This document shows, piece by piece, positions 1 to 64,000 of a stretch of 64,000 bases of DNA. Source of the DNA: Botryococcus braunii (taxonomy: Eukaryota; Chlorophyta; Trebouxiophyceae); contig KV908599.1 in the NCBI GenBank assembly GCA_002005505.1, positions 85,576 through 149,575 on the forward strand, in the 5' to 3' direction. The stretch's first letter is position 1. Each line of letters starts with the position of its first letter. The translations under genes were made by a program, and so were the position numbers. The notes beneath the pieces are model-generated. The model searched no databases. It was not told the DNA's origin and saw nothing but the letters and a program-made list of their open reading frames with translations.

Positions 1-84
1 AAGTTTGAGGGCACGTGAACTTTTCCCAACCTGACAGAAGGTACACTCTGTACCTTATGCTGTGGTGCAGCAGGGCTGTCAGCC

Positions 85-2073
85 TTACTGGTGATGTTCC
101 CTTCTCTCTCTCTCTCTCTCCCTGGTTGCCAGAATAAGGTACATTATGTACCTTATGCTGGGACTGGGCAGTACTGCCGGGATTATCTGATTCCTTCTCA
201 AGTCTCTCTCTCTCTCCTTGACTACAGGACTCATGTGCAGCACCCTTACATTCTCGCACCTTCCGCAATGCAGAGGGGAGCAGCAGCTCTCTCTCTCTCT
301 CCTGGACTCACACTTGGGCACACTACCCAGACTTGCCTGAGCTGCGCCTACAATGTCAACCTGCACACCATAAGCATGACTAGCCAGTGACTGGGATTGG
401 GCACCAGCTTCCCCTACTGCTGGCATGTCTAACCCACTACTCTCATCTCTTACATCTGCACCGAACATAGCCTCGACTGTCTCAACCTGCCCCTGCATAT
501 CAGGGAGACCAACCATGTTTGGCTCACTCACAATTGCCTGACCTGGGTCAGGGGCATGCAATGGGATGTCAGAATGCTCTCTCCTAGCCACGCGCTGTAC
601 ATAACGCTGCTCCCTTGTAAGGGTGGTCCCTGGAGGAAGGGGAATTTGTGACTTCCCCTGCATTCGCAACCCCTCTTGTACCTTCTGCATTTTTTCTACC
701 TGGGATTGAGTTTCTACACCCCCCCTGGCCAGATTCTGCATATGCTCAAGCACCGACCACGAGTGCTGAGATGGTTCTGGGGTCCCAACAGTAGAATCCA
801 GGCTGGTGGGGGTTCCTTGGTCATGTGCTGCTATGGTCCCGTCTCCAGACTGATCCCCAGCACAAAGTCCAGAGGTCCCAGGAGCCCCAGTGGAAAGCGT
901 CTCCACTCCATGGTCATCCTCCTCATCCCAGAACGTGGGTGGAGCAGCAGAGGGAATTTCTTGAGGCGTTGCCAGATTCTCACTGCCAAGGGGGGGTGAT
1001 ATCCTAGAATCATAGACAGACCCAGGCTGGACCTTTGATAGACCCACTCTCTCAGCCCCCCTCAAGTGCTCGATAAAGCTGACGTCCCTACTCTCCTTCC
1101 ACACTCCATTCCCCACGTACACACGATACGCTTTAGACTGGGGACAATAACCAGTAAACATCCCAGGGATGGTCTTGGGCCCAAAAACAGACCTTTGGCC
1201 ACTGGGAATGTGCACATGGGCTACACACCCAAACGTGCGCAGCACAGACACATCAGGTTTGACACCAAAGAATAATTCCATGGGGGTCAGGGACCTGCCT
1301 GAAGTAGGACCCACATTGTAGAGGAGGGTAGCTGTCTCAAGCGCCTCCTTCCAAAGGGAAGGGTCTGCTGCAGCATGGACCAACAGAGTCCTTGTTCGCT
1401 CCTTCAGGGTCCTATTCATCCTCTCCGCCACCCCATTCTGCTGAGGCGTGTAGGGCGTTGAGGACTCCATCTTAGTGCCTAGCTGAGCGCAAAACTCTTT
1501 GAATTGCTGGTTCAGAAACTCTGAACCCCTGTCAGTCCTCACACACATCACAACCGTGCCTCGTTGGGTCTGCCAAAAACGGAGCAGGTCTATCACAGCC
1601 TTTGGGATGCAATCCTTTGACTTCACATGCAGGGAGGCAACTTGGTGTGAACTTTCATCCACTACAGTGACCCAATATCGTTCACCTGTGATGGCAGGAG
1701 GTGATATGGGACCCACAGTATCCACATGGACTCTATCGAGTGGGTTATGTGCAGGCCTGGAAGATACAGGGAAAGGAGGTCTGGAGTGTTTCCCTTGTAT
1801 ACACGATTCACAGTGCTTGGGGCACTCAGAGCAGGGAGCAAGGGAGATATTGATTCCTGTAACCAGATCTTCCTTGGAGAACCTCTGCATGCTGCTGGCA
1901 CCAGGATGACATAACCTAGCATGCCACAGAGATCTCTCGCTACACACGTGTCCTTTCCTAAGATGAGACGCCTCAGCCATGTGATCAATATGTCTGCAGC
2001 CAACTTGCTGCCCTCTGACAGGACTAACAAACTCCAAAAAAAAACAGACCTCGTGCGCGGGTGATATCTCCAC
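85..2073 (-). CDS. Copia integrase (GAG-pre-integrase plus DDE core), 662-aa frame
   Basis: The product would insert retrotransposon cDNA into the genome. The N-terminal part holds the GAG-pre-integrase zinc-binding region (LWHARLCHPG, then CxxC and a CIQGKHSR-like stretch). The DDE core follows, with the first Asp in VHVDTVGP, the second in VRTDRGSEF and the Glu after QQNGVAERMNRTLKE. The 'TLLYNVGPTSGRSLTPMELFFG' type segment is typical of Copia integrases. The C-terminal 200 residues are a low-complexity linker that normally precedes RT and end in Arg/Glu repeats encoded by a CT microsatellite. The start is uncertain because the frame is continued from the protease frame by a shift at an A-run near 2036-2045. 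All three catalytic residues are present, but the polyprotein is broken. Confidence 0.85.
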   Translation of the reverse strand: MEISPAHEVCFFLEFVSPVRGQQVGCRHIDHMAEASHLRKGHVCSERSLWHARLCHPGASSMQRFSKEDLVTGINISLAPCSECPKHCESCIQGKHSRPPFPVSSRPAHNPLDRVHVDTVGPISPPAITGERYWVTVVDESSHQVASLHVKSKDCIPKAVIDLLRFWQTQRGTVVMCVRTDRGSEFLNQQFKEFCAQLGTKMESSTPYTPQQNGVAERMNRTLKERTRTLLVHAAADPSLWKEALETATLLYNVGPTSGRSLTPMELFFGVKPDVSVLRTFGCVAHVHIPSGQRSVFGPKTIPGMFTGYCPQSKAYRVYVGNGVWKESRDVSFIEHLRGAERVGLSKVQPGSVYDSRISPPLGSENLATPQEIPSAAPPTFWDEEDDHGVETLSTGAPGTSGLCAGDQSGDGTIAAHDQGTPTSLDSTVGTPEPSQHSWSVLEHMQNLARGGVETQSQVEKMQKVQEGLRMQGKSQIPLPPGTTLTREQRYVQRVARREHSDIPLHAPDPGQAIVSEPNMVGLPDMQGQVETVEAMFGADVRDESSGLDMPAVGEAGAQSQSLASHAYGVQVDIVGAAQASLGSVPKCESRRERESCCSPLHCGRCENVRVLHMSPVVKERERDLRRNQIIPAVLPSPSIRYIMYLILATRERERERREHHQ

Positions 2074-2860
2074 ACCACCCTTCAGGTCCCTTCATGGCTG
2101 TGTAACCACCTGCAGTGTCAGTCAGGAAAGATGCTCCATCCTGAATTGCACCAGTGACTGAAATGAGGTTGGTATGCGCAGAAGGAACACACTGCACATT
2201 GTGCAGCCAGAATACTTCGTGCCTTGCATTCACAAGGCATACAGACCCAGATGCAATGATTCCTCCCTTGGCGTCTGAGGTTGCCAAGTGCAGAGGAAGA
2301 GGCTGTCCATGCATAACTGGATTATGGAGCAATGAGAGATCATTTACTATATGCACAGAGGCACCACTATCTATTAACCAAGATGTGCTGCTAGCTCTAT
2401 GCGAAGTTGGGGCGAGCACATTGAGAGAGATAAACATCGCCTCACCAGAAGGAGGGGGTGGAGGTGGTAAATGCCACCCCGGAAACGTGTGTTGACTTGT
2501 TGGATAGTTATATGCTGAAGGTGGTCCAGGGCTGGAAGCGGATGAAGGCGGGCCACCCCGGCCAGATCCATGGTCCCACCAGGCTTGAGGAGACGACTGT
2601 GGGCCTCCCTGGCCCCAGTAAGCTGCAGGCCCAACGCTTGCCGCTTGCATGTTTTGATGCAGAGCCTGCAGCTGCCTGAGCGGTCCGCAGTCAGTCATGA
2701 AGTGGCCCTTTGCCTTGCAGAAGTGGCATGTAAGCTCCTCTCTGGGCCTTCTTGCCCTGCCAGGTCCACGCCCCCTGCCACCAAAAGTAGTTGCAGAGGG
2801 GCCAGCGGGAGGCTGTTCGTTTGCTGGTAGTGCTGCTCCAACTCCCGGTACTGCTCCCAC
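2024..2860 (-). CDS. Copia gag C-terminus (zinc knuckle) and aspartic protease
   Basis: A 278-aa frame. It opens with an Ala/Pro/Gly-rich linker, then a CCHC knuckle (CHFCKAKGHFMTDC) that would bind the element's RNA. After a Pro/Ser/Gly-rich spacer comes the retropepsin-like active site (WLIDSGASVHIVND, Asp-Ser-Gly) and the downstream LATSDAKGG region usual in Copia proteases. It overlaps the integrase frame by about 50 bp in another phase. That looks like a frameshift at the A-run near 2040 rather than a programmed overlap, because Copia elements usually have one polyprotein. Confidence 0.8.
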   Translation of the reverse strand: MGAVPGVGAALPANEQPPAGPSATTFGGRGRGPGRARRPREELTCHFCKAKGHFMTDCGPLRQLQALHQNMQAASVGPAAYWGQGGPQSSPQAWWDHGSGRGGPPSSASSPGPPSAYNYPTSQHTFPGWHLPPPPPPSGEAMFISLNVLAPTSHRASSTSWLIDSGASVHIVNDLSLLHNPVMHGQPLPLHLATSDAKGGIIASGSVCLVNARHEVFWLHNVQCVPSAHTNLISVTGAIQDGASFLTDTAGGYTAMKGPEGWCGDITRARGLFFFGVC

Positions 2861-2895
2861 TCCTGGTGCAGCTCCAGCGCTTGATGACGCTCCAG

Positions 2896-3345
2896 CTACC
2901 CCCCCATTCTTTGAATCAGCTCCAATGGCGGCTTGTCGGTTGCCATAACCTCCAGGGACTCGAGCCTCAGCACATGAGGGAGGCCCTTCACCATCAGCTC
3001 CCCAACATTGTGGTCCAAGAGGATGAACGCGTTGTTTCTGAGACTTGTAGCCAGATCCATCATTCTGTAGAGGTAGACCTTGAGTGTCTCCCCTGTCTTA
3101 ATGCCCTGCTGCATTTCCTTGTACCACTCAAGGTTGATGTCTTGGTTGCTCCCTCCAGTGTGACTGTTCTTCACCCACGTGATGAAGTCGAACGCTGCTT
3201 TGTGGCATGAGATCTGAGAATGCCAGATGACTGGAACTGACTGGATCAGCCACTGCTTGATGGCTGAGTTCTCCACCGACCCTGGCATTGGCCTCTCCAA
3301 AGCTGCTCTGACCCCCTTGGTGTTTGCGCACGCCTCCATCATCAA
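2896..3345 (-). CDS. Copia gag, capsid-like part
   Basis: A 149-aa frame with features of the UBN2/Copia gag capsid domain: an aromatic-rich helical segment with W-x-x-I/L spacing and the Y-R-M-x-D-L-A-x-S-L motif near residue 90. It would form the cytoplasmic virus-like particle. The likely N-terminus lies further upstream in another frame, starting at 3532 (a Ser/Glu/Lys-rich leader), so a frameshift near 3345 separates them. It ends 36 bp before the zinc-knuckle frame. Confidence 0.6.
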   Translation of the reverse strand: MMMEACANTKGVRAALERPMPGSVENSAIKQWLIQSVPVIWHSQISCHKAAFDFITWVKNSHTGGSNQDINLEWYKEMQQGIKTGETLKVYLYRMMDLATSLRNNAFILLDHNVGELMVKGLPHVLRLESLEVMATDKPPLELIQRMGG

Positions 3346-3532
3346 GCATGACGGTCATCTTTGGATTAGAGGTATTGGGGATGTAGGCTGCCTTGTCAAT
3401 CTCCACCTTTGGTTCTGCAGTGGCTGATTGTGTCCCGGTCATAGACTGCCCTGGAGTGGCCCCACTGACTTCTCCAGGTTGAGACATTGCTGTTTCACTG
3501 CTACTTTCCTTTTCTTTGCCCCTTTTTGTCAT

Positions 3533-4413
3533 ACTATTGTCACTTCACCAGCCAAACTTACTCATAAACTTCTGGAATGCAGCAATACCCTACAATTCCC
3601 TCCATGTCATGGAAATTTACCAGCCAGTCTTGCACAGTAGTAGCAGATATGTTCCCCTCAGAAGTTTGCGCCGGAGTCCGGCCCGACTCACTCAGTGCTT
3701 CTAGACAACGTCGATGAATGATAAAGCACAGCTAAAACTTCAATTATGAATTTCCCAGAAAGGTAAACTGTGAGTAAGATAATGGTCCTGGTACACTCGA
3801 GTTCCCTTGCGCCGCTGCGCCATGCTCGAGCTCCTTTGTTGACGCTTACGTCTGACCCATCTGTAGACGACCTTCACTCCTGCTTTTACTTGGCTCAGCT
3901 GGAAGGGCGTGGGCCCATAACCTGTAAAAGGTTATGGGCAATCGGCTTTCCCTGTACAAAGCAGACAGGTCGTCAATAGACGAAGTTACTCCAGCTACAG
4001 TCCGTACGACTGTCTGCTGAGTGTCACACACAACTGTTGGACAAGACTAGCATCTGGTAATGCCCAGCATCTTTCACAACCAGTTCCGTTACATCATTAT
4101 CTTGTACACAAGCACCGATCAAGCAATCACTAGATAAGGCTCTAGACGGCTACGTTCAAGTACATGCCTATACTCCCTGAAGTCACTGTCCCTTGTCTGT
4201 TTGAGTGACTCCAGGGTACACTAAGCTTGTTCACTCTCACAATAGCAACAATGATACAACACACACTGCCGCACCGTACCTGTACAAAGCAGACAGGTCG
4301 TCAATAGACGAAGTTACTCCAGCTACAGTCCGTACGACTGTCTGCTGAGTGTCACACACAACTGTTGGACAAGACTAGCATCTGGTAATGCCCAGCATCT
4401 TTCACAACCAGTT
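3533..4413. repeat. Untranslated region with a 135-bp direct repeat and a hairpin
   Basis: No gene is seen. A 135-bp block at 3951-4085 recurs directly at 4279-4413 (period 328 bp) with no difference that I can see. Between them is unique AT-rich sequence. A perfect inverted repeat (11-bp stem, 5-nt loop) lies at 3913-3939, just before the first copy. This may be the leader or LTR of copia-1, duplicated in part, but I could not fix LTR ends with a TSD. Confidence 0.7.
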
Positions 4414-4800
4414 GGTATTCACTCCGGTGGGGCAGCCTTAAGAGTTCATCCGACAAACGTGTGATCTAGATAGAATTGTACCTTATGTTCGAAAACGTCC
4501 AGAATCTGCCGTGTCTCAAGGTACCTTATGTTCTCAATGGACCCATATCCTAATAGTGCACACATGAAGATCACTTAAAGCACAAGGCATTCAATAATAA
4601 TGTTCAGAACTCAACAGAGCCTCCTTAGCGTGTATCGAGGAGGTTTGCCCACCAAAGGGACGAGGTCGGTCGGGATCGGCGGCAAAACGAGAGCCATTAA
4701 ACTCAAACAAAGGAGCGCAACCCCAAACCAAAAAGCGAAGATGCTTAAAAAAAAATTGTCAAGCCAATCAAAACAGAAGTGACCGATATGGGGCACCAAA
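4414..4800 (-). mobile_element. gypsy-1 leader (5' untranslated part), inverted fragment
   Basis: This is the stretch directly inside the 163-bp LTR at 4801-4963, read on the minus strand. It begins with TTTGGTGCCCCATATCGG right after the LTR, the place of a primer-binding site. Two copies of the dispersed AAGGTAC motif lie near 4473 and 4520. The matching gag, pol and 3' LTR are 35 kb away on the opposite strand (39.4-46.5 kb). The left limit is uncertain; 4413 is taken because the direct repeat ends there. Confidence 0.55.
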
Positions 4801-4963
4801 TGTAAAGTTATCCGAATTGTTTGCACCGATGAAAGTGCCAGTGTGGCCCGAGCGCCACACCGTATGTACTAGCGCGAAGCCTAAAGAGGCTACGCCTAGC
4901 CTAATGTACCGCTTGGCATCCGACGGGGCTAACCCTGGCGGAGTCTGCCTGCCGCGCGCTACA
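4801..4963 (-). repeat. gypsy-1 5' LTR (163 bp), minus orientation
   Basis: This is a very short LTR that starts TGTAGCGCGCGG and ends TTTACA when read on minus. It is nearly identical over its whole length to 46308-46470 on plus. The outer flank here is CGGAA (4964-4968 on minus) and the outer flank of the other copy is also CGGAA (46471-46475), so the pair carries one 5-bp TSD. The two LTRs therefore come from one insertion although they now lie 41 kb apart on opposite strands. Confidence 0.85.
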
Positions 4964-5042
4964 TTCCGATGGAAAATGAGCCGTTCGATAAGACGATGTA
5001 GTTGGTGCCAAGAGAGTTACCCACATTGATAGTGTTGCTCAC
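4964..5042 (-). pseudogene. Viral fibre gene, fragment 2 of 4
   Basis: About 25 codons read on minus, including NVGNSLGTNY and VLSNGSFSIG. They have the Asn/Ser/Gly-rich style of the fibre repeats. On its upstream side the copia-2 LTR begins (TSD CTCAC at 5038-5042 and 26274-26278) and the frame joins the end of fragment 1 at 26279. On its downstream side the gypsy-1 LTR begins (TSD CGGAA) and the frame joins fragment 3 at 46471. It is far too short to recognise alone; the case rests on both TSDs and the in-frame joins. Confidence 0.75.
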
Positions 5043-5439
5043 TGTTGTGTTTGAGAGAGGATAAGGTACGTATCCGGATGTACAGGGTCACGTATGTACG
5101 TGAGTACGTGTGCTCTCTCAAGTACACTTTTTGGTTTTAGGCACGTCACTTGACAAGCTTGAACAAACATTAGATGTGCATTAGAAAACCATGCACCAGG
5201 ACACAAAAATTGCTGTTATATAACACTCCTAATGCATATATGTATTAGAAGACCTGGAGAGAGTGCCCTCCGTGGGAGGTAGGGGTTCATAGCCCATCAT
5301 GCAAGCACAGGTCTCAGTCAATGAAGTTCAAGGAACTGTGATAGAGATCCTATCGAGAGTGTACACGTGTAGGACAGGTGCAGAAGATATAGCATAAGTC
5401 CGTACTTCGTGGGTGTGACAAGTGTACCTCACACACTTA
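5043..5439 (+). repeat. copia-2 5' LTR, first part
   Basis: This is nearly identical to 24823-25220, the start of the 3' LTR. It includes an AAGGTAC motif near 5064. Similarity stops at 5439 (after CACACACTTA) and resumes at about 19511, which marks the inner insertion. No TSD is seen around the inner insertion. Confidence 0.8.
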
Positions 5440-6000
5440 TACCATTGCCACGGGAGGGCTAGTAAACCCCTCAGGAGGGGTGACTACGGAGGAACAAGCA
5501 CGTGACTCCAGATCACGGATGAATGATCTGAGATATTTCAGGGGAAGCAACGGGTGAACGAGCTCATAAGGCTATCAAGCTTGGTCAAGGGTAGTAGATT
5601 CAAACTGGAGAGACAGGAGCGGTGTTTCAATTAGCTTGACTGAGTGTACCCTGGTGACGGACGGCTCATCGCACCTTTATTGGTGACGGTGGTCGGGACC
5701 ACGGGTTTTGGAAGAAGTAATCTGTACTTGTTGTTTCTCAGCATGACTTAAAACAAGCTCCCTCGAATTGTTTGAGGATTGTCAAGCTCGTGAGTTGCCG
5801 GTTCCACGTTTGCGACGAGCATTAAGCCGACACAGAAAAGGAAACGGCCACTGGCTACGCCATACGGGCGGCAAGGTGATGTATGAGTAATTTCAGCCTT
5901 GGCGTAGCGGTGACGCCGACTTGAAAGCAATGTCGATTTGAATGCAAGCAATATGATGAACTGATCGCTTAGAAGCTGCGCTTCGCAGTCTGCGCAGCTT
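5440..6000. other. Unassigned sequence inside the inner insertion
   Basis: I see no gene of more than 70 codons with recognisable content. The stretch lies between the broken copia-2 LTR and the 3' tail of the non-LTR element. It could be the outer end of the DIRS-like element or of an unrecognised repeat. Confidence 0.4.
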
Positions 6001-6091
6001 ACAGGAAGGAAGGAAGGAAGATTACATCCAAAGACCAGCCACTAGGGCTGAAGAGGACGGCAGTACAATGAATGACCCATATCTTAGCCAA

Positions 6092-9000
6092 CTAAGGTCG
6101 CACAGCACCTGGGAGAGTGAGGTAGCTCTCCAATGCTCTAGTCACAAATTTGGCAACCCCTTCAAGGTCTTCTTGCCACATAAACGTCTGTACAGATCGA
6201 CTCCTTTGTTGAAAGAGATGCATAAATTGTTGTCGTACATGTTGTACAGCCGGACAGGTGAACAACAGATGATGTTCATCACCAACGAGCTCTAAGGAGC
6301 ACCTCGTGCAAATCCTCTTGTCTCGAGGGATGCCTTGTTGTCTACCTTTATCAATAGGAAGGTCATGACACCCTAATCTAAATCGCATAAAGGTCCGCAA
6401 TGTACAATTAGGAAGGTGGAGTTTGAGCGCACTCTTACGCCGTGGCACATGAGGCGGACGTGCGAACCACCTTTGGTATCTGCAGAATAAGGCTCTTGGG
6501 GATGCACAAGTGCGAGGGGAGATGTCCAGGTCATCCCATATCATGTCACTTTTACGGTCTAACAGATCCTTTACCTGTGAAATGTCAATCTGCAAGGCTC
6601 TATCAAACCGCACATGGTCAGCTATATAGTATCCTAGTTTCTTAAGTTGTTGCATAAGGGTACCCGAAAACGTTTCTCGGCCTTCTACTATTGCCAACCT
6701 AATGTCATGCATGAGGACCTTGTAGTGTAATGAATCAGGTCTCATGGCCGCTATATTGTTCCAAAACCTGGCCATACGTAAGATCCAAGTTGACCACAAA
6801 GAAAATATGTTTAATTCACAATTGATTATTTCCTCAGGGATTGTCCGACGCACCCCCAAAATCTGAGCTAGGACCCGCTTGTGCGCATCCAATAGGGGTA
6901 TACTACTAGGTTTTCCCGAAGACAATTGTCTGCCTTGAAAGCATCTGAATGCCCAGACTTCACATCCATAGGAGATGAGGGGTGGTAGGCAAGCTAAGTA
7001 CAGTTCTGTCATGAGCATCATTGACATGTTGCAACCGAGATTGCTATAAGCTCTAGTAAGGTCTTCCCATGCTATCCAGAACCTCTGCTCGAGGTTCTTA
7101 ATGCCGGCTTGAAGGCCATTCTTGGCATGAATCTGTAATCCAAGGTATTTAACCTCCTGTACCGGACCAATTCTAACCCCTGCAACCTCTAGACAGGTAG
7201 AGGGTGTCCGAGGGTCTGGATTTACTGAAAGGTATTGCGTCTTGGCCCCATTTAGGCGCATGTCCATACTCTTACACCATTCTTGAGTAGCATTCACCAA
7301 CACCTGTAGGTCCTCAACTGTAGGCGCGACGAGAACAAAATCGTCCGCAAAACCTAGCACTTGGATACGTATTATATTTAAACGTGTGCCATCAGGTAGC
7401 TGAAGGCCAGCCGTGGGACAATGGTGTGCAAGATATCGGGGGAGTCCATCCGACATAATTCCAAATAGTGTAGGGCTAATGGGGCACCCTTGAGGAACAC
7501 CCGCACTTGATTTAAACAACCCCCCATGTTTGCCCTCAATCTTGATCGCCAAAACTGTACTGTCTATTACAGCTTGAGTAGCATAAAGAAAATCCCCTTG
7601 GATTCCCAACTGCTCCAAAATATGCCCTAACTTAAGACGCGATACCCTGTCGTAAGCTTTAGAGAGGTCCAGGAATGCAAAATGCAGTGGAGTGATGCCC
7701 ATTGCCCAATCTATGAGGTGTTGTATAACAAACAGTTGATGGGTGGTGGACATTTCAGGACGGAAGCCTGTTTGGCAATCAACACGCAAACGGTACTTCT
7801 CCAAGTAAGATACCAGACGCGAGTTCAACACGTTGGCATACAACCTCATAAGAGATTCGCCCACGGCAATGGGACGATAATTTCCTCTGTTATACGCGTC
7901 CCCTTTCTTATATACCGGTGTCACCAAACATACATTTGACTCCGCCGGTAAGGTACGTTGTCTAAGCGCCATAGTAAAAATGTCCGCAATGACATGACTT
8001 AACAGGTTTCGTGAGTAAGGATCCCCCGGGTGTGTAAGTGGCTGAGCATACCTAAACAACTCTGTAGGGTAACCATCTTTCCCCGGGGATTTCCCATTGG
8101 CAAGTGCTCGGAGACCCAGTTCAATTTCCTCGACTGTGAAGGGAGCATTCAGCTCGTCGCACTGGTCGTGACCATGATCTTCTGGGACTTGATGGGGAGG
8201 ATATGCCCCAATAGGCAGACCATGCGCGGGCTCTTCAGTTCCAAGACCGCTTGCAAGGGAATTTATATAAGAATCCCAAGCTGACACATCTCTAAGGGGT
8301 TCAGGCAGTCTATCTCTTTCACGCCGAAGGGTTTTCCAAAACCTATGGGGGTTGAAATGCTTTTGGTGTACCAATGTTTTTAGCTTTTGGGCCTGGTATG
8401 CCCTTTTCTTTTTCCTCACAATAGCATGGTACTTACGCTCTAACCTCCGGAACTCATCACCCCGCCATTTGGTTAACATTCCATACCTCCAGACTTCCCG
8501 TTTAAGGGCCCGGCATTCCTGGTCAAAAAAGGGTTGATGTTGACGCCGGTGTCCATTGTGGGGATATCTTTTGTATTGGTCATGCATTCCTGCTTTCTTT
8601 GCAGCATCTTTTATGAGTGCGTATAGGCAATGAATGCTAGACTTAATGTCCCCATCTTCAACCGCTTTTTCACATTGGCTCATGAGGTTTAACTCATCAC
8701 TCTGTAATGCTTGGACATATTGATCCCTTGCAAATTGGCACCAGCTAATTTGTGACAATGGGTGTCCCCCTTGATCAGAAGAGGGACACGGTCTAGGATG
8801 AATAGGAATAGACAAGGATGCACATAGTGGGAAATGGTCAGACTCTGACCTCTCACAATCAATGCCACTGTCTTCTAGGTGTGGGATAAGATTTGGGGAT
8901 ACAATGATATGGTCAAGTCGTGTTGCAGCTGATCTACGCGTACCATGGTACGACACACCGGCCGGGATATCTCCCCTGACACGGCCAGTGCAAATGTAAA

Positions 9001-9541
9001 CGCCTAATTTGTGGACAGCACGAAGAAGTTGCCGCCCATGGGGATTGACCTTTGGGTCCCCTCCAGGGGCCATGGGGGGAAGGGGACCAACTCTAGAATT
9101 AAGATCACCCCCTAGGAAAGCGTACCCTTCTACCTTTGCCTTACCGAGTGTTTTCTGGATTTCTTTCATTCTATTAGACAAACTCAAAGATGATAGAAGG
9201 GGTGATCCAGAAGGGGGAATGTAAGTTGTTCCGATGATTAGAGGTAGTCCACCACCCTTGAACTGAATCTTAGCCCACAACGATCCTTGTTTGGTGCAAT
9301 AGGGGAGAATATGGTATTCATTGCTATATCGAATACCAAGCAATAAGCCTTCCCCTGCCCTCCCTGAGTGTGATGCAGGGTGAAAGAATAGCTTGAAGGG
9401 GGCCCAGAGGTCTCTTTCGATAATTTGTCTTCTAGTCTCACTGAGCATGATAATGTCAAAGGTGTGAAGGTACTCTAAGAGGCCTCGAGATAACAGTTTT
9501 TCAGTGCTAAGGCCATTTATGTTCCAAACTATACATCTCAA
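6092..9541 (-). CDS. LINE ORF2 protein: AP endonuclease, reverse transcriptase, zinc-binding C-terminus
   Basis: An intact 1149-aa frame. It would nick target DNA and copy the element RNA at the nick (target-primed reverse transcription). Residues 1-240 are an exonuclease-endonuclease-phosphatase domain: MRCIVWNINGL, GGDLNSRVG, RLDHIIVS and SESDHFPL carry the expected Asn, Asp and His residues. RT spans about 470-760: FLDLSKAYDRV, GVPQGCPISPTLF and the FADD box (LGFADDFVLV). The last 150 residues hold a Cys/His cluster (CTRCSLELVGDEHHLLFTC). No stop or shift is seen, so this is the best preserved element in the window and may be recent. An RNase H domain is not obvious. The clade cannot be fixed without a tree. 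Confidence 0.9.
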   Translation of the reverse strand: MRCIVWNINGLSTEKLLSRGLLEYLHTFDIIMLSETRRQIIERDLWAPFKLFFHPASHSGRAGEGLLLGIRYSNEYHILPYCTKQGSLWAKIQFKGGGLPLIIGTTYIPPSGSPLLSSLSLSNRMKEIQKTLGKAKVEGYAFLGGDLNSRVGPLPPMAPGGDPKVNPHGRQLLRAVHKLGVYICTGRVRGDIPAGVSYHGTRRSAATRLDHIIVSPNLIPHLEDSGIDCERSESDHFPLCASLSIPIHPRPCPSSDQGGHPLSQISWCQFARDQYVQALQSDELNLMSQCEKAVEDGDIKSSIHCLYALIKDAAKKAGMHDQYKRYPHNGHRRQHQPFFDQECRALKREVWRYGMLTKWRGDEFRRLERKYHAIVRKKKRAYQAQKLKTLVHQKHFNPHRFWKTLRRERDRLPEPLRDVSAWDSYINSLASGLGTEEPAHGLPIGAYPPHQVPEDHGHDQCDELNAPFTVEEIELGLRALANGKSPGKDGYPTELFRYAQPLTHPGDPYSRNLLSHVIADIFTMALRQRTLPAESNVCLVTPVYKKGDAYNRGNYRPIAVGESLMRLYANVLNSRLVSYLEKYRLRVDCQTGFRPEMSTTHQLFVIQHLIDWAMGITPLHFAFLDLSKAYDRVSRLKLGHILEQLGIQGDFLYATQAVIDSTVLAIKIEGKHGGLFKSSAGVPQGCPISPTLFGIMSDGLPRYLAHHCPTAGLQLPDGTRLNIIRIQVLGFADDFVLVAPTVEDLQVLVNATQEWCKSMDMRLNGAKTQYLSVNPDPRTPSTCLEVAGVRIGPVQEVKYLGLQIHAKNGLQAGIKNLEQRFWIAWEDLTRAYSNLGCNMSMMLMTELYLACLPPLISYGCEVWAFRCFQGRQLSSGKPSSIPLLDAHKRVLAQILGVRRTIPEEIINCELNIFSLWSTWILRMARFWNNIAAMRPDSLHYKVLMHDIRLAIVEGRETFSGTLMQQLKKLGYYIADHVRFDRALQIDISQVKDLLDRKSDMIWDDLDISPRTCASPRALFCRYQRWFARPPHVPRRKSALKLHLPNCTLRTFMRFRLGCHDLPIDKGRQQGIPRDKRICTRCSLELVGDEHHLLFTCPAVQHVRQQFMHLFQQRSRSVQTFMWQEDLEGVAKFVTRALESYLTLPGAVRP

Positions 9542-9562
9542 CCTCAGGTGGCTAGATATTTC

Positions 9563-9862
9563 CTATTGAGGGGTTGAGGGGTTGGGACCCAGGTCACCTC
9601 CCTCTAGGGTGGAAGGAGTCATAAGCTCTTCAAGCTCTGGCTCGCGTTGAATGGCGATACGCTTGCCATCGGTGGCCCCCGGGACATGGCGGGGAGTCGT
9701 CCTCTGCTGGGGTGGCATCCAATCCATGCCTTCAGCTGTGGCTGCATCCTCTCGTTGTACTTCGCTTACGGTGTAGGGCATTGTGGCTTGGACGCCAGGG
9801 GCTCGGTCAGCGTGGGCGGCAGCCGGCCGGCCCCCAGGCACTTGTCGGGGACGTGCGCCCAA
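9563..9862 (-). CDS. Possible C-terminal part of LINE ORF1
   Basis: A 99-aa Pro/Arg/Glu-rich frame 21 bp upstream of ORF2. No RRM, coiled coil or zinc knuckle is visible, so a nucleic-acid-binding ORF1 role is only inferred from position. It may be a truncated ORF1 in a 5'-truncated element. Confidence 0.35.
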   Translation of the reverse strand: MGARPRQVPGGRPAAAHADRAPGVQATMPYTVSEVQREDAATAEGMDWMPPQQRTTPRHVPGATDGKRIAIQREPELEELMTPSTLEGGDLGPNPSTPQ

Positions 9863-11307
9863 GGTCCCAGGGTACCCAGGGGACCAAGCGCATACAGCGT
9901 TGCAAACAACGTGCAGACCACTGTCACAGGATTTGAAAAGCAGTTTCTTTGTCCGACCATATGGTTTGTTGTTGCCGAAGCTAAGCTTAGTCCAGCTCGA
10001 GTGCCACTATTGCTTGCTACAGCTGTGTTTGCAGGGACTGAATAGTGCTGCGAAAGCCCACATAGACAAAGCTTTTGGATTTGCGGTGAGTGGTTGATGC
10101 CTCAAAAGTTATTCTAAGCTATGTTCCGAGCTCTTGTATGCCAAAGCTTTATTGATTTGATTGTAACTGGGAGGACTGACCGGGTAAGAGCAGAATGTTA
10201 AAGCGCAGCCGGGGAAGAAGGTAAGGCTGCATCAAAGAGCTGGGAAGGATTGAAAAAACATGCTTATAAGTGCTCGTGTCGTGGCACACAGTTTCACATA
10301 AGCAAGCTCTTTGGCATTTGAATTATGCTGAGGTTGGAATGGTTGCTAGGGCCTGCAACTTCAGTTAAGCGCTTGCAAAGAAGACGGTGGCTGGTGGGCT
10401 ATGCAAGGCTCGTTATTTGTTTATGTGCATGCATTCTATCCAACATTGAGCAGGTGGAGAGCTCGGCGTAGCCGTCAGGGCCTGAAAATTGCAGGTGGGA
10501 CACAGAAAATTGGGGGCAGAGGAAGGGCTGGACCAGGAGTACAGCGGCTGGGACTCTTCAAGGGTTCCCCAATGTGAATATATGCAATTACTAAAGCTTG
10601 TCAGCCTTTAAGACATGAATGATTCAGCCCTCCGGTAAAGGAGTGCATGAGTGGGCTGGCTAGCAGTCTGTAGAAGTTGGAGGAAGCGCACGGGAAGAGC
10701 GAATCAGGGATTTGCATGCAGCCCAGTTGTCCCACATTGTGATCTGTCTTGCTGTGTGTGGAGTTAAAAGGGCGGGGGCTTTTTCTTGCTTGTTAATGTT
10801 TGTTGCTGACAGTGCATGCAAGGTGCAAGGTGAGAGGACCAATGGCCAGGCAGGCCAGGTGTTGGACATGGGCTACGGCACGGTTGTGCGTTGTCAAAAG
10901 ATTTGTTCTGTTTGACACCTGAACTAACACAAGGGGGGATTGGTTTTGGTCTGGACAGAAATTGCAGGATGAGAGCATGCATGAGAAGGCAGCTTGCCGG
11001 TGCGCTTGGCTAAGAAGATCTGCAAGGGCATGTGGCAAGTGCTTGACCATGAATATGGCTGTTGGACCTCATCAAGGTTTCTCATTGTCTGGTACGTAGT
11101 ACGCATGGCTGGGGTGCAACAAGGGCATGGGGGAATATGGCATGGGGGAAAGGGCATTGGAGGCCTGGGAGGCATTGGTTGGCAGGCTGGTCGGGAAGCC
11201 TGGGCATGGGGTTCATGATAATTTTGGCATAATAAGGGTACTGTAGTCCAGGATGGGTAACCGTGCAAGGGCTGGCAGGCCAGGGAGTGTGGGGCCAAGG
11301 GATTGGC
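9863..11307. other. Unassigned sequence between the LINE and the tandem array
   Basis: There are only short overlapping frames on both strands and none recognised. From about 10.9 kb the composition becomes GGCAGGCC-rich and merges into the tandem array that follows. Confidence 0.4.
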
Positions 11308-13650
11308 ATAAGGTACAATTGAAATAAGGTACAGTCCAAATACATTAGGCTGACCGGGAAGCCTAGGCATGGGGTTGAGGACGATAGGGCAGCTGGGGGT
11401 GGCTATGGAGGCTATGGAGGCAGGGGAGGCAATGGAGGCCTGGGAGGCATTGGAGGCCTGGAGAGGCATTGAAGGCCTGGGAGGCATTGGAGGCCTGGGA
11501 GGCATTGGTTGGCAGGCTGGCCGGGAAGCCTGGGCATGGGGTTCAGGATAATTTTGGCATGATAAGGGTGCTGTAGTCCAGGATAGGTAACCGTGCAAGG
11601 GCTGGCAGGCCAGGGAGTGTGGGGCCAAGGGATTGGCATAAGGTACAATTGAAATAAGGTACAGTCCAAATACATTAGGCTGACCGGGAAGCCTAGGCAT
11701 GGGGTTGAGGACGATAGGGCAGCTGGGGGTGGCTATGGAGGCTAAGGAGGCATTGGAGACCAGGAGCGGCATTGGAGGCCTGGGAGGCATTGGTTGGCAG
11801 GCTGGCCGGGAAGCCTGGGCATGGGGTTGGTGATAATGTTGGCATGATAAGGGGGCCAGGAGACAGTAAGGATGGGTAACCGGGCAAGGGCTGGCAGGCC
11901 AGGGAGGGTAGGGCCAAGGTGATTGGCAGAAGGTACAGTTAAAATAAGGTACAGTTCAAATACATTAGGCTGTGCTGCCAGAGTGGGGGCAGCTGGATGT
12001 GCCTATGGAGGCTGAATCCTCGTGGGGAGAGGTACGGCTGGGTGGAAAGGACCAGCGCTGAAAAGATGAAGTAGCCTGGAGGTTGGCAGGTGTAGGGCTA
12101 ACCCCAAGAAGGCATAAGGGTGCTGTGGGCCAGGAGACAGCAAGGATGGGTAACCGTGGAAGGGTTGGCATGCCAGGGAGGATAGGGCCAAGGTGACTGG
12201 TTTAAGGTACAGTGTAAATCAGGTACAGTCTAATTACATCAGGCTGTGCTGATAGAGTGGGGCAGCTGGATGTGCCTGGGGAGGATGGATCCTCTTGGGG
12301 AGAGGAAGGGCTGGGTGGATAGGACCAGCATGGAAAAAGAAAATAACCTGGAGGCTGGCAGGGGTATGGCAAACCCGTAGGAGACTTCGGCAGGCAGGCA
12401 GGGAAGCTTGGGAATGAGGTTAAGGATAATCTTGGCTGGATAAGGTTGCTGTGGGACAAGAGGCAGCAAGGATGGGCAACAGTGCAAGGCTGGTAGGCCA
12501 GGGGGGACTGGGTCGAGCGGTTGGCATAAGGTACAGTTTAAATAAGGTACAATCTAGATACATGAGGCTAAGCATACAGCTTGACAGGTATAAGTATGCC
12601 ATGTTAACATGCGAGCATGCGTAAACACAAAGCCACACACAATAATCATAGTAGGCCAGGATGGGAAGGCCGGGGGAAAGGGCAGGCAGGGTAGAGCAAT
12701 GGAAGGGGGGATCAGATGGGACCAGCAGGGTGCTGGTATCTAATAACGGTTGCATGGGGGATGAGGGAGGATGGTGTATGTCAACAATCAATGTAACCGT
12801 GTGTGGTATGCTAACTCTGTGGGACTGATCAAAAGGAACCAGGGGATCTGTAGTTGCAATTGGTGATAGGGATTTGGTGAACGGGCCTTAAAAATTGCAC
12901 GATAAGAGCGCTGTGGGCCAAGAGACAGCAAGGATGGGTAACCGTGAAAGGGCTGGCAGGCCGAGGGGTGCAGGGTCAAGGTGACTGGCACATGGTACAT
13001 TTAAACAAGGTACAGCCTAATTGCAACAGGTTAAATTGTCAGGTTGGGGCAGCTGGAGGTGCCTATGGAGGCTGGACCATCGTGGGGAGAGGAAGGCTGG
13101 TGGAAGGAAACAGCAGAATGGAACGGAATTAGCATGGAGCCCGGCAGAAGACGGCAATCCCTTAGGAGTCTGTTGGCAGGCAGGTAGGGAAGCCTGGGCA
13201 TGAGGATAATGATTATACTGGCAGGGTAAAGGTGCTGTGGGGCAGAAACATTACGTATGACTAACCAGGCAAGGCTGGCAAGCCAAGGGGGGGCTGGGCC
13301 AGGGGCTGACATAAGGTACATTTTGTTAAATAAGGTACATGCAAGATACAGGGGTTGTGCATACAGCCTGGAAGGTACCTGTATGCGATGGAACATGCGA
13401 ACGTGCGCGTACGCAAGTACACAAACGGTAACCACCCGTACGCCAGGCTGGGAAGACATGGAAGGAGGGGCAGGCATGGTACAACCAAGGAAAGGGTGAT
13501 CAAATAGAACCAGCAAGGCGCTTGCATCTGATAAGGGAGGCATGGAGGCTGAGGGAGGGAACGCCTGGGTGGCAGGGCAGTGCTTGGTATTAGTGGATTT
13601 GGAGGAGCAGGCGTTCCATGTGCCACATGATAAGGCAGAGTACATCCTGG
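11308..13650 (+). repeat. Degenerate tandem array, about 274-330 bp units (one interval 463 bp), with paired AAGGTACA motifs
   Basis: A pair of AAGGTACA-like motifs about 12-17 bp apart recurs at 11308, 11638, 11928, 12202, 12526, 12989 and 13311. Each pair is followed by similar GGGGCAGCTGGA and TGGGGAGAGG segments and a GGCAGGCCAGGGAG-like stretch. The first two units are nearly identical with a period of 330 bp; later ones are diverged. One more unit is at 17489-17600, beyond the hAT and DIRS fragments. The long reading frames here (Pro/Leu/Ser-rich on minus, Gly/Trp-rich on plus) follow the repeat composition and are not taken as genes. Confidence 0.75.
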
Positions 13651-13892
13651 AGCAACTGGGTGCACAAACAGGGACTTGGATAGGTTGGCAGGCATGCTAG
13701 TGAGCATGAGTCCTGAGGTACGGCTGGCTCCTTTGTACACCAGAAGGTTATTTTCACGACATGGGGGATTTCCAGGAGTGGGGGAGAGCCTGCCAGAGGA
13801 GCTGGAAGGTTTGTCTAAGGAAGATTTGTTGTACTGAGTAGAGGCCTTGAGGAATTAGAAAGGCAAACCATGGAGGCAGGAGGGGCCTGACT

Positions 13893-14206
13893 ATGTGTGC
13901 TATGGGGATGCCTCTGCTGGGGGATATGGAGATTTCTCAGAGGAGTTTGGTGGTGCAGCCAATGCAGGAAAGCTTCACATTTGAGGAACAAGAGCTGGCT
14001 AGCAAAGGGTCGTTGTCATCATGTCACTGGGAAATGAAAAAGATATGTCTGTTGGGAAGGACATGTATCAGAGCTAACAGTGAGAAGTTTCGGGAAGCTG
14101 TGCTGCTGGTGTTGTGGGACAGCCAAGGGGCAGTGTCAAACGTGAATAACATGAATTGGGAGGCCCACACCCCGAGGGAGTTCAGGTTGAGGTTTGAGGC
14201 AGCAGG
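13893..14206 (+). pseudogene. DIRS/Kangaroo-like RNase H fragment, part 1
   Basis: The frame ends with VLLVLWDSQGAVSNVNN and a segment resembling the RNase H core of tyrosine-recombinase retrotransposons, where a 'D-x-x-A-V-x-x-x-N' motif is usual. It runs into the left end of the hAT element at 14207. The frame is kept on the other side of the hAT (16605 onward), since element plus TSD is 2406 bp, a multiple of three. The upstream RT is not recognisable. Confidence 0.55.
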
Positions 14207-14394
14207 CAGTGAAATTTTTAAGGAATCTTGGAGTTATGCCACTTGGCATAATTTGGCTCAGTAATTTATTTTTCGTCTGCCACAGGGTGGCAGACACGGC
14301 AGGAATAATTTAATTTCCCCCCGCCACGGTGGCAGAATTAGCATCAAATCAAGAGTTTCGCCAACTTACCACAGAACTCGCCGCTTTTGTACCT

Positions 14395-14550
14395 CTGCTG
14401 GAGTTCGATCACGAAACTCGCCTCTTTTGTAGCAGACCCCTACCTCTGCTCGAGTTTGATCACGATACTCGCCTCTTATGTAGCAGACCCCTACCTCTGC
14501 TGGAGTTTGATCACGAAACTCGCCTCTGCTCTAGCAGACCCTATCTCTAG
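14395..14550 (+). repeat. Subterminal tandem repeat of hAT copy 1
   Basis: A unit of about 51 bp (CTGGAGTTTGATCACGAAAC followed by TCGCCTCTTTTGTAGCAGAC) is repeated about three times. The same array is in copy 2 at 34770-34930. Such subterminal repeats often bind hAT transposase; that role is inferred. Confidence 0.7.
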
Positions 14551-15198
14551 AGTCTGATCACAAAAGTCGCCGCTCCTGTACCAGCTTTACCGCATACCCT
14601 TGTCTTGTTTAGAGTCATTGAATAAGACTTCTGTTTTGATGTCTTGAAAGACTATCAATTCCAACACCCAACCTCTCCACTGCATTATTTGCACATGCAC
14701 GATTCACTCGCAGCCCTTCTTGCTGTTTTTAATGCAACTTGAGCATGTACATAAAGCGTTTCCAACAACACACAACAAAGAATTCAAGTTCATCAGTAAA
14801 TAGCAACACGAGGGATCTCTCCTTTGCAGGATACTTTTTGCCATTCATTAACATTACAAAGCCATGCTGGAACCAATCGGATATTCAATACTAGCACCGG
14901 TCTGACAAACTTGCTACATTCAATGCGGATATCCAAGTAAGGTGCAGACTAGAACTATGGAAGGCCTGAACTAAACCGTTGGTTCTTTCATTCATCCTAT
15001 CAAAATATGGCATCCATCACACTCTCATCAACAAAGACGGCATTATGAGACCTTTTCATTGCCGAATGCCCAGCAGTGACACCTCTGCGTTCTTTCGCAT
15101 TCAAGAAGTAGTCAAGAGCTTTTTCATAAGGAAAAGTTTTCATGTCATACGCTGACATGCATGATATGAATAGTTTTCATGTCATACGCTGACATGCA

Positions 15199-16404
15199 TC
15201 ATATGAATAGCCTCACACAGTCGTTCAAGTGGTTTTCACCCAAATGATTCCGGCGATCGTTCTTCAAGAAATTCATACAAGAGAACAGGCGCTCGTCTTG
15301 CACAGAACTCACTGAAATGATCAACATGATCCCCGCTAGTTTGACAAATTCTGAAATATCACGCCCTTCTCCTGCCTTAGAAAGGTAGGCCCAGACGTAT
15401 TGCGTCAAACTCTTGACCTCAACCTCTTCCTCCACCTCAACCTCTTCCTCAACTCCATCATCTAAGGAGCTTTCGTCTTCAACATGGGAGCGAGCCTTTC
15501 TGGCCTCATCCTTTCTAGCCTGATCCTCAGCTCTGCGTTTTGTGATTGCTGCACGGATTGATGGCACTCTCTCACGCATGATCTCCTTGAACCGCTTGGT
15601 CTGTGTGCGAAGCAAATCCCCATTTATGATAGGGGAAACAGTGATGTTGTTAGAAGAGCCCACTATCTGCAACTTCTCTGTACCATAAAACACAACTAGG
15701 ACCTCAACAGAATCCTCAAGATCCTTAAGTTGTGGCTTCTCCCAATAGGACGCTTGCAAGACACTAAGTGCATCCAACAAATCCGTATGCGGGAAACGCT
15801 CGTATAATTGCTCAGCCAATGTCCTTCCAATATCACAAACCTTCATGAGAATTTCATCAAGGCACCCTTGCCATGACTCCTTGGTGATACTCTTCCCTCC
15901 AGATGCAAGATTATGGTATGAACGATGGGCATCTGATGTGTATGTGAGCCAACCCCCTGGCCCATTAAAAGCCAAAGGGCTCAACTTTGACGGAGACGCT
16001 TGAATCTTTATTAGGTTACGAAACGCCTCATCAATCGGCCCTTCACCATTCTTCACGTCATAATGCGATCTGATAAATTTGTTTATAAAATGTTCAGAAA
16101 ACAAAGTGAAGAGGTCCGTCCGTCTTTGGCAACCGAGTTCGCCAGTCAACAGAACCAGCGGTGGTGACTCATTCGGGACTCCGTGGCAGGGACTCCCGAA
16201 TGGCGATTCGGTAGTCGGGCTTCGGGCGGTTGCGCTCCCCGGCCTACCGTCTTCCGTAGCCGCTGGCCTTAATGCGGACCGCCCTGCTGGCAGCCTACTA
16301 GCAGCCCACTCTGAGAGCCTCTCAGTGAGAGGGCTCTGAGAGATCATGACCCTCGTCCGGAATACAGGGGTGGCAGAATCGTCCCTTGAGAAATACATTT
16401 TCAA
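15199..16404 (-). CDS. hAT transposase-like protein (401 aa, C-terminal dimerisation region)
   Basis: The C-terminal 70 residues match the hAT dimerisation region (Dimer_Tnp_hAT): a tryptophan helix followed by SVSSVQDERLFSCMNFLKND and RNHLGENHLNDCVRLFI. An acidic Val/Glu repeat precedes it and a basic RRAEDQARKDEARKA helix comes before that. No BED zinc finger is visible at the N-terminus, and 401 aa is short for the family (usually 600-700). The gene may therefore be truncated or spliced to an upstream exon, or the element may depend on a full-length relative. The N-terminal 80 residues are Arg/Ser-rich and unlike transposase. Confidence 0.85.
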   Translation of the reverse strand: MKMYFSRDDSATPVFRTRVMISQSPLTERLSEWAASRLPAGRSALRPAATEDGRPGSATARSPTTESPFGSPCHGVPNESPPLVLLTGELGCQRRTDLFTLFSEHFINKFIRSHYDVKNGEGPIDEAFRNLIKIQASPSKLSPLAFNGPGGWLTYTSDAHRSYHNLASGGKSITKESWQGCLDEILMKVCDIGRTLAEQLYERFPHTDLLDALSVLQASYWEKPQLKDLEDSVEVLVVFYGTEKLQIVGSSNNITVSPIINGDLLRTQTKRFKEIMRERVPSIRAAITKRRAEDQARKDEARKARSHVEDESSLDDGVEEEVEVEEEVEVKSLTQYVWAYLSKAGEGRDISEFVKLAGIMLIISVSSVQDERLFSCMNFLKNDRRNHLGENHLNDCVRLFI

Positions 16405-16604
16405 ATGCCACCGCGGCAGAAATCCCTATCTTGAATTCTTTTCCCTCTGCCACTCGGTGGCAGAATCAGCCTCTCCGCATTTCTTTTTCGCTGCCTGAAA
16501 TGGCAGAGTCGGAGGGTGCAAAATGGGATTATTCTGCCAGCCAACCGCTCGGAATTATTTAATTCTGCCAAAATGGCATAATTCTGCCACTAAAAATTTC
16601 ACTG

Positions 16605-17071
16605 GCAGCAGCCCAGGCAGGGGTAGAAGTGAGGGTCCAGTGGGTGGCAAGGAAACTCCTGAAATGCAAAGATCTGGCATGCTGTCTAGGTGTGATGATG
16701 TTGGGGTTTTGGCTCCGGGCAGGGGGATGTACAGGCATTATGCATGACCAGTTACCAGAAGAGGGCAACTGGGGGTTCCCCACAGGGGATTGGTTGCTGG
16801 GACAGTGGACAAGTTCCAGCAGGTGAGGAGGTACTTTACACAATACCCTGTTGCAGAGGGTATGGGGGCTGATGCCCCTGGGGTTGCCTTGGAGTCTGCT
16901 AGACTCCACAGAGGGTACACCGTTGATGTGGGTTTTTTCCCACCCAGAGAACGCCTTAAGAAGGTAATAGGCGCGGCAGCACAGGAGATGAAGAATTGCA
17001 TCCATGGGGTCTACAACATGCCAGCCAAGTGGAAGGCTTGGCTGCATCCACTGGAAGGTAGGGAAGCCTAG
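16605..17071 (+). pseudogene. DIRS/Kangaroo-like RNase H to methyltransferase region, part 2
   Basis: The sequence continues fragment 13893-14206 in frame. Recognisable pieces are VQWVARKLLKCKDLA (the 'W-V-P/A-R-x-x-N-x-x-A-D' RNase H end), then, after a shift, GTVDKFQQ (the HTVDRFA motif of DIRS elements) and VIGAAAQEMKNCIHGVYNMP. These motifs follow RNase H in DIRS/PAT-type elements. At least two frameshifts are present, so the copy is dead. Confidence 0.55.
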
Positions 17072-17156
17072 GCATTGTAGTGGGAATATGAATTGGCTCT
17101 GAAGGCGGCTGAAAGTCAGAGGGCATCAGGCACGGTAAAACGGGCAGGGGATGGGC

Positions 17157-17455
17157 AGGCCAGGGGGCCAGGGGCAGGCCAGAGGCAGGGGCCAGGGCCA
17201 GGGGCGGGCCAGAGGCAGGGGCCAGGGCCAGGGGCAGGCCAGAGGCAGGGGCCAGGCCAGGGGCAGGCCAGAGGCAGGGGCCAGGGCCAGGAGCAGGCCA
17301 GAGGCAGGGGCCAGGGCCAGGGGCAGGCCAGAGGCAGGGGCCAGGGCCAGGGGCAGGCCAGAGGCAGGGGCCAGGGCCAGGGGCAGGCAAGAGGCAGGGG
17401 CCAGGGCCACGGGCAGGCCAGAGGCAGGGGCCAGGGCCAGGGGCAGGCCAGGGAG
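17157..17455 (+). repeat. 30-bp GC-rich minisatellite
   Basis: The unit GGCCAGAGGCAGGGGCCAGG followed by GCCAGGGGCA (30 bp) occurs about nine times, with one unit a few bases shorter. Because 30 is a multiple of three, it keeps frames open on both strands and yields Gln/Gly/Ala/Arg repeats on plus and Ala/Pro/Trp repeats on minus. I do not take these as genes. Confidence 0.95.
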
Positions 17456-17488
17456 CCATGGTCAGGGGGCCAGGGCAAGGCGACTGGC

Positions 17489-17600
17489 ATAAGGTACAAT
17501 GTCAATAAGGTACACTCCTATTACAATAGGTGGTGCTGCCAGGGTGGGCCAGTTGGGCGTGCTAAGAAGACTGGATCTTCTTGGGGAGAGGAGGGGCTGG
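17489..17600 (+). repeat. Detached unit of the 11.3-13.6 kb tandem array
   Basis: The AAGGTACA pair and the following GGTGCTGCCAGGGTGGG and TGGGGAGAGGAGGGGCTGGTGG stretch match units of the array upstream. The array and the tyrosine-recombinase region may therefore belong to one element. Confidence 0.65.
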
Positions 17601-17650
17601 TGGAAAGCAACCAGGAGGAGAAAGGAAAGCACATGTAAGCCTGAGCAGGG

Positions 17651-19460
17651 TTAAGCAAGGCGAACTCGCTTGTTAGGGCGTTTGCCCTTGGGCAGCTTTG
17701 GGGGCAGGTGACGGGTAGGGTCGATGTAGCGTTTGGTCACACTGGGTGTCTTGATTTGGGCAAGGAGGCCGAGAGCTTCCAGAGACTGGCCTTGCTGGTC
17801 ATGGTGTTGGAGAGCGCAGCGCCTGCTCCCATGGAGGGTAGCATGATAGGGGATGTTGGCAGCTGTAAAATGGGTGTCGATGTCGTCTTCAAAGGCAGCC
17901 ACGCTGAGGCTGCGCTCGAGGAATTGGTCCTTGTTGGCAGACAAGGGGCGACACAGGAACTGGGTGACGGGGTGACCCAGGGCAGCAGATTGGGCGAGCA
18001 ATGTATGGAGGCGCTGGATGGGGCACAGGGGGCCGTCTCTGCGAGTGACGATCATCACCTCGGGATGCAAGTTGTGCTTGAGCTCTATGGCTTTGAAAAA
18101 GACGGCCGCGCCCAGCGGAAGTTGCAGGGTGGGGTAAAGGTAGGGGGCGGCAGGGACCCCTGTAGCCGCAAGCACACATAAGCATAGTCATGAAGGGAAC
18201 GAGAAGGGATGGGGCAACGAAGGAAGCATGAGCATTTGGCGGTGGAAGCCCAGAGGAGCCTGGCAAGGGGCTAAGTGAGGGCCAGGGCCAAGGGGGGTGT
18301 AACTGGCAAGGGGGAGAGGGACTGGGGACACACCCGAGGCCAACCACAGGTCATCCAGACACCAAGAGACTGCAGTAGCCCCCCTGGAACAAGTCTCCCA
18401 CAGTATGGTCATGGTGAAGGCATCCCGGTGAAGGCGGAGCAAGGGTACACCAATGGTACCGGCGATGCGAGAACCAAATGCTCCAGAACTCTTTGTAGGT
18501 CGTCCAAACTCCAGGGATGTGCGGACTGTGGATTGTAGCCCAGGTGGGCCAGCCAGCGAGTGTAGCCAGTGGCCCACTCTGCCACATCAAGGGAGCGCAC
18601 AGGGTTTCCTACGGCGGGAGGCAGTTTGTTCTTCACTTACACGTCCTCAAATTGGTTACACGTTTATTCAAACACGTATGCTATGGAGCGAGGCAAGCTG
18701 CAAAGCATGGGGGCAAGAGCCAGGCAGTGGAGGAGGTACCTCTGCCATGGAGAGGATCTCAATTGCCATGGGTGGTGGCGTAGCGGTCAAACACGCTTTC
18801 AAATTGGTTACACCTTTATTCAAAACACGAGTACGGTGGAGCAAGGCAAGTGGCAATGCATGGGTTCAAAGGTAGCTCAATGGAGGAGGTACCTCGGCCG
18901 TGGAGAGGATCCCAGTTGCTATGGGTGGTGGCATAGCGGTCAAACTCGGTGGCTAAGAAGGACAGTAAGCATCGCATGCTGCTGGGAGCGACAAGGTCCA
19001 AGCCTTGATGCTTGTATTTGCCACTGGAAGTAGCCCACATGGTCATGTGGACTTTGATGTCTTGAGGGGTCGCCTGAAGGGCATGGCGGCCAGTGTCACG
19101 CATGAATTCACAAAACCTGTCAAAGGCGCTTAGCTTCTTCTGCATGGTAGCCCCCTTTACGGCTAGCAGCTGGATGGTATTGGCCCTGGTGAGCCATTGG
19201 AAGTATTGGTCCGCTGTTGCTGTGCTGAGGGGAGGGCCAGGCTGGCAAGGAATTTGGCGGCCCAATAACATGGTGTCAGCCATGCCCAAGAGTCTGGGGG
19301 ACTCTATGATGGCTGCCAAAGGGGATCTATCATGCTGCAGGACAGCCAGCGTGTCAGCAGGCTGCCAGTTGGGATACTGGGGAGGTGGATGGTCTGGTGG
19401 AAAATTACCCACTAGCGTAGGGTCTCCAAGCCCTAAGGCCACCTCAAAAGGCTGAGTCAA
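17651..19460 (-). pseudogene. Tyrosine recombinase of a DIRS/Kangaroo-like element, broken
   Basis: Three minus-strand frames give the parts of a lambda-integrase-type recombinase. Frame 19460-18816 holds the N-terminal core-binding helices (DRFCEFMRDTGRHALQATP and a WATSSGKYKHQGLDL stretch). Around 18400-18577 is TILWETCSRGATAVSW, with the first catalytic Arg region. Frame 18175-17651 holds HGSRR (His-x-x-Arg) and, 33 residues on, KRYIDPTRHLP with the nucleophile Tyr. All R-H-R-Y positions can be seen, but frameshifts and a 152-bp tandem duplication split the gene. It lies opposite in strand to the RNase H region at 13.9-17.1 kb. I recall that the Volvox Kangaroo element has this layout. A Crypton is the alternative. 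Confidence 0.7.
18648..18951. repeat. 152-bp tandem duplication inside the recombinase gene
   Basis: 18648-18799 and 18800-18951 are direct copies with about 80-85% identity by eye. Both start with CAAATTGGTTACA. The duplication adds 152 bp, not a multiple of three, and so breaks the recombinase frame. Confidence 0.8.
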
Positions 19461-19510
19461 CCTATTGTAAACCCGATTGGGGACTCCGGATTGGCAGACA
19501 AAGACTTCGT

Positions 19511-20547
19511 AGCAAAGGGTGTGGTGATCTGTGATTGTTGCTAACGCGCGATTAAGCTAGGAGGGGCAGATCGGCAGTTCGTTCCTCAGACAGTTGGAGC
19601 TTTCTATCGAAGTTGCCTGGAGTCCTATTCAGTGGGAATCGCTGAAGGACCTGTCTGAGACCTGCAGGAGTATTGCTCTCACTGATATCATGCTATGCTT
19701 GTGCATGTGGGCTGCGTGAGAGAATATCGGTAAGGCCCGGTTAAAGCATCGGTTGTGTTTAGTAAATGATAGTTCATAAGTGTTAATGAGTGCCATTTAG
19801 TTGAAAAGACTGAACAACATTCAGTACTGTGCAGGAGGTTGTTGTTTTCTGTCTATTGAGACAGTGCGAGCTGCGTAAGTGTAGAATGTACACGGGTGGG
19901 CAGCGGTAAGAACACCTCCTGATAAAACTTGTGCATTGATGGAAGCCATTGTGTTGTTTAGTTACTGGTGTAAGTATGATACTGATAGAGAGCAATGTAC
20001 GTGACTCGTACAGGTGGTCAGTTGCGAGGATGGCGTCGTAACTGATGTGAGTGCTTGAGTAAGTGACAGATACTTACGGTTGCGAACAGGTAATAAACAA
20101 CACCATGTAAAAAAGAGACAGTTGGAGCTTTCTATCGAAGTTGCCTGGAGTCCTATTCAGTGGGAATCGCTGAAGGACCTGTCTGAGACCTGCCGGAGTA
20201 TTGCTCTCACTGATATCATGCTATGCTTGTGCATGTGGGCTGCGTGAGAGAATATCGGAGGTTGTTGTTTTCTGTCTATTGAGACAGTGCGAGCTGCATA
20301 AGTGTAGAATGTACACGGGTGGGCAGCGGTGGTCAGTTGCGAGGATGGCGTCGTAACTGATGTGAGTGCTTGAGTAAGTGACAGATACTTACGGTTGCGA
20401 ACAGGTGGCAAAGATACACCTGGAAACACAAGTGGTTACTGGATTGTAACCAAGAGTTCAGTGATTGAGTGAATCACTGGGATACAGAACGTTCCGTGGA
20501 CGGAACTGGCGAGCGACGTTTCCTCTATTCTGCTCTTCTACAGAACA
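19511..20547 (+). repeat. copia-2 5' LTR, second part
   Basis: Matches the rest of the 3' LTR (about 25222-26273) and ends ACAGAACA against ACACAACA in the 3' copy. Within the LTR a block of about 135 bp (starting ACAGTTGGAGCTTTCTATCG) is present twice, near 19590 and 20120. The 3' LTR has the same duplication, so it predates the insertion. Confidence 0.8.
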
Positions 20548-23500
20548 ATAGGTTATTGGGCCCACCTCTCTGAGAGAGGAAAGCATCGCAAGTGCCATGA
20601 ACCATTCACTTCAAGTTGAGCAGCTGCGAAACAAGCGAGCGGGCTCGGAGTCTTGAGACGACAGGATGAAGCTACATCAACAAGTGGTACCATCATACAA
20701 CATCGGATACGGCTTGCATCTCAAAGGCTTGTGCATTTGCCAATGGGAATGCATCTTCTCGACAGATCTGGCTGAGCCAAGTGATGTGTCATTTGAAAGA
20801 TGGGAATGTTGTTTGTATGCTTGCTTCGGGAATAGTCGTGGTGAAAATATTGGTTGGCGCGAGAGAGCGCTATTTCAGTTGCATTTGACACCATTGAGGG
20901 GTGTTGATGTGGAGTTTCAGCCGGGGTGATCACCTATGATTACATCATGGTACATGGTGCATGGTCCAGATGTGCTTCAGAAGGGTGATTTGCTGATTGT
21001 GGGAAGATTTGGATGGTGGGAGATTGCATACAAGAGTAATGAGTGGCTCCTTGCAAGGATATTGAAACTATCATAATCATCCAAGGTATGGGATAACTGG
21101 ATTTATTGGTATTATGCTGATTGATGAATGAATACCAGGGTTCAAAACCCTTGGTGTATGTAAATCAGTTAAATGGTGAGTTAGTCTGGCATTGTGATAC
21201 AATGTGAGTGAAGAGAACATGACTGGTCTTCTAGAGCTGGCATGAGTAAATGTTGGCATGAAACTAACTTTTGAGTTGCATTGATTGAGGATGCAGGGGA
21301 AGAGGATGGCTGGTGGGCTGATTAAGTGCCTCAAGCAACTTCTGGTTTTTGTAGCTGGAGTGGGCCCCTTGATGAGGATTCATCCGGGGCACATCCTCCT
21401 CGGGCGGTCTACAGTTTTCGTCTGTAGGTTTGTCCTATTAATTTTAGGATTTGAGCCTCGACCAAGAAAAGTAAAAGTGGGGGGGCTCTAAGCAAGGGTC
21501 TGGGCTTGGTATTGAAGAAGTGCTTATTTGCATGTTGTGTATGTGCATTGGCATGCTTGACAAGACTGGTCTACATGATATCGAATTGGGACGAGAGTTA
21601 GTGTGGATTGTCTTTTTGCACATTCATGTGTATGTGTGTGTTGTAAGAGGGTGCTGCACATGCAAATCTTAATCACCAAAGGGGCTTGTAGATCAACATA
21701 AGAGATCTGTGCTTGAGTAAAGATGAAACTTGCATGCAGCAACTAGAATCCCAAAAATGTGTGAGCTGAGTATGCTTGCCAATTGTGGGAGTATTTGGAC
21801 CGAAGCTGATGCAAAATTGAGTCATGAGAAGTTTCAAAGTTATCGTTGCGCAACGATCAATTTGATCGCATGCGCACACGCGTTTTGGTAGGGAAGTCTG
21901 GTACTGCACCAACTTCTTGATGATTTAACATGATGGCATAAGGTAATGACAATTGTCTGAAAACCTTAAGCTCAGAGAAGAAGTAATCTGAGTGGTTAGC
22001 GCGGAACTTATGGAAATGAGTGTTTTTCAAGTTATCATTGCTCAAACGTATGGGAGATCGTGACCCAGATTTCTATCCGGAGGAGGGAGGAGATTTTGTG
22101 GAGATGCTAAGAAGTGTTTCTGGAGCTCAAGAATTGAGATGTGAGTGCCATCAAGTGTTGCACCATCAGTTTGGAAGTAATGAGGATGTCAAGTTGATTT
22201 TGGTAATGACTGGGGAAGAAGTGAGAAGTAGTAGTGTATTAGGTTGTGGGTCACAAAGGGTGAGATCTGCAACTGATGATAAACTTGGTTAGTGTGACAA
22301 TGGTGTTGTATTTTCCAAAAAATTACATCAAGATACATCTTGGAGTGCTTGGATTTTGAAGCATTGATGGGCTGCAACAACGAAGGTGCTTTCCAATTTA
22401 ACAAAGGAGCAAGGTTGCCAAGATTGCTTGATGTATTCTTTTATGGAATGGCATTTTTCATTTCTAGATTTTATAATTGGGAATCCAAGAAACCAAAGGA
22501 TTGAGATGTTCTAGCTGTTGGTTTAAGTGTTTGGGCAAGTAGCTGGTCAGGAGTGTCAGGTGAAGGACTCAAGAGGCTTGTGTACTTGCTCAAAACTATC
22601 TGGATACAGCATGTTAAGATCAACTCATATGTCATGAGGGATGTGGTTGTGTGTATGGTTCCAAGCACCATGATCTAAAGGTTTTTCCTATGGTTGGATT
22701 GCCAGGTCATGCTTATGTCTATGTGTGCATTTGTAAAGGGGGGCATCTGTTCTTGTTGTGAGCAGTTCCTGTCTAGGTGAGTATTATTTTGGAATATTGG
22801 TGCAAGGGGACCATTCTGATGAGAGGCTGGTCACTTCTTTGCTTCCTGTGACAATTTTCTAGCATGATAAGACATAATTTTGATTGGATTATTGACGTAG
22901 GGATGGGCCATGATGTGTGATGGTTGGGATACTTTTGTGTGTGTCAGACAACCTTTTGAGGTGAAATCCAGTTGAGGAGATACTGCCCATTGTTAAGGGC
23001 TGCAATTTTCCTCCAATGTAGTCAACTTAACTCTACAGTCTTCTGTAGAGTTGTTAAGATTTTGGTTAAAGCTGAAAGGGGCTGTGGCTGGTTAAGTGTT
23101 TTTCAGATGTCGTTGCGCTGGAGCGCAACGTGCAAGTTTTGCCACTAGGTACACTTGGAAAGTGGTCTTTTAGTGTGGCAATGTATTTGAGATAATTTTA
23201 GAATTTGCTTAGACAATTTGGTGTGAACTGAGTGTTTTCCCTGGTCCTGGGAAGCTCAGGGAGGCCTTGCAGCTCTCACTGCATAGAAAACGTGTTAGGT
23301 ATAGTTCTCACACGTTAGTAGAGAGACTGCGCGTCGATTTCTGGTTTTACGGTTCGACTCGAGTGAGTTCGAGTGGTTATTACGCGCCTTCAGGATTGAG
23401 ACTCCGTGTCGAATTGTGAATTTTGTCGATCGGGGTACGGTTCGATACTCCGGACGATTCGTGCTTCCAATCTCCTAGTTGTTTTAACTTCATGATTTAT

Positions 23501-24631
23501 CTAAGCCACAGTTATTGGCTGAGACCTTGCTGAGGATCATTTGTGTTTTGACCCTTGAACATTTGGTCACTATTTTGTGCCGTGCTTCTACCCAGGGTTT
23601 GAGGGGAGGCATTTGGATGCGCTTGTTATCGTCGTTGAGCTCTCTATTTGTTAAATTAGTACAATGGTAGAACTCAGGAGTTTAAGTTTCATTACAATTT
23701 GCTGCATGATATGCATGTTGTTTGGAGGTACTGGATTGTACCTGAACATTAAATAGCAGATTGAAAGTAGAAGTGTTGGTTTTGGACGGATGATTTGTAG
23801 TCCCGCACTTCTGGATATTCAAGTTTTGTGCCTGTGCTCTGGGCATATCACGTTTGTCGCGTGGTCCAAGCTGAGGATACACCATACTAGTCATGAATGA
23901 AGGCCCTCATGAGGCCTTGATCAGGTGTGGATGAACCAACTTTGGTGAGTTTAGTGTTTCACTCGGTCTGGATTTAAGGAGTGTTGTTGTCCGAGTTCAG
24001 AAGTTGTGATTGTTCGGTGGATGTGCCATTAAGGACTCGGGACAATTGATGTTTTAAATGGTTGAGGAATTATTGAGTGAGCATTTAAAAAAGAATTATA
24101 AGCACTGATTGGTGTTTCACGTTTAAGTGTTGGACGTGTTGGTTCTAGACTAGTGGGTAACGGTAACGGTAAGAGTGGTGGTGCCCTTCATTGAAGAGAA
24201 AGAGGGACAGCATGTTCCACGTGCATTTGTAGTGGTCACCACGAAAGGCCAGTTTAGAAAGTGCTGCTGTTAGTGTGTGTGTTTTTGGAATTCACAGCTG
24301 GTGTGAGTATGCTGTCCGGGGAAGCAAAGCAACGGGGAAGCAAACCCTGGAGGGGTGGGCTGATTCTGATTTTGCGGGAGACATGGACACAAGAAATTCC
24401 ATGTCGGGATTTGTGTTCATGTTAAATGGAAGAGCAGCTTTTTTGGTGAAGCACGTAACAGCAGTTGGTTGGGACATCGACGGTCGAAGCCCAGTACATT
24501 GCTGCGAATCATGCGTTGTCGAAATATACCAAGCACAGAAGTGTGTGCTATCATCAGGCTTGGGAGAAAGTAGTATGGGGTCAAATATTGCCGGAATACG
24601 TGAAGACGGACGAGAATGTGGCAGATCTGTT

Positions 24632-24668
<37 letters not shown>

Positions 24669-24822
24669 GAACAGCCCATTCTTTCTGAAGCATAGGGATA
24701 GCTTGAAGAAGGGCATGGTGTAACGGTTAAGAGACTGAGAGTAGTGGGTGGATGTCAGGTTTGGAACTTACAATGTGAACAGAGATTATTACACGCAAGT
24801 AAGTGCCTAAAAGGGGAAGTAT
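20548..24822 (+). other. copia-2 internal region, largely decayed
   Basis: About 4.3 kb with no long frame. Only the RNase H remnant at the right end is recognisable. A segment near 23224-23480 (GACTCCGTGTCGAATTGTGA region) has a diverged reverse-complement copy on the two sides of hAT copy 2 (32600-32705 and 35104-35300), so part of this region is a dispersed repeat. The short frame at 22020-22292 is not recognised. Confidence 0.5.
24275..24670 (+). pseudogene. Copia RNase H remnant
   Basis: GWADSDFAGDMDTRNSMSGF and FVFMLNGRAAF are the hallmark start of Copia RNase H (the 'DADWAGD...RRSTSG' motif). The following VALSTTEAEY-like segment is present in a shifted frame (TSTVEAQYIAANHAL at about 24470). 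The gene then ends in an A-run (24634-24666). It lies just upstream of the purine tract and 3' LTR of copia-2, the expected place. Confidence 0.75.
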
Positions 24823-26273
24823 TGTTGTGTTTGAGAGAGGATAAGGTACGTATCCGGATGTACAGGGTCACGTATGTACGTGAGTACGTGTGCTCTCTCA
24901 AGTACACTTTGTGGTTTTAGGCACGTCACTTGACAAGCTTGAACAAACATTAGATGTGCATTAGAAAACGCATGCACCAGGACAAAAAAATTGCTGTTAT
25001 ATAACACTCCTAATGCATATATGTATTAGAAGACCTGGAGAGAGTGCCCTCCGTGGGAGGTAGGGGTTCATAGCCCATCATGCAAGTACAGGTCTCAGTC
25101 AATGAAGTTCAAGGAACTGTGATAGAGATCCTATCGAGAGTGTACACGTGTAGGACAGGTGCACAAGATATAGCATAAGTCCGTACTTCGTGGGTGTGAC
25201 AAGTGTACCTCACACACTTAGGGTGTGGTGATAAAGTACACCTTTCTGCGGTGATCTGTGATTGTGCGTAACAGCGATTAAGCTAGGAGGGGCAGATCGG
25301 CAGTTCGTTCCTCAGACAGTTGGAGCTTTCTATCGAAGTTGCCTGGAGTCCTATTCAGTGGGAATCGGTGAAGGACCTGTCTGAGACCTGCAGGAGTAAT
25401 GCTCTCACTGATATCATGCTATGCTTGTGCATGTGGGCTGCGTGAGAGATTATCGGTAAGGCCCGGTTAAAGCATCGGTTGTGTTTAGTAAATGATAGTT
25501 CATAAGTGTTAATGAGTGCCATTTAGTTGAAAAGACTGAACAACATTCAGTACTGTGCAGGAGGTTGTTGTTTTCTGTCTATTGAGACAGTGCGAGCTGC
25601 ATAAGTGTAGAATGTACACGGGTGGGCAGCGGTAAGAACACCCCCTGATAGAACTTGTGCATTGATGGAAGCCATTGTGTTGTTTAGTTACTGGTGTAAG
25701 TATGATACTGATAGAGAGCAATGTACGTGACTCGTACAGGTGGTCAGTTGCGAGGATGGCGTCGTAACTGATGTGAGTGCTTGAGTAAGTGACAGATACT
25801 TACGGTTGCGAACAGGTAATAAACAACACCATGTAGAAAAGAGACAGTTGGAGCTTTCTATTGAAGTTGCCTGGAGTCCTATTCAGTGGGAATCGCTGAA
25901 GGACCTGTCTGAGACCTGCCGGAGTATTGCTCTCACTGATATCATGCTATGCTTGTGCATGTGGGCTGCGTGAGAGAATATCGGAGGTTGTTTTTTTCTG
26001 TCTATTGAGACAGTGCGAGCTGCATAAGTGTAGAATGTACACGGGTGGGCAGCGGTGGTCAGTTGCGAGGATGGCGTCGTAACTGATGTGAGTGCTTGAG
26101 TAAGTGACAGATACTTATGGTTGCGAACAGGTGGCAAAGATACACCTGGAAACACAAGTGGTTACTGGATTGTAACCAAGAGTTCAGTGATTGAGTGAAT
26201 CACTGGGATACAGAACGTTCCGTGGACGGAACTGGCGAGCGACGTTTCCTCTATTCTGCTCTTCTACACAACA
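24823..26273 (+). repeat. copia-2 3' LTR (1451 bp)
   Basis: Starts TGTTGTG after a purine-rich tract, ends ACACAACA, and is followed by the TSD CTCAC (26274-26278). It matches 5043-5439 and 19511-20547. A short AAAGTACACCTTTC segment present here is missing from the 5' copy. The next base is viral fibre sequence. Confidence 0.85.
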
Positions 26274-26278
26274 CTCAC

Positions 26279-28034
26279 AATCGAGGGGGCTACAAGAGCA
26301 GCGTTCGATAGATATGACACATTTGATACATAAAGGTTTGCGGTTTGAATAGAGGGGATTACAAGAACAGAGTTGGACACATATGACAAATTTGATACAT
26401 ACAGGTTTGCTGTTTTAACAGAGGGGGCTACAAGAGCAGAGTTGGACAGATATGACACATTCGATACATACAGGTTGGCGGTCTGAACAGAGGGTGCTAT
26501 AAGAGTCGTGTTCGAATGGTATGATGTGTTGGAGAAAACGACGTTACCTGTTTGAAGCGATGCGATATCAGCTGAAGGGACCACGAGGTTCCCTGTGAGC
26601 GTCGCCGTCTGCCCGACGAGGCTAGTGACGTTCGCTCTGGTCATCGAAACGTTCCCGCTCGTCTGCAGGTTGCCAGCTACGTACATGTTGCCACAAAACG
26701 AATCGCTCGTCGTCAGGGTCGACACCGTGACGAGATTGCTCAGAACCGAGTTGAATGTTCCCGTGTTCCCCACGAGCTTGCCTTGGCTGACTAGGTTCGC
26801 ATGAACCATGACATTTTCCCTCGTGATGTCGGCGGAGATGATCTCATTGAGCAGTGCTGAGTTTTGAAAGATAGATCCTATGTTGCCTATATCGATATTG
26901 AGGCGCGTGGTGGATGAGAGGTCTAGCACGGGGTTTGAACGGTTCGGCGCGCCCCATACAGTCCCTCCCCCAACGTTCGGATAAAGACCCGTGTCCTTGT
27001 AAATCTTTCCACTGAGAAACAAGCCTCCTGTGAGACCTATGTCACCCGCGCTGTCCGCTATGGGACGAGAGGATATTTTGTTCCAGTTAATTGATAAGTC
27101 ATCGTTGGTGTTCAATCCATTCGTTACTTCTTCGCTACGAGACGGTGTTGGTTTCCCATCGCTAAACATTAATTGCGCTTGTTGAGCTCCGTCCCACAAA
27201 ATCTCGCCCGCTTGAAAAATATAGCCAGCCAGTTGATCGCACCGTCTTGCCTTGTCAGAGGACAGTCTGAGAGACTATAAATACTCCCGTTGAACATAGG
27301 GGATACATTAGTTTGAAGCACCCCATTCGACATGCTGAGATTCGAGGAGACGGTCAGGTTTTGAAAGGTGGGCGAGGACCCTGGAACAACAAAGCCAGTA
27401 TCGTTGGAAAACTGGCTGAGATTCGCGGGTTTGTTAAGAATGTAAGAGAGGTTGCTCGTGTTCGCTTGCGCCCAATCCACTTGCTGTATGCTGTTTGACA
27501 GAGCGTACACACTGAGATTGGGAGTGTTGACGAGGTTTGCATAGTCTCCCGTATAAGCCACCTGACTTAAGGTATTGCTCAATGCATAAACACTGAGACT
27601 GGGTGCGTCGCTCAGGGAGAGGTACGAGCCCGTCATGGCGACCTGACACAGTGGTGTTACTCAGCGCGTACACACTGAGATTGGGGGTGTCTGTAACGAC
27701 CGGGATTCGTACCCGGGACTGCGAGGTCCCTCGGAGGAATCCTACCAACTAGGCCGGGTGTGCCACGTGCCTAAAAGGTACGATCGGTGTTTATCGGCAT
27801 TGCTCAGCGGTTAAGTAGGGCTCCGACTATCGGACATCGCCCGATAGTCGTTACAGTGTCACTCAAGGACAGGTAGGAACCAGAGTAAGCCACGTCGCTA
27901 AAGACAGGAAGGTCATTGGATGTCAAGAAGTGAGAGACATTCCCGAAGCCCGCGACGTCCACGCTCGACTGCGTCGGCCGCACCCAGGTATGGTTGATCA
28001 GTCTAGACTCGTCTCTCGTAATCGTCACTCCCAT
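26279..28034 (-). pseudogene. Viral fibre gene, fragment 1 of 4 (N-terminal part)
   Basis: This is the 5' part of a long trimeric fibre-like protein, probably a virion surface or tail-fibre protein. It starts at ATG 28034 (MGVTITRDESRL). The first part has three or four repeats around 'LS-x-T/A-P-x-LSVYALSN' with 'G-x-Y-x-x-L' between them. Further on are repeats of SVQTANLYVSNVSYLSN type. Asn, Ser, Thr and Val dominate, as in phage and giant-virus fibres. The frame is broken by a 164-bp solo LTR (27692-27855), by a frameshift near 27640 and by another near 27240. The copia-2 insertion ends it; the frame resumes at 5042 on minus. The promoter must lie in the 35 bp shared with the divergent coiled-coil gene. 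Confidence 0.8.
27692..27855. repeat. Solo LTR (164 bp) in the viral fibre gene
   Basis: It starts TGTAACGACC, ends GTCGTTACA, and is flanked by GTGTC on both sides (27687-27691 and 27856-27860), a 5-bp TSD. This fits a solo LTR left by recombination. On minus it contains a tRNA-like B box (GGTACGAATCCC) and a D-arm-like TAGTTGGTAGGA stretch, so a tRNA-derived SINE is the alternative. Confidence 0.75.
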
Positions 28035-28069
28035 TGATATTATAGAAAGTCATAAATTTTTCCTGTCAT

Positions 28070-28636
28070 ATGGGATATATGACGCGCTCGATGCTCGATC
28101 TTTCGTCATCGTCTTCCGACACCGAGAGTGAAGGTAGGGTCGAGGATCCGATAATGAGGGTCAAAATCAGTCGAGGGGCGTCCACGACGGTCAACGATGG
28201 AGGCTCGTCACGACCTGCTAGAAAACGGGCATCTCAAGAGGTCATCGACAAACGAGTGGCTGCCCTCCACGCGAACCGTGAAAAGGCTCTGCAGGCTCGG
28301 CCAGAAAAAGCAGAAATCGCGAGGAAGGAAAGAGAGCTCTTGAAACAGGAGAGGAGCCTCGCTGAAACGGAACGGGTCCTCCAACTGAAACAGAAAGAGA
28401 AGGCGTTGCACAAAAAAGCGAGACAGCTCAAGAGGGTCGTTAGCAGCTCTTCGGATGACTCGAGCAGCGACGAGGAACAGGTTGTCGTCAAGCCAACGAG
28501 GGTATACAAGAAGGCTGCACGGGTCGTTTCCCATGAGCACGAAGCAATGGTCGCCGCTCACTACAGGCAAGAGGTCGAGCGGTTGAGGCACGACGCGATT
28601 TGGAAAGTCCTGTTCGCGCCTCCCGGTCACGCGTGA
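28070..28636 (+). CDS. Coiled-coil, serine-rich viral protein, unknown function
   Basis: An intact 188-aa frame, divergent from the fibre gene with only 35 bp between the starts. ATG at 28070 or 28079 (MTRSMLDLSSSSS) may be used. An N-terminal Ser/Asp/Glu-rich segment is followed by a basic segment (SSRPARKRASQEVIDKRVAAL) and a long Lys/Glu/Leu-rich helix (about residues 58-122) that should form a coiled coil. A second acidic Ser run (VVSSSSDDSSSDEEQ) and a basic tail follow. I do not recognise a family. Its compact spacing and neighbours suggest a viral gene, perhaps structural. No stop or shift is seen. Confidence 0.7.
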   Translation: MGYMTRSMLDLSSSSSDTESEGRVEDPIMRVKISRGASTTVNDGGSSRPARKRASQEVIDKRVAALHANREKALQARPEKAEIARKERELLKQERSLAETERVLQLKQKEKALHKKARQLKRVVSSSSDDSSSDEEQVVVKPTRVYKKAARVVSHEHEAMVAAHYRQEVERLRHDAIWKVLFAPPGHA

Positions 28637-28783
28637 GGTCGGTCGAGGGAGGGGGTGTCCCAGGGGTCCTCCTTCAGTTCATGCTCACCATCGATTTTCC
28701 AGCCCACGATTGCGTTCTGCATCACATTGTGGATTTTTTTTTTCTCTCCACGCAAAACTTCGTCTTGACCACACGTGTGAATT

Positions 28784-29627
28784 TCATCTGGGACATGTTA
28801 TCTTGTGTTTTCTCGACAAAGCATTGGTATGCATCTCCGACGTGGATGACGCACCCCCGCTTGGCTTCCAGCCACTCGTTTGCCCACGAGAGAATGGGCT
28901 TATCACATTTCTACACTCTTTTGTTGAAGCCCGTACTTCATCACACAAGAACAAGTGCCCATGCTCGGAATATTCCATCAAACCCTCTATCATATAGTTC
29001 ATGAACCCTTGTCGGATTTCAAGATCTTGCTCTATTCTCTCTCTCAGAGTTACATCAGCCTGCTTATGCAGCGGGTTCGAGGGGTCGAAATCCTCGTCGC
29101 TCAGCTTCCCGAAGAAGAAAGGTGAATTGCACCAATCGTTTCATAATACCGTCATCGATGCTGGTCATTCGAATGTCGTGGTTGGTCGAAACGATCGGCG
29201 TATGTTTGAGCGTTGGTTGGAATACCGTGTTACTAAACAGAGCTCGCGCCTTCACATAAACACCCCCTGTATCTCGTTTCACGATCTTCGTAACGAACTT
29301 AAATTCCTCCTCTGTCTCGTCTGACAAAACGATGTTTTTACCCTTCATCAGTAGCCGCATGGGTGAGGCTCCCTCGGAGTGTTTCACGTATGTTGTGTAG
29401 TACGAGCTGTCCATGGTATCGCAGTAATCGTCCCCCAACGCCAGCTTGATGAGATTAAACAAGATACCTTTACCGTTTCGACCTTGGCCCTGAAAAACGA
29501 CGAATAATGCTTCGAGGTTCCCCCCGAACAATGCCGCCCCAAGCACCTCCTTCAGGGTCTTGCAAACGTCCTCGCTTTCGAACAGGTGTGGGTTCTGCAA
29601 CCCAAAGCCGATGGTGTTACCATTCAC
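28784..29627 (-). pseudogene. D5-like SF3 helicase-primase, C-terminal part, broken
   Basis: This resembles the helicase half of the D5 primase-helicase used by nucleocytoplasmic large DNA viruses to replicate their genome. Frame 29627-29064 holds Walker A (FQGQGRNGKGILF), Walker B (KNIVLSDETEEEF) and motif C (HTPIVSTNHDIRMTS), the three SF3 motifs in order. The region before Walker A (DVCKTLKEVLGAALFGG) fits the D5_N/SF3 junction. A frameshift near 29070 moves the C-terminal part to another frame (FMNYMIEGLMEYSEHGHLF, 29002-28784) and another shift follows near 28870. The primase half is missing; upstream is repeat family R. Related SF3 helicases in virophages and polinton-like viruses are the alternative. 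Confidence 0.82.
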
Positions 29628-30018
29628 AGATGATGGATGTCAAATGACATGATCACAATCACCGATTTAATGAGCATGCGGAAAGTTCTCAACACAGTTA
29701 CGAATGCATGCCGAACATAAGGATGCGCAGGTGAGACACATAACAAGCTTGCTTGATAAGCAAGCTTGCTTGGAGAATACTCCATTGAATGTCTGTTACA
29801 AAGGAAATGCATCGAGACGTGCAAATAAAGATATGAACTAAACGTGCACCACTTGACTACTCTTACCTGCAACCCAAAGCCGATGGTGTTACCATTCACA
29901 GATGATGGATGTCAAATGACATGATCACAATCACCTGTACCAGTACTACTTGTCGATGCTTTGGGTTCAACAAATGATTAAAGACTAAGTGATACACGCT
30001 TCTCACTAGTCGGGGCTT
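29628..30018. repeat. Partial family-R copy and duplicated D5-proximal segment
   Basis: 29661-29797 repeats the first roughly 135 bp of family R. About 68 bp next to the D5 frame (starting at 29600, with TTGCAACCCAAAGCCGATGG) is repeated at 29869-29936 and at 36847-36913. On minus the 29869 copy reads GGGTTGCAG followed by GTAAGAG, which looks like an exon end and splice donor. Confidence 0.6.
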
Positions 30019-31020
30019 ACCGATTTAATGAGCATGCGGAAAGTTCTCAACACAGTTACGAATGCATGCCGAACATAAGGATGCGCAGGTGAGACACATA
30101 ACAAGCTTGCTTGATAGGCAAGCTTGCTTGGAGAATACTCCATTGAATGTCTGACCTGTTGCCCCGATCACGAAGCCATAAACCAGACTTGTTGACCAAT
30201 CTAATATACGCGTTAACGTCCACTTTTGGATAAAGGTTCGATTCTAGGCCAATCATCCAAGTCAATCGATTGAGCTCAGTCTCCCTTCACAATAGTAATG
30301 TGATCAAAGGAAGACTAATTGCCACCGACAGAGACCACTCTTATCAAGAGATTGCTTGATCAGATTTCTTAAGTACCAACCAAATCCCATGAAAGCAATT
30401 GCAATCTCCATCTACTAGCCGCAAGTATCTATAAGCCACACACAGCTACTAGCCACATTTAACTAACGACAACAAAGGATCTGATTAGCATGATCCTGTA
30501 CAAATAACAAGTACCACGTGATCTGTAGTTCGACTAGAGTCATAGGAATAAACAGCTTGCACCTAAGCAACTGGTCCCTTGAGACCTAATCTCATCATAG
30601 GTATAGGAAACATAGTCAATGCCTATTGCATTCGACAAGGCAATACACAAGTCATTACATCCAAGTATGACTTCAACTCAATAACAGTCAATTGCTCACT
30701 GTATGCGCGTGCAAATGCATATGCATGCTTAATACGATTGAAAAACTGTATACCGAGAACATGAAGTATCAACCTATGAAGTATCATCGAGTTTATGATT
30801 AACAACCATATCCAATAGTGTCCCATAGCACCTTATTGACATCTTCTTTGGAATAATCATGGTTGTGTGATTACACAACACAATTAACGTATTTTAAGAT
30901 TAAGAGTTGTAGTAAGTGTGCCAACACAATATGAACCAGTTCACCCACGAAATCGCAATGATAATCCATATTATGATCATTCATAGATTATCTGTAGGTG
31001 AATCATGGTTCATATCCAAC
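30019..31020 (-). repeat. Family R LTR-like repeat, copy 1 (1002 bp)
   Basis: It begins ACCGATTTAATGAGC and ends GGTTCATATCCAAC on plus. It is nearly identical to 36914-37930 and 38414-39430. On minus it starts GTTGGATATGAACC (TGTTGGATATGAACC in the other two copies), a start like many plant Copia LTRs. It contains a perfect hairpin, CAAGCTTGCTT, a short loop, AAGCAAGCTTG, near its left end (one base changed in this copy). No protein is encoded. No TSD could be fixed. Confidence 0.7.
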
Positions 31021-32705
31021 CATCTTCCCCTTTGGCACATTTGCTCAACTTGCAAATTAGGCACGTTCCTCGAAACTATGAAGCATATACAATGAACATT
31101 AATCCCTTACTCGATTGAGTACATGTCCGTAAATCTCGTAATGAAATTTACGTGCAAGATCCATATATGTGTTTGGGCAATCACTGACCTGATATCTGGA
31201 TACAATTAAGAATTATACCTCAGGACGTATACTTCTTCTGAGCAATCACTGCCTAGATACGCAAGTGCTCAAGCACTCAATCGTAGGACAATAACTGCCT
31301 AGATTAAACTCCACACAAGTACAACGTCAACTGAGCTGATAAGCAGATGTAAACGAAAACAAGCGCAGATATACCACATATAGGCGAAGAGACAAGTGTA
31401 AAGAAGACGCACAGAGACACGCGCCGAGAAGACCGCGCCCAGAGAGGACGGGCAGAGAAGAGGCGCAGGGACAAGCCCAGACACACGCGCCGAGAAGACG
31501 CGCCCAGAGAGGACGGGCAGAGAAGACGCGCAGAGACAAGCCCAGACACACGCGCCGTGAAGACGCGCCCAGAGAGGACGGGCAGAGAAGATGCGATGAG
31601 ATATGCTCAGAGACACGTGCCGAGAAGACGCGCAGAGAAGACGGGCAGAGAAGACGCTCAGAGACATAAGCATAGAAATGCGCCTCAGCTGAGTAGATAA
31701 ACATAGGTGTGCAGCAATAGGACTACACCCCAGCTTGAGGTGACAAATTGGTGCCGGATCACTATGATCCAATATATTAATATTCTCAAGATAATGCAAC
31801 ACCACTATGGTGCTCATAGGAGACTAATCAATGATAACCATAGGCCAAGTTTTAGTGCTCACGCACCTCAAGGAAATAACTTCCCCTCCTTCATTGCTTC
31901 CCCTCAAACAAGTAACACCTTAGGACTTTTCACGCTTTGTCTAGTGCTACCACTAACTCTTCCGCTGAGTAATCTATATATACCACTAACTCTTCCGCTG
32001 AGTAATCTATATATACCACTAACTCTTCCGCTGAGTAGTAGTACAAACAAACGACTTAAGGGATCTCCGCTTATTATCAGCAAACCGGATACCCAAGAGT
32101 ACACGATCACCGTGCACAAGACCCACGACACCGTGCACAAGCGGGATGGGATACTCTCCATTTGCTCACACACAACGAAATGACATGCTAAAAGCATTTA
32201 TGCTAATGTCACTTTAATTCACAAGTCTTTGATAGACATGAGTGCGGAACATCGTTCCATGATCAACTCTTGTAATATCAAACCGTATCTCAACAACATC
32301 AAGCTCCAGTACCATATGCATAAACAACAAGCATATCATGCACCAAACTGCAATGCAGTCTAATCTAAAAGGCTCTACTATGCATGAACTCATGTAACCA
32401 GTAGATGACTTAACAACGATAACATACACATATAGGATCCATATAGGACACATATAGGTCCGGACTACTCACGCACTCTACAGAGCGAGGTGTATTAACT
32501 TGCTTCCCCTTAAACCTTGGGAAAATACAACACAAAAAGCGATGCTTAAATGCTTAAAGATCAAGGCTCAAGTGATCCTAAACAAAATACCAGCCAATAA
32601 CCATGGATAACATAAGATTCCACTGTAAACCGCTTGAAGATTCGAGTCATGGATCTATCGGAGTATCGGATAGTACCTCGATCGACAAAATTCATTAGTC
32701 GACAC
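31021..32705. repeat. AT-rich unassigned region with two tandem arrays
   Basis: No gene recognised. 31400-31670 holds about four copies of a 65-bp unit (starts CACGCGCCGAGAAGACGCG, at 31419, 31484, 31549 and 31614). 31948-32038 holds three copies of a 33-bp unit (TACCACTAACTCTTCCGCTG...). The last 100 bp before the hAT element are a diverged reverse complement of sequence near 23400-23500. Confidence 0.75.
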
Positions 32706-32905
32706 CAGTGAAATTTTTAGTGGCAGAATTATGCCATTTTGGAAGAATTAAATAATTCCGAGCGGTTGGCTGGCAGAATAATCCCATTTTGCACCCTCCG
32801 ACTCTGCCATTTCAGGCAGCGAAAAAGAAATGCGGAGAGGCTGATTCTGCCACCGAGTGGCAGAGGGAAAAGAATTCAAGATAGGGATTTCTGCCACGGT
32901 GGCAT

Positions 32906-34111
32906 TTGAAAATGTATTTCTCAAGGGACGATTCTGCCACCCCTGTATTCCGGACGAGGGTCATGATCTCTCAGAGCCCTCTCACTGAGAGGCTCTCAGA
33001 GTGGGCTGCTAGTAGGCTGCCAACAGGGCGGTCCGCATTAAGGCCAGCGGCTACGGAAGACGGTAGGCCGGGGAGCGCAACCGCCCGAAGCCCGACTACC
33101 GAATCGCCATTCGGGAGTCCCTGCCACGGAGTCCCGAATGAGTCACCACCGCTGGTTCTGTTGACTGGCGAACTCGGTTGCCAAAGACGGACGGACCTTC
33201 TCACTTTGTTTTCTGAACATTTTATAAACAAATTTATCAGATCGCATTATGACGTGAAGAATGGTGAAGGGCCGATTGATGAGGCGTTTCGTAACCTAAT
33301 AAAGATTCAAGCGTCTCCGTCAAAGTTGAGCCCTTTGGCTTTTAATGGGCCAGGGGGTTGGCTCACATACACATCAGATGCCCATCGTTCATACCATAAT
33401 CTTGCATCTGGAGGGAAGAGTATCACCAAGGAGTCATGGCAAGGGTGCCTTGATGAAATTCTCATGAAGGTTTGTGATATTGGAAGGACATTGGCTGAGC
33501 AATTATACGAGCGTTTCCCGCATACGGATTTGTTGGATGCACTTAGTGTCTTGCAAGCGTCCTATTGGGAGAAGCCACAACTTGTGGATCTTGAGGATTC
33601 TGTTGAGGTCCTAGTTGTGTTTTATGGTACAGAGAAGTTGCAGATAGTGGGCTCTTCTAACAACATCACTGTTTCCCCTATCATAAATGGGGATTTGCTT
33701 CGCACACAGACCAAGCGGTTCAAGGAGATCATGCGTGAGAGAGTGCCATCAATCCGTGCAGCAATCACAAAACGCAGAGCTGAGGATCAGGCTAGAAAGG
33801 ATGAGGCCAGAAAGGCTCGCTCCCATGTTGAGGACGAAAGCTCCTTAGATGATGGAGTTGAGGAAGAGGTTGAGGTGGAGGAAGAGGTTGAGGTCAAGAG
33901 TTTGACGCAATACGTCTGGGCCTACCTTTCTAAGGCAGGAGAAGGGCGTGATATTTCAGAATTTGTCAAACTAGCGGGGATCATGTTGATCATTTCAGTG
34001 AGTTCTGTGCAAGACGAGCGCCTGTTCTCTTGTATGAATTTCTTGAAGAACGATCGCCGGAATCATTTGGGTGAAAACCACTTGAACGACTGTGTGAGGC
34101 TATTCATATGA
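32906..34111 (+). CDS. hAT transposase-like protein (401 aa), second copy
   Basis: Differs from the copy at 15199-16404 by about three residues (Thr for Ala near residue 40, Leu for Phe near 98, Val for Lys near 227). The C-terminal dimerisation region (SVSSVQDERLFS and the HLGENHLNDCVRLFI end) is unchanged. Both frames are open, so either the copies are young or one arose from the other. As in copy 1, no BED finger is visible. Confidence 0.85.
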   Translation: MKMYFSRDDSATPVFRTRVMISQSPLTERLSEWAASRLPTGRSALRPAATEDGRPGSATARSPTTESPFGSPCHGVPNESPPLVLLTGELGCQRRTDLLTLFSEHFINKFIRSHYDVKNGEGPIDEAFRNLIKIQASPSKLSPLAFNGPGGWLTYTSDAHRSYHNLASGGKSITKESWQGCLDEILMKVCDIGRTLAEQLYERFPHTDLLDALSVLQASYWEKPQLVDLEDSVEVLVVFYGTEKLQIVGSSNNITVSPIINGDLLRTQTKRFKEIMRERVPSIRAAITKRRAEDQARKDEARKARSHVEDESSLDDGVEEEVEVEEEVEVKSLTQYVWAYLSKAGEGRDISEFVKLAGIMLIISVSSVQDERLFSCMNFLKNDRRNHLGENHLNDCVRLFI

Positions 34112-34769
34112 TGCATGTCAGCGTATGACATGAAAACTATTCATATCATGCATGTCAGCGTATGACATGAAAACTTTTCCTTATGAAAAAGCTCTTGACT
34201 ACTTCTTGAATGCGAAAGAACGCAGAGGTGTCACTGCTGGGCATTCGGCAATGAAAAGGTCTCATAATGCCGTCTTTGTTGATGAGAGTGTGATGGATGC
34301 CATATTTTGATAGGATGAATGAAAGAACCAACGGTTTAGTTCAGGCCTTCCATAGTTCTAGTCTGCACCTTACTTGGATATCCGCATTGAATGTAGCAAG
34401 TTTGTCACACCGGTGCTAGTATTGAATATCCGATTGGTTCCAGCATGGCTTTGTAATGTTAATGAATGGCAAAAAGTATCCTGCAAAGGAGAGATCCCTC
34501 GTGTTGCTATTTACTGATGAACTTGAATTCTTTGTTGTGTGTTGTTGGAAACGCTTTATGTACATGCTCAAGTTGCATTAAAAACAGCAAGAAGGGCTGC
34601 GAGTGAATCGTGCATGTGCAAATAATGCAGTGGAGAGGTTGGGTGTTGGAATTGATAGTCTTTCAAGACATCAAAACAGAAGTCTTATTCAATGACTCTA
34701 AACAAGACAAGGGTATGCGGTAGAGCTGGTACAGGAGCGGCGACTTTTGTGATCAGACTCTAGAGATAG

Positions 34770-34930
34770 GGTCTGCTAGAGCAGAGGCGAGTTTCGTGAT
34801 CAAACTCCAGCAGAGATAGGGGTCTGCTACATAAGAGGCGAGTATCGTGATCAAACTCGAGCAGAGGTAGGGGTCTGCTACAAAAGAGGCGAGTTTCGTG
34901 ATCGAACTCCAGCAGAGGTACAAAAGCGAC
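34770..34930 (-). repeat. Subterminal tandem repeat of hAT copy 2
   Basis: The same roughly 51-bp unit as in copy 1 at 14395-14550, on the opposite strand, with single-base differences between units. Confidence 0.7.
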
Positions 34931-35103
34931 GAGTTCTGTGGTAAGTTGGCGAAACTCTTGATTTGATGCTAATTCTGCCACCGTGGCGGGGGGAAATTAA
35001 ATTATTCCTGCCGTGTCTGCCACCCTGTGGCAGACGAAAACTAAATTACTGAGCCAAATTATGCCAAGTGGCATAACTCCAAGATTCCTTAAAAATTTCA
35101 CTG

Positions 35104-36840
35104 GTCGACACGGAGTCTCAATCCTAAAAGCGAGTGTCTACCACTCGATCTCACTCGACTCGAACCGTAAACCAGACATCGACGCGCAGACTCTAATTAC
35201 CGTGTGAAAACCAGACCTGACGCGTTTTTATGTCAGTGAGGCTGCAGAGCCTTCCTGAGCTTCCCTGAACCAGGGAAGACCACTCAAGACACACAGCATA
35301 CTCCAGACCTATTTTAAAATTATATCTAATGCGATGAAATGCCTAAAGATCACTGAACATGGGTATTTAAGGATAGACGAGCAAAAGGCGCAAGAGACGC
35401 AACGATGTGGGCAAACATTGAACCATCCAGAGCTCATTCCAGTTTCAACCGAAACTTAACTAACTTGGCCTAATATTGCATACTAATAAGAAGTACATTA
35501 GAGAGAATTCCCAGCCCTTCTCTATGGGCTGCATTTCCTCAACTACCCTTTATAAAGGTTCATTATCCTTGGCAGATGTTTGTCCGACTCCAGGGAGTAC
35601 ACAGCCACTGAACATCAGTGACCCACTCCATCATATCTCTGCTCATCAGAAAGATTATTTAATGTCAAAGAAAGATATATGTCAGGTAGCATTGAAGGAC
35701 TCAGCCAATCATCAATCAGGACCCTCTTCATGCAATCTACATTTCACAAATCAAACACTAAGCTCCTACCAAAGAGCTAATATTATCAGTATTTTTTTTT
35801 GGTCATCATTACCAGAAACCAAAGTACATGACAGGAGGAACCAAATATGGATTTCCTCCCTATGTTCCATAGTTTTCCCCAAGTTTTAGGAACCCTCCTC
35901 AACTCATGTAAGGTAAAACCAGGCCCTCTTGGAGATCCACTATCATGTCCAACAGCAATTATTAACAACCTTGGCCAAACACTAATACTTATTGATGATA
36001 ATCCTTTGGTATTTGTACCAACATTGGCTTAAACTCACACTCATGCAAGAACCAACATATATATATTGAAGTGTAAACTTCTACAAGAGCCACAAGTGTG
36101 AAGCGAAGAATGTCAACCCAAGGTCTTCTTTTGGGTAATTTAGGCTCCAAGATCTTGGTCTAGACCTGCCTCAAGCACAAGGTCAAAGACAAGGCCATCT
36201 TTGTGTGTACATTCTCATTGAGCATTGTCATTTACTATTGCAAGTAGCTCATGCTCTTGTATATCACACAACACATTCTCCCAGTCTGAAGACACCTTGA
36301 ATAGACCTTCACTTGAGCTAGAATTAATCTACACATTAAGGGACAGAGCATATCTGCCTCACTTGGCCTTCATCAAATGTGGATAACATATTCCCATCAT
36401 TGCAAAGACTACCTAAGTCAGAACCGCTAATCAAATTGCTCAATTATAGCAAATCTTAAACTAATTGCCCAAAGGTAAGACAACCATTGTCACTTATCGG
36501 GAAGGATGCGGAAACGGATACGTGGTAAGCGGCTTCAAAGATGCATTACAGAATCTCAAATATCAGCCACTACCTTTTCGATGCCAATGAGACTGTAAAT
36601 AATGGTTGAAATTTCATTCATGCTTCGTATGCAAGAATGAGGAACACGGCGTGGCTGCCGATGGCGAAGCGATGGAGAGAGGCACTCTGCCTCATTATCC
36701 ACCATAATTTTGCGAGATGGGAATACTTTGCCCTTTAGTAGCTTGCCAATTCGACGAGTTAAAAGGAGGCCTGAACCTCCGATGTTGATGACGACGTGCT
36801 CCAGCCGAAGACCGCCCAAGGCGGTGGGCCCATAACCATT
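35104..36840. other. Diverged repeat and unassigned sequence
   Basis: 35104-35300 is a diverged reverse complement of 23224-23480 (shared elements are the chain of GACTCGAACC/GGTTCGACTC boxes and a TTCCCTGAACCAGGGAAG-like palindrome). Weaker similarity may extend to about 35450. From there to 36840 I see no recognised gene. A 106-aa minus frame at 36556-36876 has no match that I know. Confidence 0.45.
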
Positions 36841-36913
36841 GTGGGTTCTGCAACCCAAAGCCGATGGTGTTACCATTCACAGATGATGGATGTCGAATGA
36901 CATGATCACAATC

Positions 36914-37930
36914 ACCGATTTAATGAGCATGCGGAAAGTTCTCAACATAGTTACGAACGCATGCCGAACATAAGGATGCGCAGGTGAGACACATAACAAG
37001 CTTGCTTGATAAGCAAGCTTGCTTGGAGAATACTCCATTGAATGTCTGACCTGCTGCCCCGATCACGAAGCCATAAACCAGACTTGTTGACCAATCTAAT
37101 ATACGCGTTAACGTCCACTTTTGGATAAAGGTTCGATTCTAGGCCAATCATCCAAGTCAATCGATTGAGCTCAGTCTCCCTTCACAATAGTAATGTGATC
37201 AAAGGAAGACTAATTGCCACCGACAGAGACCACTCTTATCAAGAGATTGCTTGATCAGATTTCTTAAGTACCAACCAAATCCCATGAAAGCAATTGGAAT
37301 CTCCATCTACTAGCCGCAAGTATCTATAAGCCACACACAGCTACTAGCCACATTTAACTAACGACAACAAAGGACATAAAGCTAAGGATCTGATTAGCAT
37401 GAACCTGTACAAATAACAAGTACCACGTGATCTGTAGTTCGACTAGAGTCATAGGAATAAACAGCTTGCACCTAAGCAACTGGTCCCCTGAGACCTAATC
37501 TCATCATAGGTATAGGAAACATAGTCAATGCCTATTGCATTCGACAAGGCAATACACAAGTCATTACATCCAAGTATGACTTTAACTTAATAACAGTCAA
37601 TTGCTCACTGTATGCGCGTGCAAATGCATATGCATGCTTAATACGATTGTAAAAACCGTATACCGAGAACATGAAGTATCAACCTATGGAGTATCATCGA
37701 GTTTATGATTAACAACCATATCCAATAGTGTCCCATAGCACCTTATTGACATCTTCTTTGGAATAATTATGGTTGTGTGATTACACAACACAATTAACGT
37801 ATTTTAAGATTAAGAGTTGTAGTAAGTGTGCCAACACAATATGAACCAGTTCACCCATGAAATCGCAATGATAATCCATATCATGATCATTCATAGATTA
37901 TCTGTAGGTGAATCATGGTTCATATCCAAC
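36914..37930 (-). repeat. Family R LTR-like repeat, copy 2 (1017 bp)
   Basis: Same ends as copy 1. It is preceded by the 68-bp D5-proximal segment (36847-36913). It is paired with copy 3 around a 483-bp spacer. Confidence 0.75.
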
Positions 37931-38413
37931 ATTTTTTTTCTTTTTTTTTTTCAGCTCCGATCAATTAATTAGAAGTTTCCTGAAGCTATACTTTGCATTT
38001 ATTGTCAATTTATTGCCTCTCGTAATAGTATTACGCTATGCGCACCCATAATTGGGGAGACGCTCGTTTGGCTCGCTAGGACTATAAATAAGGGTGCCTC
38101 CTCAGTTTCAAATCAGTTTTTGCTTCAGGAGAGGATCTGGCTTGCACCACTGGCAGCTCCGCACAGGGCTTGTGCGTCATTGAAAGTCCCATCTTTGTAA
38201 TCCGATCTGATCAATCAACCCAAATTATTGAGGCTTGCCTATGACCCCTTGTCTGTAGTACCCCTTGGTGCCTTTGGCATTGAGGATAACTTCTGATCCC
38301 TTCCGAGGTGATCTGGCGATCCGACCCTTATCCAAATTTGCACCCCCTAAACAAAAATTTTATCCGCAGCAGATACGCCGGGCAACGCTCCACCCGTGTT
38401 AACATTACAGCTT
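37931..38413. other. Spacer between two family R copies
   Basis: A 483-bp unique segment that starts with T-runs and holds no gene. Two 1-kb direct repeats around a short non-coding core resemble a LARD or TRIM-type non-autonomous LTR element, though a TSD was not found. Confidence 0.5.
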
Positions 38414-39430
38414 ACCGATTTAATGAGCATGCGGAAAGTTCTCAACATAGTTACGAACGCATGCCGAACATAAGGATGCGCAGGTGAGACACATAACAAG
38501 CTTGCTTGATAAGCAAGCTTGCTTGGAGAATACTCCATTGAATGTCTGACCTGCTGCCCCGATCACGAAGCCATAAACCAGACTTGTTGACCAATCTAAT
38601 GTACGCGTTAACGTCCACTTTTGGATAAAGGTTCGATTCTAGGCCAATCATCCAAGTCAATCGATTGAGCTCAGTCTCCCTTCACAATAGTAATGTGATC
38701 AAAGGAAGACTAATTGCCACCGACAGAGACCACTCTTATCAAGAGATTGCTTGATCAGATTTCTTAAGTACCAACCAAATCCCATGAAAGCAATTGCAAT
38801 CTCCATCTACTAGCTGCAAGTATCTATAAGCCACACACAGCTACTAGCCACATTTAACTAACGACAACAAAGGACATAAAGCTAAGGATCTGATTAGCAT
38901 GAACCTGTACAAATAACAAGTACCACGTGATCTGTAGTTCGACTAGAGTCATAGGAATAAACAGCTTGCACCTAAGCAACTGGTCCCCTGAGACCTAATC
39001 TCATCATAGGTATAGGAAACATAGTCAATGCCTATTGCATTCGACAAGGCAATACACAAGTCATTACATCCAAGTATGACTTCAACTTAATAACAGTCAA
39101 TTGCTCACTGTATGCGCGTGCAAATGCATATGCATGCTTAATACGATTGTAAAAACCGTATACCGAGAACATGAAGTATCAACCTATGAAGTATCATCGA
39201 GTTTATGATTAACAACCATATCCAATAGTGTCCCATAGCACCTTATTGACATCTTCTTTGGAATAATTATGGTTGTGTGATTACACAACACAATTAACGT
39301 ATTTTAAGATTAAGAGTTGTAGTAAGTGTGCCAACACAATATGAACCAGTTCACCCATGAAATCGCAATGATAATCCATATCATGATCATTCATAGATTA
39401 TCTGTAGGTGAATCATGGTTCATATCCAAC
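38414..39430 (-). repeat. Family R LTR-like repeat, copy 3 (1017 bp)
   Basis: Nearly identical to copy 2. It ends exactly where gypsy-1 gag coding begins (39431), so its right end coincides with the inferred inversion breakpoint or with an insertion into gag. Confidence 0.75.
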
Positions 39431-39931
39431 ACCAGCATAGAGTCGTCTGTCCAAGCTCTTAACGCTGATATTGGGTCTTTGGGAACCCAAGTTGGCAGCC
39501 TGGACGGCAAGATGGACGCGATTATGCGTTTGCTGCAAGGATCGGGGGGTGGGGGGGGGGGGGTGGGGGGGACAAGGTGCGTCTCCCTCGCCTATGCCTT
39601 TCGTTGCTCCTAAAACGAGGCCTCCAGCGCCTATTTTTAATGGAAGCAAGGATGGGACTAAGATAACAACTTAGTTCGAGCAGTTTGCGGCATACGCGGC
39701 GTTGTTGCAGCTCACTCCTGACACGCTTGTAGATCACGCATCCTTGTGTCTTTCTGGGAAAGCAGCTGAACAATGGGCTTTGATTAAAAAGTCTTTGGCT
39801 TTGCATGGCAAGGATGTGAAAGACTTTGATTTGTTCAAAGCTGAATTGTTGGCCAACTTTGTCGATATGTCAGTGGAAGACACCGTGCGATATCGTTTGG
39901 CGCAACTTAAACAATCTGGAACAGTGGCTCA
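39431..39931 (+). pseudogene. gypsy-1 gag, N-terminal part
   Basis: Coding sequence with a coiled-coil-like start (SSVQALNADIGSLGTQVGSL) and then the retrotransposon gag domain (DHASLCLSGKAAEQWALIKK ... FDLFKAELLANFVDMSVED ... YRLAQLKQSGTVAH). A G-run at 39540-39570 shifts the frame. The gag domain stops after GTVAH and continues at about 41783 (YNAFRAITVEAV). Confidence 0.75.
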
Positions 39932-41232
39932 TGAGGCACGTTTGGATGACGTGCAGCCGCTAAGGCTGGCCATTGCTCGTCTTATCAGAGTAAGGAGAGT
40001 GCCCACAGCATCAGGCATATTGTGGAGAGCTGATTTGAAGAATGATGTACGGTACAAGTCCTATCCTATTATGTTCAATGACATGCAAGGCAAAGTCATT
40101 TCTGCCATGCACAGAGGTCCTAAGCCTGCAGCTGATGCACGTGCATGTGCACCTCCACCTGATCATGTTTGGTTTGTGCCATACAGTAACTTGTCTGGTG
40201 GTTTGTAAAGTTGTTTGGGATGTAGCTTTGAACTGAGCATCTTTCAACCCGCACGGAACATTGGTAATGACACCAGCGCTGTTGAAGTATGAAGACTGGC
40301 TTGCAATTTATCGTTTCAGCTCTTGCTTTCAAACATACCATGCTTGCAGCTGCAGCCTTTTTTGTGCTGCACATGTTGAGAATGGAATGGAAGGCACGCA
40401 GCATTTTGACGGCCACAGTGGCTATTTGTGAACGCTACATGATCAGGGATGAATTTTAAGCTGCACATATATATAGTTTTGTGCTGCCTGACGTTGAGCA
40501 GTTGAGCACAGTTAAACTGTCATGTAAAAGCAAATCTGAGGCACTGAATTGAACAAGTTGATGTTGGGTGCAAAAGTAGCAGGAGTTGTGTACTAGTTGA
40601 TGTGTTATGGAAAGTGTGGAAGTTTATATAGTAGAAGTATATACAGAGCCTGTTAAATGACAATTCTTGTTCCAAGCGCTCGGGTCAATGGTATTGGGAG
40701 TCGAGAAGTGATAAGTGTAGCAAAGCTGCCTGTAGCTATCCCCTTGCAGGTGCAGCCTCTCGTGTGCAGCTTTTTCTGTGCCCTCGAGCCCAGATTTTGC
40801 AACCCCAAGGGCTGATTTGGCATCCCAAGGTTGATTGCGGAGCCTCGCAGGATCAATTTTAGGCCCATTCAAGGGTCCTTCGCGAGCTCATGACCTGATG
40901 TTTGTCGCCCTTTGCAAGGGCAAATACGTACTTCTGGGATTTTAGGCACCTATCCTCCAGAGTCTGAGGCTTTCTAAAACTACTTCAGTGTCTGGGGCTG
41001 CCCCAAGATTATAACTAAAAACAGTGTGAAGTAGACGCTGTGGCAAAAATATTGTGCTAATATAGTTGTAAGAATATTGAATCTCTCAACAAGATGTTCC
41101 TGCCTCTCCCCCACCCCCCCCCCTCTCTCTCTGGTTCTGTCTGTGTGGCTGTCTGCGTACGTGCACATGTGTGGCTGTGCCTGTGTGTGTGTGTGTGTGG
41201 CTGTGCCTGTGTGTGTGTGTGTGTGTAGGTGT

Positions 41233-41327
<95 letters not shown>

Positions 41328-41782
41328 TGGGCGTGTGTGGTTGTGGCTGCAGATTAAACTTTTGATGGCTCAAATTTGCTGCCATGGCAGAGAGGGGTTG
41401 TGAGAGGCCTCTGGCACCCTAGGGGAAGGTTATATATATTGGAATTTTAGTGGTCTTTGCAGACATGGGGATGGGAAACAGGTTGGACATGCATTTTGCA
41501 TGATGTCCAGATGGCTGTGACCCTTGGACAGCTGTCATGAGGTGACATTCATCCTTGCAATGGTACTTTCTTGGTCTGGGATTCTTTTGGGAACAATGTG
41601 GGATTGATGTGGGAACGTGGGATCGAGGTGGGATCGATGTGGGATTGGTGGGATTGCGACTACAAAATCCCACCGAACGAGGGATCGATGTGGGACTCTG
41701 GTGTGATCAATGTGGGATTGCCGTGGGATCAATCTGGGACCGTGGGATCAATGTGGGATTATTTCGTTCTCCCAGTGTCAAT
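39932..41782. other. Insertion in gypsy-1 gag, with GT microsatellite and GGGATC-type minisatellite
   Basis: Interrupts gag between GTVAH and YNAFRAIT. No protein is recognised. A GT-rich run lies at 41175-41340. At about 41580-41760 the motif GATCAATGTGGGATTG or GATCGATGTGGGATTG recurs every 12-20 bp about ten times. The exact left edge is uncertain. Confidence 0.6.
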
Positions 41783-42309
41783 ACTATAATGCCTTTAGGG
41801 CAATAACAGTTGAGGCAGTCACATATCCAGTAACTGGGCCTGAAGCTTGTGCAGCTTTTCGGGCTGGCCTAAAACCCGCTCTACTTGAACTCATTATGAA
41901 GGATGCCTCGGTGAGGCGTGAGATGAGCAATGTGGAGGCGGTGGTGAAAGCTGCCAAAGAGGCTGAATCTTTGTTGGCTATGCTTTCAGGTGTCTCCAAG
42001 GGAAAGGAGAAGGTCTATGGGGACCGCGAGGAGGGAGAGTTACCTCGGGACCGTGGGACCAAGCGTCCCGCCCATAACCATCCCAAGGGAGCCACACGCC
42101 ACTTGGGCAAACTTCAGAAGAAGTACGGCCTAAGCCAGGACAGGCGGGAGGCGGCTGGGAAGCTGGCCTCTGGCGTCTGTTTCGAATGCAACAAGCCCGG
42201 CCATTTTGCATTCGAATGCCCTCTCAAGAAGGGTCTTCTGGTTAGAAGACAAGCCCCGGCGCAGGACCTTCTAATGCTTGAAGGTGTGGGCCTTCGCTTG
42301 GCGATGTAG
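41783..42309 (+). pseudogene. gypsy-1 gag, C-terminal part with zinc knuckle
   Basis: Continues the gag domain (AFRAITVEAVTYPVTGPEAC, then a Leu-rich helix) to a basic linker and the CCHC knuckle CFECNKPGHFAFEC. It ends with a stop at 42307. Protease follows in the next frame, which may be the natural gag-pol shift. Confidence 0.75.
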
Positions 42310-45300
42310 GCCCTGCATGTTTGACGTCTATTCATGCATTTGCTTGTCAAGAAGCCGTGTCACAGCTTGTGATGGTGTTTCCTGCCGAGGTGCAGGGGAG
42401 CAAGGCCACGGCGATGCTGGACTCTGGAGCTTCTTGCAATGTGGTCAGTGCAGACTTTGCTAAAGCCCTTCGCTTGGAGATTGTGCCGCCGAAGGGGGAT
42501 TCTTTAAGCATTAAGTAGGCTGACGGGAGAACTGTAAACCACATCGGATGTGCTGTCTTAGACATTGTCATCCAGGGGGTACAGTTTGCTAAGGTGTCGT
42601 GTCTTGTGCTAGACTTTGCCATGGATTGGAATGTGCTGTTGGGGACTCCCTGGTTGAAGACATTCCGTGCAAATCTCATGTTTGAAGAGGACACCGTTAG
42701 GGGGTATACAAGAAAGAACAAGCCGTTTGTTTTGCGTTGCCCGCCTACGGAGGAGAGGCCTTTGAAGGGTTCAGAAGTGGAGGATGTGCCTTGATTGGTT
42801 TTGTCTGCAGTGCAGGCTAGAAGGTTAAGCAGAAAGGGCTGTCAGTCCTTTCTGGCAATTGTAACCGATCTATCTACCGATCCGAATGTCTCCATTCCTT
42901 CTCCTAACTCTCCTGTTGTTGACATACTCAGTGAATTCCAAGGTGTTTTCCCTGAAGATGTCCCGCACCTTCCGCCTGAGAGGCAAGGGGTTAGACACAC
43001 TATACCCTTGAGCGATCCACATGCTCGTCCACCGTCTCGTCCGTTGTACCGGCTTTCACGATTAGAGTATGATGAGGCGTTACGCCAGACAAAGCTATTG
43101 TTGGACAAAGGGTATATACAGCCGTCTACATCACCTTATGGTGCGCCCATTCTTTTTGTGCAAAAGAAGGATGGAAGCCTCCGGATGGTCATCGATTACC
43201 GAGCTTTGAATCGACAGACGGTCAAGAACAGGTATCCGATGCCTCGTATCGATGATACTCTTGATCAACTGCAGGGTTCTACAGTGTTCTCTATTGTTGA
43301 CCTCACGTCTGGCTATCACCAGATCCGGATCACAGATGAAGATATGCCAAAGACAGCTTTCAGGTTACCCGCGGGGTTGTCCGAGTGGCGGGTTTTGCCA
43401 TTTGGGCTGACTAATGCCCCGGCCACGTTTCAAACTGCCATGAATGCTATCTTTGCTCCTTACCTACACAAGTTTGTGCTCGTGTACCTTGATGACATCC
43501 TCATCTACAGCAAGTCCATTGAAGAGCATAGGGAGCATCTCCGCAAAGTCCTTGAACTGTTGCGGCAGCATAAGTTGTATGCTAACCTAAAGAAGTGCTC
43601 TTTCGCCAAGGATGAGCTGGAGTACTTGGGCCATTTAGTCTCAGCAGATGGGATTAAAGTGGACCCACGTAAGGTGGCTTCAGTTGCTAATTGGAGCACA
43701 CCGAAGAATGTTGGCGAGTTGCGGTCTTTCCTGGGGCTGGCAACTTACTTTCGCAAGTTTGTTCGCAATTTTGCAGCACTTGCATCGCCACTGTACAGAC
43801 TCCTAAGCCAAGGTGTGACCTGGGTAGGGAGTGCTGGGTGTGTTCGGGCGTTTACCGAGATTAAACATGCCTTGACACATGCACCTTGCTTAGCGTATCC
43901 TGACTTCTCAAAACCGTTTGAGGTCCATTGCCATGCGTCTTTGGCAGGGTTGGGGGCCGTGTTGTACCAGGAGGGTCGCCCAGTTGCCTACGAGAGTCGT
44001 CGCTTGACTCCCGCTGAGGTTAACTATCCTACTGGGGAGCAAGAACTTCTAGCTGTGGTGCATGCATTGACAGTCTGGAGGTGCTACCTAGAGGGGGCCC
44101 CTGAGTTTCGTGTGGTCACGGACCACAAGGCTATAACTTATTTGGACACTTTGCCTACTTTAAGTAGGCGGCAAACCAGGTGGGCAGAGTTCCTTTCGAG
44201 GTTCAATTTTCGCATGGACTATGCCCCCGGAACGTCCAATGTGGTGGCTGACGCTCTGAGTCGGCATCCGTCCGACTATGAGTCTCCTTGTCCAATCATC
44301 AATGGCGTGGTGATTGGTGGGTGTTCGCACCCGGCGCACCGTTGTCTGCCAACGCTCTCTCTTTGTGCCTTGGTTGGCACTATCCGCTCTGCGGGGGAGG
44401 GGAGTGCTGCGGCCGGGGTTGCTCTGTCTTGGAAGGACAAATTTGTCTAGGGTTATACTCAAGACCCATGGTTCCAAGATAAGCAGAATGTTGAAGGTCT
44501 GCTAGACTTTGACGGCTTCCTTCTGAGGGAGGGGAAGGCCGTGGTTCCGGATGCTTTTGGGCTGCGAGCTCACATCCTCAAGGAACTGCATGATAGCCCG
44601 TATGCTGGCCATCAAGGAGTGAAGAAAACCTTGGCCTTGGTAAGGCGCCATTATTGGTGGCCTACCATGCTTGCTGACATCGAACGTTACGTGCTAACGT
44701 GCCACTTGTGTCAGAAGAACAAGGCTCGGAACACTTTGCCTGCGGGGTTGCTGCAACCTTTACAGTTGCCGCTGAATCCTTGGCATACGGTGACTATGGA
44801 TTTCATTACCCAACTGCCTAGAACAGGCAAGGGTCATGATCCCATTTTCGTCGTAGTGGATAAGCTGACCAAGATGGTGCATCTTATGCCCACAACCACC
44901 AAGGCTACGGCTGAGCAGACGGCTAAGCTGTACGTTGACAATGTGTGGAAGTTGCATGGTGTTCTCCAAGTGGTGGTGTCTGGTAGAGATAAGCTCTTCA
45001 CCAGCCACTTTGCTAGAGCTTTGTGTCAATCCATTGGGACTCGACAAGCCATGTCAACAGCCTACCATCCGCAGACGGATGGGCAGACTGAGCGAGTGAA
45101 TCGAGTGCTCGAGGACATGCTACGCATGTATGTGGCCAAGTCCCAGGACGATTGGGATGAGAAGTTGGTCTGTGCAGAATTCGCGATCAATAACTGCGAT
45201 CACGAGTCCACGGGGTCCTCGCCGTTCTTGCTGAACTACGGGTTTCACCCCCACCTGCCAGTCGCGATTCTCCCCAATAGACGGGTACCTGGTGCGTCTG

Positions 45301-45878
45301 ACTTTGTTCAGGGCATGCAACGCCTCATCAATGAGGCCAGGATGACCCATCGGGTGGCCACTGCGAGACAAGCGCAGTATGCCAACACCAAACGAAGGGA
45401 CGTTCAATTTGGTGTGGGGGACTGGGTCCTCCTCTCCTCAAAGAACCTCCGTTTCAAGGTGGGCACGCCCAAGCTCCTCCCGCGTTGGGTAGGGCCGTTC
45501 CAAGTCGTGAAACGTGTGGGTACCCAAGCTTATGAGCTTGACCTCCCGGCACGATGGAGGATTCATGATGTCTTTCATGTCTCCAACCTGGAACGGTACC
45601 GGCGGGATGGTTCGATGCAACCCCCACCACCTGCAGAGGTGCTGGAGGGGGAAGATGAGTACGAGGTGGAAGCCTTAATGGACCACCGTCGTGTCAATTC
45701 ACGTGGCCCTCCCAAGTATGAGTACCTTGTCCGCTGGAAGGGTTACTCGTCAGAGCATGACACCTGGGAAGAGAAACGGAACTTGGCAAATGCTCCCAGT
45801 GTTGTAAAGGGATACTGGGACACAGTCAACGCACGGGCACCACGAGGCGGGGCACGCCGTCGTGGGCAGGTTGACTAG
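42300..45878 (+). pseudogene. gypsy-1 pol: protease, RT, RNase H, integrase, chromodomain
   Basis: One frame with in-frame stops at 42516 (TAG), 42792 (TGA) and 44448 (TAG). Protease active site: ATAMLDSGASCNVV. RT (about 42990-43560): [41 protein letters not shown]. In RNase H the first catalytic Asp is replaced by His (FEVHCHASLAGLGAVL). The integrase has the HHCC finger (HYWWPTMLADIERYVLTCHL), TMDFITQLP and the Glu motif TDGQTERVN. Its second Asp is replaced by Gly (VVVSGRDKLFTSHF). A chromodomain is at the end (EYEVEALMDHR ... EYLVRWKGYSSEHDTWE), which in chromoviruses guides insertion to chromatin marks. Confidence 0.9.
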
Positions 45879-46307
45879 GGGAAACACAGCAGCACGAGCC
45901 TGTCAAGCTGCGTCACCGGGGGGTCGTGGTTTACCCATACGTTCGCGTGATCACAGAACGTCCCCTGACTCGGTGGCTAAGTGTCGTCCAGCCCCGGCCC
46001 CTACTATCCGCCCTGAAGCTAGCAACTTCACTGCTTCTTTATGGGAACCTGTACACGTGGAGTGTACATTTGTTCACGCCGACGACTGCCCTTTGGGCCC
46101 CGTCACTGCGGGATTCTGGTCTAGGCGTACCATAGAGATACCTCAGGCAAGTGTACACCCAGGCTGCGGTCTGGTGTCTGGAGGAGACTCGCCGGCTCAA
46201 AGTGTGATGTATAGAAGTGTGGCAGTGACCTTCTATACGCCTCTGCCTGTGACTGTGGCTTGCTTTGGCAGGCCTCACGGGAGCTCGGTCACCTAGGAGG
46301 GGGAGAA
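45879..46307 (+). other. gypsy-1 3' untranslated region with polypurine tract
   Basis: No gene. The last 16 bp before the LTR are purine-rich (AGGAGGGGGAGAA), the expected plus-strand primer. Confidence 0.7.
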
Positions 46308-46470
46308 TGTAGCGCGCGGCAGGCAGACTCCGCCAGGGTTAGCCCCGTCGGATGCCAAGCGGTACATTAGGCTAGGCGTAGCCTCTTTAGGCTTCGCGCT
46401 AGTACATACGGTGTGGCGCTCGGGCCACACTGGCACTTTCATCGGTGCAAACAATTCGGATAACTTTACA
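46308..46470 (+). repeat. gypsy-1 3' LTR (163 bp)
   Basis: Starts TGTAGCGCGCGG, ends TTTACA, and is the counterpart of 4801-4963. TSD CGGAA follows at 46471-46475. Confidence 0.9.
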
Positions 46471-46841
46471 CGGAAATGTTTTGTCGAACACCTTGGGGTT
46501 CAGCTCGATCAGCACGGCGGGGGTCGTGAGCAACTCCTTGAGTGTTTCGAACGGCACGTATCTCATCAATGCGTCGGGGATCTTCCAGCGAGTCGTAGAT
46601 ACCCACATGAGTTATCCGAATCTTGCAAATTTCGTTTAGTCATCTGGTTTGGCACAGGTCGCGACCAGCTCTCTCACGACCATAGCAGGGACAACTCTTC
46701 AGGTGGCTGGCAACGTCTCTAGCAGTTACTTGTTGGGCAACGCCTCGCAACTCACAGGCTTAACAAACAGCCAGCTCCCCTCTTCCATCAACGTCCCTGG
46801 TGCCATCGTGTCGAACACCTCTATCTCAACAGCTGGTAATG
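46471..46841 (+). pseudogene. Viral fibre gene, fragment 3 of 4
   Basis: About 123 codons with the repeats NVLSNTLGFSSISTAG and YLLGNASQLTGLTNSQLPSS, then IVSNTSISTAGNV. One in-frame TAG is at 46637. The left edge is the gypsy-1 TSD and joins fragment 2 in frame. The right edge is the gypsy-2 TSD (TAATG, 46837-46841) and joins fragment 4 in frame, since the inserted DNA plus one TSD copy is 11771 bp and the codon phase on both sides agrees. Confidence 0.85.
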
Positions 46842-47102
46842 TGTAGCGTTAACTAAGCGGAAGAGGTTTTTATGAGACAGTGAGACGTTCGTGGTGTGCA
46901 ACGAAAGAGTGTTACATGATTGATTCGCAAGCCCACTCTTAAACCCAGGGTGGGTTGAATTATACTGTACTGCCTCAGACGCGTAGTCGGGCAACCGAGC
47001 GAACTATCTGAGCGAGGTTGTACTGCGAACCCAGATCACATGGCAAGTCAATGAGCAATGCCAAGGACCATACTAGAGCATTATACCCTAGGAAATGCTA
47101 CA
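46842..47102 (-). repeat. gypsy-2 3' LTR (261 bp)
   Basis: On plus it starts TGTAGCGTTAAC and ends ATGCTACA. It looks identical to 58347-58607 over the whole length, suggesting a young insertion. Confidence 0.93.
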
Positions 47103-47856
47103 TGCCCTCCCCCTTGGCATAAGCTATGAGATGGTGTTTATGGCAATGGAGCCACAAACGTAAGACAGGGGTATCACGAACCCTGCTTACTGTAACTATA
47201 GATAATCACACCTCCTATAGTTACCAAACCAGCAAGTCGGAGGATGAAGTCCACAAAGCAATTTAGCACGACACAGACGAGGGACTCATCTGCTCAATGC
47301 TCGAATACCTTAACATTCTAAGGACTATCGTCTGCAAGGCGGATCCTCTAACTTAGGGGACGAACTCTCTAGACAGCACTCACACCAGTGATGAAACAAT
47401 TAGGTTGAGTCATTAGACTAGCACTTGTCCAAACCTTAGGTCCAGTTACCCTGCACTGCAGTGTAACCTTCGCTTGAGGTGGCTTTCCAACTAAAGGCAT
47501 AAGGCACATCGTCTAGAGCAGCAAGCTATACACAACTAACTGCCACATAGTGTATCTCATGGGTAAGATACCAAAGCAAGTTACTCATGCACGGAACTAC
47601 AATTTGCAGCTACACTGCCACAGCAAGTGCATCACAAAATGGAGCCGTGGGTCAAGGAAACATAACCCATGCAAAGCATATAAATAAGAGACATGCATGC
47701 AACCCAATTCATGATCCCTCCCCCTCCCAGACCCTTCCACCCTCCCTCCCTCTCAGATCCAAGCTGGCTGGCGAAGTCCAAGGGTCATCAGCCGCAAATG
47801 GCTGGAAAAGTCTCAAGGCCGCAAGTGGCTCAACAAGGGATGCCCGCAAGTGGGAC
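47103..47856 (-). other. gypsy-2 3' untranslated region
   Basis: No gene. The short Ser/Pro-rich plus frame at 47587-48054 overlaps the end of pol and is a shadow. Confidence 0.6.
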
Positions 47857-50567
47857 TTAAGAAAGGACTGGGGCAGCTGCCACGTCGTCTGCCAAGTGGC
47901 GAACATGGGCAAGGGGCTCCCAAGTGTTCTCAGTCTCATCATAGCCCATCCATTTGACCAAGTACCGCCAAGACTTTCCAACCCTCTTTTTAGCAATGAT
48001 GGCCTCAACTTCATAAACGCCGCCACGCTTATCTGCATACAAAGGAGGTGGTGAAGTAACAGTCACTGGTACAGATGAAGACACATAAGGTTTCAGCTGG
48101 GAAACATGAAACACAGGATGAATGTTCACAGTCTCAGGCAAAATAAGTCTAAAAGCACGAGTACCAACTGCTGCAGCAATAGTAAAGGGCCCAAAATACT
48201 TAGCTGATAGTTTTGACGAGAGCCCAGGTGAAAGCTGGTTCTTCCTTGCAGCCAGCAACACCTGGTCCCCCACCTTGAAAGGGTGGTCTCGTCTCTTTCT
48301 ATCTGCATAAGACTTCTGCCGTTGCTGTGCAGAGGCAAGATTAGACTTGGCACTTTTCAAGGCAGTCTGCAGCCCCTCAACCCACTCAGACACAGCAGGA
48401 TTTGCAGAACGTGAAGGAACAGCAGAAGACAAGGGAGTAAGGGGATGGCGCCCGTGATTCAGGAAGAAGGGTGTCTGCAGTGTGGAAGCCTGGAGAGAGT
48501 TATTGTAAGCAAACTCCACCATGCTTAAATACTTGCACCAGTCATCCTGTCTCGGCCCCACAAACCCTCTTAACATGTCTTCCATGGTCCGATTCATTCT
48601 CTCTGTCTGCCCGTCTGTCTGAGGGTGGTAAGCAGTAGACATAGCAATCTCAGTACCCAATAATTTAACAAAGGCCTTCCAAAAATGGCTAGTGAACCTC
48701 GGATCTCTATCACTCACAATGGAGGTAGGCATTCCAAATCTCACAAAGACCCTGTCTATAAACAGTTGTGCAAGTTGAGGTGCATTGATGGTTTTAGTGC
48801 ATGCAGCCAAGACACACAACTTAGAAAACCTATCCACAAATACCACAATAGAATCAAACCCACAACAGACAGGTAAATCAGTCACTAAATCAAGGGAAAC
48901 GCTCTGCCAAGGTCCATCTGGAATGGGCAGTGGCTGAAGCAAACCATAAGGTACGGCTCCAGTTCCTTTAGTGCGCTGGCAGGTGTCACAAGACCTGCAA
49001 AAGTCCCTGACTGATGAGCTGAGACGTGGCCACCAAAACTCCCTGCACACTAGCTCATACATCTTGTTAATACCAAGATGGCCAAAAAAGGGTGTGGTAT
49101 GGCACTCTCTCAGCACCTTCTCTCTCAATGCATCAGGTACATAGACCTTCCCTGATTGCACAGAATAAGGTACAGAGTCCCTCAATACCAAAACACCTTC
49201 ATCCACAAGTTTAGCAACTGTGGGATCAGAAACACAAAGCAAGGCAATCTCTTGTAAGAGAGAAGAGACAGCAACAGAGGAGACATGCATCACTGCAAGG
49301 TCAACACGCCTAGACAAGGCATCTGCAACCACATTATCAGTGCCTTTAACATACTTTATATCAGGCATAAACCTCATAATCTCAGTGAGCCAACGTTCCT
49401 GCCTACTAGTCCTAACAGGAGCAGTCAGTAAGTACTTTAAAGTCTGCTGATCAGTGTGTACAGTAAACTTAGCACCCAGCAATAAATGTTTCCATTTAAG
49501 CAAAGCATGAACAAGAGCCAACAATTCTCTATCATACGGGGCCAACTTCCTCTCAGGGGGCTGGAGTTTCCTGGACTCGAAGGCGACGGGCTGCAGTCCC
49601 TGGCCTTGATCCTGCTGCAAAACAGCACCCACAGCAAAGCCTGAGGCATCTACATGTACAACAAAAGGTTTGTCTAAATCAGGCATCAACAAACAAGGAG
49701 GAGAAGAACCAAGATCTTTCAATGCAATGAAGGCTTCCCTCTGGGGTCCCTCCCAGGTCCAAGGCACATCCTTCTTAAGCAACTCAGTCATAGGATAAGC
49801 AACATCTGCAAAATGGTCAATAAAAGTGTCATAGTACTGTGTCAACCCAAGGAACCCTCTCAACTGTGACACATTACAAGGAGTGGGCCAATCCTGAATG
49901 GCAGCAACCTTCCTAGGATCCACCTTAATCCCATCCGGTGTCAACAGGTGCCCAAGGTATTCCACCTGCTTGGCAGCAAATTCACACTTAGACCTTTTAC
50001 AGTAAAATTTATGTTCCCTCAGCGCTGACAAGACAGTTCTCAAATGCTCCATATGTTCTGCAACGGATTTAGAATAGATAAGGATATCATCTAGGTATAC
50101 CAGTACAAATCTGTCAAGAAAGGGAGCCAAGACAGAGTTCATTACAGCCTGGTGGCAGGTGCATTAGTCAATCCAAAAGGCATCACAGTAAATTCATAAT
50201 GGCCATAACGGGTCTTAAATGCAGTCTTTTCTATACTGTCTTCATGCATACGTATCTGATGATAACCAGAAGCCAGATCAAGTTTAGAAAAGATACAACT
50301 ACCATGAAGTTGTTCAAACATCTCATCAATTCTAGGCAAAGGATGCTGGTTCCTAACAGTAATCCTATTCAAAGCTCTATAGTCAATACACAAACGCCAG
50401 CCACCATCCTTCTTTGGAACAAATAGAATGGGTGCACCAAAGGGTGAGGTTGATGGGCGGATGAAGCCTCGCTCCAGGAGCTCCTGTAACTGCGCACGAA
50501 GTTCAGCAAGCTGAGCTCCAGACAGTGGATATATACGAGAGGCTGGAGGAGTTGCGTCCGGCTCCAA
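47857..50567 (-). pseudogene. gypsy-2 pol: RT, RNase H, integrase, chromodomain
   Basis: Frame 50567-50142 holds the RT N-terminal part ([29 protein letters not shown]). It is broken by a deletion of about four bases and resumes as frame 50142-47857 (761 aa), starting just before LVYLDDILIYSKS. RNase H has an intact first Asp (FVVHVDASGFAVGAVL). The integrase has the zinc finger (FFGHLGINKMYELVCREFWW ... CDTCQ), the first Asp (SLDLVTDLP), an intact second Asp (SIVSDRDPRFTSHFW) and Glu (TDGQTERMN). The chromodomain is YEVEAIIAKKR ... YLVKWMGYDETENTWEP. Apart from the RT deletion and the gypsy-3 insertion it is well kept. Confidence 0.9.
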
Positions 50568-50626
50568 TCTGATATGGTGGTCTCCAGCACGAGAAGGAGG
50601 GAGGCCTTCAGGAAGTCCAGACAGTA

Positions 50627-51118
50627 TGTAGTGAGGTGCCGCGTCAGCGCGACGCGTCTCACGTCCCCTGCGCGTAGGATGTGCGCGTAAGCATAATGTT
50701 CGTAATGGTGTGCGCGTAGTTCATGTTTCTTCGTGCCCTTTGGGATACGAGTAGATCTCGTTGTCCTTGTGTGTAGGAAAATGACTGTAATATCCTAGTG
50801 GGTCTCCTCTCGTCATCCATATCGTTATGCTCGCGAGAGCATCTCGTAGAGGGACGACGTAGCCGGATCCGCGCATAGGTGGACTAGGAACTCGGGTGGT
50901 TATCATTGTCTTTGGGTTTTTGCTGCTACGAGTGAGACATCTAGCATTCTCTACATTGTTCATTATATATTGTTCTTTGGAGACTCGGACGACCTGCGTG
51001 AGGAGGGCTGCGAACTTGTAACGGATTGGAACTTCGATTTCTACCTTCGGTGTCACCCTTGCCTGATACCCTTGCTTAGCTTGTTATAAATCTTAGTTAC
51101 ACGTCTCACTTCGTTAAA
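50627..51118 (+). repeat. gypsy-3 5' LTR (492 bp)
   Basis: Looks identical to 55567-56058, so the insertion is probably recent. A 111-aa minus frame is present in both LTRs and has no known match. Confidence 0.93.
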
Positions 51119-51200
51119 TTGGTATCGGCGAGGCGGTTAGAGCCTCGAACCGAAGGGAGACGTAGGGAAGGTTGTAATTGCATTGTTCCATTGCAACATG

Positions 51201-52405
51201 ATGGCGGTTAAACGGAAAGGAAACAAGTACTCCGGTCTCCCCCTTAAAGAGAAAGAAATTTTGGAAGGTTTGGAAAAGGAAGGTATTGAAGTCGATGATC
51301 TTTTGGAAGAGTCCGAAACGGAATTGCATCTGGCCCCATCGCCCAAACCGACCACACCCAAAACGAAACCCAAACCCACTCCTTTGAAGACACCCTTGAA
51401 GAAAAATAAGACTAAATCCCTAATTCTACGGTTATTGAAGCGGATTGAGGCCTTGGAGGGAGAACGAGCATCCAAGCGGACGTCATCCACCACTAACGTC
51501 GTGCGTGTGCCTACACCAGCCATGTTTACAGGAAAAAGAGGAAGCTTCCAATTCTTTGCTAGTAAGGTGGAATCATATGTGAACATTTCAAATGTGTCAA
51601 GGGACAAGTGGGTGGCAGTCGCGCTGCAATGTATGGAGGAGCGACCTACAAAGGTTTGGGGGACATACCTCAAAAGGAAGGAAAGGGAAGGAGGTCAAAC
51701 AGAGCCAACATGGGAAGACTTTAAAAATTTTATGGGAAATCGATACGACTCTACAGATTTGGTTATGGCTGCCCGGCAAAAATTAGACCATGTTTATCAA
51801 GGGCAAGAAAGCGTTGAAAGATACATAGAAAGGTTTATTTCCTTGTTGAGTGATGTAGAAACCGAATATGACATCTGCGAAAATGATAAAATATATATGT
51901 TCCTCAAAGGCCTGAATGCTCCTATTAGAGTTGCTTGCACAGTTAACCCTCAAACTGGTGTCAGGTTCACAAGCCTCGACTCATTGTGCACTTATGTGGT
52001 GCAATATGAAAGCAACTTAAAATCAGGGGGGATGCTGAGGGGACAGGAAGGAAGGAAGGTTCTCAACGTTGTGAAGAGGACTCCAACAAGCACGCCGGCA
52101 TACTTTCCGGGATTCACCCAGGGCCTGTGCTTGGAGCCGTCGGACACAACGTTGGTGGGAAGTTAGATTCTCGGACAAGCGTCCCCTCCGAGCGCCAGTG
52201 TTATTTCTGCAAAAACTTTGGTCACGAGCAATGGCAATGTCAGGCCAAGCGGGACTACTTGCAAAGGAAGAGCAGGCGCGACAGTCAATTGCCCCCACCT
52301 CCTCCTTTCCCCTCTAATCAAGCTCGAGGTGGGCAGTGGAAGGGCCGTGGTGGCCGGGGAGCACATTGGAAGGGAAAAGGGCCGGGGCATAATCCTCAAA
52401 AGTAA
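51201..52405 (+). CDS. gypsy-3 gag with zinc knuckle
   Basis: Frame 51183-52166: a Lys/Glu-rich start (MAVKRKGNKYSGLPLKEKEI; 51201 is the preferred ATG), a Pro/Lys-rich linker, then the gag capsid domain (AVALQCMEERPTKVWGTYLK ... WEDFKNFMGNRYDSTDLVMA ... ESVERYIERFISLLSDVET). A frameshift near 52140 moves the C-terminal CCHC knuckle (CYFCKNFGHEQWQC) to the frame 52127-52405. It would package the element RNA. Confidence 0.8.
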
Positions 52406-52416
52406 ATTCTGAAGCC

Positions 52417-52959
52417 ATGGATGCCACTTGCTTGCATGTTTTGCACTCTCTTGTGGCCTCCAATTTGGGAAAGGAAGGGGTGAACCTTGTGGTGCCAAAT
52501 GTTAGGAAGGCTGAATCTGAGATTTCCAAGTTTTTATGGGAACAAAGGTGCAACCCGTCCCTCACTTGTTGTTTCATTGTGGGAAGGAAAACTTGGAAAA
52601 GTAAGAGTCTCTATGCTCACCGTATGCAAGGAAGGATTGTGGAAGTGTGTTCAGGAAGGAAGGGACAGGCGGTGGACATGAATGGTCAAACTAGTGTATA
52701 CCCATTCTCTTTTGTATGTTGTGTGGTTCCCCCAAGACCCACACTCACCATGGGAAGTGTTACTACTGACTCTCCGCTAGCTATGACCTTTCCGGCGAAT
52801 GTTAAGGGGAAAATCCTTTCAGTGTTGTTTGACTGGTGGACATCACCGGGGAGGACGCCTCAAGTGAGGCCGACTTGGCGGACACCGACAAATCTATGGA
52901 CGACACCCCCGTCGTCACAAAACCCCCCAGTAGTACCGGTACCCTCTCCCCAGAATTGA
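52417..52959 (+). pseudogene. gypsy-3 protease-region remnant
   Basis: A 180-aa frame with no clear DSG active site. HVLHSLVASNLGKEG and the later Pro-rich stretch are unassigned. It sits where protease and the N-terminal RT should be, so part of pol has been deleted. Confidence 0.5.
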
Positions 52960-54208
52960 CGATCTGTTGGATAGGCTTAAGGGAGCCAAGGTGTTTTCGA
53001 GCTTGGACTTGTTGTCTGGGTACCATCAAGTGCGACTTCGCAAGGAGGATGTGCCTAAAACTGCCTTCAGGACCCCTTTTGGCTTGTACGAATTTCTTGT
53101 ACTTCCCTTTGGTTTGACCAACGCGCCCGCGACATTTCAACGGCTTATGAATGAGGTTTTTCACGACTTTATAAGGGAAGGCTTTGTGGTTGTATACTAG
53201 GATGATGTGCTCATTTATAGCAAAACGGAAGAGGAACACCTTCTGCAGTTGGACAGAGTTTTCACCCGTCTACGCGAACATCAACTCCTGGCAAAACTTG
53301 TCAAATGCTCTTTCTTTGAGAAACAATTGAAATACTTGGGACACATCATTGGGGAAAATGGGTTGGAAGTGGATATGGATAAAGTCAAGGTGGTGCAGGA
53401 GTGGCCTACGCCCACAAACGTAACGGAAGTTAGGAGGTTTCTTGGGTTGTCTAATTACTTTCGAAAGTTTATTCAGAACTACAGTATCCTGGCAACCCCA
53501 TTGACAGCTCTCTCTGGGGCAAAAGCACCTTGGAAGTGGGGACAGGAACAACAGGAAGCATTTGACAACATAAAGGAAGCTTTGGTAAGTGCCCCTATCT
53601 TAACACTCCCGGACGTACGTCGGCCATTTAAGGTAGTGTGCGATGCATGCGATTACGGCGTGGGAGCTGTGCTGTTTCAAGATGGGAAGGTTTGTGCGTA
53701 TTTCAGTAAAAAGTTGGGAGCAAGCGAGAGGAACTACAGTGCCACGGAACGGGAGTTATTGGCTGTAGTGTATGCTCTCACGGAATGGAGGTGTTATTTG
53801 TTAGGTAAGCCAGTAACGGTGGTGACGGATCACAAGTGCAACACCTTCTTGGGTCAACAGGTGGGGCTTAGTCCTCGGAGGGCTCGGTGGGCCGAGCGCC
53901 TGCAGGAGTTTGAGATTGAATGGGTATGGGAACCGGGCAAGACCAACATTGCGGATCCGCTCTCCAGGTGTCACTCAACACCCTGGACCTGGGGGGAGGG
54001 ACAATGGGGCTGCTGTGGCCGGGGCTGCCCTCCGGCGCAAGCGTCGGCGCACCAGTCCGGACTCCCTCACCCCCTCCAGCCGGGATGTCGAGGGTACCCT
54101 CACAGCTCAGGTCCGCAAGGTCCCCAAGGTCACGCTCCCGGGGCCCGCTCACGAGACCCCAAGCTCCCTCGGCACGATGGAGCAAATCGGGTTGGCCAGC
54201 CCGAGTGA
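52952..54208 (+). pseudogene. gypsy-3 RT (partial) and RNase H
   Basis: RT starts inside the palm ([58 protein letters not shown]). The catalytic box reads VVY-stop-DD: the residue before the two Asp is a TAG at 53198-53200. The frame then continues as VLIYSKTEEEH and the connection domain to RNase H (FKVVCDACDYGVGAVLFQDG) and the end VVTDHKCNTFLG. After about 53960 the frame runs into low-quality sequence. Confidence 0.85.
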
Positions 54209-54890
54209 GCTTACCCGCGAGACCGATGGGTACGAATCCCTACTTGGCAAACTTGAGAAGGCTTACACATACGATCCGTGGTTGGCAGCGCGTGCGAATA
54301 GAAGGAAGGTTAGTCTAAAGGGAGGCTTTTGGGAGAGGAATGGACGGAAATATGTTCCTGCATTGTTTGAGGAAAGGAAAGATGGGGAACTTGTCGTGGA
54401 GAACCTACGACGTGGAATTTTGGAAGCTTTACATGATCCACCTCATGTTGGTCACCCTGGAGTAACTCGCATGTACGAGCTTGTAACAAGGGAATGGTAT
54501 TGGCCGGGAATGTATGAGGATGTCAAAGCCTATGTTGCTCATTGTGACTCTTGTCAACGAGTCAAGGCTCGGAATACTTTGCCTGCTGGTCTTCTTCACC
54601 CCTTGCAAATACCAGGAAGGAAGTGGCAAAGTGTGTCTATGGACTTTATTACTAACCTCCCACAGACCCCAAGTGGAAATGATGCTATTTGATTTGTCGT
54701 GGATAGGCTTAACAAGTGTGCTCATTTTGCTGCTACAACAATGAAAGCTGATGCTTATACTCTAGCACAATTGTTAAGGACATGGGTGTGGATGTATCGT
54801 GGATCCCGGGTGTGGTGGCATTGTGGATCACAAGCCACTCACTGGCGAACGCGGCCGCACTCTGGACGATCCGAACGAGCCAAATGAGGA
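53910..54890 (+). pseudogene. gypsy-3 integrase, truncated
   Basis: A shifted frame carries the linker and the integrase zinc finger (PPHVGHPGVTRMYELVTREW, CDSCQRVKARNTLPAGLLHP) and the first Asp (SVSMDFITNLPQTPSG). A TGA lies at 54690, after NDAI. The next segment (FVVDRLNKCAHFAATTMKAD) leads on to about 54780 and then similarity ends; the second Asp and the Glu are missing. The rest up to the 3' LTR (54890-55566) holds no recognised gene. Confidence 0.75.
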
Positions 54891-55566
54891 TAGCTGGAAA
54901 TAACTTGCACAGGTCACGCGTTGTTGCCACAATAAAGTGGAAGAATACAGAGAGAGTCACGGGCTCCCGCCATTGCCTCCCAAGGGCACGACTTCTAGGG
55001 TCCACCCTTAGGGTCCCGTCGACCGGTTGGCCCTCCTTGGAGGGGTCTCTCTGTATGGCCATATGGACTTTGGATAGGCTAGGGTAAGGCTGCCTTACCC
55101 GGTAGGGTTGACCATGGGTCCCTTACCTGGATAGATTTTTGTGCACATTAGGTGTATGGCCTTTTCACTTCACTACCACACCTGATCAATATGGTGCAAT
55201 ACTGGCGTAATACTGGACTATATGTGGAAATTGGACTCCCCTTGGACTCTGGACTTTTGGACATCTGGACTTTTAGCTCTGCCCTTGTGTCTCATTTTGG
55301 CTGTTCATCATGTGGACTTTCGTTTTTCTTTCAGTGTTTTGTCTTTTGTTCTGTTAGTCATGCCTGATCCTTGTTGTTATTGCATTATGGTGGGGACCCC
55401 GATACGCAGCATTCGGCTGGGGTCTGGCAACACGGGAGGCGGGTTGCCCGTAGGTCTAAGTCTGAGTCTCCGCATGTTGGAAGGTCTTGTTCCTTTGTTT
55501 GTCTTGTCTGTTTGTTGTTGCGCTCTGCCTTCTGCGCGGGGACGCACAGGAATAAGGGGGGGAGTA

Positions 55567-56058
55567 TGTAGTGAGGTGCCGCGTCAGCGCGACGCGTCTC
55601 ACGTCCCCTGCGCGTAGGATGTGCGCGTAAGCATAATGTTCGTAATGGTGTGCGCGTAGTTCATGTTTCTTCGTGCCCTTTGGGATACGAGTAGATCTCG
55701 TTGTCCTTGTGTGTAGGAAAATGACTGTAATATCCTAGTGGGTCTCCTCTCGTCATCCATATCGTTATGCTCGCGAGAGCATCTCGTAGAGGGACGACGT
55801 AGCCGGATCCGCGCATAGGTGGACTAGGAACTCGGGTGGTTATCATTGTCTTTGGGTTTTTGCTGCTACGAGTGAGACATCTAGCATTCTCTACATTGTT
55901 CATTATATATTGTTCTTTGGAGACTCGGACGACCTGCGTGAGGAGGGCTGCGAACTTGTAACGGATTGGAACTTCGATTTCTACCTTCGGTGTCACCCTT
56001 GCCTGATACCCTTGCTTAGCTTGTTATAAATCTTAGTTACACGTCTCACTTCGTTAAA
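55567..56058 (+). repeat. gypsy-3 3' LTR (492 bp)
   Basis: Second copy of 50627-51118. A purine tract (AAGGGGGGGAGTA) precedes it and the TSD CAGTA follows. Confidence 0.93.
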
Positions 56059-56793
56059 CAGTACATCCTTAAACTCCTGCAAAAGCTCCTCCAACTCTGG
56101 CACATTGTGTGCATCAGTATCTGGACTGTCAGTCACTGCATTTAATTGAACAACATAGATTGATTCACCCAACTTCACCATCTCTTCTACTTCCATAGAT
56201 GAGATCACATATTCTGGCATGCCTGACCTCTGACACCCCAACAATACATGTGTTTTGTTGTCATGAGTCAAGGACACAGCATTCAATTTCCAATTAACAA
56301 CTGGGTTAAAAGCAGTGAGCCAAGGTTTGCCCAAGACAAGATCATAATACATCAACTCAGTAGGGAGGCAGGTGACTCTAAAACCCAATGTCCCAACAGT
56401 CAGGTCAGTTGACACACTATGTCCTACCATAGATGTTCTCCCATCAGCCACTCTTACAGTAACATGTGAACTCAAAGATTCAGTGGGAAGGGCAAGCTCC
56501 TGCACAAGTTTATCATCAATAAAATTTGCAGATGCTCCACTGTCTAACAAAATCCTGACAGTCCTACCAGCAAGAGTTCCCTCAAACTCAATACAAGTAG
56601 CTGAAAGATCAGGACCATCCACAATGTGTCTACTGTCTAGCTGGACAAAAGAGTCAAAACAGGTTGCAGGCAGTGGCTTCTTCTTCACACCGAGACAGCC
56701 AGACTGTACCAAACAACTAAACAAGGGCAAGCCTGTATGGGAATTGCAATGGGGTGTGCACATAGTGGTGGAAGATAAACCCAATGCAGCCAA
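56059..56793 (-). pseudogene. gypsy-2 aspartic protease region
   Basis: The active site VRILLDSGASANFIDDKLV is present, with flanking strands (GTLAGRTVRILL, LTVGTLGFRVTCLPTELMYY, DLVLGKPWLTAFNPVVNW) of a retropepsin fold. The frame runs on to LEELLQEFKDVLF, the pre-RT linker, where gypsy-3 is inserted. It cuts the gag-pol polyprotein. Confidence 0.85.
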
Positions 56794-57237
56794 AATGTAG
56801 CCGAAAGTAGCAATTCATGTGATTGCTGTGAAGTAGTCCCTTCCAGCACCTGTCCACAGTGACTTGAACAAGAAAGCACAGTCAATCTGGTCCCTGGTAA
56901 CAACTGTGACACAAGCTGGCTGACAGAATCCTCTCTATCACTACTATCAACAAACAAAACAACATGAGCATCACTATCAATAAGGTGAGGAGCTGCATCT
57001 CTCTTACACATGCTCTCAGGACTAGCTAGGTCACTGGCAGAGGGGGATGTCTGAAACTCTCTACACAAACCATGCCCACCTACAATATGGGTCATGAAAT
57101 TATGGTAACAACTGTGGAAATAATTCTGCAGATGACCAAGCTCATACAAAACAGGAATACCATACTGGGGCTCTGAACAGTTGGCTGGCATCATAAACAG
57201 GACTCACACTGCTGTTTTACCAAGAAAGACCCACAAA
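56794..57237 (-). pseudogene. gypsy-2 gag-pol linker
   Basis: Frame 57194-56685 (169 aa) lies between the zinc knuckle and the protease. No domain is recognised; it may be a spacer, and its overlap with the protease frame points to a frameshift near 56750. Confidence 0.5.
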
Positions 57238-58275
57238 TCAAGTAGTACTTGACTTGCGCTTGGGTTGTCTGAGCTCTGGATGCAATTTCCAGCAACGCTC
57301 TGCTGCGTGTCCTGCCTTGCCACAATGTGCGCAGGGCTGCGCAGAAGTTTTTGTCGGGCCTGGTGACTTGGAGTCAGGGGAGAACTTTGGAGCAGGGTTC
57401 ACAGGCTTAGACGGTCCTGGAAGGTCTGATATTGTCACAGCATGCTTGAAGTGGTCTTCCAAGGTCTGGGGATACTGTAGGGAGATGCTTTTCTGAAGAT
57501 CAGCCCTGCAGCCAGCCAAAAATAAGTGACACAAAGTCTCTTCTGCAAATGCCTTTGGAACCTTTGACCTCAATGCATTAAATGTTGCAATATAGCTTCG
57601 CATGTCAGTCTTTCCCTGTGAGAGACTCAGCAACTGCTCTAAATGCCTCTTATGCAGCTCTACAGGCCTAAAAGCAGCAGTAAGTGCAGTCACAAACGAT
57701 TCCCACGTCCCATAAGCAGCAAGACTCCCTGAAGGAATTAACTTAAACTGCCCAGTCCACCAATCCAATGCTTTTCCTCGCAAAAACATCGCTGCCACCT
57801 CTACAGACCTCCTCGTCTGTAGATCTACATCGTACGCACGCAAATACATCTCGGTTTGCATGAGCCATGGATCCAACTTCATTGGATCTCCCTCAAACAC
57901 AGCCGGATCCGGGAATTTAAGAGAAGGCTTCCCTGAACTGGTGGACGACGCTGTTGCCGGTGCCGGCATGGACGTTGGCACAGGCTGAGGCGCCACCACT
58001 GGTGCAGGCTGAGCCAGCGCCAGCTGAATCACTTTCTCTAACCCATCTATGATGTTTTGAGTCGGCGTCGGAGTAGGGGCAAGCGAAGGAACACCAGATC
58101 CACTAGCAACGGCTAGTTGCGGCAGAGCACCGATGTCTTGTAAATGCCTTATCATAACAGCAGGATCTACAGCTGATAAGTCTACATCTTCATCATCCTG
58201 AAGATCTAAAGCTGGATCTTGCTCAATAGGGCTACGAGCACGGGCTCTCGAACCGGAACGCGGATGCCGCGACAT
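57238..58275 (-). CDS. gypsy-2 gag (345 aa) with zinc knuckle
   Basis: Intact frame. The N-terminal 90 residues are Arg/Ser/Asp-rich, then a Pro/Ala linker. The Retrotrans_gag domain spans about 120-270 (DPWLMQTEMYLRAYDVD, MFLRGKALDWWTGQFK, LLSLSQGKTDMRSYIATFNA, LCHLFLAGCRADLQ). The CCHC knuckle CAHCGKAGHAAERCW is near the end. It would form the particle and bind the element RNA. It starts 71 bp after the 5' LTR, just past the primer-binding site. Confidence 0.9.
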   Translation of the reverse strand: MSRHPRSGSRARARSPIEQDPALDLQDDEDVDLSAVDPAVMIRHLQDIGALPQLAVASGSGVPSLAPTPTPTQNIIDGLEKVIQLALAQPAPVVAPQPVPTSMPAPATASSTSSGKPSLKFPDPAVFEGDPMKLDPWLMQTEMYLRAYDVDLQTRRSVEVAAMFLRGKALDWWTGQFKLIPSGSLAAYGTWESFVTALTAAFRPVELHKRHLEQLLSLSQGKTDMRSYIATFNALRSKVPKAFAEETLCHLFLAGCRADLQKSISLQYPQTLEDHFKHAVTISDLPGPSKPVNPAPKFSPDSKSPGPTKTSAQPCAHCGKAGHAAERCWKLHPELRQPKRKSSTT

Positions 58276-58346
58276 AATGAACTGCGAGAGAAAAGGAAAC
58301 GCACCACGAACAACGACAAGGAACTAATCCTTGTCGCCGATACCAC

Positions 58347-58607
58347 TGTAGCGTTAACTAAGCGGAAGAGGTTTTTATGAGACAGTGAGACGTTCGTGGT
58401 GTGCAACGAAAGAGTGTTACATGATTGATTCGCAAGCCCACTCTTAAACCCAGGGTGGGTTGAATTATACTGTACTGCCTCAGACGCGTAGTCGGGCAAC
58501 CGAGCGAACTATCTGAGCGAGGTTGTACTGCGAACCCAGATCACATGGCAAGTCAATGAGCAATGCCAAGGACCATACTAGAGCATTATACCCTAGGAAA
58601 TGCTACA
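58347..58607 (-). repeat. gypsy-2 5' LTR (261 bp)
   Basis: The partner of 46842-47102. TSD TAATG follows at 58608-58612, and the fibre gene resumes. Confidence 0.93.
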
Positions 58608-60479
58608 TAATGTCACCGCAAGCTACCTGTTCGGCAATGCCTCACAGCTCACGGATCTGCCCACGAATGTCTTCACGGGCTTGTTGAACAACAACCAGCT
58701 CCCCTCTTCCATCAACGTCCCAGGTGCCATCGTGTCGAATACCTCTATCTCAACAGCTGGTAATGTCACCGCTAGCTACCTGTTCGGCAACGCCTCACAA
58801 CTCACGGGAATCAGAAACGCCCAGCTGCCCTCGACGATCGGGTTCAACAGCATTCTGGCAAACACATCACTTGTCCTTGGGGCCGCGGCATCCCTCGCTG
58901 GCTCCCTCCTCAGCGGAACGCTTCTCGGAGGCAACTTGACAACCCCCGTCTCCACTCTCGTCTCAAATGCTTCCGTCCAAAAGGGAGGGTTTTTCATTGG
59001 GGATGGGTCGTTCCTGTCGAACATACGCCCCAGGAGCATAAACGGTTCGATAACCAACGCTCAACTACCGTCCACTATCAGTGTGCCTCTCAATACATCG
59101 GGGAACATCTCTGCCAACTTCTTCCTCGGAAATATTCAAAACGCCTCGGCTATTCAAAACTCCCAATTGCCTTCCAACCCCGCATTTTGAGGCACTGTTC
59201 AAGCAGCTGCGTTCTCTACATCAAGAGGGATATAGACGGCGAGCAATTTCATCTGGAACATCTCGCTTTGTAACGGATTGACGAACGGCCAGCTCCCAAG
59301 CTCGATCTCTATACGAGGAAACATCAACTCGAACGCATCCATCACGGCCACAGGCAACATCTCGACCCCTCTGTTCGTCAACGCAGGCTATTTTTTCGGA
59401 AACGGCTCACAGCTCACGGGACTCACCAATACCAAGCTTCCAAACAATATCTCGTGTAGCTATTTAACAGTCAATATATCTCTTCAATCGACAGGTGCAG
59501 CCACGTTGGCGGGGTTATTCTGTGGAAACGTGAATCTGTCGCGTGGGGTCCGCACGAGCTTTGGAAGTATAATCAATTGCGACACGATCACGTCGAACGT
59601 GGGTGCGTTTCCAGGCTGGGCTCAAGCCAACACGTACTGGCTCGCATCGACGCAAGCATGGAATGCCTCGGGGCCCACGACATCCACGTACATGGTTTCA
59701 GGAAATTGGGCCCGTCAACTTACTATGGGGGGACGACCACGAGCAGCATGCCCATCATTTTAGCGAATTGCTCACTGTATTCGTGGGGATTCATTTTTGC
59801 GGACGGAGGAATGTTGAGCAACATCCGAGGTCAGAACATCGCGACACAAATTAACAACAATTTCCTGCCCACGACGGTGAAGATAGGAGGCACCCTACGA
59901 GCAAACGGGGGGACGACCTTGACATCCACGCTCGGGGTCAATGGAAACACCTCTCCGTCTTCCTCGTACCCCCTGTCCGTGCAGGGAGGGGCTTATTTCC
60001 AAGGGAATCTCGCGTTTCACGGAGGAGCGTACTTCGATTCGTATAATGGGTTGAGTGAAAACGGTATTTCTATCGTTTGGGGAGGGACTAACACGAGCAC
60101 TTTTGTCTTTCAAAGCGACACGAACGTAGTGACGTACAACAAAGTGGGAGTGGCTACCTGGTCGACAGGACCGATCAACTCTGACCGATGGTTCAAGAAA
60201 AACGTACGAGATATGGGGACCGTTTCGAGCACGTTGAGAAACATCAAGGCCCGCAGGTTTGAATATATAGACGACTCATCAAATACGGGGCAAGTTGGTT
60301 TTATGGTGGACGAAGTCACCCCCTTCTTACCCGAGGTCGTTCAACCTATAAGGAACCCAGAAACGGGGACGGTCAACAACCTCATCAGATACGAGAAAGT
60401 GACACCGTATCTGGTTCAAGCATTCCAGGAGCTCGATATCCGAGTCTCTGCACTCGAGAAGGGCACAAAAAATAAATGA
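58608..60479 (+). pseudogene. Viral fibre gene, fragment 4 of 4, with C-terminal S74 autochaperone
   Basis: The first part repeats 'YLFGNASQLTGI/L..QLP' and 'IVSNTSISTAGNV' many times, as in fragment 3. In-frame stops are at 59188 (TGA) and 59233 (TAG); a frameshift near 59700 moves to the frame that ends at 60479. The last 110 residues match the intramolecular chaperone (Peptidase_S74) of tail fibres: SDRWFKKNV, then ARRFEYIDD, QVGFMVDEVTPFLPEVV, and a C-terminal helix (YLVQAFQELDIRVSALEKG). The Ser (60180-60182) and the Lys five residues on match the self-cleaving pair known from endosialidases. In that family the domain helps trimer folding and then cuts itself off. Confidence 0.88.
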
Positions 60480-60486
60480 ACATCCC

Positions 60487-61092
60487 ATGGACGACCCAAT
60501 GACATCCATTCATCACGCCTTCAGCAAGATCTCCTACGAGCCTATCGAAGTCCAGAAAAGATACGCCCAGGACCTGGGTTACGAACGGGATGACGAGCTG
60601 TCTGGCCGAAGCCATGCCGTGTTTCACAACCCCTCCTCGAAAAACACTGTTCTGGCTTTCAGAGGCACGCAAGACATCGCGGACCACGCGGTGGACGGGC
60701 TGACCCTTCTGAACATGGGCTGTCATGCCTCTCGATATCGGAACGCTGCTCGGGTCGCTAGGCAGGTTATAAACAGATATGGATCACAGAATACGTTGAC
60801 GACTGGTCATTCTCTGGGGGGAGCGATTGCCGTGGAAGTCAACAGACAGACAGGGTTGAAATCTACTGCATTCAATCCTTTGTCCAGTCTCGGGGGAAAA
60901 GTGACGGGGCCAATCGAACGAACGTACTGCGACACCGTCGGCGCATCGACGACGCGGTGTAAAAATGCACGAAACAGCACGGTGTACAAAGTCGGTACCG
61001 ACCCCGTGGCCATGCGATACAGAGGGGCAGATCAAAGGATCGTTCGGGTCCGTCAAAAGATGAAGAATCCACATACCCTCGATAATTTTTAA
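60487..61092 (+). CDS. Class 3 lipase-like alpha/beta hydrolase, probably viral
   Basis: An intact 201-aa frame that starts 7 bp after the fibre stop. It has the lipase_3 features: NTVLAFRGTQDIADHAVDGL (oxyanion strand), the nucleophile elbow TTGHSLGGAIAVEV with Ser in GHSLGG, then a strand FNPLSS, and KVGTDPVAMRY with the likely catalytic Asp. A His in HTLDNF at the end may complete the triad. No signal peptide or membrane segment is seen. The length is short compared with eukaryotic lipases but usual for viral ones. The substrate is unknown; lipid ester hydrolysis during entry, release or host lipid use is inferred. The open frame next to a heavily broken gene is notable. Confidence 0.85.
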   Translation: MDDPMTSIHHAFSKISYEPIEVQKRYAQDLGYERDDELSGRSHAVFHNPSSKNTVLAFRGTQDIADHAVDGLTLLNMGCHASRYRNAARVARQVINRYGSQNTLTTGHSLGGAIAVEVNRQTGLKSTAFNPLSSLGGKVTGPIERTYCDTVGASTTRCKNARNSTVYKVGTDPVAMRYRGADQRIVRVRQKMKNPHTLDNF

Positions 61093-61106
61093 TTCCCATA
61101 GTGTAT

Positions 61107-61453
61107 ATGGCCACGAAACGAGCGAGGTGCGATGCCTGCAAGAAGAGGAAAAACGATGCGCATGCAAGTCTTCTGGGGTTCGCCAGCACGTGACAGTAAA
61201 GATCGATCAAAGCAAGAGGAATGCTTCGGGCAAAGCGGGTATGCCGATGATCATTCCAGGGGGTGGTGGGGGCGGCGGCGGTCCGTCAGTAATCACCTTG
61301 CCCATGCCTTCGCATAATTTCCACGACATCGTCAACCCGTCGATGCCTCCCATATACCAGACCCACATCAGCAGAATGTCTTCGTCCACGAGCGCCGATG
61401 TTATAAAATGGGGATCATCAGGCGTACTTGGGAAATTTTCAATGCACATCTGA
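61107..61453 (+). pseudogene. Small viral-type gene with CxxC start and Gly-rich centre, frameshifted
   Basis: ATG at 61107, 14 bp after the lipase stop, gives MATKRARCDACKKRKNDAHA and stops at 61191. The likely continuation is one frame over: VTVKIDQSKRNASGKAG, a run of eight Gly, then a Ser/Pro/His segment ending KFSMHI at 61451. The basic N-terminus with a CxxC pair suggests nucleic-acid or metal binding. I do not recognise a family. Tight spacing to the lipase supports a common viral origin. Confidence 0.5.
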
Positions 61454-62440
61454 TGAGATTCCCCCACATTCATTTGCATGTTTGAAGAGGCCAAATAAGG
61501 TACAGCTGCATAAGGTACAGGTGTACTGCATGATACGTTGTTGATATACTTGGAGTATAGAATCAATGTGCAAGTATATTGACCGATAAAAGACATTTGG
61601 GACTTATGCATGAGCATTCAAATAAAGTTAAAGGGCCTGCAGACTTGATCCTGGAGTGTACAGGGTGTTACGGACTTACAGTAGAAGATCCGGGGTGCAG
61701 TTACGGTACTTATCGTGAGATTCCAGTAAGTTAGACGTAAATGCGCCATCTCCGAGTGGGTTAGAAGTCTCAGAAACTAACTCGGTGATCGAATCTTGAT
61801 CCGAACGTGTTCACGGAGCTCGTATCTTTTCGTCGAGTCATTTCACGGAGCGTGCGTTCGGCTCCGAGGCTCTAGATCGGACCTTTTGTGGATAGATCTT
61901 GTCGTTTACACGGGCTAAGATATGTTCGAGTCGGATTCGGGAAGAAACCGGTAGGACTGAACGGTAAGTGTACGGTTCTACAAACTCACGCATAGTACGG
62001 AGCGGCAGATCAGCTCTCCGTAGTGTTAGAGTGACAAAGACAAGCAAATGCAGAGGAGGCAATGTTGTCAGACCTCCTGAGGTATTTAAGGGGTTAAGGC
62101 AGAGGGACTGGTCAGTTCATACGTTGTCGAACTCCAGTCTGTAAAGCCCTCCAAGCGGATAAGGGCTGTCCAACTGCTTTATGCTAAGTGTTGCTGACGA
62201 TTGCAATACTTGCAGGTATCCCTATATGTTATGCTTAGCTTAGTGAGTCGCATTAACACACACACACACATTGTAACAGTTCATACGTTGTCGAACTCCA
62301 GTCTGTGAAGCCCTCCAAGCGGATAAGGGCTGTCCAACTGCTTTATGCTAAGTGTTGCTGACGAATGCAATACTTGCAGGATGTCTTAAATGTGTGTAGG
62401 TCGACGCTAGCCGTGCCATTCAATAATAGCCGATGATGGC
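61454..62440. repeat. Intergenic insertion with AAGGTACA pair and a 104-bp direct repeat
   Basis: An AAGGTACA pair lies at 61497-61530. A 104-bp block (CAGTTCATACGTTGTCGAAC...) at 62113-62216 is repeated at 62277-62380, separated by 60 bp with a CA run (62257-62270). No gene is seen. It is probably a repeat element inserted between two viral genes. Confidence 0.6.
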
Positions 62441-63241
62441 ATGCGCGAGGCCCCATCCGTCCACGTCCCACGTCCAACCATCATTTATGACGACTTCGAC
62501 GTTCACATACCGCGTGCCCGAGTCGTCGACAGCCCCGTCGACATAAGCGTGCCCCGTTTTAATCCGATTGACACCCCTTACGGCGTGCCGAATCCCATAG
62601 CGACCCAGGTCGACATTCCAGTCCAAGTCCCCCGTTTTGTACGGCAAGAAACAGATGTTCATGTTCAGAGACCGAATTGGGTTCGAAACCCCGTTGACGT
62701 CAGACTCGATGTCCCGAATTGGATCCAAAATCCGATAGACGTCCCTCTGAACGTGCCCAATCTCCGTCCAATTCGAGTGCGGGAGGATCAACCATCGGAG
62801 GGTCAACCATCGGGCGACGCTCAAGATGAGCACGGACGAAACATAGCTCGACGCCGAAATCGGGATGACACACCTCGACTCGGGAGCATACCGCAAGTCC
62901 CCGCGGGACTGCTCGGGACCGCAAATCCCGTGTACATTCGGGGCGTCCCCCGTTGGCTCATGGACATGCCCGAGGTCAACCAAGCCCTACAGGTACCCAT
63001 GCCCGAAGTCGGGCTCGCCGACCGCCACAGGGCGTTGCGTCGCTTCGTAATTGCTCAGCCAGATCATCGCGCACAGAATCTAGGGGGTTTTTCTGCCGCG
63101 GATCGTCAACGATACCAGATGGATTACGCGAACCCTGTGATACGTGCTTTTTTCACACACATGGGGCGTCAGGTCATTAGGTCAGGGCGTAAGGTCATTA
63201 GGCCTCGAACTACGAGCAATCCTTTGGGGTTGCCCCAGTAG
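62441..63241 (+). CDS. Repetitive proline/valine-rich protein with basic C-terminus, unknown, probably viral
   Basis: An intact 266-aa frame. Residues 5-115 carry about six imperfect repeats of roughly 15-20 residues around 'N-P-V/I-D-V-x-V/L-x-V-P' (for example NPVDVRLDVPNWIQNPIDVP). This suggests a beta-solenoid or extended structural protein. The middle is basic (ARRRNRDDTPRLG), then a folded-looking segment (YIRGVPRWLMDMPEVNQALQ, HRALRRFVIAQPDHRAQNLG) and a basic tail (RQVIRSGRKVIRPRTTS). I recognise no family. Base composition and intact state match the lipase and coiled-coil genes. A virion protein is plausible but not shown. Confidence 0.65.
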   Translation: MREAPSVHVPRPTIIYDDFDVHIPRARVVDSPVDISVPRFNPIDTPYGVPNPIATQVDIPVQVPRFVRQETDVHVQRPNWVRNPVDVRLDVPNWIQNPIDVPLNVPNLRPIRVREDQPSEGQPSGDAQDEHGRNIARRRNRDDTPRLGSIPQVPAGLLGTANPVYIRGVPRWLMDMPEVNQALQVPMPEVGLADRHRALRRFVIAQPDHRAQNLGGFSAADRQRYQMDYANPVIRAFFTHMGRQVIRSGRKVIRPRTTSNPLGLPQ

Positions 63242-63264
63242 GGATAGCTGTCTTCCTTAACCCC

Positions 63265-63714
63265 TTGGAAGAAAACAGGCGCCAGCAATGGAATGATAAC
63301 CGCAACCAGCGTGGAGGAAACTTCAATAGGCAACAGCAGCAGCCCTTGCTACAACCGCCACCGCAACAAGACCGGGAACGTGAACGAAGTTGGGCCCCTA
63401 GGCCTAGGCACAACCAGGACCGCCGCCGTGAGCAAGAACCCCGGAACCCTTCGGTAAACCAACTGCCGGTGCCAACCAGAAGCAATCCAAATTCAAACCA
63501 AAACCCCAGGGAACTTGACATTTCTGCCCTTGCACGGGAGTTCGAGAGAATGAAGGTACAACTTGCTGAGTTACAGAGTGGAGCTGTGATTGCCCACTTT
63601 ACTCAGTTTGTGGACGAACCAGAGACCCACCATGAGCAAGCTGAACCCCCAACTGACGGCTACACTGCAGTGGCAGAAGTAAAGCATTTCTGCTTTCGGC
63701 GTCACCTGCAGTGA
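63265..63714 (+). CDS. Arg/Gln/Asn-rich reading frame, possible retrotransposon gag
   Basis: A 149-aa frame of low complexity (RNQRGGNFNRQQQQPLLQPP, QDRERERSW, RRREQEPRNP) followed by a Leu/Glu helix (LDISALAREFERMKVQLAEL). It resembles the basic linker that follows gag in some Ty3/gypsy elements, but no capsid domain or zinc knuckle is visible. Confidence 0.3.
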   Translation: MEENRRQQWNDNRNQRGGNFNRQQQQPLLQPPPQQDRERERSWAPRPRHNQDRRREQEPRNPSVNQLPVPTRSNPNSNQNPRELDISALAREFERMKVQLAELQSGAVIAHFTQFVDEPETHHEQAEPPTDGYTAVAEVKHFCFRRHLQ

Positions 63715-64000
63715 TGGCACGACGGCAGCGTCGTAGCCTGTGGGAAAACCGTCCACGCTACAACGTTTCCAGGAACAGCACACAGCACTCTCAAACAGTA
63801 GAGGTTGGTCAAGGATACCACATGCTTCGGACAAGTCTTACATATGATGTTAACTGCTCTCTGTAATGATCTAGGAAATTCACGAAGACAAAGGCTAGAT
63901 GCAAGGTCTAAGACAAAGGCTCGTGTGAGAATGACCTCACTCAGGTGCTTACCGAGTCGTATGCACCCTCATGGTCGAGGACCACGTGAGACCCGTATCC
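63715..64000. other. Unassigned end of window
   Basis: No gene or repeat recognised. Short AGACAAAGGCT motifs occur twice (63882 and 63912). Confidence 0.4.

What the first reader, a model, noticed from the sequence alone, without database searches (positions are those of the whole stretch)
4964..60479. One viral fibre gene is split into four pieces on two strands by three retrotransposons, and the pieces can be ordered from TSDs
Fragments at 28034-26279 (minus), 5042-4964 (minus), 46471-46841 (plus) and 58608-60479 (plus) share composition and repeat motifs. At each break a retroelement has matching 5-bp TSDs (CTCAC, CGGAA, TAATG), and the codon phase is kept across it. Together they give about 3.9 kb, roughly 1300 codons, ending in an S74 autochaperone. 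Only the order is claimed here; several stops and frameshifts show the gene is dead.
Basis: partly seen in the sequence, partly recalled or inferred. Interest (0 to 1): 0.9.

Follow-up and report, generated by a model that had tools for sequence, protein, structure and literature searches.

The report
Algal virus fibre gene shattered by retrotransposons
A dead fibre gene of a small DNA virus lodged in a green alga's genome was broken up by at least four retrotransposon insertions and then partly flipped, probably by recombination between two copies of yet another retrotransposon; a well-resolved case made of known kinds of event.

Summary
The four pieces belong to one fibre gene, in the stated order. 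In a relative in the same genome (C603) one open frame runs through all three junctions, and the piece ends overlap there by the 5 bp of a single target site; a second relative (C174a) agrees at three of three. TSDs, LTR ends and the S74 domain check out.

Corrections. (1) A fourth insertion, a 164-bp solo LTR of a small TRIM-like family, splits the first piece (TSD GTGTC). (2) The three elements do not make the strand switch. The middle one, X, is itself cut by an inversion. At both ends of that inversion lie inverted copies of another LTR element, Z, with exchanged TSDs (CCAGC/ACAGG and ACAGG/CCAGC), the mark of recombination between them; an assembly flip would look the same. (3) The virus looks polinton-like rather than giant: related copies carry a double-jelly-roll capsid protein and an A32-like ATPase. 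The host is most likely Botryococcus braunii.

S74 fibres and nested retrotransposons in such viruses, and element-mediated inversions, are described. New member of a known kind.

The parts
27856..28034 (-). Fibre piece A1, from the ATG to the small insert
   Evidence: Frame 0 matches the start of C356 and C32 relatives
27692..27855 (-). Solo LTR (164 bp) of a small TRIM-like family; TSD GTGTC at 27687-27691 and 27856-27860
   Evidence: empty site in relatives
26279..27691 (-). Fibre piece A2
5043..26273 (.). First large LTR element; LTR 1451 bp (right 24823-26273; left 5043-5439 plus 19520-20547, split by nested sequence 5440-19519); TSD CTCAC at 5038-5042 and 26274-26278
   Evidence: LTR parts 98.7% and 98.3% alike
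4964..5042 (-). Fibre piece B (26 codons)
4617..4963 (-). 5' end of element X (LTR 4963-4801 and the start of the interior); TSD CGGAA at 4968-4964
1..4616 (-). Copia-type element nested in X, running on beyond the window's left end; LTR 696 bp, TSD GAGCC
29587..39431 (+). Right copy of LTR element Z, at one end of the inversion; ACAGG before it (29582-29586), CCAGC after it (39432-39436)
39432..46470 (+). 3' part of element X, a Ty3 chromovirus by its domains, with a further insert at 39932-41772; LTR 46308-46470
46471..46841 (+). Fibre piece C
   Evidence: one stop
46842..58607 (.). Third large LTR element Y, Ty3-type domains inside; LTRs 46842-47102 and 58347-58607, identical; TSD TAATG
58608..60479 (+). 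Fibre piece D with the S74 domain at about 60180-60341
   Evidence: two stops
28046..28636 (+). Divergent neighbour gene, open, also next to the fibre in C356 and C32
60481..61092 (+). Lipase-like neighbour gene, open (Lipase_3 21.7 bits, just under the cut-off of 22)
61100..63169 (+). Next viral gene, split by an insert of about 1 kb (about 61401-62428)

Best explanation
A block of an endogenous polinton-like virus in the nuclear genome of a green alga (most likely Botryococcus braunii) holds a fibre gene that ends in an S74 chaperone domain. Four retrotransposon insertions (a TRIM-like element, now a solo LTR, and three large LTR elements) split it into five pieces. One of them, X, later received a copia element and an LTR element Z. 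Recombination between that Z and an inverted Z just upstream of the gene flipped a segment of about 41-51 kb, which cut X in two and put the first part of the gene on the other strand. Shown: one gene, the order, the insertion sites with empty sites in relatives, the exchanged Z target sites. Inferred: that the flip is real and not an assembly error, the order of events, the virus type, the host name.
For: Abutting matches and 5-bp overlaps in relatives. Exact TSDs and LTR ends. X runs on across the break: positions 343-777 on the minus strand up to -9109 in window coordinates, the rest from 39432 on the plus strand, both cut ends touching Z. Z flanks exchanged, and an intact X copy has CCAGC once at that place. 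The LTR at 29587-31020 pairs with the LTR at -15648 to -14214 (99.65% over 1435 bp) although they now sit on different Z copies. Host: an intact relative is 100% identical to a B. braunii protein. Virus: capsid fold, ATPase, an IMG/VR contig with S74 protein, capsid relative and ATPase together.
Against: No reads were seen, so the inversion may be an assembly flip. Capsid and ATPase matches are absent from contig C295, so this block is partial. The right Z has a doubled 3' end that the simple model does not explain. No capsid tree was made. The assembly's size and contig number differ from both published figures.
Confidence: 0.75

Rival explanations
1. Same gene and same insertions, but the flip is an assembly error between two inverted Z copies; in the living genome all pieces lie on one strand.
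For: The Z copies are about 6.5 kb and 9.8 kb long and 97-99% alike over most aligned parts, and such inverted repeats can be resolved wrongly. The exchanged flanks would look the same. The authors of PMC11286282 call the genome repeat-rich and hard to assemble (section 30).
Against: The published Showa assembly used 200x PacBio reads, and a 15-kb mate library was used to find and break misassemblies (PMC5399265, whole text); whether the held assembly is that one is not certain. No second, nearly identical copy of the locus was found in the other orientation: the nearest relative of the fourth piece is 83% (10 candidates scored).
Confidence: 0.2
2. The pieces come from several related fibre copies that were brought together by chance, not from one gene.
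For: The genome holds at least six other S74 places, and repeats inside the fibre make pieces look alike.
Against: At each junction both pieces end at the same target site and phase, and single frames in C603 and C174a run through all three junctions with no gap or excess.
Confidence: 0.03
3. The fibre belongs to a giant virus (Nucleocytoviricota) rather than a polinton-like virus.
For: The best solved matches of the capsid model are capsids of Singapore grouper iridovirus and PBCV-1.
Against: No Capsid_NCLDV or VLTF3 match in the genome, but these searches rang nowhere, controls included, and are weak. None of the 13 capsid relatives has a Pfam match. Sputnik, mavirus and PRD1 capsids are also among the 50 listed matches. 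Fibre, ATPase and capsid genes lie within about 15 kb in C356 and in C32.
Confidence: 0.15

Closest known systems
Polinton-like viruses with nested retrotransposons (PMC12220804, passages and part 1 of section 13; PMC10120064, passages)
   Same: S74 at the end of long fibre proteins; retrotransposons nested in the virus, also inside tail-fibre genes; a Ty3/gypsy element in a polinton-like virus
   Different: Here four insertions in one gene are resolved by target sites and empty sites in relatives, and an inversion splits the gene over both strands
Galileo inversion 2z3 of Drosophila buzzatii (PMC2775673, abstract and passages)
   Same: Inverted element copies at both breakpoints, exchanged target sites, chimeric copies
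   Different: There a DNA transposon and a known uninverted chromosome; here an LTR element and no uninverted chromosome to compare
TRIM elements (family named in the abstract of PMC3532108, listing; features recalled)
   Same: Short LTRs (164 bp), 5-bp TSDs, PBS-like TGGTATC after the first LTR and a GGGGAGAAA tract before the second in full copies
   Different: No sequence comparison with described TRIM families was made

Membership tests
Peptidase_S74 (PF13884) fibre | Pfam match over the curated cut-off at the C-terminus | tested here: met
   25.9 bits against 22 in the last piece
LTR retrotransposon insertion (each of the four) | TG..CA ends and identical 5-bp target sites | tested here: met
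   Four of four: GTGTC, CTCAC, CGGAA, TAATG
LTR retrotransposon insertion (each of the four) | A single target site in a relative without the insert | tested here: met
   C603 four of four sites, C174a three of three examined; two further C174 places for GTGTC
Ty3 chromovirus (element X) | RT, RNase H, integrase and chromodomain in Ty3 order | tested here: met
   window 42795-45875
Inversion by ectopic recombination between element copies | Two copies in opposite orientation at the ends of the inverted segment | tested here: met
Inversion by ectopic recombination between element copies | Exchanged target sites | tested here: met
   CCAGC/ACAGG on the left copy, ACAGG/CCAGC on the right copy
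Inversion by ectopic recombination between element copies | Both copies chimeric | tested here: inconclusive
   LTR pairing across the two copies fits, but the crossover was not mapped and the right copy has an extra LTR-like stretch
Inversion by ectopic recombination between element copies | Support by reads or by an uninverted chromosome | not testable with these tools
   No reads held
Polinton-like virus | Double-jelly-roll major capsid protein in the block | tested here: inconclusive
   Met in related blocks of the genome, not found on the window's own contig
Polinton-like virus | A32-type packaging ATPase | tested here: inconclusive
   Homologue in related blocks, not found on the window's own contig
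Polinton-like virus | Capsid groups with polinton-like references; 14-40 kb element with terminal repeats | not tested
   No tree made; element ends not sought
Giant virus (Nucleocytoviricota) | Capsid_NCLDV or VLTF3 family match | tested here: inconclusive
   No match, but the controls did not ring either

The most novel reading that the evidence does not exclude
In this alga the endogenous viruses lose their fibre while keeping their capsid. Of 7 S74 fibre loci examined (six and the window) one is a single uninterrupted frame, against 5 of 6 capsid loci. The fibre gene is several times longer, which may explain all of it, and both lists are lower bounds; at least one more fibre fragment without S74 exists (C174:138661-139572). 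If the difference is more than length, capsids without their own attachment protein may be kept by the host.
Probability: 0.08. Interest if true: 0.6.

Novelty: new member of a known kind. Interest (0 to 1): 0.36.

Why it matters
It shows that a shattered viral gene can be put in order from target sites alone, with empty sites in relatives as proof, and that the strand change is a second, separate event that leaves its own signature. It also points to endogenous polinton-like viruses in an oil-producing green alga. Searches with this host's name (no paper, none of the 8 listed of 176 mentions it) showed no report in the held library.

Tried and rejected
A tRNA-like look of the small insert (by eye) was dropped: ARAGORN and Rfam find nothing. 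Its size was first taken as 166 bp; exact ends give 164. A viral-contig search with the whole fibre found no relative. PHROGs gave two families of unknown function for the fibre. PDB sequence searches with the capsid protein gave only weak, unrelated matches. Sequence beyond the left Z leads into another retroelement and does not test viral continuity.

Against the reading or left open: capsid and ATPase are not on this contig; the right Z has a doubled 3' end; the 1.84-kb insert in X at 39932-41772 was not identified; one source warns that stops in such elements can be assembly errors (PMC10120064, passage).

Full report
Setting. A whole, uninterrupted relative of the fibre in that genome (C356) is 100% identical over its full length to a Botryococcus braunii protein (jgi/Botrbrau1), so the host is most likely that alga. 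Published B-race figures are 170.2 Mb in 983 pieces (PMC11286282, passages) and 184.4 Mb in 2,752 scaffolds (PMC5399265, whole text); neither is an exact match.

The gene. Six other S74 places in the genome gave loci for comparison. Searched apart, the pieces match one open frame of 364 residues in C603: the first piece to residue 92, the second 93-118, the third 118-240, the fourth from 240. In C174a one frame spans the same junctions: the second piece 465-490, the third 490-614, the fourth from 614; the first piece is matched to 464, though that protein alignment stops short of the piece's end. C356 holds the whole gene as one frame (1603 residues from its ATG). DNA alignments of the piece ends show 5-bp overlaps in C603 at all four sites and in C174a at the three sites examined; in two C603 cases and one C174a case the alignment stopped two letters short and I extended it without a gap. 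For the small insert the same overlap is seen at two further places of C174. So each target site is present once in relatives and twice here.

The insertions. Small insert: 164 bp, TG..CA, GTGTC on both sides. Full copies elsewhere carry two such LTRs with target sites of their own, for example GTGAC in L037; 40 of 123 candidates were scored. With its target copy it adds 169 bp and so shifts the frame by one, as the translation shows. First large element: LTRs of 1451 bp, 98.3-98.7% alike, the left one split by nested sequence. X: Ty3 chromovirus domains; copies elsewhere are about 5.9 kb by LTR spacing. Y: Ty3-type domains inside, LTRs identical. By LTR likeness the first large element is the oldest of the three; X and Y cannot be ordered.

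The strand switch. X's 5' end lies at 4963-4617 on the minus strand. A copia-type element follows (TSD GAGCC), then X again, positions 343-777, ending at -9109 in window coordinates. The rest of X starts at 39432 on the plus strand and ends at 46470. Both cut ends touch element Z. Left Z (-9110 to -15649, minus) has CCAGC before it and ACAGG after it; right Z (29587-39431, plus) has ACAGG before it and CCAGC after it. An X copy without Z has CCAGC once at that place. The LTRs at 29587-31020 and at -15648 to -14214 share an extra stretch and are 99.65% identical over 1435 bp, though they now lie on different Z copies. Inverted copies with exchanged target sites are the marks given for the Galileo inversion (PMC2775673, abstract and passages). 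If the crossover lay in the interior of Z, the flipped part is about 41-51 kb. An assembly flip cannot be told apart without reads. No second, nearly identical copy of the locus was found; the nearest to the fourth piece is 83%.

The virus. The up-gene lies next to the fibre in C356 and C32; the lipase-like gene follows it in C356, C32, C603, C622 and both C174 places; the next gene follows in all of these but C622, where no match was listed. C356 and C32 share more, among it a 429-residue protein with 6 loci in the genome, 5 of them open frames without stops and none on C295. It has 15 relatives, one of them named a major capsid protein in Gonium. A model of the relative P0069 (425 aa, mean pLDDT 72.8, 13 sequences) matches 140 PDB chains at E 0.001 or better; the best are capsids of Singapore grouper iridovirus and PBCV-1, and Sputnik, mavirus and PRD1 are among the 50 listed. 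A 226-residue protein of the same block is 28% identical over 185 residues to a protein of IMG/VR contig L048 that matches Pox_A32 over its cut-off; the same contig has an S74 protein and a capsid relative. That the virus is polinton-like is inferred from this set. S74 fibres are described as ubiquitous across such viruses of most eukaryotic groups, and nested retrotransposons, also in tail-fibre genes, as known (PMC12220804, passages, section 13 part 1).

State of the gene. One stop in the third piece and two in the fourth; two frame changes in the first piece besides the small insert and at least one in the fourth. The up-gene and the lipase-like gene are open; the next gene is split by an insert of about 1 kb.

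Verdict. The finding is right in substance and is now supported by empty sites. The kinds of event are known, so interest is moderate.

Noticed in passing
window 61401-62428: Insert of about 1 kb in the gene after the lipase-like gene, with repeats of about 7 bp (GCCGATG) at its ends; it looks like a DNA transposon.
   Followed up: partly
window 14207-16605 and 32705-35103: A 2.4-kb element in two inverted copies, 99% alike, each with a 408-residue open frame without Pfam match.
   Followed up: no
window 37932-38413: A 482-bp stretch between two LTR-like copies at the 3' end of right Z matches nothing in the neighbourhood; why this end is doubled is unexplained.
   Followed up: no
window 50623-55862: Direct repeats 4940 bp apart inside element Y, with gag, RT and integrase parts between: probably another LTR element nested in Y.
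   Followed up: no
G000 C174:227225-231273 and 239472-240209; C603:40776-43750; C174:138661-139572: Other fibre copies in the genome are interrupted too; the third C174 place is a fibre start with no S74 found near it, near an X copy.
   Followed up: partly
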